Positions 1-64,000 of a stretch of 64,000 nucleotides of DNA are shown piece by piece; position 1 is the first letter of the stretch, and every line of letters begins with the position of its first letter. The DNA is taken from the NCBI GenBank assembly GCA_017624915.1, contig JAGAMC010000025.1:101672-165671 (forward strand). The letters run 5' to 3'. Below the pieces are notes generated by a model. It worked only from the letters and a program-made list of their open reading frames with translations. It was not told where the DNA came from and ran no database searches. The stretch is from Oscillospiraceae bacterium (lineage in GTDB: Bacteria; Bacillota; Clostridia; Oscillospirales; Oscillospiraceae). The translations under genes were made by a program, and so were the position numbers.

Positions 1-348
1 TCTATGACACGGGATAACGATACCCGCAGGTGTGCTGATGAGATTTTCAGGGAAGCTGATATTACTGCCAATACCATTCTGGAGATCGATCGGCTCGTAA
101 CGCTTTATAACTTTATCGAGAATGGGACAGCAGCCTCTATCGTCAGTGATACTCTGGTGCAGCATATGCAGCATCATGCCGGAAAGGTGGTCTTTTATCG
201 ACTTGCATCTGCACGGGCCAGAAGAGAAATCTACGTCTCCTACAAGCGGAACCGTTATTATTCCAAGGCTATGAGGGTCTTTGTAGAATTAATGTTCCGC
301 ATAGAGGAAGAGAGGGAACGGCCGGGAGGAGCAGACAAAACAAATTAG
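1..348 (+). CDS. LysR-family transcriptional regulator, C-terminal part (5' end outside window)
   Basis: The reading frame is open from base 1, so the gene is cut by the window edge; the first in-window ATG at 4 is probably internal. The protein resembles the end of a LysR effector-binding domain: an ATANTILEIDRL-like segment, a stretch ending SIVSDTLV, then VVFYRL and a closing IYVSYKRNRYYSKAM strand-helix. The DNA-binding HTH would lie upstream of the window. The target genes are unknown. The M20 peptidase downstream has its own promoter, so linkage is only suggestive. Confidence 0.75.
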   Translation, partial: SMTRDNDTRRCADEIFREADITANTILEIDRLVTLYNFIENGTAASIVSDTLVQHMQHHAGKVVFYRLASARARREIYVSYKRNRYYSKAMRVFVELMFRIEEERERPGGADKTN

Positions 349-413
349 AGCTGGGCTACGTTGTGAAATCAAAAACGGTTTCGTTTCAGTTTTTTTAATA
401 TATGAAATTTTTC

Positions 414-441
414 TTGCAAAAAATAAAACAGGATATATAAT
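414..441 (+). promoter_or_regulatory. sigma-A promoter for the M20 peptidase
   Basis: TTGCAA at 414-419, 16-bp spacer and TATAAT at 436-441, about 30 bp upstream of the start codon. It sits in an AT-rich intergenic stretch unlike the coding DNA around it. Confidence 0.65.
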
Positions 442-471
442 TGAGGGGAAAGCAGTTTAAAGGAGTGACTC

Positions 472-1608
472 ATGATGCTGATAACGCAGGAAATTCTGAA
501 ATATATGGATGAGCACCGTCAAGAGGCATATGACCTGCTTGTGGAGCTGGCACAGATCCCCGCGCCCTCCAACCAGGAGGAAAAACGCGCCCAATTCTGC
601 AAGGACTGGCTGGAACGTCAGGGCTGTAAGGGCGTCTATATTGACGAGGCGCTGAATGTGATCTGGCCTGTGGGCTGCACCGACAGCAATAAGCTGGTGG
701 TCTATATGGCACACAGCGATGTGGTCTTTCCGGACACTGACCCTCTGCCCCTGAAAGTGGAGAACGGCAGGATCTATTGCCCCGGTGTTGGGGATGATAC
801 CGCCTGCGCGGTGAGTATCATGATGACGGCCAAGTATATTGCCCAAGCCGGCCTACAGCCCGTAGATACGGGTCTGCTGCTGGTGATCAACTCCGGTGAG
901 GAGGGTCTGGGCAATCTGAAGGGATCCCGCAAGATCATGGAGGATTTTGGCCAGCGTGTGGTGGAATTCATCACCTTTGATGGTTATGCACACCGGATTG
1001 CCAATACTACCGTGGGCTCCAAGCGCTATAAGGTGGAAGTGGCTACCGAGGGCGGCCATTCTTACAGTGCGTTCGGTAATCGCAATGCCATCGCCTATAT
1101 GGCCAGCCTCATCAATGCTCTGTACGCCATCAAAGTGCCCACCCGGGGTAAAACCACCTATAACGTGGGCACCATCAGCGGCGGCACCTCTGTCAACACC
1201 ATTGCCCAGAATGCCGAGATGCTCTATGAGTTCCGCTCGGACAACCGGGAGGATCTGGCCGAGATGGAGGAGCATTTCAAGGCTGCCATCGCATTCTATC
1301 AGACCAAAGGAATCGGGATCACCGTCACGCAGGTGGGCGACCGCCCCTGCATGGGTGACATAGATCAGGCGAAGGAGCAGGCTCTCATGGAGCGCGGCGC
1401 CAAAGCGATCAAGAACCACTACGGTTATGATGTGGTTTATTCACCCAGTTCCACCGACTGCAATATCCCCATGTCCAAGGGGATTCCCTCCGTCTGCGTG
1501 GGGACTGTGATGGGCGGCGGAGCCCATACCCGGGGTGAATACGTGGAGATCGACAGCCTGCTGCCCGGGCTCAAAACGGCTGCTGAGATGATCCTGTATC
1601 ATTTCTGA
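472..1608 (+). CDS. M20-family metallopeptidase (tripeptidase/deacylase type)
   Basis: A 378-residue zinc hydrolase of the M20 family, expected to cleave a small peptide or N-acyl amino acid in the cytoplasm. Visible metal and catalytic motifs are AHSDVVF (H81, D83), the GVGDD bridging aspartate near 108, the SGEEG glutamate pair at 143-144 and a C-terminal GGGAHTRGE histidine. A dimerisation (lid) domain occupies about 180-290 and starts near GGHSYS. Tandem ATGs lie at 472 and 475 behind AAGGAGT at 460. The CapA-like gene follows 15 bp downstream, suggesting one transcript. The substrate cannot be told from the sequence. Confidence 0.88.
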   Translation: MMLITQEILKYMDEHRQEAYDLLVELAQIPAPSNQEEKRAQFCKDWLERQGCKGVYIDEALNVIWPVGCTDSNKLVVYMAHSDVVFPDTDPLPLKVENGRIYCPGVGDDTACAVSIMMTAKYIAQAGLQPVDTGLLLVINSGEEGLGNLKGSRKIMEDFGQRVVEFITFDGYAHRIANTTVGSKRYKVEVATEGGHSYSAFGNRNAIAYMASLINALYAIKVPTRGKTTYNVGTISGGTSVNTIAQNAEMLYEFRSDNREDLAEMEEHFKAAIAFYQTKGIGITVTQVGDRPCMGDIDQAKEQALMERGAKAIKNHYGYDVVYSPSSTDCNIPMSKGIPSVCVGTVMGGGAHTRGEYVEIDSLLPGLKTAAEMILYHF

Positions 1609-1623
1609 GAGGGGAGAAGAAGG

Positions 1624-2922
1624 ATGGCAAAAACGACCTTTATTGCCACCGGTGACGCCTTTATGACCCGCCGCCTGCCCGAGAGCGGCTATCCCGGCTT
1701 TGACCGGGTGCGGGAGATCATCGGCGGGCACGAGGTGCGCTTCAATAATCTGGAATTCACCGCCCACGACCACGAGGGCTATCCCGCCGCCTTTTCCGGC
1801 GGAACCTGGGCCATGGTGGAGCCGGAGGTTCTGGATGACCTGAAGCAGTTTGGTTTTAACCTCTACAACACCGCCAACAACCATTCTCTGGACTACAGCC
1901 ACGGCGGCCTGCTGGCCACCCTGAAGCATATGCGTGCGCGCAATATGGCGGCCGCCGGTACGGGCAAGAATCTGTTTGATGCATCGGCCCCTGCCTATCT
2001 GGATACCCCCAATGCCCGGGTGGCCATGCTGGGCATGAGCTCCTCTTTCCATGACAGCGACATTGCCGGCAACCAGAGCCTGAACATGGACGGTCGCCCC
2101 GGTGTGAATGCCCTGCGGGTGTCCACTACATATACGGTGGAAAAGAAGTACTACGAAATGCTGAAAGAGGTGGCCTCCGCCACCCTGATGAATGCCGGGC
2201 AGGAGCGCATGATCCACAACGGATTTTCCAATCCGCTGCCCGAGGGAAAGCTGAACTTCGGCGGCATGTCTTTTGTGTTGGGCGAGGTCAACGAACGCCA
2301 TACCGCACCCAACCAAACGGACATGGCCCGCATGGAGGCGCAGATCCGGGAGGCCCGCCGACAGGCGGACTATGTACTGGTCAGCATCCATTCCCATCAG
2401 AGTCCGGGACTGGACACCACCGAACCGGACGAGTTTCTGGTAGAGTTTGCCCATCGGTGTATCGACGCCGGTGCGGACGCCATTCTGGGCCACGGACCTC
2501 ATGAGCTGCGGGGTATTGAAATTTATAGGAAGAAGCCCATTTTCTACAGCTTGGGCAACTTTATCTTCCAGACGGACACCACCCGGCTTCAGCCCGCCGA
2601 GGCCTATGAGAACAAAAAGATGCCCGCCGGCAGTTTCCCGGGCGAACTGTTTGACCTGCGCAGCAAGAACGGTACTCAGGGCTACTGCGTACAGGAGAAT
2701 ATCTGGCGTTCCGTCATGGCGGGATTCACTGCCGAAGATGGAGAGATCACCGAGATCAAACTGTATCCGATCGATTTGAATATGGGTGCCAAGCGCAGCC
2801 GGATCGGCTGGCCCTCCGTCCCGGAGGATGATGCGGTTTTGCATTATCTGGCCCGGTTGAGTGAGCCTTACGGAACAAAGCTCGAGATCAACGGTGGCCT
2901 TGCCACCATAAAGGTGAAATAA
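1624..2922 (+). CDS. CapA family (PgsA-type) metallophosphatase-like protein
   Basis: A 432-residue protein of the CapA/PGA_cap family, which is related to calcineurin-type metallophosphatases and first known from poly-gamma-glutamate capsule synthesis. Motifs seen: ATGDAFM at 8-14, NNLE at 41-44, ANNHSLDY at 84-91 and the late GHGPHELRG/YSLGNFIFQ pair typical of the family. No signal peptide or membrane anchor is visible, unlike many capsule CapA proteins, so a cytoplasmic role is more likely. It lies 15 bp after the M20 gene with GGGGAGAAGAAGG before the ATG. The true substrate is unknown, though linkage to a peptidase fits peptide catabolism. Confidence 0.85.
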   Translation: MAKTTFIATGDAFMTRRLPESGYPGFDRVREIIGGHEVRFNNLEFTAHDHEGYPAAFSGGTWAMVEPEVLDDLKQFGFNLYNTANNHSLDYSHGGLLATLKHMRARNMAAAGTGKNLFDASAPAYLDTPNARVAMLGMSSSFHDSDIAGNQSLNMDGRPGVNALRVSTTYTVEKKYYEMLKEVASATLMNAGQERMIHNGFSNPLPEGKLNFGGMSFVLGEVNERHTAPNQTDMARMEAQIREARRQADYVLVSIHSHQSPGLDTTEPDEFLVEFAHRCIDAGADAILGHGPHELRGIEIYRKKPIFYSLGNFIFQTDTTRLQPAEAYENKKMPAGSFPGELFDLRSKNGTQGYCVQENIWRSVMAGFTAEDGEITEIKLYPIDLNMGAKRSRIGWPSVPEDDAVLHYLARLSEPYGTKLEINGGLATIKVK

Positions 2923-2931
2923 TTGAAAAGT

Positions 2932-2962
2932 AGGGGACAGATGCCGTGCATCTGTCCCTTTC
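2932..2962 (+). terminator. Rho-independent terminator after the CapA gene
   Basis: A 10-bp perfect stem (GGGACAGATG / CATCTGTCCC) with a short loop is followed by TTTCCTGTTT. It lies between two convergent genes and could act weakly in the other direction. Confidence 0.6.
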
Positions 2963-2966
2963 CTGT

Positions 2967-4268
2967 TTATGCGCCCGCAAGACCGGACAGGTCGTTTTGG
3001 ATCCGGAACATGGAATTCAGCACCAGCCAGTTTTGAGGAAACGGCCGCATAAGATTCCAGTAGCCTGCACCAAGAAGACTGTAGCGGGAGATGAGAGACA
3101 GCTTGGCACGGATGCTGCGGGCATCTTCAAACCACACCTCGTGCTCCTGACCGGCTGCGTCCCGATAGCGGAAGAAGGGGGCCTGTGCCGCGCTGTCATA
3201 GAATATCTCCACGCCGTTGTTGGAAGCCAGCGTAACGGCGTACTGGTTGGAGATGGAGGCGGCCTTGCTGGTGCCCTGCACAAAGGGGAGAGGCCAGTCG
3301 TAGCCGTAGTTGGGGATACCCAACAGGATCTTATTGGCCGGGATCTCCGACAGGGCGTACTCCACCACCCTGCGCACATTGGGAAGGGGCGCCACCGCCA
3401 TGGGCGGGCCGTAGGTGTACCCCCACTCGTAAGTCATCAACAGAACCGCGTCCGCCGCCTCACCCAGCAGGCGGTAGTTGTGCCCCTCGTAGAGCAGTCC
3501 CCGCTGATCGGCACTTGTTTTTGGGGCGAGGGCGACGATGACCGGATAACCCAAAGGGGAGAGTGTCTGCCTCAGGCGGGTGATAAAGGCGGCATAGGCC
3601 TGAGCATCCTGGGCAAGGACAAATTCAAAATCCACGTCCAAAGCCTGATACCCCTTTGAGCGCATGGTGGACAGAATGGAGGAGATGAGGGTGGCCTGCA
3701 CCTGCTCATTGTTGAGCACAAGATTTGCAAGGGCATTGTCAAAGCTGCCCTCTTCGGTCAGGGTGGAAAGGTGCATGACCGGAGTGACACCCAGCTGCCG
3801 GGCGGCGGCGATCAGCTGCCCGTCATCCAGATCCACCAGCGTGCCGTCCGGACGGATTCCATAGGTGAAGGGGATCAGACCGGAGATATAGGGCAGGGTA
3901 CGCTGAAGCAGGCCTTTATCCACAAAGGGGTAAGCGTAGCCGGTGACCAGCGCGCTGCCTGACGGGTCGCTCTCATCGGCCAGTACCAGCGTCTGCCCTG
4001 CAAAGATGGCGGGATCGCCGCGCAGGATGGGGTTCAGGCGCAGCAGCTCCCGGACGGATAAGCCGGAGCGGCGGGAAACGGATAACAGAGTGTCCCCCGG
4101 CTGGACAACATAGGTCCTTTGCGGGTAGCGGACCACCACAGTCTGCCCGACCACCAGCCGGTCGGGATTGGGCAGCTGATTGTCGGCGGCCAGCAGGGAG
4201 AGGGAAACGCCGTACTCGTCAGCGATGGAGACAAGGGTGTCTCCCGCACGTACCACATGGATGTCCAC
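2967..4268 (-). CDS. LysM-LysM-GH18 glycoside hydrolase (YaaH/SleL-type)
   Basis: A 433-residue protein with two LysM peptidoglycan-binding repeats (about 3-48 and 52-96) and a glycosidase family 18 domain from about 107. The catalytic D-x-D-x-E motif is D211-V-D-F-E215 in GYQALDVDFEF. Homologues such as B. subtilis YaaH are spore-coat or germination N-acetylglucosaminidases acting on cortex fragments. The start is GTG at 4268 with GGGGGTG upstream. There is no signal peptide, as expected for a coat protein made in the mother cell. It lies 13 bp after an amidase gene, so the two form a wall-hydrolase operon. Confidence 0.88.
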   Translation of the reverse strand: MDIHVVRAGDTLVSIADEYGVSLSLLAADNQLPNPDRLVVGQTVVVRYPQRTYVVQPGDTLLSVSRRSGLSVRELLRLNPILRGDPAIFAGQTLVLADESDPSGSALVTGYAYPFVDKGLLQRTLPYISGLIPFTYGIRPDGTLVDLDDGQLIAAARQLGVTPVMHLSTLTEEGSFDNALANLVLNNEQVQATLISSILSTMRSKGYQALDVDFEFVLAQDAQAYAAFITRLRQTLSPLGYPVIVALAPKTSADQRGLLYEGHNYRLLGEAADAVLLMTYEWGYTYGPPMAVAPLPNVRRVVEYALSEIPANKILLGIPNYGYDWPLPFVQGTSKAASISNQYAVTLASNNGVEIFYDSAAQAPFFRYRDAAGQEHEVWFEDARSIRAKLSLISRYSLLGAGYWNLMRPFPQNWLVLNSMFRIQNDLSGLAGA

Positions 4269-4281
4269 AGCGCACCCCCGT

Positions 4282-5022
4282 TCAGGTCAATGTGATATAG
4301 TCGCTGCTGGCGTAACCGATCTGCCCGTTGTAGCGGACCAGATACCAGCCCTGCCATTCGTTCAGGACGGTGATGGGTGCGCCGTCGTATGCCTGCGCGA
4401 TGACGGGTGCGCCGGTGTTGGGTCGGCTTCGGATGTTCAGCCGGCCCCAGTTCACATCCACAACGCCCGAGCGCGGCGGCCGGGGGGTGAGGAAGGGGAT
4501 GCCGAAGTATTCCGTCAGAGACAGGACAATGTTGCGGGCGATGGGTTCAATGTTGTTTTTGATCCATGCCGCATCGTCATAGTTGTCGTGATAGGCCAGC
4601 TCGAGGAATACCGCCGGGGCCCGGGTACGGCGAAGTTCTCCAATGGTTGTGGAGGGCAGGGCGCGCACGTCGTCGGGCAGGGGATAGATGGAGCGCAGGT
4701 TGTTGGCCATGATCTCGGCCGCCCTCCGGCCCTGTACGCTGCCGGGATAGTAGAATACGATGGAGCCACGGACTGTGCCGTAGCGGCCCTCCGGAGCGGC
4801 GTTGGAGTGGATGGCTACGTGCAGGTCATAGTTACCGGCATTGGACGCGGTGATGGAGCTTGCCGCCGTCATTTCGGGAGTATTGCGGACATACTGGATG
4901 CCAGACGAATCCAGATAAGGGATCATAGCGTCCGCAATGAGATTCATATAATATTCCTCGCTGCCGCCGCTGACAAAGAGATTGCTCTGTTGGGTGGAGG
5001 GGGAAAGATAAATAATGGGCAT
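4282..5022 (-). CDS. N-acetylmuramoyl-L-alanine amidase with C-terminal SH3b domain
   Basis: The gene starts at ATG 5022 behind a perfect AGGAGG (5031-5036); the longer frame upstream is spurious. The 246-residue protein is an amidase_3 fold: GGSEEYYMN (Glu at 22-23), VAIHSNA (H72) and the late VFLELAYHDN glutamate. The first canonical zinc histidine (usually DPGHGG) is replaced by YLSPSTQQSN, as in a clostridial subgroup. An SH3b wall-binding domain fills about 185-246. No signal peptide is present, so it may be spore-associated or used inside the mother cell. It is upstream of the LysM-GH18 gene. Confidence 0.83.
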   Translation of the reverse strand: MPIIYLSPSTQQSNLFVSGGSEEYYMNLIADAMIPYLDSSGIQYVRNTPEMTAASSITASNAGNYDLHVAIHSNAAPEGRYGTVRGSIVFYYPGSVQGRRAAEIMANNLRSIYPLPDDVRALPSTTIGELRRTRAPAVFLELAYHDNYDDAAWIKNNIEPIARNIVLSLTEYFGIPFLTPRPPRSGVVDVNWGRLNIRSRPNTGAPVIAQAYDGAPITVLNEWQGWYLVRYNGQIGYASSDYITLT

Positions 5023-5044
5023 AAAGATACCTCCTGTTCCCTCT

Positions 5045-5074
5045 ATACTATGCAAAAATTTGTTTTCTGTGCAA
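5045..5074 (-). promoter_or_regulatory. Putative sigma-A promoter for the amidase operon
   Basis: On the minus strand TTGCAC (5069-5074), 18-bp spacer, TAGTAT (5045-5050), some 20 bp before the start codon. The match is moderate. Confidence 0.4.
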
Positions 5075-5134
5075 CCGGAGCAAACGGATTGCGTCTTTAC
5101 AGACAAAGACAATGAATAAGGGAGGTAAAACGAC

Positions 5135-6112
5135 ATGAAAAACAAAAAACGGTTCTTTGCAGTGATCCTGACAGTGTGCATGTGCATATCCCTCGCTGCC
5201 TGCGGGGCGGGAAGCGGCGATATGACCGCACAGGGGGGCACTGCGGCTGACGGTGACTACAACTGGAAAGGGGAGATGGAGGCTCCCGGCGCGCTCTATG
5301 ACAGCGCAGTTTCTGAGAGCGTAACAAACACCGGTACTTCGGATAAGAAGACGAACTCTGCTCTCTATCAGAACAGCGACGTAAAGCTCATCCGTCGGGC
5401 GTGGCTCACCGTACAGACGGTGGAATTTGATCAGTCTGTGGCGGCGCTGGAAGAGATCGTAATCGAGTTGAACGGATATTATGAAAATGCCCAGCTGCAC
5501 AGCGGAAGCTATTATAACCGGGACGGAAACCGCTCCGGGGAATACACCATTCGCATTCCCTCGTCCGCTTACGACAAGTTTATGTCGCAGATCGGCGGGA
5601 TCGGCCACCTGACCCGGCGCAACGAGAGCAGCGAGGACGTAGGCGAGGTGTACTATGACACCGAGGCACGCCTTGCCACCCAGCGCACCAAGCAGGAACG
5701 GCTGCTGGCTCTTCTGAAGAAGGCCCAGAGCATGGAGGACATCATCGCGCTGGAAAGCGCGCTGTCCGATGTGGAATACCAGATCGAACGCTACAGCAGT
5801 GATCTGAAGCGGTATGACAGTCTCATCGGCTATTCCACGCTCAACGTTACCATCGACGAGGTGATCCGCATCGTGGACGAGCCGGGACAGCGGGAATCCC
5901 TGTTTGCCCGCATGAAGGCCGGTGTGGTCAGCAGTGCGGACGGGCTGGTGGACGGTGTGCAGAATGTGCTGGTATGGCTGTCCTACAATCTGTTTGGATT
6001 GCTGGTGACCGCAGGAATCCTGGGCTGCGGCGGGGTGCTGCTGTACGGCAGGATCAAAAACAGAAAGATGATCAAGCAGAAGCCTGCCGACGAGGAACAG
6101 CCGACAGAATAA
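5135..6112 (+). CDS. DUF4349 domain-containing lipoprotein
   Basis: A 325-residue envelope protein. Residues 1-23 form a lipoprotein signal ending in the lipobox LAAC (C23), then a low-complexity linker to about 75. The DUF4349 domain covers about 80-265, with a long predicted coiled-coil around RTKQERLLALLKKAQSMEDI. A transmembrane helix lies near 278-300 with a short charged cytoplasmic tail. GGGAGGT precedes ATG 5135. The biochemical function of DUF4349 proteins is not known; the anchor at each end suggests a structural or sensing role at the membrane. Confidence 0.85.
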   Translation: MKNKKRFFAVILTVCMCISLAACGAGSGDMTAQGGTAADGDYNWKGEMEAPGALYDSAVSESVTNTGTSDKKTNSALYQNSDVKLIRRAWLTVQTVEFDQSVAALEEIVIELNGYYENAQLHSGSYYNRDGNRSGEYTIRIPSSAYDKFMSQIGGIGHLTRRNESSEDVGEVYYDTEARLATQRTKQERLLALLKKAQSMEDIIALESALSDVEYQIERYSSDLKRYDSLIGYSTLNVTIDEVIRIVDEPGQRESLFARMKAGVVSSADGLVDGVQNVLVWLSYNLFGLLVTAGILGCGGVLLYGRIKNRKMIKQKPADEEQPTE

Positions 6113-6257
6113 AAGACAGGGAATCGTTTGTCGATCCGATTTTAAGTTGAATAAAAGGAAAATTTAAAAGACTGCTCCAAATCATCGAGCTTGTTGACTT
6201 GGAGGCCGTTCTGTGATAGCTTACAATAAACATTCTGCGAAAGGACGGCAGGTTACG

Positions 6258-7424
6258 ATGAATTCCCAAATTCAAGAACAAATGCTTCGGTTTATAGATG
6301 CGCATGAGGCGGAAATGATCGACTTCTGGCGAAAGCTCGTTCTTCTGGAAAGCCCCTCCGATCACAAGGCTGGAGTGGATGCGGTAGGACAGCTTTTGGC
6401 GCAGTTTTGTACCCAGCGTCTGGGGTATCATCTGCGCTGGCTGGAGGATAAAGTCTATGGAAATTGCCTTGCAGCCTGCTCCTGCCCCTTTGAGGAATAT
6501 AAAAACGGAATTGCCATCTCTGCCCACATGGATACTGTTCATGCGGTGGGCTCCTTCGATCCTGTTCTGGAGGAAGACGATACGTATCTTTACGGCCCGG
6601 GAGCCGGTGACTGCAAAGGTGGCATTGTGATGGCCCTGATGACGGCCATGGCCCTGAAGGAAATCGGTTACGCTGAGCGCCCCATAAAACTCCTGTTTGC
6701 CGCGGATGAGGAGAGCGGAGGGCCTACCGGGAAGGTTTTTTATCCCCGGGAACTGGCGGGGTCTGCCGTTATGCTCAATGCGGAATCCGGCATTCAGGAG
6801 AAAATCGTTACCGGCAGAAAGGCCAGTTTGATTGCGGTGTATGACATTGAAGGGGAGGCGGCCCATGTCGGATATCTGACTGACCGTCCCAAAAGCGCCA
6901 TCCGGGAAGCGGCAAAGAAGCTTTTGGCGCTGGAGGATGCTTCGGATTATCATATGCTCACCTTCGTCGGCGGCGTGATCCATGGCGGAACGGTGGCAAC
7001 AAGTGTGCCGGGCAGCTGCAGTTTGCAGGTGAATGTGCGCATCCGGGATGACAGCGCTGTGGAGAAGGCGATTGGCATCCTGGAGGAGGTGGCACAGACC
7101 ACCTATGTGCCCGGAACCTCCTGCCGGCTGACGATTCGAGGGAACCGTGTTCCTATGAGTGAACGGCCGGAAAACCTGTGGTTGTGTCAGCGGTTTTCGC
7201 AGGCGTCTGAAGAGCTGGGGTATGCGCCCTATGAACCTCTTTTCTCCGGTGGGGCTTCCGATGCGGCTTATGCTTCCGGTGCGGGGATCCCGGTGATCTG
7301 TGCCTCCGGTCCTGTGGTGAATTTTCAGCATACACGCGCAGAGCGTGTTTTGAAGTGTTCCATGGCAGAAAGAGCAAAGGTCCACGTAAAGGTAATCGCA
7401 GAGCTGCCGGATAGGCTTGGCTAA
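6258..7424 (+). CDS. M20-family peptidase (ArgE/DapE/CPG2-like)
   Basis: A second M20 zinc hydrolase, 388 residues from ATG 6258. Motifs: ISAHMDTVH (metal His and Asp), GPGAGDCKGG (bridging Asp), ADEESGG (catalytic/metal Glu pair), the ESG stretch and a late FQHTRAE histidine. An upstream in-frame GTG at 6213 has an excellent GGAGG seven bases before it, so the protein could be 15 residues longer; the conserved domain starts only after 6258. It is only distantly related to the first M20 gene here. It could deacylate or cleave an amino-acid conjugate; the substrate is unknown. Confidence 0.85.
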   Translation: MNSQIQEQMLRFIDAHEAEMIDFWRKLVLLESPSDHKAGVDAVGQLLAQFCTQRLGYHLRWLEDKVYGNCLAACSCPFEEYKNGIAISAHMDTVHAVGSFDPVLEEDDTYLYGPGAGDCKGGIVMALMTAMALKEIGYAERPIKLLFAADEESGGPTGKVFYPRELAGSAVMLNAESGIQEKIVTGRKASLIAVYDIEGEAAHVGYLTDRPKSAIREAAKKLLALEDASDYHMLTFVGGVIHGGTVATSVPGSCSLQVNVRIRDDSAVEKAIGILEEVAQTTYVPGTSCRLTIRGNRVPMSERPENLWLCQRFSQASEELGYAPYEPLFSGGASDAAYASGAGIPVICASGPVVNFQHTRAERVLKCSMAERAKVHVKVIAELPDRLG

Positions 7425-7444
7425 GAGAATAGAAAAACATTTAA

Positions 7445-7477
7445 CCCGACCTGCGAGTGTTCACAGGTCGGGTTTTT
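7445..7477 (+). terminator. Terminator of the second M20 gene
   Basis: A CCCGACCTG / CAGGTCGGG stem with a 10-base loop is followed by TTTTT. Confidence 0.8.
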
Positions 7478-7483
7478 GCATAC

Positions 7484-7516
7484 AAAAACTGGCACAGCAG
7501 TTCAGTCTGCTGTGCC
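7484..7516 (-). terminator. Terminator of pckA
   Basis: A GGCACAGCAG / CTGCTGTGCC stem with a 6-base loop is followed on the minus strand by AGTTTTTG. It is back to back with the opposing terminator at 7445. Confidence 0.8.
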
Positions 7517-7536
7517 AGTTGAGATGTATATTAAAC

Positions 7537-9144
7537 TTACTCCGCCTTGGGGCCGGCAGCCACCAGCGCCTTACCGGCAGCGTTGCCGGTATATTTGACA
7601 AAGTTCTTTTCAAAGCGGGCGGCCAAATCCTTGGCCTTGGCTTCCCATTCGGACACATTGGCATAGGTGTCGCGGGGATCCAGAATGGCAGGATCCACAC
7701 CGGGCAGGGCGGTGGGCACCTCCAGACCGAAGTAGGGAATGGTCTTGGTCTCGGCCTTCAGGATGGAGCCGTCCAGAATGGCGTCGATGATGCCGCGGGT
7801 ATCCTTGATGGAGATGCGCTTGCCGGTGCCGTTCCAACCGGTGTTGACCAGATAGGCCTTGGCGCCGGATTTGGCCATCTTCTTCACCAGTTCCTCACCA
7901 TACTTGGTGGGATGCAGCTCCAGGAACGCCTGGCCGAAGCAGGCGGAGAAGGTGGGGGTGGGCTCGGTGATGCCGCGCTCGGTGCCGGCCAGCTTGGAGG
8001 TGAAGCCGGACAGGAAGTAGTACTGGGTCTGCTCCGGGGTCAGAATGGACACGGGAGGCAGCACGCCGAAGGCATCGGCAGACAGGAAGATGACGTTTTT
8101 GGCGTCGGGGCCCTTGGAGGCGGGACGGACGATCTTTTCGATGTGGTCGATGGGATAGGATACGCGGGTGTTCTCGGTGACGGAGCCGTCAGCAAAGTCG
8201 CACTTGCCGCTCTCGTTCACGGTGACGTTCTCCAGCAGGGCGTTGCGCTTGATGGCGTTGTAGATGTCGGGCTCGGCGTCCTTGTCCAGGTTGATGACCT
8301 TGGCGTAGCAGCCGCCCTCAAAGTTGAACACGCCCTCGTCATCCCAGCCGTGCTCGTCATCGCCGATGAGCAGACGCTTGGGGTCGGTGGACAGGGTGGT
8401 CTTGCCGGTGCCGGACAGGCCGAAGAACAGGGCGGTATTCTCGCCGTTCATGTCGGTGTTGGCGGAGCAGTGCATGGAGGCCATGCCGCGCAGGGGCAGG
8501 TAATAGTTCATCATGGAGAACATACCCTTTTTCATCTCGCCGCCATACCAGGTGTTCAGAATGACCTGCTCTTTGGAGGTCAGGTTGAAAATCGCGGCAG
8601 TCTCGGAGTTCAGACCCAGCTCCTTATAGTTGGTCACCTTGGCCTTGGCGGCGTTGTAGGAAACGAAGTCAGGCTCGAAGTTCTTCAGTTCCTCGGCGGT
8701 GGGGGCGATGAACATGTTTTTCACAAAGTGAGCCTGCCAGGCCACCTCCATGATGAAACGGATGGCCATGCGGGAGTCCTTGTTGGTGCCGCAGAACACG
8801 TCCATGACATACAGCTTCTTGTTGGACAGCTGTTCCACAGCCAGACGCTTGCACTCGTCCCAGGCCTCCTTGGAGGCGGGCTTGTTGTCGTTTTTAAACT
8901 CGTCGGAGGTCCACCACACAGTATCCTTGGAAACATCGTCCATAACGATGAATTTGTCCTTGGGGGAGCGGCCGGTGTAGATACCGGTCATAACGTTGAC
9001 GGAACCCAGCTCGGTCAGCTGGCCCTTCTCATAACCCTCCAGAGCGGGGTCCATCTCCGCCTCGAACAACTGCTCGTAGGTGGGATTGTAGATCAGCTCG
9101 GTGGTGCCGGTAATGCCGTATTTTTCAAGTTCCTGAATGATCAT
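7537..9144 (-). CDS. pckA: Phosphoenolpyruvate carboxykinase (ATP)
   Basis: A 535-residue enzyme, the usual length, that interconverts oxaloacetate plus ATP and PEP plus CO2. In fermentative gut anaerobes it often runs towards oxaloacetate. Motifs: TGRSPKDKF near 58, the kinase-1a P-loop GLSGTGKTT near 237-245, kinase-2 LIGDDEHGW near 254-262, NTRVSYP, and the conserved [21 protein letters not shown] lies just before ATG 9144. It is monocistronic, with its own promoter and terminator. Confidence 0.97.
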
Positions 9145-9191
9145 AAAGTGTACCTCCTTGAATTATATATAGAACTGTTACAGCCTATGGA

Positions 9192-9220
9192 ATTGTACAA
9201 TAATTTAACATTAAAAGCAA
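9192..9220 (-). promoter_or_regulatory. sigma-A promoter for pckA
   Basis: On the minus strand TTGCTT (9215-9220), 17-bp spacer, TACAAT (9192-9197), giving a leader of about 45 nt. The rest of the 9145-9333 gap holds no gene. Confidence 0.6.
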
Positions 9221-9333
9221 GCGCTGAAAAAGTCGTTCGTAAATAATCACAGATACTCGCCTGTGCCGCCCTCCGATTTTTACGTAAGCGACAGGAAAGA
9301 AAATACAGCGCATTTGATTATCGACCGTCTTTG

Positions 9334-10194
9334 TCAGACGGTATACGACTTTAAACAGTGCGCTAGGCGGGCAAATTCACTGATGCCCAGACGTTCGCCC
9401 CGCACATCTGCTTTCAGCCCGCATTGGTCAATGGCTTGCGCGATCATTTCCCGGGAAAAGGGCTGGCCAAGGCTGGAGGAAAGGCTGTTGAGCAGAGTTT
9501 TTCGGCGCTGAGCGAAGGCTGCGCGTACCACGCGGAAGAAGAAAGCCTCGTCTCCGACTTCCTCGGGCTTGGGGCGGGGGACCATCCGGATCACGCAGGA
9601 GGTCACCTTGGGGGCGGGAATAAAGCAGGTGGGTGGCACGTCAAAGAGAAGCTCCGGCTGGGTGTGATACTGGCAGAAGACGGAGAAAGCGCCGTAGTCC
9701 GAAGAGCCGGGGGCGGCACAGATCCGCAGGCCTACCTCCCGCTGGATCATCACCGTGATGGAGGCAAAGCATTTTGACTCGATCAGCAGAGTGAGGACAG
9801 GAGAGGTGATGTTATACGGAAGATTGGCGCAGGCAATGGGGGTCAGACCGCCGAAGTGTTCTTCCACCAGAGCGGGAACATCCAGTTTCATAATGTCACC
9901 GGGGATGATCTGTACGTTGTCCCGGTCTGACAGCGTCTCGGCCAGAATGGGCAGCAGGGAGCGGTCCAGCTCCACCGCGACCACCTTGCCGGCTCTTGCG
10001 CTGAGCTGCCGGGTGAGGGGGCCGATACCGGGACCGATCTCAAGGGCGCAGCAGCCGCTGTCTGCCCCAGAAGCGGCGGCAATATCCTCCGGAACCCAGG
10101 ATTCGATCAGAAAATTCTGGCCCATGGATTTGGAGAAGTGGAAGCCATGCCGGTTCAGCAGAGCCTTGATGTCGTTGATGTTGCATACATCCAT
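9334..10194 (-). CDS. rsmA: 16S rRNA (adenine1518-N6/adenine1519-N6)-dimethyltransferase
   Basis: A 286-residue KsgA/RsmA that dimethylates two adjacent adenines near the 3' end of 16S rRNA during 30S maturation. Motifs: KSMGQNFL at the N-terminus, the SAM-binding EIGPGIGPLT near 52-61, acidic VAVELD near 73-78 and catalytic NLPYNITSP near 118. A C-terminal helical domain with RRKTLLNSL is present. GGGAGGT precedes ATG 10194. Its own promoter and the terminator of the upstream gene make it a single transcription unit. Confidence 0.95.
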   Translation of the reverse strand: MDVCNINDIKALLNRHGFHFSKSMGQNFLIESWVPEDIAAASGADSGCCALEIGPGIGPLTRQLSARAGKVVAVELDRSLLPILAETLSDRDNVQIIPGDIMKLDVPALVEEHFGGLTPIACANLPYNITSPVLTLLIESKCFASITVMIQREVGLRICAAPGSSDYGAFSVFCQYHTQPELLFDVPPTCFIPAPKVTSCVIRMVPRPKPEEVGDEAFFFRVVRAAFAQRRKTLLNSLSSSLGQPFSREMIAQAIDQCGLKADVRGERLGISEFARLAHCLKSYTV

Positions 10195-10224
10195 GCGGAA
10201 TGACCTCCCGGTGGTGGTAAAAAA

Positions 10225-10253
10225 ATTTTAACACATCCGCAGTTGAAAAGCAA
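10225..10253 (-). promoter_or_regulatory. sigma-A promoter for rsmA
   Basis: On the minus strand TTGCTT (10248-10253), 17-bp spacer, TAAAAT (10225-10230), about 25 bp before the start. Confidence 0.65.
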
Positions 10254-10286
10254 GGAATGTGCGTGAAGTGACGCATAAAGGAGCAG

Positions 10287-10320
10287 AAAAAAACACCGTA
10301 TCGTTCAGATGCGGTGTTTT
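10287..10320 (-). terminator. Terminator after the phosphotransferase gene
   Basis: A nine-pair stem (CACCGCATC / GATACGGTG, with one G-T pair) is followed on the minus strand by a run of seven T. Confidence 0.75.
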
Positions 10321-10326
10321 GATCTG

Positions 10327-11412
10327 TCAAACCTGTTCAATGACGTCACGGACGATCTGCTCCAGTGCGGGAGACTTTTTGTCGATGTCCTGAGCCAGCT
10401 TCAGCTGGCATCTGGCGCGGACCAGATTATGTTTGGGATATTCACAGCGGAAGTACCGGTTTCCAACGAGGTAGTCGTCCAGAAAACGACTGGCCAGTTC
10501 GATTGTGATGGAGAAGCTGGCGGTGACAAGATTTTGCAGTTCGATTTCCGTCAGGGAGTTTTTTGTTTCCCGGATAAAACCTTTTGCAAAGGCCTTGAAT
10601 TTTTCTGTGTCAAAGTATACCTTGCTCAGATCGGGCTCGTCCTCGCCCACCGCATTGGCGATGAAGCGCACTGCGTCGCCAAAATCGTACATGGACATAC
10701 CCGGCATAATAGTGTCAAGATCCACCACCACCAGAGGTTCCTTGGTTTCCTTGTGGAACAGGACATTGTTGGCCTTGGTGTCGTTGTGGGTCACGCGTTT
10801 GGGAATTTCGCCACGGGCAAAGCGGACACTCAGATCCGCGGCACGTTCCCGCACCTGAGACAGATACTCAAGCTCCTCGGTTACCTCTTTCACGCGGCCG
10901 CAGGGATCTTCTTCAATATGTTCAAACAGGGTGTCAAGGCGCTGTTTGGTGTTGTGGAAACCGGGGATCGTCTCATACAGAACCGAGCCGTCAAAGTCGG
11001 ACAGCTGGGTCTGGAAGTTTCCAAAGGCCTTGCCGGTGGCCTCGATAACCGACAGGTCATCGCAGGAATTTATCGTGATGGATTCCACATAATTGACCAC
11101 CCGCCAGAAGGAATTTTCGTCTGTGATGTAATAATTGGCGCCGTCGGCAGTGTGGTGAAAATGCAGTGTGATCTGCTGGGGATACTTCTGGCGGATAAAG
11201 GTGGTGACATGGTCAATGTTCTTCATGATCTCCACCGGCTTTTTGAAGGCGTGGGTGTTGACCTGCTGGAAGAGATAGGACTTGAGTCTGCCATCCATCT
11301 CATATGTAACCTTATAGGTGGAGTTGACGTTGCCCATGGTGATGGTGGAATAAGAATACAACTCGCCGGGCAGACGGAATTTTTCGCCCACCAGTTTCAT
11401 GATCTCGACCAT
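10327..11412 (-). CDS. APH-family phosphotransferase, N-acetylhexosamine 1-kinase-like
   Basis: A 361-residue kinase of the aminoglycoside/choline phosphotransferase fold. The catalytic loop is VTHNDTKANN near 225-234 (Brenner HxDxxxxN) and the metal-binding VVDLDTIMPG follows near 250. TMGNVNSTYKV near 25-35 is the glycine-loop equivalent. Its closest remembered relatives are NahK/LnpB kinases that phosphorylate GlcNAc or GalNAc at C1 in mucin-sugar salvage, which would suit a gut organism. That substrate assignment is inference; no sugar genes are adjacent. GAAGGGAG precedes ATG 11412. Confidence 0.8.
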   Translation of the reverse strand: MVEIMKLVGEKFRLPGELYSYSTITMGNVNSTYKVTYEMDGRLKSYLFQQVNTHAFKKPVEIMKNIDHVTTFIRQKYPQQITLHFHHTADGANYYITDENSFWRVVNYVESITINSCDDLSVIEATGKAFGNFQTQLSDFDGSVLYETIPGFHNTKQRLDTLFEHIEEDPCGRVKEVTEELEYLSQVRERAADLSVRFARGEIPKRVTHNDTKANNVLFHKETKEPLVVVDLDTIMPGMSMYDFGDAVRFIANAVGEDEPDLSKVYFDTEKFKAFAKGFIRETKNSLTEIELQNLVTASFSITIELASRFLDDYLVGNRYFRCEYPKHNLVRARCQLKLAQDIDKKSPALEQIVRDVIEQV

Positions 11413-11446
11413 GGCGCTGCGCTCCCTTCTAAAGCGGTATCAACAT

Positions 11447-11482
11447 AAAGAAAACCACATTTGCCGGAAGACAAATGTGGTT
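11447..11482 (-). terminator. Terminator of tRNA-Ser
   Basis: The perfect 11-bp stem AACCACATTTG / CAAATGTGGTT is followed on the minus strand by TTCTTT, just past the tRNA 3' end. Confidence 0.8.
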
Positions 11483-11489
11483 TCTATGG

Positions 11490-11581
11490 TGGCGGAGAGA
11501 GAGGGATTCGAACCCTCGAACGGGTATTAGCCGTTACACGATTTCCAATCGTGCGCCTTAGACCAGCTCAGCCATCTCTCC
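11490..11581 (-). tRNA. tRNA-Ser (anticodon GGA)
   Basis: On the minus strand the acceptor GGAGAGA pairs with TCTCTCC, then discriminator G and an encoded CCA. The D arm has GGCTGAGCTGG. The anticodon loop is TTGGAAA on a CACGA/TCGTG stem, a long class II variable arm is present, and the T arm has GGTTCGAATCC. Length is 92 nt including CCA. A promoter and a terminator flank it. Confidence 0.96.
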
Positions 11582-11619
11582 AGATGTCGCGTTGCCCGGT
11601 CAACGAAGCAACGTATTGT

Positions 11620-11647
11620 ATTATAACAGTTTTTTGCCCGTAGTCAA
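11620..11647 (-). promoter_or_regulatory. Promoter of tRNA-Ser
   Basis: On the minus strand TTGACT (11642-11647), 16-bp spacer, TATAAT (11620-11625), about 38 bp before the tRNA. Confidence 0.7.
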
Positions 11648-11911
11648 GCCCTAAAGCAAAAATTTCTCCAAAAAATTGCGTGGCGATGTGATTTGACGTG
11701 CGAGGAGGTGTGGCAAGAGGAGCGCAAAAATGGAAAGAAAAACCACCGTTTTTTTGACTAAAATCTTTTGGAATAAAAGTGGCATTAATCATATGAAAAT
11801 ATATGAAATTTAGAACCGGGAACTTGAAAAATGTGCTGACACAGGCTGAAATTTTATCTGTAATAGAAAAAATGCACAATAAGGAGGGGCTATGACTGTG
11901 ACATTTTACCC

Positions 11912-11961
11912 TTGAATCAGCCTGTATAAATCGGTTACAATATGGTTACAAAAAGTAACAG
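11912..11961 (+). promoter_or_regulatory. Promoter with overlapping GTTAC repeats, upstream of the SleB-like hydrolase
   Basis: TTGAAT (11912-11917), 18-bp spacer, TACAAT (11936-11941). GGTTACA occurs twice across the -10 region, and GTTAC-N5-GTAAC forms an inverted repeat just after it, which looks like an operator. The remaining gap back to 11648 holds no recognisable gene. Confidence 0.4.
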
Positions 11962-12040
11962 GACGGTTTGCCGGTGCTTTTTGGAACAGAGCGGCGGATG
12001 GATGCCGCCCAAATCCTACTGAAATAAGGAAGTGAACGAC

Positions 12041-12985
12041 TTGAAACGTAAACTGTTTGCACTGCTGCTCAGCGGCTTTGCCATCATCCTTCTGATGGGC
12101 GCCGGCGTGGATCAGACGGCCCTGACGGTTGCTCCCGTCAGCAGCATACGGACAGAGGAGCCTGCAGCTCCCGTAGAAGAGCCGCTCGACGTGATAGAGA
12201 AAGAGCCCGAAGCCCCCGTTGTGGATGAGCAGCCTGAGCTGGACAGAATACTTCTGCTGGATGGGCATCCGGTGCCCAAGTCGGCCGGCAGAACTACCAT
12301 CGGCGGTATGACCTATGTTTCCCTGCGCGTTATGTCGCAGCAGCTTGACACCTCTGCTCAGGTGAACTGGGACGCGGAGAATAACCTGGTTACGGTCACA
12401 ACAGAAAAACTGACCATCACCGCAAAGGAAGGTCAGCTCTACATCGTGGCCAATGGCCGCTACCTGTATATGCCTGAGGGGGTTCAGGTGATCGACGGCC
12501 AGATGATGGTGTCCCTGGATGCCCTTGCGAAGGCCTTTGACGCAACCACCGGCTGGGATGCTCAGGAGGGCAGATTCCTCGTGACCCGCGGCAGCGGCGC
12601 GATTTTGTCCGGCGATGAATTTTATCAGGAAGATGAACTGTTCTGGATGTCCCGTATCATTTTTGCTGAGAGCGGAAACCAGATCCTCGAGGGAAAGATG
12701 GCTGTGGGCAATGTGGTGCTCAACCGCGTCAATCACAGTATCTGGCCCGACACCATTTTCGGTGTGATCTCCCAGCGCAACCAGTTCAGCACCTATAAAA
12801 ACGGCAGACTTGCCAACCGCACCCCCAATGCCGGCAGCGTGATCGCTGCCAAGCTGGTCCTTGACGGCGGAGTGGTAGAGGAAGTGGCCGGTGCATATTA
12901 CTTTGACGCGTTCCTTGACAGAAGCTGGGCTGCCCGTAACAAGGCGGTTCTGGCTGTCATCGGCGGACACCGCTTTTACGGCTAA
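12041..12985 (+). CDS. Copper-amine-oxidase-N-domain + SleB-type cell wall hydrolase
   Basis: The start is placed at TTG 12041, since AAGGA lies ten bases before it; the in-frame GTG at 12032 is too close to that site. The 314-residue protein has a signal peptide (KRKLFALLLSGFAIILLMGAG), an acidic Pro-rich linker, a stalk domain of the copper amine oxidase N type (about 80-185, DGHPV...VSLRVM) and a Hydrolase_2/SleB domain (about 205-314). The last begins SRIIFAESGNQ, with the catalytic Glu, and ends YYFDAFLDRSW...GGHRFYG. Relatives are lytic transglycosylases acting on spore cortex or wall peptidoglycan. Secreted and wall-located. Confidence 0.87.
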   Translation: MKRKLFALLLSGFAIILLMGAGVDQTALTVAPVSSIRTEEPAAPVEEPLDVIEKEPEAPVVDEQPELDRILLLDGHPVPKSAGRTTIGGMTYVSLRVMSQQLDTSAQVNWDAENNLVTVTTEKLTITAKEGQLYIVANGRYLYMPEGVQVIDGQMMVSLDALAKAFDATTGWDAQEGRFLVTRGSGAILSGDEFYQEDELFWMSRIIFAESGNQILEGKMAVGNVVLNRVNHSIWPDTIFGVISQRNQFSTYKNGRLANRTPNAGSVIAAKLVLDGGVVEEVAGAYYFDAFLDRSWAARNKAVLAVIGGHRFYG

Positions 12986-12989
12986 ATTT

Positions 12990-13019
12990 ATCCCCACCTC
13001 AAATGAGGTGGGGATTTTG
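12990..13019 (+). terminator. Terminator of the SleB-like gene
   Basis: A perfect 11-bp stem (ATCCCCACCTC / GAGGTGGGGAT) with an AAAT loop is followed by TTTTG. It abuts the stop codon of convergent tcdA and may serve both genes. Confidence 0.75.
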
Positions 13020-13766
13020 CTATTTATCACCAATGAGATCCCGGACCACCGCGCCGGCCAGAACAAGGCCCGCGGCGGCGGGGACAAATGGGGTGGAGCC
13101 GGGAGTGTCTCTGCGGGCGGCCGAGCCGGGACGGGTGTCGCTGTGAGCAGGGGGCTCGGCCTGTGCCGGGCGCAGGGGAGTGCGGGGCAGCTCGGAGGAA
13201 CAGACTACTTTCAGGTGAGCGATGCCCCGGCGGCGCAGTTCTTTTCGCATGACCCGGGCCAGAGGACAGCCTTCGGTTTTGCTGATGTCGGTGACGGTGA
13301 ATGAACTTGGATCAAGTTTGTTTCCGGATCCCATTGCACTGATAATTGGGACCTGTAAAGCGGTACACCTTGCGGCCAGTTCCAGCTTTGCGGCTACAGT
13401 GTCGATGCAGTCGATCACATAGTCGTACTGGCTCAGATCCACCTGATCGGCATTTTCGGGCAGGTAAAACATGCGAAAAGCCTGCACGTTGCATGCGGGA
13501 TTGATGTCCCGCACGCGGTCCGCCATGACCTGCACCTTGGGAAGACCGACGGTGGAGTGAAGGGCGGCGATCTGACGGTTCAGATTGCTCAGGGAGACGG
13601 TATCGTCATCGTACAGATGCAGGCTGCCGATACCGGAGCGCGCCAGCGCCTCCACACAGTAACCACCGACGCCGCCCACGCCGAACACAGCCACTTTGGC
13701 GCGCTGCAGGCGCGCCATAGCGTCCGAACCAAGCAAAAGTTCAGTTCGGGAAAATTGTTCGTTCAT
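13020..13766 (-). CDS. tcdA: tRNA threonylcarbamoyladenosine dehydratase (ThiF/E1-like)
   Basis: A 248-residue E1-like ATP-binding enzyme that cyclises t6A37 of ANN-decoding tRNAs to ct6A. The start is ATG 13766, giving the family opening MNEQFSRTELLLG with AGGGTG six bases upstream. Visible: VFGVGGVGGY nucleotide loop near 29-38, DDDTVSLSNLNRQ near 52-64, VIDCIDTVAAK and SAMGSGNK. The catalytic cysteine is probably in KVVCSSE. The C-terminal third carries a Pro/Ala-rich insert (about 200-228) before a final hydrophobic helix. Confidence 0.88.
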   Translation of the reverse strand: MNEQFSRTELLLGSDAMARLQRAKVAVFGVGGVGGYCVEALARSGIGSLHLYDDDTVSLSNLNRQIAALHSTVGLPKVQVMADRVRDINPACNVQAFRMFYLPENADQVDLSQYDYVIDCIDTVAAKLELAARCTALQVPIISAMGSGNKLDPSSFTVTDISKTEGCPLARVMRKELRRRGIAHLKVVCSSELPRTPLRPAQAEPPAHSDTRPGSAARRDTPGSTPFVPAAAGLVLAGAVVRDLIGDK

Positions 13767-13804
13767 ATCCATCACCCTATCTGCAGTGTGCTGTTCCAGC
13801 TTTG

Positions 13805-13833
13805 ATTTTATGGGAAAGAGGAAAAGATGTCAA
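13805..13833 (-). promoter_or_regulatory. sigma-A promoter for tcdA
   Basis: On the minus strand TTGACA (13828-13833), 17-bp spacer, TAAAAT (13805-13810), starting right after the dapB terminator. Confidence 0.75.
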
Positions 13834-13834
13834 C

Positions 13835-13872
13835 AAAAAAGCTTCGGTGTGTTGAACATCGAAGCTTTTAAA
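13835..13872 (-). terminator. Terminator of the asd-dapA-dapB operon
   Basis: AAAAGCTTCG / CGAAGCTTTT stem followed on the minus strand by TTG after six T. Confidence 0.75.
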
Positions 13873-13874
13873 TA

Positions 13875-14630
13875 TTACCGGGGGATCAGGCAGGACATGT
13901 CGTACAGACCCGGTGCGGAAACACCGGAGATGAACTTGACGGCCTGAACGGCGCCGGCGGCGAAAATATCACGGGACAGGGCCGTGTGCTTGATCTCCAT
14001 GATCTCGTCGTGACCGGCGAAGATGATCTCGTGCTCGCCCACGATGGTTCCACCGCGCACGGCGCTGATGCCGATCTCCTTTTTGTCCCGGGGCCGGCGC
14101 ACGCTCTGACGGTCGTAGACATATTCGGTTTCGTGTCCGCAGGCCTCCGCCGCGGCGTCGGCGATCATCAGGGCGGTTCCGCTGGGGGCGTCCACCTTGC
14201 GGCGGTGGTGCCGCTCGACGATCTCGATGTCATAGCTGTCGCCCAGAACGCCGGCGGCCTTCTTCACAAGAGACAGCAGAACATTAATGCCAAGAGACAT
14301 GTTGGCAGAGCGGAAGATGGGCACCTGAGTGGCGGCCTCGCCTATCCGGGCTATCTGCTCGGGCGTGTAGCCTGTGGTGGCGAGGACCAGCGGGATGTGC
14401 CGGGTCTTGGCAAAGTCCAGCAGACCGTCCAGAGCGGCAGGGCTGGAAAAGTCGATGACAGCATCCGCTTCACCGGTAAACAGGGCGGGGGAGGAGTATA
14501 CAGGGAAAGGGCGTTCGCTGCCCAGAATGTCGAAGCCGGCCACGACCTCTACATCGGGATCGGCATTGCACAGCGCTTCCACCACACGGCCCATGTGGCC
14601 GTTGCAGCCGGAAATAATTATCTTATGCAC
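13875..14630 (-). CDS. dapB: 4-hydroxy-tetrahydrodipicolinate reductase
   Basis: A 251-residue NAD(P)H-dependent reductase of the DAP/lysine pathway; its reaction follows DapA. The nucleotide-binding GCNGHMG is at 8-14, and the family signature VERHHRRKVDAPSGTA lies near 140-155 with the catalytic His pair and Lys. In a spore former the pathway also feeds dipicolinate. It is the last gene of a minus-strand set asd-dapA-dapB, but a 171-bp structured spacer separates it from dapA. Confidence 0.95.
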   Translation of the reverse strand: MHKIIISGCNGHMGRVVEALCNADPDVEVVAGFDILGSERPFPVYSSPALFTGEADAVIDFSSPAALDGLLDFAKTRHIPLVLATTGYTPEQIARIGEAATQVPIFRSANMSLGINVLLSLVKKAAGVLGDSYDIEIVERHHRRKVDAPSGTALMIADAAAEACGHETEYVYDRQSVRRPRDKKEIGISAVRGGTIVGEHEIIFAGHDEIMEIKHTALSRDIFAAGAVQAVKFISGVSAPGLYDMSCLIPR

Positions 14631-14662
14631 AGTGAAACCTTCTTTCTAAAAGCCTCGCAGAG

Positions 14663-14809
14663 TTCGCGTCCACAGACGCGAAGATATTTGATTGTTATTT
14701 GCCGCGACATGCGCGTGGAAAATAACACCTCTCGGACCGCAAACGTGCGAGCAAAGCGAGTGCGCTGCAGCGGGCCGCAATCTGCTCAAATCAGTGACTT
14801 GTCACTGAT
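14663..14809 (-). other. Structured dapA-dapB spacer with several hairpins
   Basis: The gap of 171 bp contains TTCGCGT-N6-ACGCGAA (14663-14682), a GTTATTT...AAATAAC hairpin with a GC-rich inner stem (14694-14726), and a palindrome around the dapA stop codon (ATCAGTGAC-TT-GTCACTGAT, 14790-14809). None has a proper T-run. It may be an RNA-processing or attenuation site, or an intergenic repeat. Confidence 0.4.
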
Positions 14810-15698
14810 TTGAAAGAAGACCCATGCGTACCATGGACTGGCGCAGCACCTCGAGATTCTTCTCAGACATGTCGCACAGGGGCAGACGCAGAGCGCCGGC
14901 GTCCAGACCCATCAGATTCATGGCAGCCTTGATGGGAATGGGGTTGACCTCGATAAACAGGGCATCAATCAGGTCCATGTACTGGATCTGCAGCTTGGAA
15001 GCGGCCTCGAAATCGTTTTCAAGGCACAGGTGGCTCATCTTGACCATGACCTCGGGGACGATGTTGGAGGCCACGGAGATGACGCCCTTGGCACCCAGAG
15101 CCATCATGGGAACGACCTGATCGTCGTTTCCGGACCAGATGTAAAAATCATCGGGGCACAGGCAGCGGGTGTGGGCCAGCAGGGAGAAGTTGCCGCTGGC
15201 CTCCTTGACGCCGTTGATCTTGGGATTCTGAGCCAGCACTCTGTAGCTCTCGGCGGTGAAAGACACGCCGGTACGGCTGGGCACGTTATAAAGGATCAAG
15301 GGCAGATCGGTGCGGTCGGCGATGTACTCGTAGTGCTTGATCAGACCGGTCTGGCTGGCCTTGTTGTAGTAGGGGGTGACCAGCAGGGCAGCGTCGGCAC
15401 CGGAGTCCTGAGCATGCTGGGTCAGGTAGACGGCGGCGGAGGTATCGTTGCTGCCGGTGCCGGCGATGACCTTGACACGGTGGTCAACGCGCTTGACGCA
15501 GAACTCCACGGCGGCAATGTGCTCGCGGATGGACATGGTGGCGGACTCGCCGGTGGTGCCGCAAACGCACACGGCGTCCACGCCGCCGGCGATCTGGTCG
15601 TCGATCAGCTTGCCGAAGGCATCGTAGTTAATGTTGCCGCTGGCGTCAAAGGGGGTGACAAGCGCGGGACAGGAACCGGTAAAAACAGGAGCTCTCAT
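14802..15698 (-). CDS. dapA: 4-hydroxy-tetrahydrodipicolinate synthase
   Basis: A 298-residue aldolase-class TIM barrel condensing pyruvate with aspartate semialdehyde. CGTTGES near 46-52 binds pyruvate, the YNVPSRTG tyrosine lies near 135, and the Schiff-base lysine is in NGVKEASGN near 163. It is 33 bp downstream of asd on the minus strand, so substrate and product enzymes are co-transcribed. AAAGGGTGCATTGAT precedes ATG 15698. Confidence 0.96.
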   Translation of the reverse strand: MRAPVFTGSCPALVTPFDASGNINYDAFGKLIDDQIAGGVDAVCVCGTTGESATMSIREHIAAVEFCVKRVDHRVKVIAGTGSNDTSAAVYLTQHAQDSGADAALLVTPYYNKASQTGLIKHYEYIADRTDLPLILYNVPSRTGVSFTAESYRVLAQNPKINGVKEASGNFSLLAHTRCLCPDDFYIWSGNDDQVVPMMALGAKGVISVASNIVPEVMVKMSHLCLENDFEAASKLQIQYMDLIDALFIEVNPIPIKAAMNLMGLDAGALRLPLCDMSEKNLEVLRQSMVRMGLLSNQ

Positions 15699-15731
15699 AT
15701 CAATGCACCCTTTCAGAATTGAATGTTGAAA

Positions 15732-16826
15732 TTACTTGCGGTCGATGTAGCCTTCGGCGCACAGCAGCTCGGCCAGCAGGACACCGCCGCCGGCAGCGCC
15801 GCGCAGGGTGTTGTGGGACAGACAGACGAACTTGTAGTCGTACTGGCTGTCCTCACGCAGACGACCGATGTTCACAGCCATGCCGTTTTCGGTCATGCGG
15901 TCCAGACGGGTCTGAGGACGGTTCTCCTCCTCGTAATAGTGGAGGAACTGCTTGGGGGCGGAGGGCAGCTGCAGCTCCTGCGCGCGGCCGCTGAAGCCGG
16001 CCCAGTCAGCCTTGATCTGCTCGATGGAGGGCTTCTTGCCCTCGGGGAAGCTCATGAACACGGCAGCCATGTGACCGTCCTGGCAGGCCACGCGGAAGCA
16101 CTGGGCGGTGATGGCGGGGGAGTCGGCGTTGATGATGCCGGTCTGGCCCACGGTGCCCCACAGCTTCATGGGCTCGCGCTCGCTCTTCTCTTCCTCGCCG
16201 CCGATGTAGGGGATGCAGTTATCCACCATCTCGGGCCAGCGCTCGAAGGTTTTGCCTGCGCCGGAGATAGCCTGATAGGTGCAAACCAGAGCCTTGTCGA
16301 GGCCGTACTTCTCTCTCAGGGGATGCAGGGCGGGGATGTAAGACTGCAAAGAGCAGTTGGACTTAACAGCGATGAAGCCGCGCTTGGTGCCCAGACGCTT
16401 GCGCTGAGCCTCAATGATACGGATGTGATCGGCATTGATCTCGGGCACCACCATGGGCACGTCCTCGGTCCAGCGGTGGGCGGAGTTGTTGGACACCACG
16501 GGGCACTCGGCCTTGGCGTACTGCTCCTCCAGCGCGCGGATCTCCTCTTTCTTCATATCCACTGCGCAGAACACAAAGTCCACCATGGAGGCAATCTTTT
16601 CCACATCGTCAGTGGCGTTGAGGACCACGATGTCCTTGGCCTGAGCGGGGATGGGAGTGGTCATGGCCCAGCGGCCGGCCACAGCCTGCTCATAAGTCTG
16701 GCCGGCGCTGCGGGCGCTGGCGGCGATGGCGGTGAGCTGGAACCAGGGGTGGTTTTCCAGCAGAGTCACAAAACGCTGACCAACCATGCCCGTACCGCCG
16801 ATAATACCTACTTTGTACTTTTCCAT
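15732..16826 (-). CDS. asd: Aspartate-semialdehyde dehydrogenase
   Basis: ATG 16826 is preferred, as AAAGGA lies nine bases before it; an in-frame TTG at 16835 would abut that site. The 364-residue NADP-dependent enzyme reduces aspartyl phosphate. The N-terminal GGTGMVGQRF is the nucleotide loop, and the active cysteine is in VKSNCSLQ near 155. The SNCS form with SGAGKT...WPEMVDN is the archaeal/fungal-like branch of the family, not the classical enterobacterial one. First gene of the DAP operon. Confidence 0.94.
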   Translation of the reverse strand: MEKYKVGIIGGTGMVGQRFVTLLENHPWFQLTAIAASARSAGQTYEQAVAGRWAMTTPIPAQAKDIVVLNATDDVEKIASMVDFVFCAVDMKKEEIRALEEQYAKAECPVVSNNSAHRWTEDVPMVVPEINADHIRIIEAQRKRLGTKRGFIAVKSNCSLQSYIPALHPLREKYGLDKALVCTYQAISGAGKTFERWPEMVDNCIPYIGGEEEKSEREPMKLWGTVGQTGIINADSPAITAQCFRVACQDGHMAAVFMSFPEGKKPSIEQIKADWAGFSGRAQELQLPSAPKQFLHYYEEENRPQTRLDRMTENGMAVNIGRLREDSQYDYKFVCLSHNTLRGAAGGGVLLAELLCAEGYIDRK

Positions 16827-16917
16827 TTTCGTCAATCCTTTCGCTTACGCGCACGAGCGCGAAAATTTTTGTGATGCTGGGAAATTGCGCCAATCCCCGA
16901 TGGGGGAAAAGTTCGGG

Positions 16918-16946
16918 TTGCCAAGCCGTTGGAAAGTCGGTATAAT
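16918..16946 (+). promoter_or_regulatory. sigma-A promoter for the SpoIID-like gene
   Basis: TTGCCA (16918-16923), 17-bp spacer, perfect TATAAT (16941-16946). It lies inside the DNA encoding the asd leader. Confidence 0.75.
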
Positions 16947-17000
16947 AAACGACAGGGAACCTGAGAATTCGTGTATAAACATACACCTTCTTAATAGTTT

Positions 17001-17029
17001 ATGATATCACGTGCAAGGGCCGCTGTCAA
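17001..17029 (-). promoter_or_regulatory. sigma-A promoter for asd-dapA-dapB
   Basis: On the minus strand TTGACA (17024-17029), 17-bp spacer, TATCAT (17001-17006). It predicts a leader of about 165 nt before asd, with short hairpins (CCCC-AT-CGGGG; TTTCGC...GCGAAA) but no recognisable lysine riboswitch. Confidence 0.65.
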
Positions 17030-17069
17030 TGAAATGGCCTTTGGTTCATTTGGAGAATTGGAGTGCAAT

Positions 17070-18902
17070 ATGGAGCTGAAAATAAGACAAATTGCAGCGG
17101 CGCTTCTGGCGGCGGCTGTGTGTTTGGGGTCGGTGTGGGCTGCTCCTGGCGAGGATGTGTCCGCTGCGGGTGATATTTCCATCGGTGTGACAGAGCAGTC
17201 CCCGGTGGTGGATGATCCGTCGGCGGCAGAAGGCGGTGGTGCTGCTCGGGACCGGTATGTCGATAAGAAGATCCGGGTGGGTCTTGCGTATTCCGGCAGC
17301 ACCCACGGCTCACTGCCGGAGGCCAAACTGCTGATTGCAGATGGTTATGGCAGCGGTTACCGCTTTGGTTTTTTTGATGAGGAACTGCAGTTTGTGGAAC
17401 TGGCCCGGACAGAAGCTCGGGCTCTGAGTATGGTAAAGACCACCAATGTATATCTGGTGGGGGAGGCATTTACCGAGGGGATCTCAGAAACCTATCCCAC
17501 GCTGGGGTGCTATCACCTCAGACGACCGGAAGAGTTCGAGAGCTTTGAAGTGGCGTCTGCCGTAGCGCAGTTGTATGAAGGCTCGTTCATTGCATGGATC
17601 AACGGCGCCTATCAGGTGCGGGTGAATTCCTACACCAAAAACGATCAGGCGCAGGCTGCGGCCGCGGAGTTTGATGACGGAAGCTGGAGTGTGTGTTATA
17701 CCTCTGTATACGGCGTCAATGTGGTGGAAACGGGGACCACCCGGATCCTGTTCCAGTTTGACGGGGGCGCGGAAAAGCATCTGGGCATTATGCCGGGTCT
17801 TGAGCAGGGTGCAGAGCTGCCAACCTGGTTTAAGGGCTACAAGTATTATGGCGGCTTCCGCTATCAGCGCATCAGCGGAGGGAATATCACGGTGGTGAAC
17901 ATCGTGCCGTTAGATACTTATTTGAAAGGTGTTGTCCCCTATGAGTCGGTTAAGATCTGGCCGCTGGAGACGCTGAAGGCGCAGGCTCTGTGCGCAAAGA
18001 ATTATGCCCTTGTCAACCTGAACAAGCATAATGGCAACGGGTTTGATGTGTGCAACACCACCGATTGTCAGGTCTACTACGGAGCGGGCAGCGGAGGTAT
18101 GTTTCCCAGCGAGCTGAGCGATCAGGCGGTGGATGAAGTCCACGGCCTCTACGTGTGGTACAACGACAAGCTGGCACACACCTATTTCTGCTCCAGTAAC
18201 GGCGGCGGCACGGAGGATGTGTCCAAAGTCTGGGGCAGCAATCAGGCCACCTACCCCTATCTGGCCGGTGTCGAGGATATCTATGAAGCAACCGTGGCTG
18301 ATGTGATCCCCAATTACAGCTATTCAAAAACATGGACAAAATACCAGCTGACAGAGTTTCTGCAGTCCAAGGGTTACGCCACCGGGACTACGGTGGAGGA
18401 CTTTGAGGTCACGGAGTATTCCAGAACCGGAAATGTGCTGACCATGAAGTTTACCTATGCCAACGGAAAGAGCAACACCTTCTCCAGCACCAAAAGCTCC
18501 TGGCTTCGAAGCAAGATGGGATGCCGCTCGCTGCATTTCACTGTGCTGGGGGGGGGAGATATGATCCCGCAGGAATGCCTTGTGAATGGTGAGCAGGTGC
18601 TGGAAAGCCTGGGCGGTGTATATGTACTCAGCGGGGACGGAACGCTCACCCAGCTGGGGCAGAATGTGCCCTATGCCATTACGGGAGCGGGCGACATCGT
18701 GGCCGCCGGGGCGCAAAGCACGGTACCGGCCGGTTCGTTCCTGATCAGCGGAACGGGCTGGGGCCACAATATCGGCTACAGCCAGTGGGGCGGATATGCC
18801 ATGGCGCTGCAGGGCTTTACCTGTGAGGAAATCATTGAATTTTACTTCACCGGCGTAGAAGTCGGACCTGAAAAGTTGAGTGATAATTTTGAAAACATCT
18901 GA
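17070..18902 (+). CDS. SpoIID/LytB-domain peptidoglycan hydrolase
   Basis: ATG 17070 (GGAG six bases upstream) gives a 610-residue protein with a signal peptide ([21 protein letters not shown]). A long unassigned N-terminal region, with SPOR-like [11 protein letters not shown] repeats, precedes the SpoIID domain (about 285-590). Signatures: [30 protein letters not shown], and the closing [19 protein letters not shown]. SpoIID is a lytic transglycosylase acting in engulfment, but this long form with distal SpoIID resembles the LytB/amidase-enhancer group. The next gene overlaps its end. Confidence 0.88.
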
Positions 18903-19911
18903 TTTTGATTTTGAACTGCCGGAAGAGCTGATCGCCCAGACTCCGCTGGAACAGCGGGATGCGTCCCGGCTGCTGACGCTGGATAAACAAACGGGCAGGA
19001 CCGGACACCACCATTTTTATGACCTTGCTGATATGCTGCAGCCGGGCGACTGCCTTGTAATGAACGATTCCCGGGTGCTGCCTGCCCGGCTTTTAGGCAG
19101 ACGGGAGACGGGGGGCGCCTGTGAGGTGCTGCTTCTGATCGACAGGGGAGACAAGACCTGGGAATGCCTTGTGCGGCCGGGAAGAAAGCTCAAGCCCGGA
19201 GCGAAAGTCGTCTTTGGTGATGGTGAGCTCACCGGCGAGATCGTGGCCGAGGTGGAGGGCGGAAACCGCCTTGTCCGCTTTGACTATGAGGGGATATTCC
19301 TGGAGGTGCTGGAGCGGCTTGGACGTATGCCGCTGCCGCCCTATATTACCGCGGAACTGGAAGATGCAGAGCGCTATCAGACGGTCTATTCAAAGGTGAC
19401 CGGTTCTGCGGCTGCACCTACTGCAGGACTGCATTTCACGCCGGAACTTTTGGAAAAGATCCGAAAAAAGGGCGTAAAGCTTTGCTACGTTACACTTCAT
19501 GTGGGACTTGGGACATTTCGCCCTGTGAAAGCGGAGGATATTGATGAGCACGAGATGCATTCCGAGTACTGTGTTATCTCAAAAGAGACGGCTGATACCA
19601 TCAATGCCGCCAAGGCGGCGGGCGGCCGTGTCGTCTGCGTAGGTACCACTTCCTGCCGCACAGTGGAAAGCTGGGCGGGGGAGGATGGCCTGATGAGGGA
19701 AAGTGCCGGGTGGACCAACATCTTTATCTATCCCGGCTATCGGTTCAAGGTGCTGGACGCTCTTGTGACCAACTTCCATCTGCCGCAGTCCACGCTCATT
19801 ATGCTGGTTTCGGCTCTGGCCGGGCGGGAGAATGTGCTGGCTGCTTATGAAGAGGCGGTGCGGGAGGGCTATCGTTTCTTCTCCTTTGGCGATGCCATGT
19901 TTATTTCTTGA
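18889..19911 (+). CDS. queA: tRNA preQ1(34) S-adenosylmethionine ribosyltransferase-isomerase
   Basis: A 340-residue enzyme transferring the ribosyl part of SAM to preQ1 at tRNA position 34, giving epoxyqueuosine. TTG 18889 yields [17 protein letters not shown], the conserved opening; GTG 18880 is an alternative. Motifs: [16 protein letters not shown] near 49-64, [12 protein letters not shown] and [11 protein letters not shown]. It overlaps the SpoIID stop by about 14 bp and is followed 15 bp later by tgt, so queuosine genes form one unit. Confidence 0.94.
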
Positions 19912-19926
19912 TCGGGAGAGATTTAT

Positions 19927-21060
19927 GTGTTTGAAGTTCTGAAAACTCAGGGCAAAGCCCGCCGGGGCCGGTTTGTTTGCGCCCACGGCGAAGTGCAGAC
20001 ACCGGTGTTTATGAATGTTGGGACACAGGGGGCCATCAAGGGCGCTGTGTCCGCTCACGACCTCAAGCGGATCGGCTGTCAGGTGGAGCTGTCCAACACA
20101 TACCACCTGCATCTGCGCCCTACGGATGATGTGGTTCGGCAGATGGGCGGCCTGCATAAGTTTATGGACTGGGATGGCCCCATTCTGACTGACAGCGGCG
20201 GGTTTCAGGTGTTTTCCCTGTCCGGCCTGCGCAAGATCACGGAAGAGGGCGTTACCTTTGCTTCCCACATCGATGGCAAACGCATTTTTATGGGGCCGGA
20301 GGAGTCCATGCAGATCCAGTCCAATTTGGGCAGTGACATTGCCATGGCCTTTGACGAGTGCGTGGAAAATCCCGCGCCTTACGACTATGTGAAAGCTTCC
20401 TGCGAGCGCACCCTTCGCTGGCTGGAGCGCTGCAAGAAAGAGCATGACAGGCTGAATGCCTTGTCGGATACAGTCAACCCCGGGCAGATGCTGTTCGGCA
20501 TCAATCAGGGTGGTACGCACCCGGATCTGCGCGTGTGGCACATGAAGGAGACAGCCAAAATTGACTGTGACGGCTATGCCATCGGCGGCCTTGCTGTGGG
20601 TGAGCCAACTCAGGTCATGTATGATATTATCGATGCGGTGGAGCCCCATATGCCCAAGGACAAGCCCCGCTATCTTATGGGCGTGGGAACCCCCTCCAAC
20701 ATCATTGAGGGCGTGGCCAGGGGCGTTGATTTCTTTGACTGCGTCATGCCTGCCCGCAATGCCCGCCACGGAAAGCTCTTTACGTGGGAAGGGACTATCA
20801 ACATCAAAAACGAGAAGTATAAGCTGGATGAGCGGCCCATCAGCCCCGGCTGCCAGTGTCCCGCGTGCCGCAGTTTCTCACGGGCTTATATCCGACACCT
20901 TCTCTCTGCGGGAGAGATGCTGGCTATGCGCCTGACAGTGCTGCACAACCTGTACTTCTATAATGAGCTGATGCTGCGCATCCGACAGGCGCTGGACGAG
21001 GAGCGGTTTGACCAGTTCCGGACGGAATACTCTGAAAAGCTGGGGCGTCCTGCTGTGTGA
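19927..21060 (+). CDS. tgt: Queuine/preQ1 tRNA-guanine transglycosylase
   Basis: A 377-residue TIM-barrel enzyme exchanging guanine-34 for preQ1 in GUN-anticodon tRNAs. Starts at GTG 19927 behind GGGAGAG; the ATG two bases earlier is out of frame. The catalytic region is ILTDSGGFQVFS near 86-97, with the second Asp near GVDFFDCVMPARNARHG. The zinc site CQCPACRSF with a following HLL histidine is near 302-330. The product of QueA is made on its product tRNA. Confidence 0.96.
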   Translation: MFEVLKTQGKARRGRFVCAHGEVQTPVFMNVGTQGAIKGAVSAHDLKRIGCQVELSNTYHLHLRPTDDVVRQMGGLHKFMDWDGPILTDSGGFQVFSLSGLRKITEEGVTFASHIDGKRIFMGPEESMQIQSNLGSDIAMAFDECVENPAPYDYVKASCERTLRWLERCKKEHDRLNALSDTVNPGQMLFGINQGGTHPDLRVWHMKETAKIDCDGYAIGGLAVGEPTQVMYDIIDAVEPHMPKDKPRYLMGVGTPSNIIEGVARGVDFFDCVMPARNARHGKLFTWEGTINIKNEKYKLDERPISPGCQCPACRSFSRAYIRHLLSAGEMLAMRLTVLHNLYFYNELMLRIRQALDEERFDQFRTEYSEKLGRPAV

Positions 21061-21075
21061 TTTTAAAAAGAGGAC

Positions 21076-21104
21076 TTGCCAAACGGGAAAAAGCCCGCTA
21101 TAAT
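21076..21104 (+). promoter_or_regulatory. sigma-A promoter for yajC
   Basis: TTGCCA (21076-21081), 17-bp spacer, TATAAT (21099-21104), so yajC can be made apart from queA-tgt. Confidence 0.7.
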
Positions 21105-21149
21105 GTTTGAAGCTGATATTCACAATAAAAATGTCTGGAGGAACTAATT

Positions 21150-21431
21150 TTGGACGGTACATCTTATATTCTGATGCTGGTACTGATGTTCGGCGCGCTG
21201 TATTTCTTTATGATCCGCCCCGAGAACAAAAAACGCAAAGCTGCTGAGGCAATGCGCAACTCTCTGGCTGTTGGTGATGTGATCACCACCATCGGCGGCA
21301 TCGTGGGTACCATCTGTGCTGTGAAGGAAAATACCATCGTGATCGAGACCGGCGCTGACCGCGTGCGTATCGAGTTCACCAAATGGGCTGTCTCTTCCAA
21401 GGGTGCTGAAGTCACCGACACAAGCAAATAA
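21150..21431 (+). CDS. yajC: Preprotein translocase subunit YajC
   Basis: A 93-residue accessory subunit of the SecYEG-SecDF translocase. A single N-terminal membrane helix (ILMLVLMFGALYFFMIRP) ends in the conserved MIRPENKK, followed by the small beta domain VGDVITTIGGIVGTI. Start is TTG 21150, with GGAGGA seven bases upstream. The tgt-yajC order is common in bacteria. Confidence 0.92.
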   Translation: MDGTSYILMLVLMFGALYFFMIRPENKKRKAAEAMRNSLAVGDVITTIGGIVGTICAVKENTIVIETGADRVRIEFTKWAVSSKGAEVTDTSK

Positions 21432-21442
21432 GGCATGTTTGC

Positions 21443-21493
21443 CACCCTCACCGCATAAGATTCCTCAAAAGGAAGCGGGGAGGGTGCTTTTTT
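21443..21493 (+). terminator. Terminator after yajC, overlapping the next ribosome site
   Basis: CACCCTC...CCGC pairs with GCGG...GAGGGTG, followed by seven T. The 3' arm holds GGGGAGGG, and the next ATG starts at once after the T-run. Confidence 0.65.
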
Positions 21494-21925
21494 ATGTCTG
21501 GAGTGCGTGAGAAAAAACGACAGGAAGAACAGGGGACGGCTGCCTGGATGTCGGTGATGCTGGATCTGCTGCGGGGCGGTGCACTGGGAACAGCAGTTTC
21601 CGTGCTGGCGCTGGCGGTGCTGGCACTGCTTGTCTCGGGCGGAATGATGAGTATAGCCATGGGAGAGCACGCGGTGGTTGGGGCTTGTCTGTTGGGAGGA
21701 CTGGCGGGTGGGATCTTTGCTGCGGCGCGCAGAAAAAGCGGCGCGCTTCCGATCGGGGTCTGTGCGGGTGCAGTGATGTTCCTTCTGCTTTTGACAGCGG
21801 GCACCATTATGTATGGGACGGCACCCGGGGTGGGGGAGATGGGCACTGTGGGCGGTGCGTGCCTTTGCGGCGGTGGAGTGGCGGGCACGCTGATGAGCCG
21901 ACCGAAAAAACGCAAAAGACGGTAA
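21494..21925 (+). CDS. TIGR04086-type small membrane protein
   Basis: A 143-residue protein with four predicted membrane helices (about 25-48, 53-75, 83-103, 112-132) and a strongly basic C-terminus (RPKKRKRR). Length, position after yajC and Gly/Ala-rich helices fit the TIGR04086 membrane family found in clostridia; no function is known. ATG 21494 lies 7-8 bases after GGGGAGGG, which is also the 3' arm of a terminator hairpin. Confidence 0.75.
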   Translation: MSGVREKKRQEEQGTAAWMSVMLDLLRGGALGTAVSVLALAVLALLVSGGMMSIAMGEHAVVGACLLGGLAGGIFAAARRKSGALPIGVCAGAVMFLLLLTAGTIMYGTAPGVGEMGTVGGACLCGGGVAGTLMSRPKKRKRR

Positions 21926-22058
21926 GAGGGTATACAAAGAGTAATTATACGAATGGTATAACGCGGGGTGGCTGCGGGACCACATTTGGTACACCAAAAA
22001 TAAGCGGAAGCTATATCTTGAATACGGTTGTCAGAAAATCCGTGCCCGGCCTCGAGAG

Positions 22059-22113
22059 TTTACATAATTATGTTGACATAAAGTATTGACATAATGGACA
22101 AAATTTACATAAT
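22059..22113 (+). repeat. Cluster of four TTKACATAA repeats
   Basis: TTTACATAAT (22059), TTGACATAAA (22073), TTGACATAAT (22086) and TTTACATAAT (22104) lie on one strand in an AT-rich stretch. The copy at 22086 could also be a -35 (TTGACA, 16-bp spacer, CATAAT at 22108). It looks like an operator array. The remaining 21926-22058 gap shows nothing else. Confidence 0.5.
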
Positions 22114-22126
22114 TGCTCAAAATCTC

Positions 22127-22155
22127 TTGCGCAGAACCTGAAATAGGATTATAGT
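22127..22155 (+). promoter_or_regulatory. sigma-A promoter of a short leader RNA
   Basis: TTGCGC (22127-22132), 17-bp spacer, TATAGT (22150-22155), with a terminator only about 55 bp downstream. Confidence 0.55.
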
Positions 22156-22177
22156 ATAACCGCAACAACCGAAATGT

Positions 22178-22220
22178 CCGCCCTACGGATCTTGTCCGGT
22201 GCCGGGTGGTCTATTTTTTT
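22178..22220 (+). terminator. Terminator/attenuator ahead of the SpoIIM-like gene
   Basis: CCGCCC pairs with GGGTGG around an inner CGG/CCG pair, then TCTA and seven T. With the promoter at 22127 it would yield an RNA of about 60 nt, or attenuate the operon. Confidence 0.6.
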
Positions 22221-22255
22221 CGCCTGTTTCATAGGATCACTGTGAGGTGAGCGCC

Positions 22256-22870
22256 ATGGGCAGACGAAAAAAATGGAAAGTGGACCTGCTGTCGGGGCGT
22301 ACAGCGGCGTTGTGCCTGCTGTGCGTGCTGTTTTTCGCCGGGAGCGTTGCCGGATGCGTTGCTGCGGGCGCGATCCGGGATGACGGCGGTGTGCTGGCGG
22401 AGTATCTGCGTAACTATCTGGATGCTCTGGAACGGGACGGCGCTTTGCTGCGCTATTTCCCCATACTGTGGCAGACGATCCGTTTTCCGCTGGCGGTTTT
22501 TTTGCTGGGGCTGACTGCGTTGGGGATCGTGGCGCTTCCGGTGCTGTTCGCTGTTCGGGGGTTTGCGTTCAGCTACGCGGTTTCCGTATTGTTCCGGCTT
22601 TTGGGAGGCCGGGGACTTTTGCTGGCTGCTGCCCTGTTTGGCGTGTCTGCTGTGCTTTGGATGCCGGCGCTTTTTGAACTGGGAGTTCAGGGGCTGCTTG
22701 CCTCCTACAGCCTGTTTCGCCGCGTAGGGGGCGATGGCCGGTATCCCCTTTGCTACAGCGGGAAGTTTTTTGTACGCAGCGGTATCTGTGCGGCAGCGCT
22801 GGCCCTTTGTGCCGGCGTAGAATATTTTGTTATTCCTTTGTTTTTACGCATGATTGCAGGGGTACTTTGA
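22256..22870 (+). CDS. SpoIIM-like sporulation membrane protein
   Basis: A 204-residue protein with about five membrane helices (near 20-40, 78-100, 100-120, 125-150, 175-197). ATG 22256 follows GAGGTG by six bases. Size, topology and position just before xerD match spoIIM of sporulating Firmicutes, whose product joins SpoIID and SpoIIP in the engulfment machine. Sequence identity to classic SpoIIM is not obvious by eye, so synteny carries much of the call. Confidence 0.65.
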
Positions 22871-22899
22871 CCCTTTGGAAAGAGAGTTGTACACAGAGA

Positions 22900-23778
22900 A
22901 TGGACCTGCTTCGGATATACGAAGGTTATCTGAAAACTGAAAAGAAGGCCTCTGCAAATACGGTCAGTTCCTATATGCGGGATGTGCAGCAGTTTGCCGC
23001 TGCCATGGAACGTCTGGATATCCCTCTGGCAGAGGTGCTGCCCGGGGATATTGAGCGCTATTCCAAATCTCTGCTCAAAAAAGGAAAATCTGCCGCCACG
23101 GTGACCAGAGCCATGGCATCGGTCAAGTCCTTTTACACCTGTTTGCAGAAGACCGGGTATGCGGGCAGCAATCCGGCCCGAGGGGTTTCCTCTGTCAAGG
23201 TGGAGCGTAAGCTTCCTCAGATCCTGACGGGTAAGGAAGTAGAGCTGTTTCTGGAGCAGCCCAGCTGCACAGATCTCAAGGGCTACCGTGACCGGGCCAT
23301 GCTGGAGCTGCTCTATGCCACAGGCATCCGGGTCAGTGAGCTGATTTGCCTGCAGGTAAGCGATCTGAATCTGGCCGGCAGCTTCCTGCGCTGCGAGGGC
23401 AAGGGGAAAGAGCGCATCATCCCGCTGTACCCCGCCGCCGTGCGCGCACTGAGCGAATATGTCAAAAAGATCCGCCCTCAGCTGGTCGACACTCCGGAAC
23501 AGACTGCCCTGTTCGTGAATATGAATGGCGAACCCATGTCCCGGCAGGGTTTCTGGAAGCTGGTAAAGTACTATCAGGAAAAAGCGGGCATCACCAAGGA
23601 GATCACACCCCACACCCTGCGACACTCCTTTGCCGCCCATCTGCTGGAGAACGGGGCGGACCTGCACTCCATTCAGGAGATGCTGGGACACGCGGACATA
23701 TCTTCTACCCAGATTTATTCTCAGCTTGTCAATCAGAAGCTGAAAAGTGTATACAATAAGGCTCACCCCAGAGCATAA
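22900..23778 (+). CDS. xerD: Site-specific tyrosine recombinase XerD
   Basis: A 292-residue tyrosine recombinase resolving chromosome dimers at dif with XerC. The N-terminal SAM-like domain starts [16 protein letters not shown]. Catalytic residues are all visible: Arg in ATGIRVSEL, Lys after [14 protein letters not shown] (His-x-x-Arg), the GHADISST His, and the nucleophile in TQIYSQL. ATG 22900 lies 29 bp after the SpoIIM-like gene. Not part of a mobile element; the whole protein fits the housekeeping Xer group. Confidence 0.9.
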
Positions 23779-23810
23779 AAAATCCCGAACCGTTGCGGTT
23801 CGGGATTTTT
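23777..23810 (+). terminator. Bidirectional terminator between xerD and ridA
   Basis: AATCCCGAACC / GGTTCGGGATT with T-runs on both strands separates two convergent genes. Confidence 0.85.
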
Positions 23811-23812
23811 AT

Positions 23813-24190
23813 TTACTTGCTGGCGATCATTTCAATCTCGATTTTGCCTCCGGCAGGCAGGGCGGCCACCTGGAAGCAGGAGCGTGCGGGGGGCGCTTCG
23901 GGGAAGCGGGTGGCGTAAATCCCGTTCACAGCGGCAAAATCGCCCAGATCGGTCAGGAAAATGGTTGTCTTGACCACGTTTGCAAAGGTCATTCCCGCAG
24001 CGGCCAGAACATTCTCCAGATTGCACAGGGCCTGTTCTGCCTGAGCCTCAATAGTTTCTCCGGCCAGCTTGCCGGTGGAGGGGTCCATGCCCAGCTGACC
24101 GGAGGTAAACAGCAGGTCACCTGCGGTCACGGCGTGGGAGTAGGGGCCCAGCGCGGCAGGGGCGTTTTCGGCAGTGATGATCTTCTTCAT
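23813..24190 (-). CDS. ridA: RidA family enamine/imine deaminase
   Basis: A 125-residue trimeric protein hydrolysing reactive 2-aminoacrylate-type enamines made by PLP enzymes. Start ATG 24190 (AAAGGA upstream) gives MKKIITAENAPAALGPYSHAV. Typical motifs: FTSGQLGMDPSTG, QALCNLENVLAAAG and the signature PPARSCFQVAALPAGGKIEIE with the carboxylate-binding Arg. The longer frame upstream is not conserved. Confidence 0.93.
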   Translation of the reverse strand: MKKIITAENAPAALGPYSHAVTAGDLLFTSGQLGMDPSTGKLAGETIEAQAEQALCNLENVLAAAGMTFANVVKTTIFLTDLGDFAAVNGIYATRFPEAPPARSCFQVAALPAGGKIEIEMIASK

Positions 24191-24224
24191 ATGGATGCAC
24201 CGTCCTTTGTTTGTGTTTGGTTCG

Positions 24225-24253
24225 ATTATAATGTGATACGCAGATAATTGCAA
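24225..24253 (-). promoter_or_regulatory. sigma-A promoter for ridA
   Basis: On the minus strand TTGCAA (24248-24253), 17-bp spacer, perfect TATAAT (24225-24230). Confidence 0.75.
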
Positions 24254-24312
24254 GGCTCGAGGTGGTTTTTACAGTTGCAGATTTTCGGGTGACCGGACGG
24301 GTACATTTGTTC

Positions 24313-24341
24313 TTGCTTCAAGCGACAAGTCGTGATAAAAT
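24313..24341 (+). promoter_or_regulatory. sigma-A promoter for the ruv operon
   Basis: TTGCTT (24313-24318), 17-bp spacer, TAAAAT (24336-24341), 28 bp before ruvC. Confidence 0.65.
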
Positions 24342-24368
24342 TTATTGAATAGATCGTGGAGGAACGGT

Positions 24369-24890
24369 ATGGTCATTTTAGGCATCGATCCCGGCGTGGC
24401 CACCATCGGTTTTGGCGTGATCCGGGCCGAACGGGGGAAAAATACGCTGCTGCAGTACGGCGTTATAACCACCCCGGCGGGGCTTCCGCTTTCCCAACGG
24501 CTGGTACAGATCAGCGAGGATATGGAGCAGTTGATCCGCCAGTTCAAGCCGGACGAAATTGCGGTGGAGGAGCTGTTCTTCTCCAAGAATATCACCACCG
24601 GAATCGCCGTGGCCCACGGCCGGGGCGTGATCCTGCTGGCCGCGGAAAAGCTGGGCGTGCCTGTGTTTGAGTACACCCCCATGCAGGTCAAACAGGCTGT
24701 TGTAGGTTACGGCGGGGCTCAGAAGCGGCAGGTCATGCTCATGACCCAGCGGCTTTTGAATATGAAAGAAGTTCCCAAGCCCGACGACGCGGCGGACGCG
24801 CTGGCCATTGCCATCTGCCACGGCCGATCCGCCACTTCGCTGATGAATACCGAGCGGGTCTTTGACGCGAGCAAATACGATACACGATAA
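24369..24890 (+). CDS. ruvC: Crossover junction endodeoxyribonuclease RuvC
   Basis: A 173-residue Holliday-junction resolvase. ATG 24369 follows GGAGGAACGGT. Catalytic acidic residues: D7 in LGIDPGVATIGFG, Glu in AVEELFF near 67, and the Asp pair in PDDAADALAIAICH near 140. It opens the ruvC-ruvA-x-x-ruvB operon; ruvA follows 15 bp later. Confidence 0.95.
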   Translation: MVILGIDPGVATIGFGVIRAERGKNTLLQYGVITTPAGLPLSQRLVQISEDMEQLIRQFKPDEIAVEELFFSKNITTGIAVAHGRGVILLAAEKLGVPVFEYTPMQVKQAVVGYGGAQKRQVMLMTQRLLNMKEVPKPDDAADALAIAICHGRSATSLMNTERVFDASKYDTR

Positions 24891-24905
24891 ACAGGGGGTG
24901 CTCCC

Positions 24906-25511
24906 ATGTTCTATTACCTGAACGGCACTGTGGCCCATATTGGTCCCTATCTGGCCGTCATCGACTGCGGCGGGGTGGGCTATGCCTGCCGCACCACCAA
25001 CACAACTATCTCTCAACTGAAAATCGGTGACAAGGGAAAGCTCTTTACATACCTGAATGTACGGGAAGATGCCATGGAACTGTATGGCTTTGCCTCTCAG
25101 GAGGAGCTGAACCTGTTCCAACTGCTGCTGTCCGTCTCCGGCGTTGGCCCCAAGGCGGCTTTGTCCATCCTGTCTGCCAACAACCCGGCAAACCTGGCCC
25201 TGTCCATCATTACCGGGGACGAAAAGGCCCTGACCTGCGCCCCGGGCATTGGCAAGAAGATCGCCCAGCGGGTCATTCTGGAACTGAAGGATAAGCTGGC
25301 CAAGGGTCAGACCGTGGCGGCAGGGGAGAGCTACGGCGGCACCGGAGTCACCGTTATCCCGGAGAACAAGCTGTCCGAAGCATCTGCAGCGCTGGCCGTT
25401 CTGGGCTATGCACAGAGTGAAATCAATCTGGCTCTGAAGGATATCGATATGGAGGCACTGACTTTGGAGCAGATCATCAAAGCGGCGCTGAAGAAGATGA
25501 TGAAGGGATGA
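24906..25511 (+). CDS. ruvA: Holliday junction branch migration protein RuvA
   Basis: A 201-residue junction-binding subunit that loads the RuvB motor. An N-terminal OB fold (MFYYLNGTVAHIGPYLAVIDCGGVGY) is followed by two helix-hairpin-helix motifs (SVSGVGPKAALSIL near 77-90 and APGIGKKIAQRVILELKDKL near 112-131). A flexible linker leads to a C-terminal RuvB-binding domain. The stop is just before the next gene. Confidence 0.95.
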   Translation: MFYYLNGTVAHIGPYLAVIDCGGVGYACRTTNTTISQLKIGDKGKLFTYLNVREDAMELYGFASQEELNLFQLLLSVSGVGPKAALSILSANNPANLALSIITGDEKALTCAPGIGKKIAQRVILELKDKLAKGQTVAAGESYGGTGVTVIPENKLSEASAALAVLGYAQSEINLALKDIDMEALTLEQIIKAALKKMMKG

Positions 25512-25517
25512 GTGCTT

Positions 25518-25856
25518 GTGGCAAAGTTTGAATGTACCCTGCGCGGTGACTTCGACAATACCCTGCAGTATTTCCATGACGGCATTTTGAACGGCAGTAT
25601 GTCCGCCAGCTATGAGGACGAGAGCTATACCATGTTCGCCGGTGTGCGCTGCTGCGTGCGGGTGTACGAGCGGTACAGCTATTCCGGCGGCAACCGCCTG
25701 TCCCTGACCATGACGCTGGTGGGCGATGGCGAGGAACTATACCTGTCCGCCATTACCTCTGGAGGAAGTCAGGGTGTGTGGTTTAAATTCAACACACTGG
25801 GCGAACACAGCTTTTTGGATAAATTCCGGGAACTGGTGGAGCAATACGCAGGGTGA
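25518..25856 (+). CDS. DUF6054 family protein
   Basis: A 112-residue small cytoplasmic protein, starting at GTG 25518 (AAGGGA about ten bases upstream), six bases after the ruvA stop. It shows a compact alpha-beta pattern with FECTLRGDFDNTLQYFH, CCVRVYERYSYSGGNRLSLTMTLVGDGEELYLSAITSGGSQG and a C-terminal helix. This fits the DUF6054 family, whose role is unknown. Its place between ruvA and ruvB is unusual. Confidence 0.75.
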   Translation: MAKFECTLRGDFDNTLQYFHDGILNGSMSASYEDESYTMFAGVRCCVRVYERYSYSGGNRLSLTMTLVGDGEELYLSAITSGGSQGVWFKFNTLGEHSFLDKFRELVEQYAG

Positions 25857-25870
25857 GAGGAGTCTATAAA

Positions 25871-26260
25871 ATGGCAAACTTGATGTTTTTTATGATAGTT
25901 TATGTTCTTGCTGCTACGCTTTTGCTTCTTTGTGGAGGAATGGAAATTACAAAATACGAAAATCAGAATAATTATAGAAGGAAAAAAATTGGAGCAGTTT
26001 GTTTTTCTGTTGGCGCATTATTATTTACGATTATGGCGTTTCCGGTTATAGGCATGGGCGGAATCGTAATGTCCCTTGGTGCATTTTTGCTTGTCCCTAT
26101 TTTTGAATATGAACGCATTATCTGGGAATTGTCATATAAAGAAAAAGAGAAAATCAAAAAAGCGAAACAAGCAAAGATTTTGATGTATGTGTTGCTTGCA
26201 GTTGTTGAATTGATTGGTGTGAGATTGATGATAGGTGCTGCTCTAAAAGCAGTGCTTTGA
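25871..26260 (+). CDS. Small four-helix membrane protein, AT-rich, between ruvA and ruvB
   Basis: A 129-residue protein of unknown function with helices at about 5-25, 40-60, 63-82 and 103-125, and a charged Lys/Glu-rich loop (KEKEKIKKAKQAK). AGGAGT precedes ATG 25871. The DNA is clearly richer in A+T and uses AAA/ATT/TTT codons far more than the ruv genes on either side, suggesting recent transfer into the operon. No homologue is recognised. Confidence 0.7.
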   Translation: MANLMFFMIVYVLAATLLLLCGGMEITKYENQNNYRRKKIGAVCFSVGALLFTIMAFPVIGMGGIVMSLGAFLLVPIFEYERIIWELSYKEKEKIKKAKQAKILMYVLLAVVELIGVRLMIGAALKAVL

Positions 26261-26276
26261 GTGAGGAAGTGAGATA

Positions 26277-27344
26277 TTGGCCATCGACTTTTCCAATCCC
26301 GAATTTGATAACGAGGAGTTTCAGCCCCTTGTGACCACCTCTCTGACCCGGGAGGACGAGGGGGAGTATTCCCTGCGCCCCAGGACCCTGCGTGAGTACA
26401 TCGGTCAGCAGAAGGCCAAGGGCAATCTGGAGGTCTTTATCCAGGCGGCCAAGATGCGCAAAGAGCCCTTGGACCATGTGCTGCTCCACGGCCCTCCCGG
26501 CCTTGGCAAGACCACCCTGAGCGGTATCATTGCCAACGAGATGGGGGTCAACATCCGCATCACCTCCGGTCCTGCCATCGAAAAGCCGGGGGATCTTGCC
26601 GCCCTGCTGACCAATCTGCAGGAGAATGACATCCTCTTTGTGGACGAAATTCACCGGCTCAACCGGGCTGTGGAGGAGATCCTGTACCCGGCCATGGAGG
26701 ACTACGCCATCGACATCATCATCGGAAAAGGCCCTTCCGCAAACTCCGTGCGCCTTGACCTGCCGAGATTCACACTGATCGGCGCAACCACCCGGGCAGG
26801 ACAGTTGTCCGCGCCCCTGCGTGACCGCTTCGGCGTCACCCTGCGGCTGGAGCTGTATACCCCGGAGGAATTGGCGCAGATCGTGATCCGCTCTGCTGGT
26901 ATTCTGGAAGTGCCCATTGAATACGATGGAGCTATGGAAATCGCCCGCCGCTCCCGCGGTACGCCCCGTATTGCCAACCGCATGCTGCGCCGGGTGCGTG
27001 ACTTTGCTCAGGTGAAGGCGGGAGGCGTCATTACCAAAGAGGTGGCCGATCAGGCGCTTACGGCGCTGGAGATCGACGATTTGGGCCTCGATTCCATTGA
27101 CCACCGGATGCTGCACAGCATCATCGAGAACTATAAGGGTGGCCCTGTGGGACTTGAGACTCTTGCCGCCACCATCAATGAGGAGGCTGTGACGCTGGAG
27201 GATGTGTATGAACCCTACCTGATGCAGCTGGGCTTCCTCACCCGCACGCCCAGAGGACGCTGTGTCACCGCCAAGGCCTATCGGCATCTGGGTCTCTCTG
27301 TGCCCGGGGGAAAATGTGATTGCCCGGAGCAGTTGACATTTTGA
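26277..27344 (+). CDS. ruvB: Holliday junction branch migration DNA helicase RuvB
   Basis: A 355-residue AAA+ motor that drives branch migration with RuvA. TTG 26277 is the start, with GAGGAAG upstream. Walker A is [10 protein letters not shown] near 76-85, Walker B LFVDEIHR near 121-128, sensor 1 LIGATTRAG near 164-172 and the arginine finger in LRDRFG. A C-terminal winged helix contains [10 protein letters not shown] and FLTRTPRGR. Confidence 0.96.
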
Positions 27345-27380
27345 GAGTAAACCTAAACTGTATTTCAGAGGTGTTTAATT

Positions 27381-28739
27381 ATGGGAAAATTGTTTGGAAC
27401 GGACGGCATTCGCGGCGTAGTCAACGCGGGTCTGGACGCGGATCTTGCATATAAGGTCGGTCTTGCCGCGGCGCAGGTACTGGCCAAGAATAAGGCGGCA
27501 GTGGAGAAGCCTCTGGTCACCATCGGAAAGGATACCCGTATCTCCGGTGACCTGCTCAAGGGTTCGCTGATCGCGGGTCTGTGCACTGCCGGTGCGGATG
27601 TGCTGGATCTGGGTACTCTGCCTACCCCCGGTGTTGCCTGGGTCACTGTAGATGTGAAGGCAGACGCCGGTATCGTCATCTCCGCCAGCCACAACCCCTT
27701 TGAGCATAACGGTATCAAGATCTTCAACGGTCAGGGCTTCAAGCTGTCCGACGAGCTGGAGGAGAAAATTGAGGACATTGTCCTGTTCGGACACAACAAC
27801 GTGCCCATGAAGACCCATGGCGAGATCGGAAAGGTCAGCTATGTGGCGGCAAAGGCGTCCGAGGACTACATCGACCATCTGGAGGGCTCTGTGGACTCCA
27901 CGCTGGGCGGTCTGCGTATTCTGGTGGACTGCGCCAACGGCGCGGCGTCTGCCACCGCGGCCCGGCTGTTTGACCGCTTCTCCAAGCTGCGCACCGATGT
28001 GATCAACGCTGACCCCGATGGGGTGAATATCAACGCCAAGTGCGGCTCCACCCATATTGACGCGCTGGCCGCCATGGTCAAGGCGGGCGGCTACGACATG
28101 GGCATCGCCTTTGACGGGGACGCAGACCGCTGTCTTGCGGTGGATGAGCTTGGCAACCTCATCGACGGCGATCAGATCATGGCCGCCTGCGGCATGGACC
28201 TGAAAAAGAAGAGCAAGCTGTCCGGGGACACCATCGTGGCCACTGTTATGTCCAATCTTGGCCTGCATGTATGGAGCAAGGAAAACGGGCTTAAACTTGA
28301 ATGTACCGATGTGGGTGACCGCAACGTGCTGGAGCGCATGGTGGAAAAAGGCTATGTCATCGGCGGCGAGCAGTCCGGCCACATGATCTTTCTGGAGCAC
28401 GCTACCACCGGCGACGGTCAGCTGACCGCCCTGCAGATGCTGGCGCTGCTGAAGGACAGCGGCAAAAAAGCCAGCGAGGTGTTTGGTGCCTGCCCCCGTT
28501 ATCCTCAGGTTCTGATCAATGTCCCCGTGGCCGATAACGACGTGAAAAAAGCGGTTATGGCCAGCGATAAGCTGTGGGAAGCGGTCAGGGAAGAGGAGGC
28601 TGCTCTGGCCGGAAAGGGACGCGTTTTGGTGAGGGCTTCCGGCACCGAGGCCCTTATGCGGGTTATGGTGGAAGCTGAGAGCGAACAGACGGCTCAGGAC
28701 TGCGCCCGGCGTCTTGCTGATCTTGTAAAAGAACTCTGA
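27381..28739 (+). CDS. glmM: Phosphoglucosamine mutase
   Basis: A 452-residue enzyme converting glucosamine-6-P to glucosamine-1-P for UDP-GlcNAc and peptidoglycan. GTDGIRG at 6-12, the phosphoserine loop ISASHNPFEHNG (S103), metal loop FDGDADRC near 240 and the C-terminal phosphate-binding RASGTEALMR are all present. Length is standard. It is 36 bp after ruvB. Confidence 0.96.
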   Translation: MGKLFGTDGIRGVVNAGLDADLAYKVGLAAAQVLAKNKAAVEKPLVTIGKDTRISGDLLKGSLIAGLCTAGADVLDLGTLPTPGVAWVTVDVKADAGIVISASHNPFEHNGIKIFNGQGFKLSDELEEKIEDIVLFGHNNVPMKTHGEIGKVSYVAAKASEDYIDHLEGSVDSTLGGLRILVDCANGAASATAARLFDRFSKLRTDVINADPDGVNINAKCGSTHIDALAAMVKAGGYDMGIAFDGDADRCLAVDELGNLIDGDQIMAACGMDLKKKSKLSGDTIVATVMSNLGLHVWSKENGLKLECTDVGDRNVLERMVEKGYVIGGEQSGHMIFLEHATTGDGQLTALQMLALLKDSGKKASEVFGACPRYPQVLINVPVADNDVKKAVMASDKLWEAVREEEAALAGKGRVLVRASGTEALMRVMVEAESEQTAQDCARRLADLVKEL

Positions 28740-28805
28740 AGCAGGATGAAACGGACGAAAACTGGTAGATTTGAAAGAAAATCTCAAACTTTTTCGAGAA
28801 ATCTC

Positions 28806-28834
28806 TTGACAAAACATACAGATTTCATTAAACT
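28806..28834 (+). promoter_or_regulatory. sigma-A promoter for the SigH-like gene
   Basis: Consensus TTGACA (28806-28811), 17-bp spacer, TAAACT (28829-28834), about 17 bp before the start codon. Confidence 0.65.
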
Positions 28835-28851
28835 ACTTTAGGAGTGTGAGC

Positions 28852-29469
28852 ATGAGAAACGACCAGTGTGATCTTCAGCAGCTTACCGATGAACAGCTGT
28901 GTGCCCTGGCGGCCCAGGAGAGTTCCGAGGCTGAACAACTGCTCGTTTCCCGCTATTCCCGTCTTGTGCGCATCTGTGCCCGGCCACTGTTTCTGGCGGG
29001 CGGTGACAGTGAGGATTTGATCCAGGAAGGCATGGTCGGACTGATCAAAGGCATTCGTACCTACGATCAGAGCCGTCAGGCACTTTTCCGAACCTATGCC
29101 GAGATCTGTATCCGCAGTCAGTTAGTTTCTGCAGTGCGCAGAGCAGCGCGGGATAAGCACTCGCCGCTGAATAACTATATCTCATTCGAGACCCCTCTGT
29201 TTGACACAGCCGGTTTTGTATCCGACCAAAAGGACAACCCGGAAGAAGTGCTCATCGGCAAAGAGGAATGGAAAGAGCGTTTACGCGCGCTGAAAGACCA
29301 GTTGTCCGGGTTCGAGGCTGAGATCCTGCAGCAATACCTGAATGGGTTATCCTATTCCGACATCGCTCGGCGCACCGGCAGATCACAAAAGTCGGTGGAT
29401 AACGCAGTTCAGCGTATCCGGCGCAAAGTTGCGCGCCAGTTTACTTCCGGCGACATCAGCAAAGGCTGA
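28852..29469 (+). CDS. RNA polymerase sigma-70 family factor, SigH-like
   Basis: A 205-residue factor. Region 2 carries the SigH-like stretch AEQLLVSRYSRLVRICARPLFLAGGDSEDLIQEGMVGLIKGIRTYD, here only part cited per motif: GDSEDLIQEG near 58-67. It continues with FRTYAEICIRSQL and KHSPLNNYISF, as in Spo0H. Region 4 ends LSYSDIARRTGRSQKSVDNAVQRIRRK. SigH drives early sporulation and transition-state genes; the assignment is by resemblance. AGGAG lies seven bases before ATG 28852. Confidence 0.82.
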   Translation: MRNDQCDLQQLTDEQLCALAAQESSEAEQLLVSRYSRLVRICARPLFLAGGDSEDLIQEGMVGLIKGIRTYDQSRQALFRTYAEICIRSQLVSAVRRAARDKHSPLNNYISFETPLFDTAGFVSDQKDNPEEVLIGKEEWKERLRALKDQLSGFEAEILQQYLNGLSYSDIARRTGRSQKSVDNAVQRIRRKVARQFTSGDISKG

Positions 29470-29546
29470 TCGCAAATATCACACTGACCCAGCAAATTCG
29501 GTTTATTCCGGGCCTGGGCAACAACAGTCAAAGAGAGGGAAAACAC

Positions 29547-29825
29547 ATGTACGAAGACAAGACTCTGGTATGCAAGGAATGTGGCAGCGAGTTCGTGTTC
29601 ACCGCCGGTGAGCAGGAGTTCTACGCCGAGAGAGGTTTCCAGAACGAGCCTCAGCGCTGCAAGGCTTGCCGTGACGCTCGCAAGAACGCCGCCCGCGGCC
29701 CCCGCGAGTATTTCACCGCTGTCTGCGCCGCTTGCGGTGGCGAGGCTAAGGTTCCCTTCGAGCCCAAGTCCGATCGTCCCGTTTACTGCAGCGACTGCTT
29801 CGCCAAGATGCGCGAGCAGGGCTAA
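29547..29825 (+). CDS. Zinc-ribbon protein (zinc-binding domain, two CxxC pairs)
   Basis: A 92-residue small protein with two zinc knuckles: CKECGSEF...CKACRD (about 9-42) and CAACGGEA...CSDCFAKM (about 60-86), joined by an Ala/Arg-rich linker. It resembles the probable-zinc-binding/zf-trcl proteins often followed by a terminator in clostridia. Codons are strongly biased to GC-ending ones, hinting at high expression. AGAGAGGG precedes ATG 29547. Role unknown; nucleic-acid binding is likely. Confidence 0.8.
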   Translation: MYEDKTLVCKECGSEFVFTAGEQEFYAERGFQNEPQRCKACRDARKNAARGPREYFTAVCAACGGEAKVPFEPKSDRPVYCSDCFAKMREQG

Positions 29826-29849
29826 TCGCCGGTAAGCAAACAAGCAGTG

Positions 29850-29885
29850 AACCCCACCCGGTGTTCTGGGTGGGGTTTCTTGTTT
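29850..29885 (+). terminator. Terminator after the zinc-ribbon gene
   Basis: AACCCCACCC / GGGTGGGGTT stem followed by TCTTGTTTG. Confidence 0.75.
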
Positions 29886-29933
29886 GTGTGGCGGGCAGAC
29901 GGTCAAATTACCTGTTAAATTTGGGATTTGCCA

Positions 29934-29962
29934 TTGAAAAAGGACGAAGGATAGGTTATACT
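29934..29962 (+). promoter_or_regulatory. sigma-A promoter for the DUF1858 gene
   Basis: TTGAAA (29934-29939), 17-bp spacer, TATACT (29957-29962). Confidence 0.7.
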
Positions 29963-29992
29963 ATTTTCATCACTGATTTGGAGGAAACACAA

Positions 29993-30196
29993 ATGACAAT
30001 CACCAAAGATACGATCATCGGCGATATTCTTACCATCGCCCCTCAGACCGCTCCCATCTTCCTGTCCATCGGCATGCACTGCCTGGGCTGCCCCGCTTCC
30101 CGCGGTGAGACTGTGGAGCAGGCCTGCGCCGTTCACGGCGTGGATGTGGACGCCCTGCTGGCGAAGGTCAACGAAGCCATCGCTGCCGGCAACTAA
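29993..30196 (+). CDS. DUF1858 domain-containing protein
   Basis: A 67-residue protein starting at ATG 29993 behind GGAGG. It begins MTITKDTIIGDIL and has the DUF1858 hallmark GMHCLGCPASRGETVEQACAVHGVD, a redox-type CxxC. Such domains occur alone or fused to hybrid-cluster and other anaerobic redox proteins. It stands alone here with its own promoter and terminator. The exact role is unknown. Confidence 0.87.
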   Translation: MTITKDTIIGDILTIAPQTAPIFLSIGMHCLGCPASRGETVEQACAVHGVDVDALLAKVNEAIAAGN

Positions 30197-30203
30197 GACC
30201 GAA

Positions 30204-30236
30204 AATACAGGCGGCTGTGGTCGCCTGTATTTTTTT
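30204..30236 (+). terminator. Terminator after the DUF1858 gene
   Basis: AATACAGGCG / CGCCTGTATT stem followed by TTTTTT. Confidence 0.85.
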
Positions 30237-30258
30237 GCTCTGATTGGGATGTGATATC

Positions 30259-30972
30259 ATGAAACAACTGGAATTGACACCTCGGCTTCAGGTTGTGGCA
30301 GAGCTGGTTGTCCCCGGTGCTTCCATCGCGGACATCGGAACTGACCACGCATACCTGCCCGTGTGGCTGCTGCTGCAGGGGCGTGTGCGCAAGGCAATCG
30401 CCGCGGACCTGAGACAGGGGCCGCTGGACCGGGCACGGCTGACAGCCAGACAGTATGAATGCAGCAGTGATATATCCTTTCGCCTGTGTGACGGATTGGA
30501 AGGGATCAGCCCGGAGGAGGTGGATACCATTGTCATTGCCGGTATGGGTGGCGAGACCATTGCCGCCATTCTGGATGCCGCATCCTGGACACGGGATGAA
30601 CGGTATACGTTTATCCTCCAGCCCATGAGTGCCCAGCCTGAACTGAGAGGCTGGCTGTGGCGAAATGGTTTTGACATTCAAAAAGAAGAAGTAGTCCGTG
30701 AAGGGAAAAAACTTTACAATATCTTCGTTGCAAGATTTTCTGATCCGGCTCCGATGTCTCTGGGCGAGGAATGGGCAGGTCGGCAGAGTCCGGAGCTTGT
30801 ACAGCCGGGCCGTGAAGAATATCTTGCCCAGCTGCTGGAAAAGACCGAGCGGGCCATCAGCGGTATTTCCCGGGGAAAGGGCGAGGGGAGCGCAGCGCGG
30901 CTGGACGAGGCGGTCCGGGTGCGTGATGCCCTTATAAAAATGAAGGAGGAGTGGGATGCATGGCAGAAGTAA
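30259..30972 (+). CDS. trmK: tRNA (adenine(22)-N1)-methyltransferase
   Basis: A 237-residue SAM-dependent methylase forming m1A22. MKQLELTPRLQVVAELV opens the fold, SIADIGTDHAYLP near 25-37 is the SAM loop, and VIAGMGGETIAAIL near 91-104 is typical of TrmK. A C-terminal coiled-coil (LAQLLEKTERAISG) follows. ATG 30259 is preferred over an upstream in-frame codon. Its stop overlaps the nif3 start, as in B. subtilis yqfN-yqfO. Confidence 0.92.
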   Translation: MKQLELTPRLQVVAELVVPGASIADIGTDHAYLPVWLLLQGRVRKAIAADLRQGPLDRARLTARQYECSSDISFRLCDGLEGISPEEVDTIVIAGMGGETIAAILDAASWTRDERYTFILQPMSAQPELRGWLWRNGFDIQKEEVVREGKKLYNIFVARFSDPAPMSLGEEWAGRQSPELVQPGREEYLAQLLEKTERAISGISRGKGEGSAARLDEAVRVRDALIKMKEEWDAWQK

Positions 30973-31760
30973 AGGATATTTACAATTATCTTGATGTTCT
31001 GGCGCCTTTTTCAACACAGGAGAGCTTTGATAATGCCGGCCTGCTGGTGGGTCGGAAAAGCGCAGAAGTAAATACAGTATTGGTGGCCCTTGACATTACA
31101 CAGGAAGTGATCCGGGAGGCTGTTGAGATAGGAGCACAGCTTATCGTGGCCCATCATCCGATCATTTTTGACCCTGTCCGCTCTGTGACCGGCGAAACGA
31201 TCACCGGAGAGCTGGTGCTTCAGCTTGCCGAGGCGGGGATCGCCGCCATCTGTGCCCACACCAACCTGGATGCGGCACAGGGGGGAGTCAACGATCTTCT
31301 GGCCCGTACCCTTGGCCTTGAGCAGATTGGCCAGCTGTGCCAATCCGGGGTGGATGAGCAGGGAAGAGCCTACGGAATCGGCCGCACAGGTACGAGAAAA
31401 GGCTGTGATAACGTAAGTGCGGAAGAATTTGCCGCAGCGGTAAAAACTGCTCTTGGCGCGGCCTGCGTGCGCTATGTGGACGGGGGAAAACCCGTTGCAC
31501 GCGTAGCGGTGGGCGGCGGAGCCTGTGGAAGTATGCTTCATGACGCGGTGCGGGCCGGATGCGACACCTTTGTCACCGCTGATGTGAAGTACAATGTGTT
31601 TCTTGAGGCCAAAGAGCTGGGGATCAATCTGCTGGATGCGGGCCACTTTCCCACAGAGGATGTGGTTTGTCAGCCCCTGGCCGATCTGCTCAGTGCACGG
31701 TTTCCCGAACTGACAGTCCGCAAGTCAACGGTCCACAGGGAAGTTTTTTCGTGTGTATAA
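30960..31760 (+). CDS. Nif3-like dinuclear metal centre hexameric protein
   Basis: A 266-residue member of the Nif3/YqfO (GTP cyclohydrolase I type 2) family. Metal ligands are visible in VAHHPIIF near 60, CAHTNLDAA near 98, and the late LLDAGHFPTED histidine/glutamate. AAGGAGG precedes ATG 30960. It overlaps trmK by 13 bp, a conserved pair. The true activity is unsettled. Confidence 0.9.
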   Translation: MAEVKDIYNYLDVLAPFSTQESFDNAGLLVGRKSAEVNTVLVALDITQEVIREAVEIGAQLIVAHHPIIFDPVRSVTGETITGELVLQLAEAGIAAICAHTNLDAAQGGVNDLLARTLGLEQIGQLCQSGVDEQGRAYGIGRTGTRKGCDNVSAEEFAAAVKTALGAACVRYVDGGKPVARVAVGGGACGSMLHDAVRAGCDTFVTADVKYNVFLEAKELGINLLDAGHFPTEDVVCQPLADLLSARFPELTVRKSTVHREVFSCV

Positions 31761-31771
31761 GCTGTTATAGG

Positions 31772-31800
31772 TTGCAAAAATTCTCATGACATGATATAAT
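31772..31800 (+). promoter_or_regulatory. sigma-A promoter for yebC
   Basis: TTGCAA (31772-31777), 17-bp spacer, perfect TATAAT (31795-31800). Confidence 0.75.
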
Positions 31801-31840
31801 ACTCCCGCTTTTCAGCATGATATAGAAGGGAACGATACTA

Positions 31841-32569
31841 ATGTCCGGACATTCCAAGTGGCATAATATTCAGAAAACAAAGGGCGCGGCCGATGCCAAG
31901 CGCTCCCAGATCTTTACCAAAATCGCCCGCGAGATGATCGTGGCGGTCAAGACCGGCGGAAGCGGCGATCCAGCCAACAACTCCCGTCTGGCTACTGTTA
32001 TTGCCAAGGCCAAGGCGGCCAACATGCCCAACGATAACATCAAGCGCACCATCGACAAAGCTCTGGGCGCCGGAAACACCGACAGCTTTGAAAACGTGGT
32101 GTACGAGGGCTACGGCCCCAACGGCGTGGCTGTCATTGTAGAAGCGCTGACCGACAACCGCAACCGCACGGCACCTGAAGTGCGTCACCTGCTGGACAAG
32201 TACGGCAAGGGTCTGGGCGCCACCGGCTGTGTCTCCTGGTCCTTTGACCGCAAGGGCGTTATCGTCATCGAGGCCGAGGATCTGGACGAGGATACCGTCA
32301 TGATGGACGCCCTTGAGGCCGGCGCAGACGATATGCAGGCAGACGAGGACGTGTTTGAGGTCTATACCGATCCCGATGCCTTCAACGACGTCGTTTCCGC
32401 GCTGGAGGGCAAGGGCTATACCTTCCTGGAGGCGGGCGTGCAGATGGTTCCCCAGAACTATGTCACCCTGACTGATGAGACCGATATCAAGAACATGGAA
32501 AAGCTCATCGACTTCCTGGAGGAAAATGACGACGTGCAGAACGTCTACCACAACTGGGAACAGAATTAA
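31841..32569 (+). CDS. YebC/PmpR family protein
   Basis: A 242-residue protein starting MSGHSKWHNIQKTKGAADAKR, the family signature, with NNSRLATVIAKAKAANMPNDNIKR and a long acidic middle and end. YebC proteins have been described as transcription regulators and, more recently, as factors aiding ribosomes at proline stretches; the sequence does not decide. AAGGGAACG precedes the start. Monocistronic. Confidence 0.94.
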   Translation: MSGHSKWHNIQKTKGAADAKRSQIFTKIAREMIVAVKTGGSGDPANNSRLATVIAKAKAANMPNDNIKRTIDKALGAGNTDSFENVVYEGYGPNGVAVIVEALTDNRNRTAPEVRHLLDKYGKGLGATGCVSWSFDRKGVIVIEAEDLDEDTVMMDALEAGADDMQADEDVFEVYTDPDAFNDVVSALEGKGYTFLEAGVQMVPQNYVTLTDETDIKNMEKLIDFLEENDDVQNVYHNWEQN

Positions 32570-32574
32570 ACCGA

Positions 32575-32622
32575 AAATATGCCTCGTTCCTGTTTTTAAC
32601 AAGAAGGAGGCATATTTCTTTC
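32575..32622 (+). terminator. Terminator of yebC
   Basis: AAATATGCCTC / GAGGCATATTT stem with a long loop, followed by CTTTC. Confidence 0.7.
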
Positions 32623-32678
32623 AAAACCGGACTCGAAGTCAAGTTTTTTAATTCTAATGAAAGAAGCAGGTGACAGAT

Positions 32679-33989
32679 ATGACCTTTTCTGAGGACATCA
32701 GGTATGTGGGAGTGAATGACCACGAAATCGATCTGTTCGAGGGGCAGTACCATGTGCCCAATGGCATGTCTTATAATTCTTATGTAATCGTTGACAGTCA
32801 GATCGCAGTTGTCGATGCGGTGGACGCCCGGTTTGCCGATACGTGGCTTGATAATATCCGGGGTGTACTGGGGGACAGGACACCGGATTACCTGATCGTC
32901 CAACATATGGAACCGGACCACTCCGGAAGTGTTCTGCATTTTATGAATGCGTACCCCGAAACAAAGATCGTAGCCTCTGCCAAGGCCTTTGTTATGATCC
33001 GGAATTTCTTCGGTATGGATTTTGCGCAGCAGCAGGTGGCGGTGGATGAAGGGGCCACGCTGTCTCTGGGCAGACACGAGCTGACGTTCATCACCGCACC
33101 CATGGTCCACTGGCCTGAGGTCATCATGACCTACGACAGCGCGGAAAAGGTCCTGTTTTCTGCAGATGCTTTCGGCAAGTTCGGGGCACTTGATGTGGAG
33201 GAGGATTGGGCCTGCGAGGCGCGCCGCTACTATATTGGCATCGTGGGCAAATACGGTGCTCCGGTGCAGACCGTGCTGAAGAAGGCCGCCGGTCTGGATA
33301 TTCGGGTGATCTGTCCTTTGCATGGCCCTGTGCTGACCGAGGGTCTTGGCTATTATATCGGCCTTTACAACATCTGGTCCAGCTATCAGCCGGAGGAGGA
33401 GGGGGTCATGATCGCCTATACCTCTATCTACGGAAACACGAAGAAGGCTGTGGAACTGCTGGCGGACAAGCTCAAGCAGTATGGCTGCCGGAAGGTTGTC
33501 GTTAACGACTTGGCGCGCTGTGACATGGCGGAGGCGGTTGAAGATGCCTTCCGCTACAGCAAGCTGGTTCTGGCCACCACCACCTATAATGGCGGTATTT
33601 TCCCCTTTATGCATGAGTTTATCAACCATCTGACCGAGCGCAATTTCTGCAACAGAACCGTGGCCTTCATGGAGAACGGAAGCTGGGCCCCTGTTGCCGT
33701 CCGGGTGATGAAGGGGATGCTGGAAAAGAGCAAAAACCTGACCTGTGCAAATACGGATGTGAAGATCCTTTCCGCTCTGAATGCTGACAGCACGGCACAG
33801 CTGGAGGCACTGGCGAAAGAACTGTGTCAGCAGGCGGTGGAACATGCCGAACCCGAAGTTCAGACCGAGGACGGCAGAAAGTTTGTATGCAAGATCTGCG
33901 GCTATGTTTATGAAGGAGACGAGCTTCCTGAGGACTTTGTCTGCCCTCTGTGCAAGCGGGGAACAGACGTTTTTGAGGAAGTGAACTGA
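32679..33989 (+). CDS. FprA-type flavodiiron protein with C-terminal rubredoxin domain
   Basis: A 436-residue O2/NO reductase of anaerobes. The N-terminal metallo-beta-lactamase domain has the diiron ligands in QHMEPDHSG near 77-85, HWPE near 145 and SADAFG near 164. A flavodoxin domain starts IAYTSIYGNTKKA near 250. The last 50 residues are a rubredoxin-like CKICGYVYEGDELPEDFVCPLCKRG, so electrons can enter within the same chain. It reduces O2 or NO without releasing superoxide, fitting a strict anaerobe with the nearby SOR-like regulator. Confidence 0.93.
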   Translation: MTFSEDIRYVGVNDHEIDLFEGQYHVPNGMSYNSYVIVDSQIAVVDAVDARFADTWLDNIRGVLGDRTPDYLIVQHMEPDHSGSVLHFMNAYPETKIVASAKAFVMIRNFFGMDFAQQQVAVDEGATLSLGRHELTFITAPMVHWPEVIMTYDSAEKVLFSADAFGKFGALDVEEDWACEARRYYIGIVGKYGAPVQTVLKKAAGLDIRVICPLHGPVLTEGLGYYIGLYNIWSSYQPEEEGVMIAYTSIYGNTKKAVELLADKLKQYGCRKVVVNDLARCDMAEAVEDAFRYSKLVLATTTYNGGIFPFMHEFINHLTERNFCNRTVAFMENGSWAPVAVRVMKGMLEKSKNLTCANTDVKILSALNADSTAQLEALAKELCQQAVEHAEPEVQTEDGRKFVCKICGYVYEGDELPEDFVCPLCKRGTDVFEEVN

Positions 33990-33993
33990 ACAT

Positions 33994-34030
33994 AAAAAAA
34001 GACCGCGGCAGTTTTCTGCCGCGGTCTTTT
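33994..34030 (+). terminator. Bidirectional terminator between the flavodiiron gene and rnpB
   Basis: A perfect AAAGACCGCGGCAG / CTGCCGCGGTCTTT hairpin with T-runs on both strands ends two convergent transcripts. Confidence 0.88.
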
Positions 34031-34033
34031 GGT

Positions 34034-34500
34034 TGCAAGTAAGCCTGTAAGCCGGGTTCTGTCATTTAAGACAGCCATCTATCTCGACGCACCGTTGCCG
34101 ATACGCTCAAGCCGCCTCCCTGGGACGGTCGGGCCGACCATATGTCCCACCACGGCGTTGCTCCGGATAGAGTTTACAGCAATGGACGCTTTCACACGCC
34201 ATTGGGTGAGCTCTTACCTCGCCTTTCCACCCTTACCTCGTCGTCGCAAGCTTCGTATCCCTTATTTTGCTGCAAGCGGCAAAATGCGGTCACTGCGCTG
34301 CTCCTCCTCTCCCCACACGACCCGCTTTCGCTGGGCTCGTGCGGGGGCCCCAATATGGGGAGAGGCGGTATATCTCTGTTGCACTTTTCCTGGGGTCGCC
34401 CCCGGCGGGTGTTACCCGTTATCCTTGCCCTGTGGAGCCCGGACTTTCCTCACAGGCGGGCCTTTCGCCCCGTCCGCGCGGCTGTCCAGCTTGCTTGCCT
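34034..34500 (-). ncRNA. rnpB: RNase P RNA, bacterial type A-like
   Basis: On the minus strand the 5' end GCAAGCAAGCTGGACAG pairs with the 3' CTTACTTGC. Conserved segments: GAGGAAAGTCCGGGCTCC, AGGGTAACACCC-type P-region, GTAAGAGCTCACC near the middle and the 3' ACAGAACCCGGCTTAC. Length about 467 nt. It matures tRNA 5' ends. Its ends fit the promoter at 34505-34533 and the terminator at 33994. Open frames inside it are not genes. Confidence 0.95.
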
Positions 34501-34504
34501 GAAC

Positions 34505-34533
34505 ATCATACAGGAAAAGCGGGTGGGTGTCAA
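34505..34533 (-). promoter_or_regulatory. Promoter of rnpB
   Basis: On the minus strand TTGACA (34528-34533), 17-bp spacer, TATGAT (34505-34510), placing transcription start at about 34499. Confidence 0.75.
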
Positions 34534-34572
34534 ATGGATTTTGATTCCTGTCTGGGCTGCACCTTGCAAAAT

Positions 34573-35157
34573 TCAGAATTTCTGCTTCATTAGCCCGTGA
34601 CGATTGCAGTACAGATACAGATAACCTCTGCCCCTGAATTGAAAGCGGCACTCAGCATTGCCTTCCGGATAGAGTTTTACCAGCTGGAGCTTGTCGGAGG
34701 TCACGTAAGCGAGAAAGGAAATGTAGTGTGTTTTTGTCATTTCATGCTTCACAACAACAAAATGCTCGTCTTCCACTTGCTCCACAGTGATTTCGTGGGC
34801 AAAGTCAACATCATCTGCTTCCAATGGAGGCAAAGCAACGCCGCAGCAGCTTACAACGGCTTCGCCTAAGGCATGGATGATGTTTCCGCATATTGGGCAG
34901 CAATAAAACTTGGAACGCAGCATGTTTCCCGAAGCATTTTTGTTGATAACGGTATTTCCTGACATTAACTCCATTACGGACACATCCAGCGCAGAAGCGA
35001 TGGCATCCAATAGGGAAATATCAGGCAGACCCTTGGCGGTCTCCCACTTGGATATGGTTTTGGGGCTTACATCAATGACACTTGCCAGTGCCGCCTGTGT
35101 CATGTTCTTGCGTTCCCGCAGTCTGCGGATAGTAGCACCGGTTACATAGTTGTCCAA
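34573..35157 (-). CDS. HTH regulator fused to a complete desulfoferrodoxin-type superoxide reductase module
   Basis: A 194-residue protein in two parts. Residues 8-62 are an XRE/Cro HTH (IRRLRERKNMTQAALASVI). Residues 84-194 match desulfoferrodoxin. Center I cysteines are in CPIC (C87, C90) plus C104-C105. The SOR center II ligands are H121 (AHEITVE), H138 and H144 (HEMTKTH spacing), C184 and H187 (YCNRHGL). All nine metal ligands are kept, so it could bind iron and either scavenge superoxide or sense it to control transcription. Start is TTG 35157 with AAGGAGG. It has its own promoter. Confidence 0.85.
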   Translation of the reverse strand: MDNYVTGATIRRLRERKNMTQAALASVIDVSPKTISKWETAKGLPDISLLDAIASALDVSVMELMSGNTVINKNASGNMLRSKFYCCPICGNIIHALGEAVVSCCGVALPPLEADDVDFAHEITVEQVEDEHFVVVKHEMTKTHYISFLAYVTSDKLQLVKLYPEGNAECRFQFRGRGYLYLYCNRHGLMKQKF

Positions 35158-35193
35158 GGCGCATGTCCTCCTTGTTTGCTTGTGTTTGTACTT

Positions 35194-35222
35194 ATTATAA
35201 ACGGGGAGATGTCAGGGCGCAA
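35194..35222 (-). promoter_or_regulatory. sigma-A promoter for the HTH-SOR gene
   Basis: On the minus strand TTGCGC (35217-35222), 17-bp spacer, perfect TATAAT (35194-35199). Confidence 0.7.
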
Positions 35223-35272
35223 CCTGCGCTGCGTAGACACCTTTGCTTTATAAGGGTCTGACGGGATTTCAA

Positions 35273-35301
35273 TTGAATTCTACACCAACTTATGGTAAAA
35301 T
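35273..35301 (+). promoter_or_regulatory. sigma-A promoter for murD
   Basis: TTGAAT (35273-35278), 17-bp spacer, TAAAAT (35296-35301). Confidence 0.7.
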
Positions 35302-35358
35302 AATAGATTGAAAGAAAACATCCATTCGGTTCTTATGTGAAGAAAGGATGACATTGAT

Positions 35359-36744
35359 ATGTCTGCTCTTACCGAATATTTTGACAGTCTGCGCGGTCGT
35401 TCCATTGCCGTGATCGGCATGGGCGTGAGCAATATGCCCCTGATCCGGATGCTGCTGCGTGCTGACCTGAAGGTCACGGTATGTGACCGCCAGAGCCGTG
35501 AAAAGGCACAGGAGCAGGTCTCTGAGCTGGAAAGTCTTGGTGCCAAGCTGCGTCTGGGAGAAGACTATCTGGAAAAGCTGTATAAGTTCGATGTGATATT
35601 CCGCACCCCGGGGATCAGCCCCAATACGCCCCAGATCCGGGAGGCGGTGGAGCGGGGAGCGGCGCTTACCTCTGAAATGGAACTGTTTTTCAGTGTCTGC
35701 CCCTGCAGGATCGTGGCAGTTACGGGAAGCGACGGAAAAACAACGACCACCACCATCATCGCCGAACTGCTGAAGGCAGCGGGATACAATGTCTATGTGG
35801 GCGGAAACATCGGAAAGCCCCTGCTGCCCCATGTGCCCGGCATGACGCAGGATGACGTGGCGGTGCTGGAGCTGTCCTCTTTCCAGCTGATGACAATGCA
35901 GCAAAGCCCCCATATTGCTGTTTTTACCAACCTTTCGCCCAACCATCTTGATTACCACCACACCATGGAGGAGTATACCAAGGCCAAGATGAATATCTAC
36001 TATCACCAGAGTGCCGGTGACAGGGCGATTTTCAACTTTGACAACGATGTTACCCGTTCCATGGCTAAAAACGCCCCGGCAGAAGTGATGCTGTTCAGCC
36101 GCAGACAGGGGCTGGAGGAAGGAGTTTACCTGCGGGATGGTGCCATTTGGCTGACCAACAAAATGGGCAGCAGGGAAGTGCTGCCCCTGTCTATGATTCA
36201 GTTGCCCGGTGAGCATAATATAGAAAACTACATGGCGGCTATCGCCGCTGTGGACGGTCTGGTTCCGGACAAATGTGTACGGGCGGTCGCCCGGAATTTC
36301 AAGGGCGTGGAACACCGCATCGAACTGGTCCGCGTACTGGACGGTGTGCGCTACTACAACGATTCCATCGGCACAAGTCCGTCCCGCACAAGGTCCGGCC
36401 TGATGGCCTTTGAACAAAAGGTTATACTCATTGCCGGAGGCTATGACAAACAGATCCCGTTTGACGAGCTTGGCGCTGATATTATAGAGCGTGTAAAGCT
36501 TCTTATCCTTACAGGAGATACAGCGGAAAAGATCAAGCTGGCGGTGGAAACAGTGTCCGGATATCAGCCAGGCGCACCCCGCATCATACTGGCCGGAGGG
36601 TTTGAAGATGCGGTAAAGACTGCCCGGGAGCTTGCCCGGGAGGGCGATGTGGTGCTGCTTTCTCCCGCCTGTGCAGCCTTCGACAGATTCAAGAACTTTG
36701 TAGAGCGGGGCAATACATTCAAACGGATCATAAACGAGTTTTAA
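35359..36744 (+). CDS. murD: UDP-N-acetylmuramoyl-L-alanine--D-glutamate ligase
   Basis: A 461-residue Mur ligase adding D-Glu to the peptidoglycan precursor. VIGMGVSNMP near 18-27 is the UDP-binding loop, VTGSDGKTTTT at 121-131 the P-loop, SFQL and NLSPNHLDYHHTMEEY the middle-domain signature, and YYNDSIGTSPSRT near 331-343 the C-terminal linker. It lies outside a mur cluster and leads into three M42 peptidases. Confidence 0.95.
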   Translation: MSALTEYFDSLRGRSIAVIGMGVSNMPLIRMLLRADLKVTVCDRQSREKAQEQVSELESLGAKLRLGEDYLEKLYKFDVIFRTPGISPNTPQIREAVERGAALTSEMELFFSVCPCRIVAVTGSDGKTTTTTIIAELLKAAGYNVYVGGNIGKPLLPHVPGMTQDDVAVLELSSFQLMTMQQSPHIAVFTNLSPNHLDYHHTMEEYTKAKMNIYYHQSAGDRAIFNFDNDVTRSMAKNAPAEVMLFSRRQGLEEGVYLRDGAIWLTNKMGSREVLPLSMIQLPGEHNIENYMAAIAAVDGLVPDKCVRAVARNFKGVEHRIELVRVLDGVRYYNDSIGTSPSRTRSGLMAFEQKVILIAGGYDKQIPFDELGADIIERVKLLILTGDTAEKIKLAVETVSGYQPGAPRIILAGGFEDAVKTARELAREGDVVLLSPACAAFDRFKNFVERGNTFKRIINEF

Positions 36745-36757
36745 GAGGGTGTCTTAC

Positions 36758-37798
36758 TTGCATGTACAGGAGATTTTGACGCAGCTGTGTGCTTTGCCCG
36801 GTCCCTCGGGATTTGAAGGACCTGTGGCTCAGTGTGCCGTGGAGCTGCTGGTACCGTTGATGGATGAAGTTTATGTTCACCGCATGGGCAGCGTGGTGGG
36901 CGTGCGCCGCTGCGGAAAGCCCAATGCCCGCCGGCTGCTGCTGGATGCTCACCTTGACGAAGTTGGGCTGATCGTGACCGGAGAGGAGGAGGGGTATCTG
37001 CGCTTTCGCACTCTGGGCGGCGTGGACCCCCGTATGCTCTGTGACCGGGAAGTGACCCTGCTGACCCAGCCGCCCATGTTCGGCGTCGTTGCGTGTCTTC
37101 CGCCTCATGTGCAGTCAGCGAAGGATATGGATAAGTCCACCCCAATCTCTGAACTGTATCTTGATGTGGGCCTTTCCGCTGGGCAGGCAAAAAAGGAGAT
37201 CCCCATTGGTACACCTGTTGTTTTCCGCAGCGGCGGTACGCCCCTTGGTGTGGATCAGTTCTGCGCAAAAGCTCTGGACGACCGGGCCTGCATGGTGTCT
37301 ATCCTGCGTGCAGTGGAACTGCTGAAGGATGAGAAACTGGGGCTTGACCTGTATATCCTGTTCAGTTCCCGGGAGGAGACAAGCAGTGCGGGCGCTATCA
37401 CCGCCATGTATGACATCGCGCCGGATATGTGCATTGCTGTGGATGTGACCCACGGGTATACCCCGGACGCGCCCAAGGATAAGGTGCTGAAAATGGGTGG
37501 TGGACCGGCTATCGGCGTGGGGCCGAATATGACCCGATGGATGAGCCGGCGGCTTACGGAGCTTGCCCGCTGTAAAGACATCCCCTGCCAGCTTGAGGTC
37601 ATGGCCGGCCACAGTGGTACCAACGCGTGGCCCATGCAGATCAGCCGTGAGGGCGTTGCCACCGCGGTGGTTTCGCTGCCCCTGAAATATATGCATACGC
37701 CGGTGGAAGTCATCGATCTGAAGGATCTGGAGTGGCTCTCGCAGCTGCTTGCAGCCTTTGCTGCCGACCCGGGAGAGGAGGAGCGCTATGCTTTCTGA
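36758..37798 (+). CDS. M42-family metallo-aminopeptidase (first of three)
   Basis: A 346-residue glutamyl/leucyl aminopeptidase-like protein. TTG 36758 gives LHVQEILTQLCALPGPSG with GAGGG suitably upstream; the in-frame GTG at 36749 is too near. Dinuclear metal ligands: LDAHLDEVG, KALDDRAC, SREETSS, AVDVTHG and the final YMHTPVE His. M42 enzymes form tetrahedral dodecamers that trim peptides. The next paralogue overlaps its 3' end by 11 bp. Confidence 0.88.
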   Translation: MHVQEILTQLCALPGPSGFEGPVAQCAVELLVPLMDEVYVHRMGSVVGVRRCGKPNARRLLLDAHLDEVGLIVTGEEEGYLRFRTLGGVDPRMLCDREVTLLTQPPMFGVVACLPPHVQSAKDMDKSTPISELYLDVGLSAGQAKKEIPIGTPVVFRSGGTPLGVDQFCAKALDDRACMVSILRAVELLKDEKLGLDLYILFSSREETSSAGAITAMYDIAPDMCIAVDVTHGYTPDAPKDKVLKMGGGPAIGVGPNMTRWMSRRLTELARCKDIPCQLEVMAGHSGTNAWPMQISREGVATAVVSLPLKYMHTPVEVIDLKDLEWLSQLLAAFAADPGEEERYAF

Positions 37799-38822
37799 GA
37801 TCAAAACACTGTGCGCTCTGCCCGGTGTTTCCAGCTTTGAAGATGCGGTGCGCGACTATATCATTGAGCAGGCCCGGCTTCATGCTGACAGCATTCGTGT
37901 GGATGCTATGGGAAATGTTATCATCTTCAAAAAGGGAGCGAAGGCAGCCGGCAACAAGCTGATGCTGTGCGCCCATATGGATGAAGTGGGGATGATCATC
38001 CGCTCCATCACGGATGAGGGCTATTTGAAGTTCGGCTTTGTGGGCTATGTGGACCGCAGGGTTGCCATCGGCAAGCGCGTACTGGTGGGGGAAAAGGCCA
38101 TCCCCGGCGTGGTGGGCATCAAGGCCTACCATCTGGTCAGCGACGAAGAGGAGAAGTCGGCACCTAAGACCGACGCCCTCTATCTGGATATCGGAGCCAA
38201 AGACAAGCAGGAGGCTGAAAAGCTCGTCAGTCTGGGTGACTACGCTGTGTTTGACAGCGACTGCGTGGAGTTTGGTGACGGCATGTTCAAGGCAAAGGCC
38301 ATTGATGATCGGGTAGGCTGTGCGGTGATGTTGGCCTTGCTCCGGGAGGAGCTTCCCATGGACGTGAATTTCGTGTTCACGGTTCAGGAGGAAGTGGGCA
38401 CCCGGGGTGCGTTCGGTGCGGCCTTTTCAGTGACCCCGGAGATCGCACTGGTGCTGGAGACCACTACGGCGGCAGATATTCCGTCTACTGAAGAGCACCA
38501 GAAGGTCTGCAGCCCCGGAAAAGGGCCCGTGATCCCGTTTATGGACGGGGGAACGATTTATGACCGCGGCCTGTTCGAGCAGCTGCGCGGTTTGGCACAG
38601 CAGAACGGGATCCCGTGGCAGACCAAGCACTATATTGCCGGCGGTACTGACGCAAGGGTCATCCAGCGCACCAAGACCGGTGTGCGGGTGGTCGGCATGG
38701 CCGCTGCGGTGCGGTATCTCCATGCGCCCTCCTGTGTGGGTGCGGTGAGAGACTTTGAGGACATGCTTAAGCTGTGCCGCCTGTTTATTGCGGATGCAGC
38801 ACAGGAAGTCGGGGAGGAATAA
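37788..38822 (+). CDS. M42-family metallo-aminopeptidase (second of three)
   Basis: A 344-residue paralogue of its neighbours, starting at ATG 37788 behind GGAGAGGAGGAG. Ligands: CAHMDEVGMI, KAIDDRVGC, VQEEVGTRG, a glutamate variant VLETTTA where neighbours have Asp, and YLHAPS. The sequence has diverged well beyond a recent duplication from both neighbours, suggesting different specificities. Confidence 0.88.
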   Translation: MLSEIKTLCALPGVSSFEDAVRDYIIEQARLHADSIRVDAMGNVIIFKKGAKAAGNKLMLCAHMDEVGMIIRSITDEGYLKFGFVGYVDRRVAIGKRVLVGEKAIPGVVGIKAYHLVSDEEEKSAPKTDALYLDIGAKDKQEAEKLVSLGDYAVFDSDCVEFGDGMFKAKAIDDRVGCAVMLALLREELPMDVNFVFTVQEEVGTRGAFGAAFSVTPEIALVLETTTAADIPSTEEHQKVCSPGKGPVIPFMDGGTIYDRGLFEQLRGLAQQNGIPWQTKHYIAGGTDARVIQRTKTGVRVVGMAAAVRYLHAPSCVGAVRDFEDMLKLCRLFIADAAQEVGEE

Positions 38823-38826
38823 GGAC

Positions 38827-39828
38827 ATGCAAACGCTTGAAATGCTAAAAAAACTGAATGCTGCCCACGGTCCTTCCGGGGATGAGAGCGGTGTAGCACA
38901 GGTCATTGCCGAGCTGTGCCGACCCTATGCAGATTCGGTGGAAGTTGACACCATGGGAAACCTCATCGTGCACAAAAAAGGTGAAGGCCCGAAGCTGATG
39001 TTTTCAGCCCACATGGACTCCATCGGTTTTATCGTTACGCACATTACCGAGGAGGGCTTTTTGCGCTGCGGACGGCTGGGCGGTGTTGCGCCAAAGGCCG
39101 CTGCCTATACGGCGGTACGCTTTAAAAACGGTGTGCGCGGCGTGTTTGCCAAAGAAGAAAAGGCGGAGTTTGGCAAATTGAAGCTGGACGAATGCTTTAT
39201 TGACATTGGCGCAAAAGACGAAGCCGAAGCCCAAAAGATGGTCAGTGTAGGTGACACGGCTATTTACGATTCTCCTATATTCTGCAATAGCAATAAAGTG
39301 GTTTCGCCTTATATGGATAACCGCATTTCCTGCGTTATCCTGCTCTGGGCGCTTATGCAGATCAAGGCCTGTGCTAATGACTGCTGGTTTGTCTTTTCGG
39401 CGCAGGAGGAGGTCGGGCTGCGGGGCGCCAAGACGGCAGCCTATGCCATTGATCCCGACTATGGAATTGCGGTGGACGTGACCGATGTGGACGACGTTCC
39501 CGGCAGTGAGAAATTTGGCACTGCACAGCTGGGGGCCGGTGCGGCCATAAAGGTTATGGACAGCTCGGTGATCTGTCACCCTCAGATGGTGCAGGCGATG
39601 GAGAAGCTGGCTGCGGAGAACAAGATCCCTGTACAAAAGGACATTCTGCGCGCAGGTGGGACCGATGCCGGTGTCATCATAACCAGCCGCATCGGCGTCA
39701 TAACCGGCGGGATCAGCGTGCCCTGCCGCTATATCCACACACCCTGTGAGATGGTGGATCTGACCGATGTACAGAGTTGTACCGCACTGGTGACAGCCCT
39801 TGCAGAGAACCGGATGGATCCGGTATAA
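38827..39828 (+). CDS. M42-family metallo-aminopeptidase (third of three)
   Basis: A 333-residue paralogue starting at ATG 38827 (GGAGGAATAAGGAC upstream), 4 bp after the second copy. Ligands: FSAHMDSIGF, YMDNRISC, AQEEVGLRG, AVDVTDVDD and YIHTPCE. The three genes form a tight cassette, probably subunits or specificities for stepwise peptide use, since M42 proteins can form hetero-oligomers. Confidence 0.88.
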   Translation: MQTLEMLKKLNAAHGPSGDESGVAQVIAELCRPYADSVEVDTMGNLIVHKKGEGPKLMFSAHMDSIGFIVTHITEEGFLRCGRLGGVAPKAAAYTAVRFKNGVRGVFAKEEKAEFGKLKLDECFIDIGAKDEAEAQKMVSVGDTAIYDSPIFCNSNKVVSPYMDNRISCVILLWALMQIKACANDCWFVFSAQEEVGLRGAKTAAYAIDPDYGIAVDVTDVDDVPGSEKFGTAQLGAGAAIKVMDSSVICHPQMVQAMEKLAAENKIPVQKDILRAGGTDAGVIITSRIGVITGGISVPCRYIHTPCEMVDLTDVQSCTALVTALAENRMDPV

Positions 39829-39855
39829 ACACAGATAGAATGGGATGAAAGTGAA

Positions 39856-41106
39856 ATGGCTTTACAGATAAGTGACCGTGTGCGCACCCTTGCCGCGCAG
39901 GCGGAGGAAAAGCTGCGCAGTCAAATGACATATATCGACGAGATCGCGCAGAAAAATACAGAAAAGGTGCTGGCGGCATTTCAAAAGCACCGCGTGGCTG
40001 ACACCTGCTTTGCCGGGACGACCGGATACGGTTACGATGATCTGGGACGGGACAAGCTGGATGAGATCTATGCCGAGATTTTCGGAACAGAAGCAGCTCT
40101 GGTGCGCATCCAGTTTGTCAACGGCACCCATGCCATTACCTGCGCGCTGTTCGGCGCGCTGAAGGCTGGGGACGTACTGGTTTCTGCTGTGGGTGCGCCC
40201 TATGACACCATGCTGGGTGCTATCGGCGTGGTCGATAAAGGACCGGGCTCTTTGAAGGATTACGGCGTGGAATACCGTCAGGTGGATCTTGTTGACGATG
40301 CGCCTGATCTGGAGGGGATGGAACGTGCTGTGGCCGACCCCCGGGTCAAGGCGGTTCTGATCCAGCGCTCCCGGGGCTATGCCACGCGCGCCTCTTTGTC
40401 TGTGGAGGAGATCGGTCGGATGTGTACCCGCATGAAGGCGGTCAACCCCAATGTGAGCATCCTGGTGGACAATTGCTACGGCGAGTTTGTGGAGACCATT
40501 GAGCCCACTCAGGTGGGTGCGGACCTGATCGTCGGCTCTCTGATCAAAAATCCCGGCGGCGGACTTGCGCCTACCGGCGGTTATATTGCGGGCCGCCGTG
40601 ACCTGGTGGAGGCGGCAGCCATGCGGCTGACTGCACCCGGGATCGGCGGCGAGTGCGGTTGCACGCTGGGACAGAACCGGCTGCTTTATCAGGGACTGTT
40701 TCTTGCGCCTCATACGGTGGCGCAGGCGGTCAAGACTGCCGTGTTTGCGGCGGGCGTGATGGAACTGCTGGGCTACGAGACACAGCCCCGTTCCGATCAG
40801 CCCCGCCATGATATTATTCAGATGATCCATATGAAGCAGCCTGAGGCTTTGAAACGGTTCTGCAAGGGCATCCAATTTGGTGCGCCCGTGGACTCCTTTG
40901 TTACCCCGGAGCCTTGGGATATGCCCGGTTACGACAGCCAGGTCATCATGGCGGCAGGCGCCTTTGTGCAGGGTGCGTCCATTGAGCTTTCTGCCGATGC
41001 GCCCATGCGTGAACCCTATACCGTCTACCTGCAGGGCGGTCTAACCTATGAGTCGGGCAAGGCCGGAATCCTGCTGGCGGTGCAGGAGCTGCTGGATCAG
41101 GACTAA
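39856..41106 (+). CDS. Methionine gamma-lyase family PLP protein (YnbB/aluminium-resistance type)
   Basis: A 416-residue PLP enzyme-like protein. FAGTTGYGYDDLGRDKLDEIYAEIFG and VRIQFVNGTHAI are family hallmarks, and the PLP lysine is in VGSLIKNPGGGLAPTGGYIAG near 235. It is annotated in relatives as aluminium resistance protein, but the reaction is not established; a C-S lyase or related role is inferred from the fold. It follows the peptidase cassette 27 bp later. Confidence 0.88.
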   Translation: MALQISDRVRTLAAQAEEKLRSQMTYIDEIAQKNTEKVLAAFQKHRVADTCFAGTTGYGYDDLGRDKLDEIYAEIFGTEAALVRIQFVNGTHAITCALFGALKAGDVLVSAVGAPYDTMLGAIGVVDKGPGSLKDYGVEYRQVDLVDDAPDLEGMERAVADPRVKAVLIQRSRGYATRASLSVEEIGRMCTRMKAVNPNVSILVDNCYGEFVETIEPTQVGADLIVGSLIKNPGGGLAPTGGYIAGRRDLVEAAAMRLTAPGIGGECGCTLGQNRLLYQGLFLAPHTVAQAVKTAVFAAGVMELLGYETQPRSDQPRHDIIQMIHMKQPEALKRFCKGIQFGAPVDSFVTPEPWDMPGYDSQVIMAAGAFVQGASIELSADAPMREPYTVYLQGGLTYESGKAGILLAVQELLDQD

Positions 41107-41151
41107 TCTGCCAAGCTGCCTGTGCATATCCTTCCAGAAGGGGGGATCATG

Positions 41152-43837
<2,686 letters not shown>

Positions 43838-43875
43838 ACTTATCTGTAAAGTGAATTATCCTGTCGGAATATGTA

Positions 43876-43907
43876 ACGGGACGCAGAGTGTTCTGCGTCC
43901 CGTTTTT
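43876..43907 (+). terminator. Terminator of ligA
   Basis: ACGGGACGCAGA / TCTGCGTCCCGT stem followed by TTTTTG. It also lies right after the stop of the convergent cotJC 3' part. Confidence 0.85.
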
Positions 43908-43908
43908 G

Positions 43909-44418
43909 TTAGCCTTTCGAGGTTGCCCGTTTGTCAAAAGCGGGGTTGTAGAGATAGACGTTCTTCTGATCCATCTTTTCCTGCGCAAGGCGCAGGCACT
44001 CGCCGAAACGCTGGTAGTGAACGATCTCCCGCTGACGCAGGAAGCGGATGACGTTGTTCACATCCGGGTCGTCAGAAAGGCGCAGGATGTTGTCATAAGT
44101 CTTGCGGGCTTTCTGTTCGGCAGCGAGATCTTCGGTCAGATCGGCGATCACATCGCCGGTAGACTGAATGGAGGCGGCGCTCCAGGGGAAGCCGGAGGCG
44201 GCGGTGGGGTACACACCTGCGGTGTGGTCCACGAAATACTGGGCGAAGGTGGGGTTAGCCTGTACCTGTTCGTCGGTGAGATTGCGGGTCAGCTGGTGGA
44301 CGATGGCGGCGACCATTTCCAGATGGCTGAGTTCCTCGGTACCTGCCGTGGAGGGGCAATGGAGGAGCACGTCCAAAACCCTTGCGGCCCAAGGCTTTGC
44401 TGCGTCGAACAACGTCAA
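43909..44418 (-). CDS. cotJC: cotJC, 3' part: C-terminal 142 codons of spore-coat Mn-catalase, cut off by the inserted element
   Basis: Only 44343 down to 43909 is cotJC. The frame continues to an ATG at 44418, but those first 25 codons (MTLFDAAKPWAARVL...) come from the element and match nothing in the family. From the GT at the junction it reads EELSHLEM (metal Glu/His), DLAAEQKARKTYDN (metal Glu) and RQREIVHYQRFGE (metal Glu/His), ending NPAFDKRATSKG. The first metal ligand, in GPDGELGAS, lies 16 kb away in the 5' part at 60425-60613. Neither part alone has a full dimanganese site. CotJC is a sigma-E class inner-coat protein in Bacillus. Confidence 0.92.
   Translation of the reverse strand: MTLFDAAKPWAARVLDVLLHCPSTAGTEELSHLEMVAAIVHQLTRNLTDEQVQANPTFAQYFVDHTAGVYPTAASGFPWSAASIQSTGDVIADLTEDLAAEQKARKTYDNILRLSDDPDVNNVIRFLRQREIVHYQRFGECLRLAQEKMDQKNVYLYNPAFDKRATSKG
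44337..44343. repeat. Left attachment-site core (attL) of the cotJC element
   Basis: CGGTACC, shared with 60424-60430. The match extends to TTCC-N-CGGTACC. The left flank is cotJC coding DNA; the right flank is element DNA. Confidence 0.88.
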
Positions 44419-44541
44419 AATGGCGAATGTGCGAAAACCGGGGTGGCTGTGTGAGCTGGAACTGGACTACCGCCACCGGGGATGGGACAGGCACTACCAT
44501 GTAGACGTGCTGGCGGCACTTCCGGAAGGGGGTGCACGGCT

Positions 44542-45378
44542 GTGAAGGAGTTTCTACAGATGCTTTCCCCGGACAAGCTGCTGCCCTTTGAAAAGCATCC
44601 CTTTCAGGTACGGGAGGATGAGTCGCTTGAGGAACTGATGGAGAGCATCCGCTGCTACGGCGTGTTATCGCCCCTGCTGGCCCGTCCGAAAGGGGAGGGG
44701 TACGAGCTGGTCAGCGGCCACCGGCGGCGACTGGCGGCTCAGAAACTGGGTTTGGAGGCTGTTCCGGTGCTGGTGCGGGAGATGTCCGATGATGAAGCGG
44801 TGATCCTGATGGTGGACAGTAATCTGCAGCGGGAGCATCTGCTGCCCAGTGAGAAAGCCTTTGCCTATAAGATGAAGCTGGAGGCGTTGAAGCACCAGGG
44901 AAAAGGTACTTCGTGCCGACTTGGCACGAAGTCAAGAAGTGATGAGACTATCGCGCTTAATTCAGAAGAAAGTGCTCGAAACATCCAACGCTACATCCGC
45001 CTTACCAATCTTGTCCCGCCGCTGCTGAAACTGGTGGATGAAGGCCGTATTGCCTTTTCTCCCGCCGTAGAGCTGTCCTATCTGACAAAAGAGGAACAGG
45101 CAGAACTGTGGGACCTGATTGAACAGGAGGACGCCACACCGTCCTTATCTCAGGCGATCCGTATGAAACAGCTCTCCCGCATGGCTAAGCTGACACCGGA
45201 AGCCATTTATGCCATCATTTCCGAGGAAAAGCCCAACCAAAAGGAGCAGATTCGCCTCAAAACGGAGTCGCTGAAAAAGTATTTCCCCAGTCATTACAGC
45301 ACGCAGCAGATGGAAAAGGCCATTATGAAACTTCTGGAGGACCGCTACCGCAGCAAACACCGTGAGCAGGAGCGATGA
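44542..45378 (+). CDS. ParB/Spo0J-family partition-like protein
   Basis: A 278-residue protein from GTG 44542 (GGGGGTG upstream; an ATG at 44560 with AAGGAG is an alternative). The ParB N domain shows LLPFEKHPFQVRED, RCYGVLSPLLARP and the signature VSGHRRRLAAQKLG, followed by the HTH region (LLPSEKAFAYKMK, SARNIQRYIRL). This type is common in integrative conjugative elements, usually with a ParA partner, which is absent here. The GTGA start overlaps a stop that ends the frame running in from the left edge. Confidence 0.88.
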   Translation: MKEFLQMLSPDKLLPFEKHPFQVREDESLEELMESIRCYGVLSPLLARPKGEGYELVSGHRRRLAAQKLGLEAVPVLVREMSDDEAVILMVDSNLQREHLLPSEKAFAYKMKLEALKHQGKGTSCRLGTKSRSDETIALNSEESARNIQRYIRLTNLVPPLLKLVDEGRIAFSPAVELSYLTKEEQAELWDLIEQEDATPSLSQAIRMKQLSRMAKLTPEAIYAIISEEKPNQKEQIRLKTESLKKYFPSHYSTQQMEKAIMKLLEDRYRSKHREQER

Positions 45379-45397
45379 TTTCGTACACTGGCGCTAG

Positions 45398-45592
45398 ATG
45401 GCCAAGGCACAGGGTATCGACGAGGATTTGAAAGAGCGCGATCCTCTGGCGTGGGTGGGGGCAATGAACAACCTGAACCAGCTTGCCCAGCGTGCTCACT
45501 ATAGCGGGCAAATGGACACCGAGAAAATTGATAAAGCATTGGAAGAGGTCGGAGAGATCTTTGATCACGTCAAGCAGTGGTGGAAATATTGA
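45398..45592 (+). pseudogene. TnpV remnant (C-terminal part)
   Basis: The 64-codon frame begins MAKAQGIDEDLKERDPLAWVGAMNNL, closely like the end of transposon-encoded TnpV proteins (KQAQGITEQLKA...MEWVGRMNNI). The N-terminal two thirds are missing, a TAG stop lies just before the ATG, and no ribosome site is visible. It marks decay of an older transposon or conjugative element. The following 45593-45675 stretch has no clear gene. Confidence 0.6.
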
Positions 45593-45675
45593 CATTATTC
45601 GCTCCTCGGACTATGATGATTCTATCAATTAAAGTGGGAACGAGGGCCAATTCAACTGGCTGAATCCGCATTTTG

Positions 45676-45704
45676 AAAGCCCTACGTAAACGTAGGGCTT
45701 TTTT
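45676..45704 (+). terminator. Terminator after the parB/tnpV block
   Basis: AAGCCCTACG / CGTAGGGCTT stem with a TAAA loop, then TTTT. Confidence 0.85.
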
Positions 45705-45727
45705 GCTTTCAAAAGGGGAGGAACCAT

Positions 45728-45925
45728 ATGGAATATATGTCTATCTCACAGGCGGCAGAGAAGTGGGGGATCTCATCCCGCCGCATTCAGGTGCTCTGTA
45801 AGCAGGAGCGCATCCCCGGCGCATCCCGGATGGGCTATGTCTGGGCTATCCCGGCAGACGCGGAGAAGCCGAGAGATGCGAGAGTAAAAAGTGGAAAATA
45901 TGTCAGGCTAACAGGAAAGAACTGA
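45728..45925 (+). CDS. Small helix-turn-helix DNA-binding protein (excisionase-like)
   Basis: A 65-residue protein with a MerR/Xis-type winged HTH: ISQAAEKWGISSRRIQVLCKQERIPGA then a wing GYVWAIPADAEKP. GGGGAGGAACC precedes ATG 45728. Such small proteins are frequent in clostridial mobile elements. It could steer excision, acting as directionality factor, or regulate the cargo; this is a guess from size and place. Confidence 0.75.
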   Translation: MEYMSISQAAEKWGISSRRIQVLCKQERIPGASRMGYVWAIPADAEKPRDARVKSGKYVRLTGKN

Positions 45926-45942
45926 CTTGGGAGAGAAAATAT

Positions 45943-46977
45943 ATGCTCGCTTATACCTACGTAGAACACGGAAATTTTGAATTACAGGACAAGCCCAAGC
46001 CTGTCCTGCTCCATGACCGGGACGCAATCGTGCGGGTCACGCTGTCCAGCATCTGTACCAGTGACCTCCATATCAAACACGGCAGCGTGCCTCGTGCCGT
46101 GCCCGGTATCACCGTGGGTCATGAGATGGTTGGCGTTGTGGAAGAAGTCGGAGCGGCGGTCGCCAACGTCAAACCCGGCGACCGAGTGACGGTGAATGTG
46201 GAAACCTTCTGTGGAGAGTGCTTTTTCTGCCAGAATGGTTGGGTAAACAACTGCACCGATCCAAACGGCGGCTGGGCGTTGGGCTGCCGCATCGACGGGG
46301 GACAGGCGGAGTATGTCCGCGTGCCCTATGCCGATCAAGTACTGAATAAGATTCCTGACAGCGTTACCGACGAGCAGGCCCTGCTGGTAGGTGATGTGCT
46401 GGCTACCGGCTATTGGGCAGCGCAGATCTCTGAGATCAAGACCCGTGATACGGTGCTGATCATCGGTGCAGGACCGACAGGTATCTGCACTTTACAATGC
46501 GTGCGGTTAATGAATCCAAGACGTATTATTGTGTGTGATCGGGATGCGGAGCGCTTGAAGTTCGTCCGTGACAACTATCCCGAAGTTCTGACAGTTGGCC
46601 CCGAGCAGGTGGCCGATCTGGTACAGGCATATAGTGACCACGGCGGTGCAGATGTGGTATTGGAAGTAGCCGGCAGCGAGGAGACCTTCCGCATGGCCTG
46701 GGAGTGTGCCAGACCCAATGCCATTGTGACGGTGGTGGCCTTGTATGATGGCCCACAGTCGTTGCCACTTCCGGAGATGTACGGTAAAAATCTTACCTTC
46801 AAAACCGGCGGTGTAGACGGTTGCAACTGCGCCGAGACGCTGGAGCTGATTGCGGCAGGGAAGATCGACACCACGCCGCTCATTACCCATACCTATGCAC
46901 TCAAGGACATCGACGAAGCCTATGCCCTCTTTGAGAACCGCTGGGACGGTGTGATTAAAGTTGCCATCAAACCCTAA
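45943..46977 (+). CDS. Zinc-dependent alcohol dehydrogenase family protein
   Basis: A 344-residue MDR dehydrogenase. Catalytic zinc ligands are Cys in SSICTSDLH near 38 and GHE near 60. Four structural-zinc cysteines lie in CGECFFCQNGWVNNC near 88-102. The Rossmann loop is IIGAGPTGICTLQ near 172. It reduces or oxidises a short alcohol or aldehyde with NAD(P); the substrate is unknown. It is followed 18 bp later by a reductase gene. Confidence 0.9.
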   Translation: MLAYTYVEHGNFELQDKPKPVLLHDRDAIVRVTLSSICTSDLHIKHGSVPRAVPGITVGHEMVGVVEEVGAAVANVKPGDRVTVNVETFCGECFFCQNGWVNNCTDPNGGWALGCRIDGGQAEYVRVPYADQVLNKIPDSVTDEQALLVGDVLATGYWAAQISEIKTRDTVLIIGAGPTGICTLQCVRLMNPRRIIVCDRDAERLKFVRDNYPEVLTVGPEQVADLVQAYSDHGGADVVLEVAGSEETFRMAWECARPNAIVTVVALYDGPQSLPLPEMYGKNLTFKTGGVDGCNCAETLELIAAGKIDTTPLITHTYALKDIDEAYALFENRWDGVIKVAIKP

Positions 46978-46995
46978 CAAAATGGAGGGAATACC

Positions 46996-47688
46996 ATGAA
47001 CCGCCCTTATGTTATCTGCCACATGACTGTCTCTCTGGACGGAAAGGTCACCGGTGAGCATCTGGTTCGTTCCAACCATAGTCCTGTCAGCGAGGTCTAC
47101 TATGAGATCAACCGCAATTACAAAGCGGATGCTTACGCCTGCGGGCGCGTCACTATGGAAGACAGCTTTACCGGAGGCTGGTATCCCGATTTGAGCGAAT
47201 TTGAGCCCGCATACATCCCGATGGACTATCTGGTGGACGAGGTTACCGGCTTTTATGCGGTGGCCTTTGACCCCCATGGCCGCCTGGGCTGGAAGTCCAA
47301 TCGAATCATCGACGTAGATGAGGATCCCGGCTACGATAAAGCCCAGATCATCGAGGTTTTGACCCACGACGTCGACCTGCGCTACCTGACCTATCTGCAG
47401 TCCATGGGCATCCCCTATATTTTCGCCGGGGATACCGAAATCGACATGGAAGAGGCGCTCTTTAAGCTGAGATCCTACTTCGGCATCAACACCCTTCTTT
47501 TGGAGGGCGGCAGCATCCTCAACGGTGCTTTTCAGCGTGCTGGGGTCATCGATGAGCTGAGTCTGGTCGTCGATCCTGTCATCGGTGGAGAAGGGAAGTC
47601 CCTGTGTATGGACAGCAAAGTTGAGGAATACCGCTTGGTCGATGTGAAAAACCATGACGGGATCCTCTGGCTGAACTACAAGAAGTAA
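46996..47688 (+). CDS. RibD C-terminal/dihydrofolate-reductase-fold protein
   Basis: A 230-residue reductase of the RibD-C/DHFR fold: PYVICHMTVSLDGKVTG at the N-terminus, YACGRVTMEDSF, and LLLEGGSILNGAFQRAGVIDELSLVVDPVIGG near 165-195, where NADPH and substrate bind in RibD. It is a free-standing homologue, not the bifunctional riboflavin enzyme, so its substrate is open. GGAGGG precedes ATG. Confidence 0.87.
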   Translation: MNRPYVICHMTVSLDGKVTGEHLVRSNHSPVSEVYYEINRNYKADAYACGRVTMEDSFTGGWYPDLSEFEPAYIPMDYLVDEVTGFYAVAFDPHGRLGWKSNRIIDVDEDPGYDKAQIIEVLTHDVDLRYLTYLQSMGIPYIFAGDTEIDMEEALFKLRSYFGINTLLLEGGSILNGAFQRAGVIDELSLVVDPVIGGEGKSLCMDSKVEEYRLVDVKNHDGILWLNYKK

Positions 47689-47726
47689 GAAGCTTGATCA
47701 ATATCGTTATATTGGAGGAACGCAAC

Positions 47727-48191
47727 ATGTTGGAAGTTGGCATGAAAGCCCCTGATTTTACTCTGCCGGACAAGCGCGGCAACAGCGTCAGCCTGTCTGA
47801 TTTTCTGGGAAAGAAAGTGGTGCTGTATTTCTACCCCAAGGACAGCACCCCCGGCTGCACCCGTCAGGCCTGCGCCTTTGCCCAAAACCACAGCAATTTT
47901 GAGGACAAAAACGTGGTGGTCATCGGTATCAGTAAAGACTCTGTGGCCTCCCATCTGAAGTTTGCCGAGAAATATGATCTGCCCTTCGTGTTGCTGTCCG
48001 ACCCGGAACTGCAGGCCATTCAGGCCTACGGCGTCTGGCAGGAGAAGAAGCTCTACGGCAAGGTGAGCATGGGCGTGGTGCGCTCCACCTATCTTATCGA
48101 CGAGCAGGGCGTGATTGAAAAGGTGATGCCCAAGGTCAAGCCCGACACCAACGCCGCCGAGATTCTGGCCTATCTGAAGGTTGAGGGCTAA
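47727..48191 (+). CDS. bcp: Thioredoxin-dependent thiol peroxidase (Bcp/PrxQ)
   Basis: A 154-residue peroxiredoxin from ATG 47727 (GGAGGAACGC upstream). APDFTLPDKRGN, then YFYPKDSTPGCTRQACAF with the peroxidatic cysteine in TPGC and resolving cysteine five residues on. It detoxifies peroxides using thioredoxin. The cargo block repeats this oxidative-stress theme with YaaA and MutT. Confidence 0.93.
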   Translation: MLEVGMKAPDFTLPDKRGNSVSLSDFLGKKVVLYFYPKDSTPGCTRQACAFAQNHSNFEDKNVVVIGISKDSVASHLKFAEKYDLPFVLLSDPELQAIQAYGVWQEKKLYGKVSMGVVRSTYLIDEQGVIEKVMPKVKPDTNAAEILAYLKVEG

Positions 48192-48194
48192 GCT

Positions 48195-48581
48195 ATGAAG
48201 CGGATACTACCGGCTGTTTTGATCATACTTCTGTTATTCACCGGATGCGGAGGGAACAGTATGAACGAAAGCAGCTATCAGCAAATCGCCCAGGAGGCGG
48301 CTAAAGAGATGATGGACACTCAGGAGGTCGTGATCCTGGATGTCCGGGAACAACATGAGTACGACAGCGGCCATATCCCCGGTGCTATCCTGCTGCCTGT
48401 GGGGACCATTACAGAAGACACAGCAGCTACTGTGATCGGCGAATTGGATACAGTAGCCTTGGTCTACTGCCGCAGTGGAAACCGCAGCAAAACGGCCTCA
48501 CAGGCCCTTGCAGACCTCGGGTATACCAATGTCTATGAGTTCGGCGGCATCAACGACTGGCCATATGAGATCAAGGAGTAA
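48195..48581 (+). CDS. Rhodanese-domain lipoprotein
   Basis: A 128-residue secreted protein. Residues 1-18 form a lipoprotein signal with LFTGC lipobox. The rhodanese domain runs from about 32, with ILDVREQHEYDSGHIPGAI and active-site loop VYCRSGNRSKTAS (catalytic Cys). Possible sulfur-transfer or redox role at the cell surface. It lies three bases after bcp, so the two may work together. Confidence 0.88.
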   Translation: MKRILPAVLIILLLFTGCGGNSMNESSYQQIAQEAAKEMMDTQEVVILDVREQHEYDSGHIPGAILLPVGTITEDTAATVIGELDTVALVYCRSGNRSKTASQALADLGYTNVYEFGGINDWPYEIKE

Positions 48582-48583
48582 TT

Positions 48584-49301
48584 ATGATCGTTTACTTTTC
48601 TGGAACCGGAAACAGCCGTTTTGCGGCGGAATTTCTGGCCAAACAACTGGGTGATGAGCTGCTGGACGCTGGCCAGCGGATGAAAGCAGGGGAGAGGGAC
48701 ATTATCCACTCCGACCGCCCCTGGGTCTTTGCCGCGCCCGTTTACGCCTGGCGCATGGCCAATGTCATGGCGGAGTACATCCGCCGCACAGAATTGACCG
48801 GAAGCCGGGATGCCTACTTTGTGCTCACCTGTGTGCGAGGAAAAGGGGCTGCATTACAAGGGCGTGCTGGAAGTTGTGATGCCTGAAAACTACATCGCCA
48901 TGTTCAATGCTCCGGGCGAGGAGGAGTCCCGCGCCATCGTGACCAAGGCAAAACCTGTGCTGGAACAGGCCGGAGAGCTGATCCGGAAGGGGAAAGACCT
49001 CCCGGCATCCAAAGTCGGCCTGCTGGACAAGCTGAAAAGCGGCCCCATCAACGAGGGATTTTATAAGTTCTATGTGAAAGCGGACGCTTTCTTTGCCACC
49101 GACGCCTGTACCGGCTGCGGTTTCTGCGTGGAGGCCTGCCCGCTGAACAACATTCGCTTAAATGACGGAAAGCCCGTCTGGGGCAAGGATTGTACCCACT
49201 GCATGGCCTGCATCTGTGGGTGTCCCACTGAGGCCATTGAATACGGAAAGAGAAGCAAGGGAAAGCCCCGCTACCAGTGCCCAAAGGATGAAACCCTATG
49301 A
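48584..49301 (+). pseudogene. EFR1-family flavodoxin-ferredoxin, disrupted by internal deletion/frameshift
   Basis: The first frame (48584-48886) encodes a flavodoxin-like start MIVYFSGTGNSRFAAEFLA to AYFVLTC. The rest lies in another frame ending at 49301: CEEKGLHYKGVLEVVMPENY and two 4Fe-4S motifs, CTGCGFCVEACP and CTHCMACICGCP. About a dozen residues that normally lie between LTC and CEEKG are missing at about 48835-48845, next to a TGTG repeat. This points to a small out-of-frame deletion. A sequencing error alone would not explain the missing residues. Confidence 0.8.
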
Positions 49302-50065
49302 GAATCATCATTTCACCCGCCAAAAAGATGAATGTAGACATAGACAGCCTGCCTGTCCGCGATTTGCCTACCTTTTTGGAGCAGACAGAAGAGCTTTGCC
49401 GTGAGTTGCAGAGCAAATCCCCGGAGGAACTGCAAAAGCTCTGGAAGTGCAACGACCAGATCGCCGCGCTGAACGTAGAGCGGCTGCGGCAGATGGATCT
49501 GCGCTGCAACCTGACCCCGGCGGTACTGGCCTACGAGGGCATTCAGTATCAGTACATGGCCCCCAATGTGTTCACCAACCGTGAGTACGACTACATACAG
49601 GAACATCTGCGTATTCTCTCCGGTTTTTACGGCGTGCTGCGTCCCTTTGACGGGGTGACACCCTATCGTCTGGAGATGCAGGCCAAGCTGAAAATCCGCG
49701 AGGCAAAAGACCTTTACAGTTATTGGGGCAAGAAACTTACAGAGCATATTTTTCGTGAGACAGATTGTATCCTCAATCTGGCATCCAAGGAGTACAGTAT
49801 CTGCGTATCCAAATATCTGCGTCCCGGTATCCGATTCATCACCTGCGTGTTTGGAGAGGAAAAGGACGGCAAAATCATTGAGAAAGGCACCATGTGCAAG
49901 ATGGCCCGGGGCGAAATGGTGCGCTATATAGCGGAGCATCAAATCACCAAACCGGAGGACATCCGCGCCTTTGACCGTCTGGACTACGTCTTTGACCCGG
50001 AGCGTTCCGACGAAAGCACATATGTGTTTGTAAAGCGAGGGAAAGCACCATGCAGCTTGGATTGA
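49298..50065 (+). CDS. yaaA: YaaA family peroxide-stress protein
   Basis: A 255-residue protein of the YaaA/DUF328 family, starting MRIIISPAKKMN. In E. coli YaaA lowers free iron and limits damage under peroxide. Other conserved parts: AYEGIQYQYM, ILSGFYGVLRPFDGVTPYRLEM, NLASKEYSICV. Its start overlaps the EFR1 remnant by 4 bp, and it opens a run of overlapping genes to the SpoU gene. Confidence 0.92.
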   Translation: MRIIISPAKKMNVDIDSLPVRDLPTFLEQTEELCRELQSKSPEELQKLWKCNDQIAALNVERLRQMDLRCNLTPAVLAYEGIQYQYMAPNVFTNREYDYIQEHLRILSGFYGVLRPFDGVTPYRLEMQAKLKIREAKDLYSYWGKKLTEHIFRETDCILNLASKEYSICVSKYLRPGIRFITCVFGEEKDGKIIEKGTMCKMARGEMVRYIAEHQITKPEDIRAFDRLDYVFDPERSDESTYVFVKRGKAPCSLD

Positions 50066-50565
50066 CGTGGCCCCTCCAGCGGTTGCTGAAGGTGTCTGTT
50101 CCCTATGGGGAACCCACCGACCGCGGCCTTTGCTGGGATGCCCACTGCATCACCCTCCATGGCCGCAGCAGCCTGCTGCTGGTCCACTGCGCGAGTCGCT
50201 ATACCTGCGTGCGCTATGACCTGTCTGCCATGGACTGGCGCCATCTGGAAGAACGGGTATGGGAGGAAATCGAGCAGGGCCTGCTGGACGCCGGAATACC
50301 GGAGGAACAGGTGGCGGCCTATCTACAGGAAGCAGGGGAGATCCAACTCACTCGCACCCACGGCAGGCGGGAGGTAGCCTTCCTCAACCGTGCTTGGGAG
50401 GATGTGCTGTCCGCCGACTTACTGGTAGACCAAAGCAGCCACCGTCAGCCGATGTTAAACCATGCCGTCAACGACCGCCTGTGCCGCTGCGCCGGTGAGG
50501 ACGGTATGGACACGGCACAGGCTCACTTGGAGCGATATTTTCAGGAAAGAGAGCAAACGAGATGA
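50050..50565 (+). CDS. Conserved hypothetical, DUF6933-like
   Basis: A 171-residue protein overlapping yaaA by 16 bp. CWDAHCITLHGRSSLLLVHCASRYTCVRYDLSAMDW near 28-63 resembles DUF6933 proteins, which keep a WHANLI-like motif and a strand of LLVN type. The rest is helical. Function unknown. The next gene overlaps its stop by ATGA. Confidence 0.65.
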   Translation: MQLGLTWPLQRLLKVSVPYGEPTDRGLCWDAHCITLHGRSSLLLVHCASRYTCVRYDLSAMDWRHLEERVWEEIEQGLLDAGIPEEQVAAYLQEAGEIQLTRTHGRREVAFLNRAWEDVLSADLLVDQSSHRQPMLNHAVNDRLCRCAGEDGMDTAQAHLERYFQEREQTR

Positions 50566-50942
50566 CAGAAGTAGTCGCCGCCCTGATTTGGGAGGATAAC
50601 CGTTTTCTGGCCTGCCAGCGCCCCGCCCACAAAGCAAGAGGTTTGCTGTGGGAGTTTGTGGGCGGCAAGGTGGAGCCGGGCGAAACCAAAGAGCAAGCCC
50701 TGATCCGGGAGTGTCAGGAGGAACTGGCCGTCACAGTGGCGGTACAGGATGTGTTCATGGAGGTGGACCATGTCTATCCCGATCTGACTGTCCATCTGAC
50801 ACTATTCAACGCATCCATTTCGGAGGGCATCCCCCAGAAAATCGAACACAACGACCTTCGCTGGATCACAGTGGAGGAGATCGACCAATATCCGTTTTGT
50901 CCCGCTGATGAAGAGATTTTAAGGAGGCTGAAGGAAGCATGA
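50562..50942 (+). CDS. NUDIX hydrolase, MutT-like
   Basis: A 126-residue NUDIX protein, probably 8-oxo-dGTP diphosphatase. The Nudix box GGKVEPGETKEQALIRECQEEL is near 34-55, quoted here in the pattern GX5EX7REUXEE. The N-terminal VVAALIWEDNRFLACQRP fits MutT. Translationally coupled to its neighbours by ATGA overlaps. Confidence 0.9.
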   Translation: MTEVVAALIWEDNRFLACQRPAHKARGLLWEFVGGKVEPGETKEQALIRECQEELAVTVAVQDVFMEVDHVYPDLTVHLTLFNASISEGIPQKIEHNDLRWITVEEIDQYPFCPADEEILRRLKEA

Positions 50943-51355
50943 TCCGGCCCATTATGAAAGACGAGTTTTTTCTCGCCCAGAAGTCTGTCCCTGCGGTGAA
51001 CTGCGAGGAGGATATTCAGGTAGCCCGCGACCTTCTGGAAACGCTGGAGGCCCACAAGGAGGGCTGTGTGGGCATGGCTGCCAACATGATTGGTGTCTCC
51101 AAGCGGATCATCGCCTTTGATAACGAAGGCAGCTACATGGTGATGTTCAACCCGGAGATCGTCAAGTCTTCTGACCGCTATGAGACGGAGGAGGGCTGCC
51201 TGTCTTTGAGCGGCACCCGCAAGACGAAACGCTGGAAGTCCATTAAAGTCCAGTACCAGAACGAACAGTTCCAGGTTCGCTTCAAGACCTTTACCGGCTG
51301 GACGGCCCAGATCATCCAGCATGAGATTGACCACTGCAACGGCATTATCATTTAG
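50939..51355 (+). CDS. def: Peptide deformylase
   Basis: A 138-residue metalloenzyme removing the N-formyl group of new proteins. Three motifs are present: GCVGMAANMIG (normally GxGxAAxQ, with Asn for Gln), EEGCLSLSG with metal Cys, and QHEIDHCNG with two metal His and catalytic Glu. It is shorter than housekeeping Def and likely an accessory copy. The Gln-to-Asn change is common in this short type. Confidence 0.9.
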   Translation: MIRPIMKDEFFLAQKSVPAVNCEEDIQVARDLLETLEAHKEGCVGMAANMIGVSKRIIAFDNEGSYMVMFNPEIVKSSDRYETEEGCLSLSGTRKTKRWKSIKVQYQNEQFQVRFKTFTGWTAQIIQHEIDHCNGIII

Positions 51356-51378
51356 TGCCTGTCAAGGAGTTTTGCTTT

Positions 51379-52209
51379 ATGCCAAATATCATTGAAATCA
51401 CAGACTTTCTGGCCCCGGAACTGGACATCTACGCCCGGCTCACGGAGGTGCAGCTGCTGAACCGCGAATATCCTGAAAAAGGCCTGTTCATCGCAGAAAG
51501 CCCCAAAGTGATCGAGCGAGCACTGAACGCGGGCTGTGTCCCTGTCTCCATTCTGGTGGAAAAGAAACACATAGAAGGGGAGGCCAAAGAGATTATTGCC
51601 CGCTGCGCTGATGTTCCCGTTTACACGGCAGAATTTGACGTTCTGACCCAGCTGACAGGCTTTAAGCTGACCCGTGGTATGCTGTGCGCCATGCGTCGCC
51701 CCAAGCTGCCCAGCGTGGAAGAGGTCTGTTCCGGTGCGCACCGCATTGCGATACTGGAAAATGTGATGAACCCCACCAACATTGGTGCAATTTTCCGCTC
51801 TGCAGCGGCGCTGAATATGGACGCAGTCCTGCTGACCCCCGCCTGCAGCAATCCTCTCTATCGGCGTGCCATCCGCGTCAGCATGGGCACGGTGTTTCAG
51901 ATTCCCTGGACCTTTCTGGGCGGCGACGAGGACTCCTGGCCGGACTCCGGGATGCAGACGCTCCGTGATATGGGCTTTAAGACCGCAGCCATGGCGCTGA
52001 GTGATGACTCCGTCACCATCCGGGATCCCCAGCTTCTGGCAGAGGACAAGCTGGCCATCATCCTCGGCACGGAAGGCGACGGTCTTGCTGCTGACACCAT
52101 CGCCCAGTGCGACTACACCGTGCGCATTCCCATGTCTCACGGCGTGGACTCCCTGAATGTGGCCGCTGCCAGTGCCGTGGCTTTCTTTCAGTTAGGCCAG
52201 ATTGAGTGA
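51379..52209 (+). CDS. SpoU/TrmH-family RNA 2'-O-methyltransferase
   Basis: A 276-residue SPOUT methylase from ATG 51379 (AAGGAG upstream). An N-terminal substrate-binding domain is followed by motif 1 NVMNPTNIGAIFRSAAALN near 138-156, motif 2 AIILGTEGDGL near 225-235 and motif 3 IPMSHGVDSLNVAAA near 247-261. It modifies rRNA or tRNA ribose; target unknown. Confidence 0.92.
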   Translation: MPNIIEITDFLAPELDIYARLTEVQLLNREYPEKGLFIAESPKVIERALNAGCVPVSILVEKKHIEGEAKEIIARCADVPVYTAEFDVLTQLTGFKLTRGMLCAMRRPKLPSVEEVCSGAHRIAILENVMNPTNIGAIFRSAAALNMDAVLLTPACSNPLYRRAIRVSMGTVFQIPWTFLGGDEDSWPDSGMQTLRDMGFKTAAMALSDDSVTIRDPQLLAEDKLAIILGTEGDGLAADTIAQCDYTVRIPMSHGVDSLNVAAASAVAFFQLGQIE

Positions 52210-52216
52210 TTGCACA

Positions 52217-52247
52217 CAAAAAACGGCCCCGCCGAATAGCGGAGCCG
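52217..52247 (-). terminator. Terminator of the CPBP protease gene
   Basis: CGGCTCCGC / GCGGGGCCG stem followed on the minus strand by seven T. Confidence 0.75.
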
Positions 52248-52258
52248 CAAATCAGACT

Positions 52259-52981
52259 TTATTTGGGAATCTTTTTCAGAAGATAGACGGAGTAGGCGAG
52301 AGCGATCATCGCAATGACAATGGCACTGAAGATTTCTTGTGTTACAGTAATGCTCACTTCGTTGGCAAATGCGCTTAGAGAGTTGACTGCGCTGTGAGTC
52401 ACGATGCAGGGAATCAGACTACCCGTCTTCAGGAACAAAATGACGAACAGGACGCCGATGGCTGTGGCATAGCCCACCTGGCAGAGGTTGGACAACAGCT
52501 GCGCGCCGCTGCCGTTGAACAGGTTGACAATGTGCCCGATGCCAAAGGTCAGGCTGGATACGATGACCGCGGATCTCAGGCCGTCCTTGCGCATGGCGTT
52601 GAAGAGAAGGCCTCGGAATATCACTTCCTCCACAAAGCCCACGCAGATCATGCTGGCGATGTAGAGCAAAGTTTCATGCGGCGGCAGATTCCACCGCAGG
52701 CCAAACCACAGATTGCTGGAGATCAGCGCGGCCAGCGGGAGGTACCAGAGCAGCCGTGAGGCCGGCACGCTCCCTTTGCACAGGCCAAAGACTTGAAACA
52801 GGTCATTGTGTTTCATCCAGAGCAGCAGCACCGCGCACATGGCCAGCAGCAGGGGCAGCGTCACGATCTTTTCAAAGTCAATGGTTCTGGATAGCTCATC
52901 CGCAAAACTGACGCCCGCCACATAGAAGGCGATCCAGCCGAGGGCAAACCAGAGTTCGTGTTTTTGATAGAGTTTCTGCAT
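52259..52981 (-). CDS. CPBP-family intramembrane glutamic endopeptidase
   Basis: A 240-residue membrane protease (Abi/CAAX-type) with about seven helices. ATG 52981 follows GGAG by eight bases. Motif 1 is FVEEVIFRGLL (Glu pair and Arg), motif 2 FGIGHIVN (His), and motif 3 ITHS-like VTHSAVNSL. It is the only cargo gene on the minus strand, with its own promoter and terminator, so it may be an independent cassette. Confidence 0.9.
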   Translation of the reverse strand: MQKLYQKHELWFALGWIAFYVAGVSFADELSRTIDFEKIVTLPLLLAMCAVLLLWMKHNDLFQVFGLCKGSVPASRLLWYLPLAALISSNLWFGLRWNLPPHETLLYIASMICVGFVEEVIFRGLLFNAMRKDGLRSAVIVSSLTFGIGHIVNLFNGSGAQLLSNLCQVGYATAIGVLFVILFLKTGSLIPCIVTHSAVNSLSAFANEVSITVTQEIFSAIVIAMIALAYSVYLLKKIPK

Positions 52982-53011
52982 CTCATTCACTCCATAGGAA
53001 ACTTCACCCAG

Positions 53012-53040
53012 AGTATATCATATCGAAACAGTATTTTCAA
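53012..53040 (-). promoter_or_regulatory. sigma-A promoter for the CPBP gene
   Basis: On the minus strand TTGAAA (53035-53040), 17-bp spacer, TATACT (53012-53017). Confidence 0.7.
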
Positions 53041-53066
53041 ATTCAGGAAAGGCAGTGGAGGCGGCC

Positions 53067-53447
53067 ATGAACGCAGATATTCTTTTCTTTTTCAACGACC
53101 ACATGGACGCTTTGCCCCTCTATGAGCGGTTGGAGAGGCTGATTCTGGAGCAGATCCCAGGCGTGAAAATCAAGGTCTCCAAAACCCAGATCAGCTTTTC
53201 CAACAAGCGGGGCTTTGTTTTCGTGTCCTTTAACCCCTGCCGCGGGGCGAAGGAGCGTCCCAGCGTCTGGATGACAATTTCCTTTGGACTGAGCTACCGG
53301 AAGGACTCGCCCCGTATTGATGTGGCCACCGAACCTTACCCGAACCGATGGACACATCACATAATGGTGGGCAGCGAGGAGGAAATTGATGCCGAACTGA
53401 TGGGCTGGATCCGCGAGGCGGCAGAGTTTTCTGCCAGTAAGAGGTGA
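53067..53447 (+). CDS. DUF5655 domain-containing protein
   Basis: A 126-residue protein from ATG 53067 (GGAGG upstream). LYERLERLILEQIPGVKIKVSKTQISFSNKRGFVFVSF is typical of DUF5655, a small alpha-beta domain of unknown role, followed by RIDVATEPYPNRWTHH. It may be co-transcribed with the SPL-like gene, which starts as it ends. Confidence 0.82.
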   Translation: MNADILFFFNDHMDALPLYERLERLILEQIPGVKIKVSKTQISFSNKRGFVFVSFNPCRGAKERPSVWMTISFGLSYRKDSPRIDVATEPYPNRWTHHIMVGSEEEIDAELMGWIREAAEFSASKR

Positions 53448-53452
53448 TGGGT

Positions 53453-54319
53453 ATGCACTATGTCACTGCAAAAGGGATCCTCTCCGCCAAAAACGGCATG
53501 AACCTCTACCGTGGTTGTCAGCACGGCTGCATTTACTGCGATTCCCGCAGCGAGTGCTACCACATGGACCATGACTTTGAGGACATCGAAGTCAAGGAAA
53601 ATGCCCTTGTACTGCTGGAGGACGCCCTTCGCCGCAAGCGTAAGCCCTGCATGATCGGCACCGGCTCCATGAGCGACCCATATATGCCGCTGGAGGATGA
53701 ACTGCAATACACGCGGAAGGCACTGGAACTGATCCGCCGCTACGGCTTTGGGGTCACGCTGATCACGAAATCCGACCGTGTTCTGCGGGATTTGGACCTG
53801 CTGAAAGCCATCAATGATAAGACAAAATGCGTTGTTCAGATGACTCTGACTACCTATGATGAAGAACTGTGCCGTAAATTGGAACCGGGCGTCTGCACCA
53901 CAAAGGCCCGCTTTGAGGCGCTGAAAACACTGCGGGATGCCGGAATTCCCACTGTGGTCTGGCTGTGTCCCATTCTGCCTTTCCTCAACGACACGCCGGA
54001 AAACATCAACGGCATTCTTGACTATTGCGAAGAGGCTCAAGTGAAGGGTATCATCTGCTTTGGTATGGGTGTGACCTTGCGGGCGGGCAACCGGGAGTAT
54101 TTCTACCGGCAGTTGGACCGTCATTTCCCGGGGCTGAAAGCGGAATACATCCGCCGTTACGGCGATGCCTATATGCTGGACAGCCCCCACAGCCGAGAGC
54201 TGATGGGCCTGTTCCACCGCCGCTGTCAGTCGGCAGGCATCCTGCACGACAATGACCTAGTTTTCCAATATCTCTCCCAATTTGAAGAGAAAACTATGCC
54301 GCAAATGAGTTTGTTTTAA
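53453..54319 (+). CDS. SPL-family radical SAM protein
   Basis: A 288-residue radical SAM enzyme related to spore photoproduct lyase. The cluster motif is YRGCQHGCIYCDSRS (C-x3-C-x2-C) near 20-34, followed by GSMSDPYMPLEDE. The C-terminal cysteine typical of true SPL is not obvious, so another DNA or protein radical reaction is possible. AGAGGTG lies before ATG 53453. Confidence 0.85.
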   Translation: MHYVTAKGILSAKNGMNLYRGCQHGCIYCDSRSECYHMDHDFEDIEVKENALVLLEDALRRKRKPCMIGTGSMSDPYMPLEDELQYTRKALELIRRYGFGVTLITKSDRVLRDLDLLKAINDKTKCVVQMTLTTYDEELCRKLEPGVCTTKARFEALKTLRDAGIPTVVWLCPILPFLNDTPENINGILDYCEEAQVKGIICFGMGVTLRAGNREYFYRQLDRHFPGLKAEYIRRYGDAYMLDSPHSRELMGLFHRRCQSAGILHDNDLVFQYLSQFEEKTMPQMSLF

Positions 54320-54331
54320 GGGGGAATCCCT

Positions 54332-55033
54332 ATGAAGGACGAATGTTTGATCTGCAAAGCGCCGCTGGAATATCTCGTTCAGGACGAGATGATGGAGTGC
54401 GCCATTTGCCATAAGAAAGAGCTGAGCAAGACCCGCTGCGTGAAGGGCCACTATGTGTGCAGCGAGTGCCACACGCAGGGAATGGACAGCATTTTCGGCC
54501 TGTGTCTGGCCGAAACCTCCACCGATCCCATTGAGGTCATCCGCAAGATGATGGACCTGCCTTTCTGCCACATGCACGGCCCGGAGCACCATGTGATGGT
54601 GGGTGCGGCCCTGTTGACCGCCTTCAAAAATGCGGGCGGCGAACTGGATTTGGAAAGTGCTTTGCGAGAAATGTACAGCCGGGGCAAACAGGTGCCCGGA
54701 GGGGCCTGTGGCTTCTGGGGGGCCTGCGGGGCGGGTATCAGTGCCGGACAGTTTATGTCCATCGCCACCCAGTCCACGCCGTTGGCGAAAGAGCCGTGGG
54801 GATTGAGTAACCAGATGACTTCCAAGGCGCTGGGCAGTATCGGCGAAGTTGGAGGCCCCCGCTGCTGCAAGCGGGATTCTTATCTTGCAATCCTTGCCGC
54901 CATCGACTTCGCCAAAGAACATCTGGGCGTAGAAATGAAGCGCACCATTCCGGTTTGCAGCCACTCTGCACAGAATAACCAGTGCATCGGTAAGCGGTGC
55001 CCGTTCTCGGAGGTGAACCATGAGCAAGCCTAA
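54332..55033 (+). CDS. DUF5714 domain-containing protein
   Basis: A 233-residue Cys-rich protein. An N-terminal zinc ribbon (CLICKAPLEY...CAICHKKE, then CVKGHYVCSECH) leads into the DUF5714 body with HGPEHHVMVGAALLTAF, GGACGFWGACGAGISAGQF and GGPRCCKRDSYLAI, and a final CSHSAQNNQCIGKRCPF. In methanogens and clostridia these are tied to methyl or cofactor metabolism but not proved. GGGGGAA precedes ATG. Confidence 0.83.
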   Translation: MKDECLICKAPLEYLVQDEMMECAICHKKELSKTRCVKGHYVCSECHTQGMDSIFGLCLAETSTDPIEVIRKMMDLPFCHMHGPEHHVMVGAALLTAFKNAGGELDLESALREMYSRGKQVPGGACGFWGACGAGISAGQFMSIATQSTPLAKEPWGLSNQMTSKALGSIGEVGGPRCCKRDSYLAILAAIDFAKEHLGVEMKRTIPVCSHSAQNNQCIGKRCPFSEVNHEQA

Positions 55034-55421
55034 AGTCGCTTTTATCTGCGTCCATAATTCCTGCCGCAGTCAGATCGCCGAAGCTCTTGGCAAAAAGCTG
55101 GCTGCTGATATCTTTGAAAGCTATTCTGCCGGCACGGAAACCAAGCCCCAGATCAATCAGGATGCGGTGCGGCTGATGAAGGCCGTCCACGGCATCGACA
55201 TGGAGCAGGAGCAGTACAGCAAGCTGCTTTCGGAGTTGCCTGCCATCGATGTGGTAGTTACGATGGGCTGCAACGTCCAGTGTCCCATGCTGCCCTGCAG
55301 TCATCGCGAGGACTGGGGACTGGATGATCCTACCGGACAGCCGGATGAGGTATTTCTGGACGCTATCCGGCGGATTGAGGAGAAAGTTCTTGATTTAAAG
55401 GCGAGACTGGAGCAGAGGTGA
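55020..55421 (+). CDS. arsC: Arsenate reductase ArsC (thioredoxin-coupled, LMW-PTP type)
   Basis: A 133-residue reductase overlapping its neighbour by 14 bp. The P-loop is FICVHNSCRSQIAEA (nucleophile Cys9-like), with the second redox cysteine pair in MGCNVQCPMLP. It reduces arsenate to arsenite. No arsB/acr3 or arsR is next to it, so it may act on another oxyanion or rely on a distant exporter. Confidence 0.88.
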   Translation: MSKPKVAFICVHNSCRSQIAEALGKKLAADIFESYSAGTETKPQINQDAVRLMKAVHGIDMEQEQYSKLLSELPAIDVVVTMGCNVQCPMLPCSHREDWGLDDPTGQPDEVFLDAIRRIEEKVLDLKARLEQR

Positions 55422-55425
55422 GGGC

Positions 55426-55992
55426 ATGAAAATTCTTTGTTTCGGTGACTCCAACACCTACGGCTACGACCCGCGCTCCTATGTTGGCGGCCAATATCCC
55501 GCACAGCATCGCTGGGTAGATCTGTTGGCCGAAAAGATGGACTGCAAGGCAGTCAACGCAGGGGAGAACGGGCGGGAGATTCCCAGACGGGAAGGGGAAC
55601 TGCAGCGCTTCGATCTGATGCTCTCCAATCAGAAGCCGCTGGATCTGCTGCTTGTTATGCTGGGCGGAAATGATTTGCTGCAGGGCAACTCTGTGGAGGC
55701 AATCGCGCAGCGGATGGAGGCCTTTTTAACCAGAATTCCGCTGGAAAATTCGCAGATCGTTTTGATTGGACCGCCCCGGATGAAACCGGGCGCATGGATC
55801 ACAGACGATCGGCTACTGGAGGATTGCGTGCGGCTCAATGCCGCGTACCACGCGGTTGCAGAAAAACTAGGTGTCCGCTTTGTAGACGCCACCGATTGGG
55901 ACATAGACGTGACCTTTGACGGCGTCCACTACTCGGAGAAAGGTCACGAAACCTTTGCAGAAAACCTGTATCTGGCACTGAGCAAATCATGA
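55426..55992 (+). CDS. SGNH/GDSL hydrolase
   Basis: A 188-residue esterase or lipase fold. Block I CFGDSNTYGYDP (Ser), block III VMLGGNDLLQ (Asn), and block V FDGVHYSEKGH (Asp, His). It has no signal peptide and is thus cytoplasmic; it resembles arylesterase/acetylxylan-esterase types. It is 4 bp after arsC. Confidence 0.9.
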   Translation: MKILCFGDSNTYGYDPRSYVGGQYPAQHRWVDLLAEKMDCKAVNAGENGREIPRREGELQRFDLMLSNQKPLDLLLVMLGGNDLLQGNSVEAIAQRMEAFLTRIPLENSQIVLIGPPRMKPGAWITDDRLLEDCVRLNAAYHAVAEKLGVRFVDATDWDIDVTFDGVHYSEKGHETFAENLYLALSKS

Positions 55993-56156
55993 GTTCATTC
56001 GGCCTGTGAGCCTGATGATATATTTTTATTTTGAAGGAGACCGCTGTTTGAAAAAGAACAACACGTTGGAGAGTGTGGGCTGACCGGGAGGTTTGCCAAA
56101 ACATTTTCCGCAAGCCTCCCAGGATTGAAAGTCAACAATTTTAGGAGGTCACCCCC

Positions 56157-56780
56157 ATGAAAAATGACTGCATCATTCGTTTGGAAACAAGTAACGACCA
56201 TACCGAAGTGGAACATCTGGTACGGGAATCCTTTTGGAATGTGTACCGCCCCGGCTGTCTGGAGCACTATGTGCTGCACTGTCTGCGAGATGACCCGGAT
56301 TTCATTCCGGAACTAGATTTCGTGATGGAGCAGGACGGCGTAATCATCGGTCAAAACATCTTTATGCGCGCATCCATTGCAGCTGACGATGGCCGCAGCA
56401 TCCCGATCCTGACCATGGGTCCCATCTGCATCGCAAATGCGCTGAAGCGCCAGGGATATGGAAAGGTTCTGCTGGACTACTCTCTGGAGCAGGCCGCGAA
56501 GCTGGGCGCAGGGGCTGTGTGCTTTGAAGGCAATATCAACTTCTACGGCAAAAGCGGCTTTACCTACGCCTCGAACTACGGCATCCGCTATCACGGTTTG
56601 CCGGAAGGGGAGGATGCATCCTTCTTCCTGTGCAAGGAGCTTATTCCGGGGTATCTGGACGGCATCACCGGCGAGTACGCAACACCCTCTGGATATTTCG
56701 TGGATGAGGGAGACGCAGAGGAATTTGACAATCGATTTCCTCCCAAGGAAAAGCTGAAATTACCGGGACAGCTTTGGTAA
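56157..56780 (+). CDS. GNAT-family N-acetyltransferase
   Basis: A 207-residue acetyltransferase. The CoA-binding motif A region is ILTMGPICIANALKRQGYGKVLL near 83-105. FYGKSGFTYASNYGIRY follows, as in YhbS-like GNATs. The substrate is unknown. TTAGGAGGTCA precedes ATG. The gap 55993-56156 before it holds an 11-codon frame (TTG 56048, AAGGAG upstream) and a GGGAGGTTTGC / GCAAGCCTCCC hairpin. Confidence 0.87.
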   Translation: MKNDCIIRLETSNDHTEVEHLVRESFWNVYRPGCLEHYVLHCLRDDPDFIPELDFVMEQDGVIIGQNIFMRASIAADDGRSIPILTMGPICIANALKRQGYGKVLLDYSLEQAAKLGAGAVCFEGNINFYGKSGFTYASNYGIRYHGLPEGEDASFFLCKELIPGYLDGITGEYATPSGYFVDEGDAEEFDNRFPPKEKLKLPGQLW

Positions 56781-56882
56781 CAAATGAATGAGATGGCCCC
56801 GCCGTGTTTTCACGGCGGGGCCATTACCTTTGGCTTAATAAGATATTGTCTGATTGGGAAAGCTGTTTTTGAGGTGATTTTT

Positions 56883-57059
56883 ATGCATAAGCATGTACCC
56901 GACAGACCCATTGAAAAAGACGAACTCCCCGTTCCGGAAGAAATTTATCCCGTGATTGACAACGATTTGGCCCGCGACAACATCGAAAATGATATTCCGG
57001 CCGCTGATTTGGAAGATCTTCTGCCAAAGGTGAGAGGAGACGGTTGGAATGGAAAATAA
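56883..57059 (+). CDS. Small acidic hypothetical protein
   Basis: A 58-residue protein starting at ATG 56883 with GAGGTG nine bases upstream. Rich in Asp/Glu/Pro (EKDELPVPEEIYPVIDNDLARD); no domain recognised, probably disordered. Its end overlaps the next small gene by 11 bp, so both are likely made together. A GGCCCCGCCGTG / CACGGCGGGGCC hairpin precedes it (near 56793-56822). Confidence 0.55.
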   Translation: MHKHVPDRPIEKDELPVPEEIYPVIDNDLARDNIENDIPAADLEDLLPKVRGDGWNGK

Positions 57060-57228
57060 CTTGCCCTTGGGATTCAGTTTTGCGCTGGCCCAGAACCCTG
57101 AGGCCATGAAGGCTTTCTCCAGCTTCCCGGAGGAGAAGCAAACGGAGATTCTGAACCGAGCGAAGAGCGTCGTTTCCAAATCGGAAATGCAAGCGTTGGT
57201 AAATGGCCTGTCCGTACAGGAATCATGA
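57049..57228 (+). CDS. Small conserved helical protein
   Basis: A 59-codon gene (MENNLPLGFSFALAQNPEAM..., ending NGLSVQES) with GAGGAGA before ATG 57049. It matches a type of short protein I recall in many clostridia (LPLGFG-ALAQN...A...F...LP). Amphipathic helices, no known role. It is tucked between the acidic ORF and the tocopherol-cyclase-like gene. Confidence 0.6.
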   Translation: MENNLPLGFSFALAQNPEAMKAFSSFPEEKQTEILNRAKSVVSKSEMQALVNGLSVQES

Positions 57229-57231
57229 CGC

Positions 57232-58131
57232 ATGGCAGGGAAGAATAAAGCAGGCAGACCGTATTTTGAGGGTTGGTATTTTAAGTGTCAGACGAAAGAT
57301 GGAAAAACCGTTGCCCTGATCCCGGCGATTCATAAGGACGGCAATAGCCAAGGCAGCGCATCTCTTCAAGTTATCTCTGAGTCCGGTACTTGGTGGCTGG
57401 AGTATCCGGAAGCGGAATTTCATGTCACAAAACAACCGCTGCAAATTTTGCTCGGCTCCAACACCTTCAGCGAAGAAGGAATTTCTCTGCAGGTAGAGCG
57501 CAGCGGTCTGTCTCTGCACGGGGAACTTTGGAACGGCCCATTGACTCCACTTCAGTCTGATATTATGGGTCCGTTTCGATTCATTTCAGAGCTGGAATGC
57601 ACCCATGGTGTGGTCAGTATGGGGCATCGCCTGAATGGGACGCTCACCCTGAACGGCGAGACATTGAACTTCTCCGGCGGATTGGGATATATCGAAACCG
57701 ACCGGGGACGATCCTTTCCCGACAAATATCTGTGGACCCAGTGCAGTTGGGTAAATCCAGAAGTCACCGGCCTGATGCTTGCCGTTGCTACCATCCCCAT
57801 TCTGAAGTATGTCCGCTTTACGGGAACGATCTGTTCCATCCATTACAACAAGCGGGAGTACCGTTTGGCTGCCTACAAAGGCGCGCGGATCAAAGCATGG
57901 TCGGAGCATGGAGCAGAAGTCATTCAGGGAAAGTACCGTCTAGTGGTAGAGGTGCTGGAAAAGCAAGGACAACCTTTGCGTGCGCCGGTGGAGGGTGCAA
58001 TGGGGCGCATCATTCACGAAAGCCTTTGCTCCAAAGTGCGGTATCGCTTTTGGGAAAAAGGGCATCTGATCTTCGACCACACCGATGATGGAGCAAGTTT
58101 TGAATATGCTGAAAAAACAACTGCACGATGA
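57232..58131 (+). CDS. Tocopherol-cyclase family-like protein
   Basis: A 299-residue beta-rich protein with the family opening PYFEGWYFKCQ, then IPAIHKDG, SDIMGPFRF and GGLGYIETDRGRSFPDKYLWTQ. Bacterial members of the PF14249 type are lipocalin-like and rarely cyclise tocopherol; here the ligand is unknown. No signal peptide. It closes the cargo block. Confidence 0.8.
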   Translation: MAGKNKAGRPYFEGWYFKCQTKDGKTVALIPAIHKDGNSQGSASLQVISESGTWWLEYPEAEFHVTKQPLQILLGSNTFSEEGISLQVERSGLSLHGELWNGPLTPLQSDIMGPFRFISELECTHGVVSMGHRLNGTLTLNGETLNFSGGLGYIETDRGRSFPDKYLWTQCSWVNPEVTGLMLAVATIPILKYVRFTGTICSIHYNKREYRLAAYKGARIKAWSEHGAEVIQGKYRLVVEVLEKQGQPLRAPVEGAMGRIIHESLCSKVRYRFWEKGHLIFDHTDDGASFEYAEKTTAR

Positions 58132-58139
58132 AATACAAG

Positions 58140-58167
58140 ACGCTTCGGCCACGCCGGAGCGTTTTTT
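58140..58167 (+). terminator. Terminator after the cargo block
   Basis: ACGCTTCGGC / GCCGGAGCGT stem (one wobble) with CAC loop, followed by six T. Confidence 0.85.
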
Positions 58168-58244
58168 CTTGCATTAGGTACTTAAATTGTAAATATTCTG
58201 TAAACAAGCGCTATATTTCTCTAAAAGTTGTCCCAAAGGCACCT

Positions 58245-58351
58245 TTCGAAACGGGATAGTGAATGAAAGGGGAAGTTCTCTACCTTCGTTCTAAAACCAT
58301 TAAAAATATTTTTTGAAAAACGCACTTTTTAGACTGTTCAAAACGGGATAG
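58245..58351 (+). repeat. Two TTCRAAACGGGATAG repeats upstream of the recombinase
   Basis: Copies at 58245-58259 and 58337-58351 differ at one base and are 92 bp apart. Each is followed by AAAGGG and a short hairpin-like CTC/GAG segment. They may be binding sites for the recombinase, an accessory factor or a regulator. Confidence 0.5.
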
Positions 58352-58392
58352 GTAGTAAAGGGAGAAAATCTCCGCCCTAACTAAATGACCGT

Positions 58393-58503
58393 CCGGATGA
58401 GATACTGTTTCGGGGAAGTCTGCCGGGATCGGCTATAAGGCCGCAGCAGACCAAGGACAGAACTACGGCGTCCCAAGGTAGGGAGGCCAGGAACCGCATC
58501 CGG
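58393..58503 (+). ncRNA. Candidate structured leader RNA of the recombinase operon
   Basis: A closing stem CCGGATG (58393-58399) / CATCCGG (58497-58503) encloses a stem GTCTGC / GCAGAC (58418-58451) with an inner CGGC-TATAAG-GCCG, and a CCC/GGG arm further on. This three-way-junction shape without an open frame suggests a folded RNA. No known class is recognised. Non-coding 58168-58566 otherwise shows only the repeats. Confidence 0.45.
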
Positions 58504-58566
58504 GGAAAACGGCAATCAAATTCGTCCGGGCCACCGCATAAATCTGTTAAGAAGGGAGGGAGCAGG

Positions 58567-58734
58567 ATGCCAAAATACGCGGAATTTCTGAACTGTACCG
58601 GCACACCAAAGGTGGAAAAAGCCTTTTTACTGGAATATCAAAAGGCCGTCCTGCTTGCCTTGCAGAAGGAGGGGATCATCGACCAATTCCAGCTGGAGGA
58701 ATGCATCAGAAAACTGGAATACCAATATCGGTAA
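58567..58734 (+). CDS. Small protein upstream of the recombinase
   Basis: A 55-codon gene with GGGAGGG before ATG 58567. The protein (MPKYAEFLNCTGTPKVEK..., ending CIRKLEYQYR) is helical with no known domain. Its place right before the recombinase makes it a candidate directionality factor or expression partner. Similar short frames precede recombinases in other clostridial elements, as I recall. Confidence 0.6.
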   Translation: MPKYAEFLNCTGTPKVEKAFLLEYQKAVLLALQKEGIIDQFQLEECIRKLEYQYR

Positions 58735-58823
58735 AGTTAAATTACATAACAGAATAATCTGCATTCGCACATTAGACAAACGCCCCTGTTCGCGCTACTC
58801 TGACCACGAAAGGAGGGATTACC

Positions 58824-60464
58824 ATGATCCAGGTTGCGGCCTATTGCCGTGTTTCCACCGACAAGGAAGATCAGGCCAACTCGTTTGAAACCCAGCAGCG
58901 CTATTTCCGGGAATGGATCGACCGAAACCCGGAGTGGATGCTGCAGGAAATCTACGCCGACGAGGGGATCTCCGGCACTAACACCAAAAAGCGCACCCAG
59001 TTTAACCGTATGATCCGGGCGGCCCGTGAGGGAAAGATTGACCTGATCATCACCAAGGAGGTCAGCCGTTTTGCACGAAACACCGTGGACACGCTGGAGT
59101 ACACCCGGGAGCTGCGAAAGCGCGGGATCGGCGTACTGTTTCTCAATGACAACATCAACACCATGGACGCGGACGGTGAACTGCGGCTGACCATCATGTC
59201 CTCCATCGCCCAGAACGAGAGCCGCATGACCTCTGACCGGGTAAAGTGGGGGCAGAAGCGCTGCATGGAGCGCGGCGTAGTGTTCGGAGGCTCACTTCTG
59301 GGTTACGATGTGGTAGGAGGGAAGATGCGAATCAATCCGGAAGGGGCAAAAACAGTCCGTACCATCTTCCATAAGTACTTAAACGAGCGAAAAGGCTCCG
59401 GTGTGATTGCCAAAGAACTGCGGGAGGAGGGGATTCCGTCCAGCCGGGGCAATCTGAAATGGACAGCTCCCACGGTGCTGAAAATCCTGAAAAATGAGAA
59501 GTATTGCGGCGATCTCATCCAGCAAAAGACCTACACCCCGGATTACTTAAGCCACGAGAAGAAGTACAACAAGGGTCAGCTGGATTTTGTGGTGCTCCGC
59601 GACCACCACGAGCCCATCATCGACCGGGAGACCTGGGAGGCCGTCCAGCGGGAGATGGCCCGCCGCAACATCGGTGACAGCCAGAAAAGCGGCCACGGCA
59701 ACCGTTATCCGCTCTCCGGCAAGCTGAAATGCGCGGAATGCGGCAGCAGCTTTATGTCCCGTACGAAAAAGAACCGCAGCGGCGAAGCCTATAAGATTTG
59801 GCGCTGCGGCAAAGCCACCACCGAGGGAAAACTGCACACTGATGCACAGGGCAATCCCATGGGCTGTGACGTAGGGCGACAGATTCGTGAGGACGTGGCC
59901 ATGGACATTCTAAAGCGCTCTGTGGAGGCCGTAGAGCTGGACAGGGAAGAGGTCATCCGAAACCTCACCCGCATCGTGGAGGGCGTTCTGAAGGACAGCA
60001 GGGACGACGGCAGCGCCGATTTACGACGGCTGAACCGGGAGCTGGAAGGAGAGAGGGAGAAGAAACAGCGAGCACTGGAGGAATTCTTCGACCGCACCAT
60101 CTCCAAGGCAGACTTCCAGTTTATGAACGAGCGATGCGACCGGAAAATCACCCAGATTCAGGAGCAGATCGCCGTTATTGAAAAGCGGCGCAAGCTGGAT
60201 ACCCAGACCACCGGTGTGAAAAAGGACGTTCGGGACGCCATTAAAAGCATCGTAAAAGGGGAGAGGGACAGCGACGATTTCTATGGCCGCCTGCTGCATC
60301 ATATGATCCTTCACAGTGACGGAAAAGTGGAGGTTTCCCTGAATTTACTGCCCGCACGGTGGTATTTTGTGCTGGACGGTCTTGCGGAATATGAGGCGCA
60401 AAAGGTGGCTCAATCCGCTTCCACGGTACCGATATCGGTCAGAAGGCCTTTGGCCTCGGCGTAG
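58824..60464 (+). CDS. Large serine recombinase of the cotJC element
   Basis: A 546-residue site-specific recombinase. The catalytic resolvase domain has AAYCRVSTDKEDQ with nucleophile S11, YADEGISGTNTKKR, ITKEVSRFARN and SIAQNESRM. The recombinase domain follows (GYDVVGGKMRINPE..., NEKYCGDL). A zinc ribbon starts LKCAECGSSFMSR, and a coiled-coil lies near 400-450, important for synapsis control. AAAGGAGGG precedes ATG 58824. Codons 1-535 are element DNA; the last 11 are read from cotJC DNA in the other direction. In the circle the frame would run 67 codons into the left end instead (602 aa). A loose sigma-E-like pattern (AATATC-N15-CATAACAG, 58724-58752) precedes it. Confidence 0.93.
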   Translation: MIQVAAYCRVSTDKEDQANSFETQQRYFREWIDRNPEWMLQEIYADEGISGTNTKKRTQFNRMIRAAREGKIDLIITKEVSRFARNTVDTLEYTRELRKRGIGVLFLNDNINTMDADGELRLTIMSSIAQNESRMTSDRVKWGQKRCMERGVVFGGSLLGYDVVGGKMRINPEGAKTVRTIFHKYLNERKGSGVIAKELREEGIPSSRGNLKWTAPTVLKILKNEKYCGDLIQQKTYTPDYLSHEKKYNKGQLDFVVLRDHHEPIIDRETWEAVQREMARRNIGDSQKSGHGNRYPLSGKLKCAECGSSFMSRTKKNRSGEAYKIWRCGKATTEGKLHTDAQGNPMGCDVGRQIREDVAMDILKRSVEAVELDREEVIRNLTRIVEGVLKDSRDDGSADLRRLNRELEGEREKKQRALEEFFDRTISKADFQFMNERCDRKITQIQEQIAVIEKRRKLDTQTTGVKKDVRDAIKSIVKGERDSDDFYGRLLHHMILHSDGKVEVSLNLLPARWYFVLDGLAEYEAQKVAQSASTVPISVRRPLASA

Positions 60465-60613
60465 GGCATGGCATACCGCTGGGACAGATAGCGCATGGAG
60501 GCACCCAGTTCGCCGTCCGGGCCGCCGTACTGGCTGATGATAAATGCGGCCAGCTTGGGATTTGGGTTGGCGATCTTTACGGGAAATTGCAGCTTCTTTT
60601 CATAGACAAACAT
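60410..60613 (-). CDS. cotJC: cotJC, 5' part: first 63 codons of spore-coat Mn-catalase
   Basis: ATG 60613 follows GAGGTGAAG, four bases after the cotJAB stop. The cotJC sequence (MFVYEKKLQFPVKI..., GGPDGELGASMRYLSQRYAMP with the first metal Glu, LLTDIGT) runs to 60425. The last few codons (VEAD, stop at 60410) are element DNA. Joined to 44343-43909 it gives a 205-residue CotJC with all ligands. As it stands the product lacks most of the catalytic four-helix bundle. Confidence 0.92.
   Translation of the reverse strand: MFVYEKKLQFPVKIANPNPKLAAFIISQYGGPDGELGASMRYLSQRYAMPYAEAKGLLTDIGTVEAD
60424..60430. repeat. Right attachment-site core (attR) of the cotJC element
   Basis: CGGTACC, identical to 44337-44343; here the left flank is element (recombinase 3' end) and the right flank cotJC codons. 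Confidence 0.88.
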
Positions 60614-60616
60614 GAT

Positions 60617-61066
60617 TTACTTCACCTCGTTGTGTTCAAAGTTCCAAGGCCAGGGATCCTGGAGCCAGGTATAGCGATCGCCTCTGGCTGCGCTGGAACG
60701 CTTGATGGGACCATTGGCGTTCTCATAAGCCTCCTTTGCGCTTTTCTCCATGGCGGTATACTGCTTGAACAGGGCAAAGGCCTCGGCGTCATCAGGATGG
60801 GTATCCAGATACAGGGCCAGTTCCTGGATCACAAAGCAAAGTGCCTGCAGATCGGCCATATTCCCATTGGGGAGATTGCTGCCGCGAACCATCAGATGGA
60901 AGGGGAGATTCAGGCCGGGAAAAAGAGTGCCGTTACTCAGGGCCTCACGCTGGTCGTAGCGCTGGCTGCCCGTCTGTTGGAACGGGACATAGCCCACTGC
61001 CAGCGGTGCGCAGGAGGGCATAGTACCGCACCTGTCGGGGCAACGGGCAGGGTTGCCGTTTTCCAT
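60617..61066 (-). CDS. CotJA-CotJB fusion spore-coat protein
   Basis: A 149-residue protein from ATG 61066 behind AGGAGG. Residues about 20-55 match CotJA (LAVGYVPFQQTGSQRYDQ, GTLFPGLNLPF) and about 70-149 match CotJB (LQALCFVIQELALYLDTHPDDAEAF..., ending WLQDPWPWNFE). These are separate genes in B. subtilis cotJABC. CotJA-B-C form an inner-coat set in the mother cell. The split cotJC follows directly. Confidence 0.88.
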   Translation of the reverse strand: MENGNPARCPDRCGTMPSCAPLAVGYVPFQQTGSQRYDQREALSNGTLFPGLNLPFHLMVRGSNLPNGNMADLQALCFVIQELALYLDTHPDDAEAFALFKQYTAMEKSAKEAYENANGPIKRSSAARGDRYTWLQDPWPWNFEHNEVK

Positions 61067-61204
61067 ATTCAGTTTCCTCCTAAAGGGTGGATTGGGCTTT
61101 TGACCCACCGCATTCTATGTGTTTGAGGGCGCGGGGGTGCGGGCAGCTCGGTCAGGGCCTGTGGAGGGTGTGCGTGTCCGGGGCCACAATTTTGTGCAGA
61201 CTAT

Positions 61205-61232
61205 TTGATATTGAGCGGATTTGTGGTAAACT
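61205..61232 (+). promoter_or_regulatory. Putative promoter for cwlD-radA
   Basis: TTGATA (61205-61210), 16-bp spacer, TAAACT (61227-61232). The 61067-61291 gap also must hold the cotJ promoter on the other strand; only a weak CATAGAAT match to a sigma-E -10 was seen there. Confidence 0.45.
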
Positions 61233-61291
61233 GATAAAGAACATGATCTCATATTTCCCGCCCGCCGGTCATAAGATGAGAGGCAGGGGGG

Positions 61292-61999
61292 ATGAGGGTG
61301 AAAGGATTCAGACGGACTGGCTTGGTCGTTGCAGCGCTTTGTGTGCTGTGCGGGGCGGTCCTGCACAGTACCGGGCCTATGCCCGTGGATGTACCTGCGT
61401 GGAGCACGGTTTCAGGGATGCCGCTGCTGATCATTGATGCCGGTCACGGTGGGGAGGATGGCGGTGCAGTGTCCCTGACCGGGGAATATGAAAGCCGTAT
61501 CAACCTTTCCATTGCAAAGCGGCTTGACATGGTGCTGGGACTGTTTGGAGCGCCCGTGCTGATGCTGCGGCAGGAGGATATTTCTTTGCATGATCGGGAT
61601 GCCGGGACTTTGAGGGAGAAAAAGGTCTCTGACCTTCACAACCGTGTAGCGAAGGTACAGGAGCAGGAAAATGCCGTGCTGCTTAGCATCCATCAGAACA
61701 GTTATCCGGATGGCCGATACAGCGGTGCGCAGGTTTTTTACGCTCCAACGGCTGGATCGGATGCGCTGGCTCAGGCCATGCAGGATACCCTGCGTGCTGC
61801 AGTGGCTCCGGAAAACCAGCGTCAGGCAAAACCAATTCCGGATACCATATACCTGATGAGCCATATATCCTGCCCGGCCATTTTGGTGGAGTGTGGATTT
61901 CTTACCAATGTGGGGGAAGAGCAGCTGCTTCGGGATGGCGGATACCAGACCGTGCTTGCCGCGGCCATGGCGGGCTGCTGGCTTGCATTCAGCGGATGA
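61292..61999 (+). CDS. cwlD: N-acetylmuramoyl-L-alanine amidase CwlD
   Basis: A 235-residue amidase_3 enzyme with an N-terminal signal/anchor helix (TGLVVAALCVLCGAVLHS). Zinc ligands: IDAGHGGEDGGA His, EYESRINL Glu, LSIHQNSYPD His, and catalytic VECGFLTN Glu. CwlD removes stem peptides as the first step of cortex muramic-delta-lactam formation. It is followed 30 bp later by radA. Confidence 0.9.
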   Translation: MRVKGFRRTGLVVAALCVLCGAVLHSTGPMPVDVPAWSTVSGMPLLIIDAGHGGEDGGAVSLTGEYESRINLSIAKRLDMVLGLFGAPVLMLRQEDISLHDRDAGTLREKKVSDLHNRVAKVQEQENAVLLSIHQNSYPDGRYSGAQVFYAPTAGSDALAQAMQDTLRAAVAPENQRQAKPIPDTIYLMSHISCPAILVECGFLTNVGEEQLLRDGGYQTVLAAAMAGCWLAFSG

Positions 62000-62029
62000 T
62001 TATAGTACAAATGAGGAGAGATTGCCGCA

Positions 62030-63388
62030 ATGAAAGCGAAGACGCTTTTTTACTGTACCCAATGCGGATATGAGATGCCGAAATGGCAGGGCAAGTGCCC
62101 GGGCTGCGGTGAATGGAATACGGTGGTCGAACAGCCGGCGCAGCAGAAAAAAAGCGCCGGCAGAACAGCCGCAGGCCTTGCGCCCCAAAGCATGCCGAAG
62201 CTTATGACACAGGTGGAGAGCGGCGATGAGCTGCGCTTTTCCACGGGAATGCGCGAGCTGGACCGGGTGCTGGGAGGCGGTGCAGTAAAGGGTTCTCTTG
62301 TGCTGCTTGGCGGTGCTCCGGGCATCGGAAAATCCACCCTGATGCTCCAGATCTGTGAGCAGATGTGCTGCACATCCAAGGTGCTGTATGTATCCGGGGA
62401 GGAGTCTGAGCGGCAGATCAAGCTGCGAGCGGAACGCCTGCGCGTCAAGGGAGAGAACCTTTACCTGCTGGCTGAGACAAACCTTGAACACATTCTGGAT
62501 GCCGCTCATCAGATCTGTCCGGACGTGCTGATTGTGGACTCCATCCAGACCCTTTATAACGGCGACCTCAGCACCGTGCCTGGCAGTGTCGGTCAGGTGA
62601 AGGAATGTACCATGACTCTGATGCAGCTTGCGAAAGGGGAGGGGCTGACTGTCTTTATTATCGGTCATATCAATAAGGAGGGCTCCATTGCCGGACCGAA
62701 AGTATTGGAACATATGGTGGACTGCGTGCTGTATTTTGAAGGTGAACAGCACATGTCCCACCGGATCCTGCGCGCCGCAAAAAACCGATTTGGTGCCACG
62801 AACGAGATCGGAGTGTTCGAAATGCAGGATATCGGACTTGCAGAAGTACCAAATCCGTCTGAAGCACTTCTTCAGGGAAGACCGGCAGACGCTCCGGGCA
62901 GCTGTGTTACCTGCGTGATGGAGGGCGCGCGCCCAGTTCTGGCAGAGGTTCAGGCTCTGGTCGTGCCCAGTAATTTCGGAAACCCCAGACGCACCAGCAA
63001 CGGCTTTGACTATAACCGAGCCATGCTCGTACTGGCAGTACTTGAAAAGCGCGGCGGACTGCTGCTGGGCAACTGTGACGCTTATATCAATGTGATCGGT
63101 GGCCTGTACCTGGATGAGCCGGCGGCAGATCTGGCTATGATGATCGCCATGGCGTCCAGTTTTCGGGACAAGCCCGTCCCAGATGATCTGGTGGCCATCG
63201 GGGAAGTGGGGCTGACGGGAGAACTGCGCTCTGTCAGCAGCCTTGGCCAGCGGTTGAGTGAAGTGCGCAGACTCGGCTTTGCAAAATGTATCGTGCCCAG
63301 CCGCAGCAGTGAGAAGTTAGTCGTTCCGGATGGACTGCAGCTGATCCGGGTGAGCAATATCCGTCAGGCGCTTAGTGCAGTTTTGTAA
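62030..63388 (+). CDS. radA: DNA repair protein RadA
   Basis: A 452-residue RecA-like branch-migration helicase. The zinc finger is CTQCGYEMPKWQGKCPGCGEW (C9, C12, C23, C26). Walker A GGAPGIGKST near 94-103, Walker B VLIVDSIQT, the RadA KNRFG motif near 250, and a C-terminal Lon-protease-like domain. Its last 24 codons overlap an antisense small gene. Confidence 0.95.
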   Translation: MKAKTLFYCTQCGYEMPKWQGKCPGCGEWNTVVEQPAQQKKSAGRTAAGLAPQSMPKLMTQVESGDELRFSTGMRELDRVLGGGAVKGSLVLLGGAPGIGKSTLMLQICEQMCCTSKVLYVSGEESERQIKLRAERLRVKGENLYLLAETNLEHILDAAHQICPDVLIVDSIQTLYNGDLSTVPGSVGQVKECTMTLMQLAKGEGLTVFIIGHINKEGSIAGPKVLEHMVDCVLYFEGEQHMSHRILRAAKNRFGATNEIGVFEMQDIGLAEVPNPSEALLQGRPADAPGSCVTCVMEGARPVLAEVQALVVPSNFGNPRRTSNGFDYNRAMLVLAVLEKRGGLLLGNCDAYINVIGGLYLDEPAADLAMMIAMASSFRDKPVPDDLVAIGEVGLTGELRSVSSLGQRLSEVRRLGFAKCIVPSRSSEKLVVPDGLQLIRVSNIRQALSAVL

Positions 63389-63511
63389 ACGGGGAACATA
63401 GTTGACGCAGTTTCCACTGCAGCCCGGCTCGGCACAGGATGCAGCCCGTGACAAGGAGCAGTATCCGTCCTGCTGGTAGACGCAGTTGTCGGTACAGGAA
63501 ATCAGACTCAT
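63317..63511 (-). CDS. Small Cys-rich protein (hydroxymyristoyl-ACP dehydratase-like annotation class)
   Basis: A 64-residue protein starting at ATG 63511 with AGGAG eight bases upstream. CTDNCVYQQDGYCSLSRAASCAEPGCSGNCVNYV has eight cysteines in a pattern common in short clostridial proteins that databases label as hydroxymyristoyl-ACP dehydratase, surely a misnomer. It probably binds metal. Its 3' end overlaps radA by 72 bp on the other strand. Confidence 0.8.
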   Translation of the reverse strand: MSLISCTDNCVYQQDGYCSLSRAASCAEPGCSGNCVNYVPRLQNCTKRLTDIAHPDQLQSIRND

Positions 63512-63526
63512 TTGAATACTCCTAAC

Positions 63527-63542
63527 AAAAGTGTTAGTATTA
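63527..63542. promoter_or_regulatory. Inverted-repeat operator-like site
   Basis: CTAACA-AAAG-TGTTAG, with flanking TACT/AGTA adding partial symmetry. It lies in the leader of the small Cys-rich gene, just before its ribosome site. Confidence 0.4.
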
Positions 63543-63628
63543 GTTATGTGCCCGTGATGGAACTTGTATGCGAGGGGAGGTGCTGGAAAAGACTATTGCA
63601 GGTCAACAAAATATTTGCGGGTTTTGTT

Positions 63629-63663
63629 GACCCGGACGGTGGAAACGCCGTCCGGGTCTTTTT
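63629..63663 (+). terminator. Strong terminator with no assigned gene
   Basis: A perfect 11-bp GACCCGGACGG / CCGTCCGGGTC stem followed by TTTTT. No gene on the plus strand ends nearby, other than radA 240 bp upstream; a small RNA from about 63545 is possible. Confidence 0.7.
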
Positions 63664-64000
63664 CGTCCCCGCCGCAGCGGGGGGCCATCGCCCCAAGGGG
63701 GCGTGTGGTCCCGGCGCTCCCTTTCCCCACCCGGGGAAAGGGCGGGGGGATAGGGTCGAAAGGCGGCAGTTCCGGTATCAAGTAGATTTGGGCAAAAAAA
63801 TGACCGCCCCCCATGGACGGTCTTTGCAGGCCGGGGACAATAGTCCCGGGGGGCGGTGACCGCTATGCGGTCCCGGCCCCATCATAGTAGCACACCTGTT
63901 CGAGCCTGTCAAGGGTCATTTTCGCAAAATGCGAAAATGAGGTTGACCCCATGCCTTGACAGGCGAAGAACGGTGTGGTACGCGTCCCCGCCGCAGCGGA
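63664..64000. other. Non-coding repeat-like tail of the window
   Basis: No credible gene. GTCCCCGCCGCAGCGG occurs at about 63666 and again at about 63984. A long hairpin at 63904-63964 pairs GCCTGTCAAGG with CCTTGACAGGC, with an inner CATTTTCGC / GCGAAAATG stem. Several GC-rich inverted repeats lie between. This looks like an intergenic repeat family. Confidence 0.5.

Follow-up and report, generated by a model that had tools for sequence, protein, structure and literature searches.

A cotJC gene in two halves

The window, by which is meant the whole 64,000-nucleotide stretch of DNA analysed here, contains a cotJC gene that is present as two open halves with 16,087 bp between them. The features at the two ends of this interruption are the following.

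43909..44343, minus strand: cotJC 3' piece, from the core (codon 62) to the stop; PF05067 profile positions 62-199
44337..44343: left core copy CGGTACC, the left attachment site; 7 bp, in register with the right copy
60424..60430: right core copy CGGTACC, the right attachment site; 7 bp, in register with the left copy
60431..60613, minus strand: cotJC 5' piece, codons 1-61, with codons 62-63 supplied by the core; PF05067 profile positions 1-66
60617..61069, minus strand: cotJA-cotJB as a single fused open frame (PF11007 and PF12652), directly upstream of cotJC in the cotJ operon
61112..61119, minus strand: -10-like CATAGAAT, ahead of the cotJ operon

The two minus-strand CotJC pieces, some 16 kb apart, that were described in the original prediction are confirmed by the Mn_catalase profile (PF05067), which scores 72.5 bits for the N piece and 106.7 bits for the C piece, both above the Pfam cut-off, and which matches nothing else in this genome at E <= 0.001. 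The listed open frame of the 3' piece starts at a TTG inside the element, 75 bp before the core. The identical core that had been noted at both pieces is also present, although as a word CGGTACC is not significantly frequent (seven copies in the window against 3.8 expected, with at least seven in 13 of 100 shuffles). The significance of the core lies instead in the fact that both copies, spaced 16,087 bp apart, sit in reading register at codon 62 of each half, so that joining them gives a frame of 205 codons. The joined product aligns without gaps to an intact CotJC of the same genus (95.5% identity over 199 residues) and also to solved Mn catalases, in an alignment that spans the junction, so the claim that joining rebuilds the gene holds as well. 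In these alignments the N half contains one conserved Glu (GEL), and the C half contains the motifs TEELSHLE, AAEQ and REIVH; all four are taken here to be Mn ligand motifs.

The original prediction had also called for a comparison with relatives in which cotJC is intact. An amidase resembling that of the window lies upstream of cotJA/JB in 17 of 19 intact cotJC stretches of the genus (three paralogue-like rows being excluded), the intact stretch L026 also reaches ligA, so that both flanks of the window are matched, and the 16,087-bp element is missing from all of the intact relatives compared. The locus is an insertion inside a sporulation gene, with a short core common to both ends and a complete frame restored on joining, and the comparison of sequences with relatives strengthens the case that the insertion may be an excisable element. 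Its contents, apart from the recombinase region described below, are as follows.

44344..60430: intervening element, 16,087 bp, the core-to-core distance
44527..45378, plus strand: ParB-like protein (PF02195), also in the element of L153/L185
45943..46977, plus strand: zinc-binding alcohol dehydrogenase, cargo; the same gene is in the elements of L093, L154, L159, L167 and L097
47727..48581, plus strand: AhpC/TSA-family peroxiredoxin and rhodanese-like protein, cargo; both also in L093
49298..50065, plus strand: peroxide stress protein YaaA, cargo; also in L093, L154, L159, L167 and L105
50562..52209, plus strand: NUDIX, peptide deformylase and SpoU rRNA methylase, cargo
53061..58131, plus strand: DUF5655, radical SAM, DUF5714, low-MW phosphatase/arsenate-reductase-like, GDSL, GNAT, a short ORF and tocopherol-cyclase-like, cargo

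The cargo is housekeeping-like. The Pfam matches of the cargo open reading frames that were searched include no phage structural gene and no relaxase, the only similarity in that direction being a weak one to MobC/TnpV. The order of the cargo genes is common to relatives, which suggests a long residence of the element.

Split cotJC genes among relatives

The interruption had been presented as a single case, but split cotJC genes turn out to be widespread, to involve several sites and in some genomes to be double. A survey of this one family, sampled at about one genome per genus, finds split pieces in 32 of 101 genomes, or 32 of the 82 with a Mn-catalase match, and complementary pieces in 26; the tally omits five short, weak matches of another kind (profile about 12-83) and counts six single-piece genomes, and in some of these (e.g. 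G061, G083) a contig end may account for the cut. The tally for the genus drops G026, whose pieces are adjacent (profile 131/153), and sets aside the paralogue-like full matches G003, G006 and G050. When loci are fetched by recombinase similarity alone, 77 of 80 hold a cotJC piece, mostly broken at codon 62; two of the remaining three are contigs shorter than 7 kb (L146, L172), and in the third (L161) the recombinase adjoins another sporulation gene, dpaA, truncated by its first ~127 profile positions. All seven full-length recombinase relatives of the same genus, window included, adjoin a cotJC 5' piece, while in 13 weaker same-genus loci (L010-L022, with flanks of ~1.5 kb) no cotJC piece was found.

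The cuts recur at codons ~31, ~62 and ~137, and some genes are cut twice (e.g. in G084 and G089), leaving a middle piece of only about 35 codons. Commensal relatives that can be cultured, Pseudoflavonifractor phocaeensis An901 and Oscillibacter valericigenes An907, carry the site-62 element too. Recombinase lineages are largely separate for each site in a tree that holds 33 of the 96 site-62 rows; in this tree the site labels of L173, L191 and one of the L176 recombinases were set by hand, L110_1973 and L133_11735 are labelled as site 62 though they group with site 31, and L181_6441 and L065_1985 are second recombinases at their loci. Among viral sequences, a cotJC piece is present in two of 26 IMG/VR loci (L193, L194), which give no clear word on phage origin. 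From a faecal phage collection, MT839280.1 (4,417 bp, 63% in the recombinase) was considered as an excised circle and rejected as a linear fragment, which has kept cotJA/JB, the amidase and a portion of RadA along with the cotJC 5' piece. MT837874.1 contains a cotJC 3' piece, and in MT839448.1 cotJC was looked for and not found.

The integrity of the halves can be evaluated at site 62, where 78 of 78 N pieces have no internal stop and 38 of 39 C pieces are open for at least 125 codons, in a count biased toward open pieces by taking only those covered by one long match. The median pN/pS, computed on stop-free pieces only, is 0.071 for split N halves (55 pairs) against 0.060 for intact ones (120 pairs), and 0.203 for split C halves (28 pairs) against 0.147 for intact ones (120 pairs). 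Both halves are open and, judged by these substitution ratios, under purifying selection. Joining reaches at least 188 codons in 22 of 25 site-62 rows (L073 and L093 being one genome); the other three are L126 and L160, which run off their contigs, and the window row, whose own register gives the 205 codons. Such joins are in register by construction; what they test is whether the halves share bases at one codon (in runs of 2-12) and are free of stops, and those of L153 and L165 were made at poorly chosen bases. An ungapped join search fails at distant loci, which have an indel near codon 92, and its total of 20 of 39 carries little weight for these.

The recombinase, the small gene and the -10 motif

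The right end of the element carries the features that may serve in its excision, together with a frame at the left end that the recombinase would acquire in a circular form.

58537..58544, plus strand: -10-like CATAAATC, upstream of the small gene; the last position differs from CATANNNT
58567..58734, plus strand: small gene of 55 aa, immediately before the recombinase; by position and size a candidate recombination directionality factor (RDF)
58824..60464, plus strand: large serine recombinase, 546 aa; Resolvase PF00239, Recombinase PF07508 and Zn_ribbon_recom PF13408, all above cut-off
44338..44545, plus strand: open frame that would lengthen the recombinase to 602 aa in a circle, where the frame runs on across the core

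The large serine recombinase that had been placed at the junction overruns the core by 34 bp into the cotJC N piece, so that its last residues are antisense to cotJC. It matches structures of the SPbeta YokA-YotN proteins in the PDB; one of its two best NCBIfam matches is XisF, at 129 bits and thus far below the cut-off of 375. A tail like its 602-aa extension occurs in L153/L185 and weakly in L189, and in a chosen 37-codon block of this tail frame 19 of 33 changes fall at third positions, with a pN/pS of 0.28. In the nearest relative (L093/G037) a stop shortens the recombinase to 518 codons. In L154, L159 and L167 the recombinases are only ~290 aa long and the small gene is missing, yet the cotJC halves are open, which means either that a short recombinase is enough or that open halves are no proof of excision.

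The family of the 55-aa protein, which has no match in Pfam or NCBIfam, stands upstream of 72 of 96 site-62 recombinases, none of 11 at site 137 and none of 6 at site 31, near-copies being included in these counts. Ahead of the recombinase operon in relatives lies what appears to be a mother-cell-type -10 motif, CATANNNT, which is imperfect in the window: it occurs at the same place in the other six of seven aligned sequences, and the window copy is the exception, lacking the final T. Of 49 non-redundant site-62 regions, with start codons picked by script, 28 have the motif ahead of the small gene, against 72 among 442 control genes (Fisher p 1.8e-9); the reverse strand gives 12 of 49, and the count of 28 was reached by none of 500 shuffles, which preserve single-base composition only. 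This enrichment is seen only upstream of the small gene, in a second scan whose region was changed after an earlier scan, of the 230 bp upstream of the recombinase itself, had found none (15 of 58, where the opposite strand gave 22 of 58 and shuffling a mean of 12.9). Of the 11 rows listed for cotJA, 9 have the same form of -10 ahead of that gene (8 of 10 distinct ones, counted by eye). The window sequence before the small gene has no -35 with a clear fit to any consensus.

The cotJ operon is SigE-dependent in B. subtilis. The host genome encodes Spo0A, SigE and SpoIVA; a search of the assembly, which is 96.6% complete, found no SigK beyond the SigE gene and weaker sigma matches.

Proposed excision during sporulation and its alternatives

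In the published accounts drawn on here, excision during development is reported from a small number of sporulation genes (sigK, spsM, spoVFB, gerE and yabG), and two of the systems, SprA/SprB (PMC4191935) and CD1231/CD1234 (PMC5025042), pair a recombinase with a small RDF under mother-cell control. The skin element in sigK of B. subtilis and C. difficile resembles the window element in that its serine recombinase gene, spoIVCA, adjoins the 5' piece (PMC10747680), in that excision rebuilds a sporulation gene, as is proposed for cotJC, and in that the C. difficile element has a small RDF, there under SigE and SpoIIID (PMC5025042), for which the 55-aa protein is the candidate counterpart. It differs in its target, a sigma factor gene rather than a coat catalase gene, and the window element has no phage gene among its Pfam matches, while cotJC, across a bacterial family, has several sites and double cuts. 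The SPbeta prophage in spsM of B. subtilis, whose YokA-YotN structures the window recombinase matches, uses SprA and the 58-aa RDF SprB, with a mother-cell promoter that has a perfect -10 and a poor -35 (PMC4191935), but it is an active phage in a polysaccharide gene, whereas the window has its small gene directly upstream of the recombinase and a metabolic cargo.

The gin element in gerE of B. cereus ATCC10987 is, like the cotJC element, non-prophage, with a serine recombinase and a short common core, which in gin is CATCTCAAA, but it is described as 28.6 kb long with three recombinases (PMC5595907), whereas the cotJC elements examined have mostly one recombinase per junction. The yin element in yabG of C. 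botulinum is likewise a sporulation gene-intervening element with a recombinase and a putative RDF, but is prophage-like and, in the account consulted, reported from no other genome (PMC10747680). The phi027 prophage of C. difficile R20291 adjoins a CotJC homologue, which is described as a bacterial gene of 678 bp lying downstream of attR and not as an interrupted gene that is rebuilt in sporulation (PMC11222575). The window element would belong to a known kind, the sporulation gene-intervening element (skin, SPbeta, vfbin, gin, yin); what is new is the gene that is targeted, how widely such elements occur, the use of several sites and the cutting of some genes twice. Outside spore formers, the sub-threshold XisF match recalls the cyanobacterial fdxN element, which interrupts a nitrogen-fixation gene and is excised in a terminally differentiating cell, the heterocyst.

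The best-supported reading, and a likely one, is that this is a skin-like element whose excision in the sporulating mother cell would rebuild cotJC. Codon 62 would be the attachment site of a 16,087-bp site-specific gene-intervening element whose recombinase operon is turned on from a mother-cell (SigE/SigK-type) promoter; during sporulation the element's own large serine recombinase, probably assisted by the 55-aa protein, would recombine the two cores, releasing a circle and leaving an intact cotJA-cotJB-cotJC operon. The mother cell could then make the Mn-catalase coat protein, while the forespore would retain the integrated copy, so that the element and its metabolic cargo would be inherited. 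The skin-like element proposed in the original prediction is supported by the in-register core, the site-tied recombinase lineages, the selected halves, the -10 motif in relatives and the sporulation genes of the host. Against excision count the missing final T of the window -10 and the poor fit of its -35, the lack of enrichment in the earlier motif scan, the failure to find SigK, the recombinase stop in L093/G037, the short recombinases of L154, L159 and L167, and the pN/pS ratio of the C halves, which is slightly raised when the gene is split.

If the element were instead a mobile element or prophage remnant for which cotJC is a harmless attachment site, excision would occur at random or under stress, without developmental control, and the excised cells would make the spore catalase. 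Phages too use cotJC, since in G050 an insertion of 61 kb that resembles a prophage (terminase, portal, tape measure, endolysin) and has an unrelated recombinase lies at about codon 65, and the recombinase frame crosses the attachment site in the circle in some relatives, as expected if the element is still moving. The enrichment of a mother-cell-type -10 before the recombinase operon, the housekeeping-like cargo and its shared order all argue the other way, and this alternative is considered unlikely. A dead insertion, in which cotJC has been lost and the halves are remnants, would fit the shortened recombinases of some relatives and the possibility that a catalase is dispensable to a strict anaerobe, but it is very improbable given the open halves, the purifying selection on each, the common bases in register and the retention of the recombinase across many genera. 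Least probable of all is the assembly of a split catalase from two separate polypeptides, which the conservation of both halves and the possible C-half starts (TTG in the window; in L154, L165 and L167, an ATG a few codons before the half) would allow, but against which stand the separation of the conserved Glu in the N half from the other motifs in the C half and the shortness of the middle piece in doubly cut genes.

Beyond the reading of developmental excision at this locus, a broader proposal can be made, tentatively and as a single whole: that in the Oscillospiraceae and their kin developmental DNA editing acts repeatedly on cotJC, with two or even three pieces joined in the mother cell by separate recombinases, each dedicated to its site. 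In the window lineage the attachment site would also lie inside the recombinase gene, so that integration would swap the C-terminus of the recombinase, giving 602 aa in the circle and 546 aa in the integrated form, which may help to set the direction of the reaction.

Split cotJC genes in many relatives point to a way of rebuilding genes in spore formation that is common and has not been described. Culturable commensals could show why sporulation genes attract such elements and how the elements become tamed, what the elements gain from metabolic cargo, and whether genes used only in the mother cell are generally splittable. Annotations of gut genomes may also list cotJC, and perhaps sigK, as fragments or as absent, and predictions of sporulation ability can be led astray by this.

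Proposed rejoining of the split gene

The division of cotJC into two pieces is real, since each piece scores above the PF05067 family cut-off on its own, and the two are the only PF05067 matches at E <= 0.001 in the 1.71-Mb genome. The 7-bp core CGGTACC found at both junctions is weak evidence by itself (7 copies of the word occur within the window, against 3.8 expected). Joining at the core does rebuild the gene, as the original prediction held: the cores, 16,087 bp apart, are in register at codon 62, the joined frame is open for 205 codons, and its product is 95.5% identical over 199 residues, without gaps, to the intact CotJC of genome G024 and aligns to solved Mn catalases, junction included. 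The large serine recombinase that had been placed at the junction contains all three expected domains. In the proposed comparison with intact relatives, an amidase like that of the window lies upstream of cotJA and cotJB in 17 of 19 same-genus intact cotJC stretches; the stretch that reaches far enough (L026) also extends into ligA, so the two flanks of the element are neighbours there.

We infer from the sequence that the element would be cut out in the sporulating mother cell. Among pieces at codon 62 that are covered by one long match, with a few genomes present twice, 78 of 78 N-terminal pieces lack an internal stop and 38 of 39 C-terminal pieces keep an open frame of 125 codons or more. 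Median pN/pS is 0.203 for split C halves (28 pairs) versus 0.147 for intact ones (120 pairs), and 0.071 for split N halves (55 pairs) versus 0.060 for intact ones (120 pairs); the pairs are not independent, and part of the divergence may be older than the insertion. The C half is situated away from the cotJ promoter, and its conservation is strong, though not absolute, evidence of rejoining, because possible starts precede it in some genomes (TTG in the window; ATG in L154, L165 and L167).

Break sites and recombinase lineages

With codons numbered on the window's CotJC, from which profile positions deviate slightly, 53 of 61 same-genus genomes have a cotJC match: 19 hold a full cotJC-like copy, 34 split pieces and 1 both (G026 is left out of this tally). 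The breaks fall near codon 137 in 21 genomes and at codon 62 in 13, 31 in 4 and 52 in 1. Across the family, sampled at about one genome per genus, 82 of 101 have matches (full copy 51, split pieces 32); the pieces are complementary in 26 of the 32, 29 have split pieces and no full copy, and the break lies at codon 62 in 19 genomes, 31 in 10 and 137 in 6. In one locus (L086, genome G059) a further, different recombinase accompanies an insertion of 5.2 kb at about cotJC codon 52.

Recombinases, labelled by the site they adjoin, largely group by that site in a tree of 84 sequences built by a quick method, with several long branches flagged. Six site-31 rows and two from doubly cut genes form one group (support 100), as do 10 of 11 site-137 rows with two rows lacking an assigned site (support 100); a single 43-row group (support 97) holds 30 of 33 site-62 rows together with 13 rows that are more distant from a junction or adjoin other genes.

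Some genes are cut twice. Genomes G084 and G089 each have three cotJC pieces, adjoined by site-31-type and site-62-type recombinases; the middle piece, which spans YGGPDGEL to the codon-62 core, is isolated, with the N piece on a different contig. G111 has two pieces on separate contigs, adjoined by a site-62-type and a site-137-type recombinase. Pieces from two sites, judged by position only, occur in five same-genus genomes.

When the recombinase was the sole query and the best 80 of 168 named genome contigs encoding a relative were taken (Oscillospiraceae, Ruminococcus, Lachnospiraceae and Anaerocolumna, the last as complete genomes), 77 of the 80 loci contained part of cotJC, in most cases with the break close to codon 62-66. 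A stand-alone middle piece is present in 8 of the 80 (L107, L110, L116, L117, L120, L121, L122, L133), with a second recombinase on its other side in five (L107, L110, L117, L122, L133). Two of the three loci without a cotJC piece (L146 and L172) are short contigs; the third is from Butyricicoccus sp. Marseille-Q5471:

L161, 8703-11590: recombinase relative (43%) beside 5'-truncated dpaA (dipicolinate synthase A), then dpaB

Of the 287 profile positions, this dpaA matches just 128-286, and its 5' piece was not found for L161. Even the exception is thus at a sporulation gene, and the recombinase family may use dpaA as a second one. Within the genus, seven full-length relatives, the window's own included, abut a cotJC 5' piece, while the roughly 1.5-kb flanks of 13 weaker loci contain none. 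At class level, the recombinase match alone (E <= 1e-100) occurs in 27 of 291 genomes and 22 of 181 genera.

The recombinase operon, its attachment site and the cargo

The recombinase (58824-60464, +) is preceded by a further gene:

58567-58734: small gene, 55 aa

By a permissive profile search, near-copies included, this family stands upstream of 72 of 96 site-62 recombinases and 10 of 33 without an assigned site, and of 0 of 11 site-137, 0 of 6 site-31 and 0 of 1 site-52 recombinases; the protein has no match in Pfam or NCBIfam. Upstream of the small gene, 28 of the 49 non-redundant regions at site 62 contain the motif CATANNNT, which we take to be a SigE/SigK -10 element (shuffles average 7.1; 0 of 500 are as high), versus 72 of 442 upstream of other genes in the same loci (Fisher p 1.8e-9); on the reverse strand of the site-62 regions it occurs in 12 of 49. 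A first scan, upstream of the recombinase itself, found no enrichment. The same -10 form precedes cotJA in 9 of 11 rows counted by eye. The window carries CATAAATC, with one mismatch to CATANNNT, and this imperfect site is a point against excision. TTC(G/A)AAACGGGATAG occurs twice upstream of the operon, at 58245 and 58337 (+), 92 bp apart; the copies are possibly regulator sites. In place and size the small gene resembles those for SprB (58 aa) and CD1234 (53 aa), as described in passages of PMC4191935 and PMC10747680 (role of CD1234, PMC5025042); the former passages give the sprB promoter a perfect SigE or SigK -10 and a poor -35.

When the circle is closed computationally at the core, the recombinase frame passes the core in eight genomes (window, L094, L106, L115, L135, L153/L185, L167, L189) and ends before it in the remaining testable ones. 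A tail like the window's is present only in L153/L185 (one genome) and weakly in L189. In a chosen 37-codon block compared with L153, third positions account for 19 of 33 changes and pN/pS is 0.28, with 0.35 in one reverse frame. Accordingly, the recombinase gene of the window's lineage seems to contain the attachment site.

Some 22 further genes make up the cargo, most of them bearing domains of housekeeping or stress functions; they include one ParB-like protein and a weak MobC/TnpV match, and the ORFs searched yielded no Pfam domain of a phage structural type. Seven are shared with L093 in identical order, and ADH-YaaA-SpoU with L154, L159 and L167. A flavodoxin-like gene forms two overlapping frames (48584-48886 and 48810-49301, +) and is possibly frameshifted. 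The smallest cotJC elements are about 3 kb. In L164 and L165 the element consists of the recombinase, a small gene and a single larger ORF; the ORF of L164 carries pyrimidine-nucleoside phosphorylase domains. A larger insertion has an unrelated serine recombinase:

G050, C1:5601-66417: 61-kb prophage-like insertion in cotJC near codon 65

Its genes include terminase, portal, tape measure, endolysin and reverse transcriptase, and its position near the same codon shows a way in which elements of this sort may originate.

Sporulation setting and known elements

The host encodes SpoIVA, Spo0A and SigE above cut-off, but no SigK-like gene was found in the 1.71-Mb assembly apart from the SigE gene and weaker sigma factors, which is a point against developmental excision; the genome is reduced, and many genus mates have such a gene. 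Two further points against excision are that the recombinase of the window's nearest relative is interrupted by a stop, and that three Flavonifractor-labelled MAGs (L154, L159, L167) have recombinases of about 290 aa without the small upstream gene, despite both cotJC halves being open.

Among the matches listed, sigK itself seems split in several same-genus genomes (G037, G011, G053, G045), for example:

G037, C11:159099-159458 and 174084-174431: sigK pieces some 15 kb apart, covering profile positions of about 2-121 and 109-224

Single pieces occur in G054, G001, G008, G021 and G025, and pieces starting at about position 60-65 in further genomes, again among the matches listed; these differing starts may reflect more than one sigK break site.

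In the titles, abstract openings and passages of the open-licence PMC literature, no description of an intervening element in cotJC was found, and the word cotJC is absent from PMC5595907, PMC10747680 and PMC4191935. The nearest case in those passages is a CotJC-like gene beside phi027 of C. difficile (PMC11222575). The sporulation gene-intervening element is a known kind; new within the literature searched are cotJC as its target, its spread, its several sites and the double cuts.
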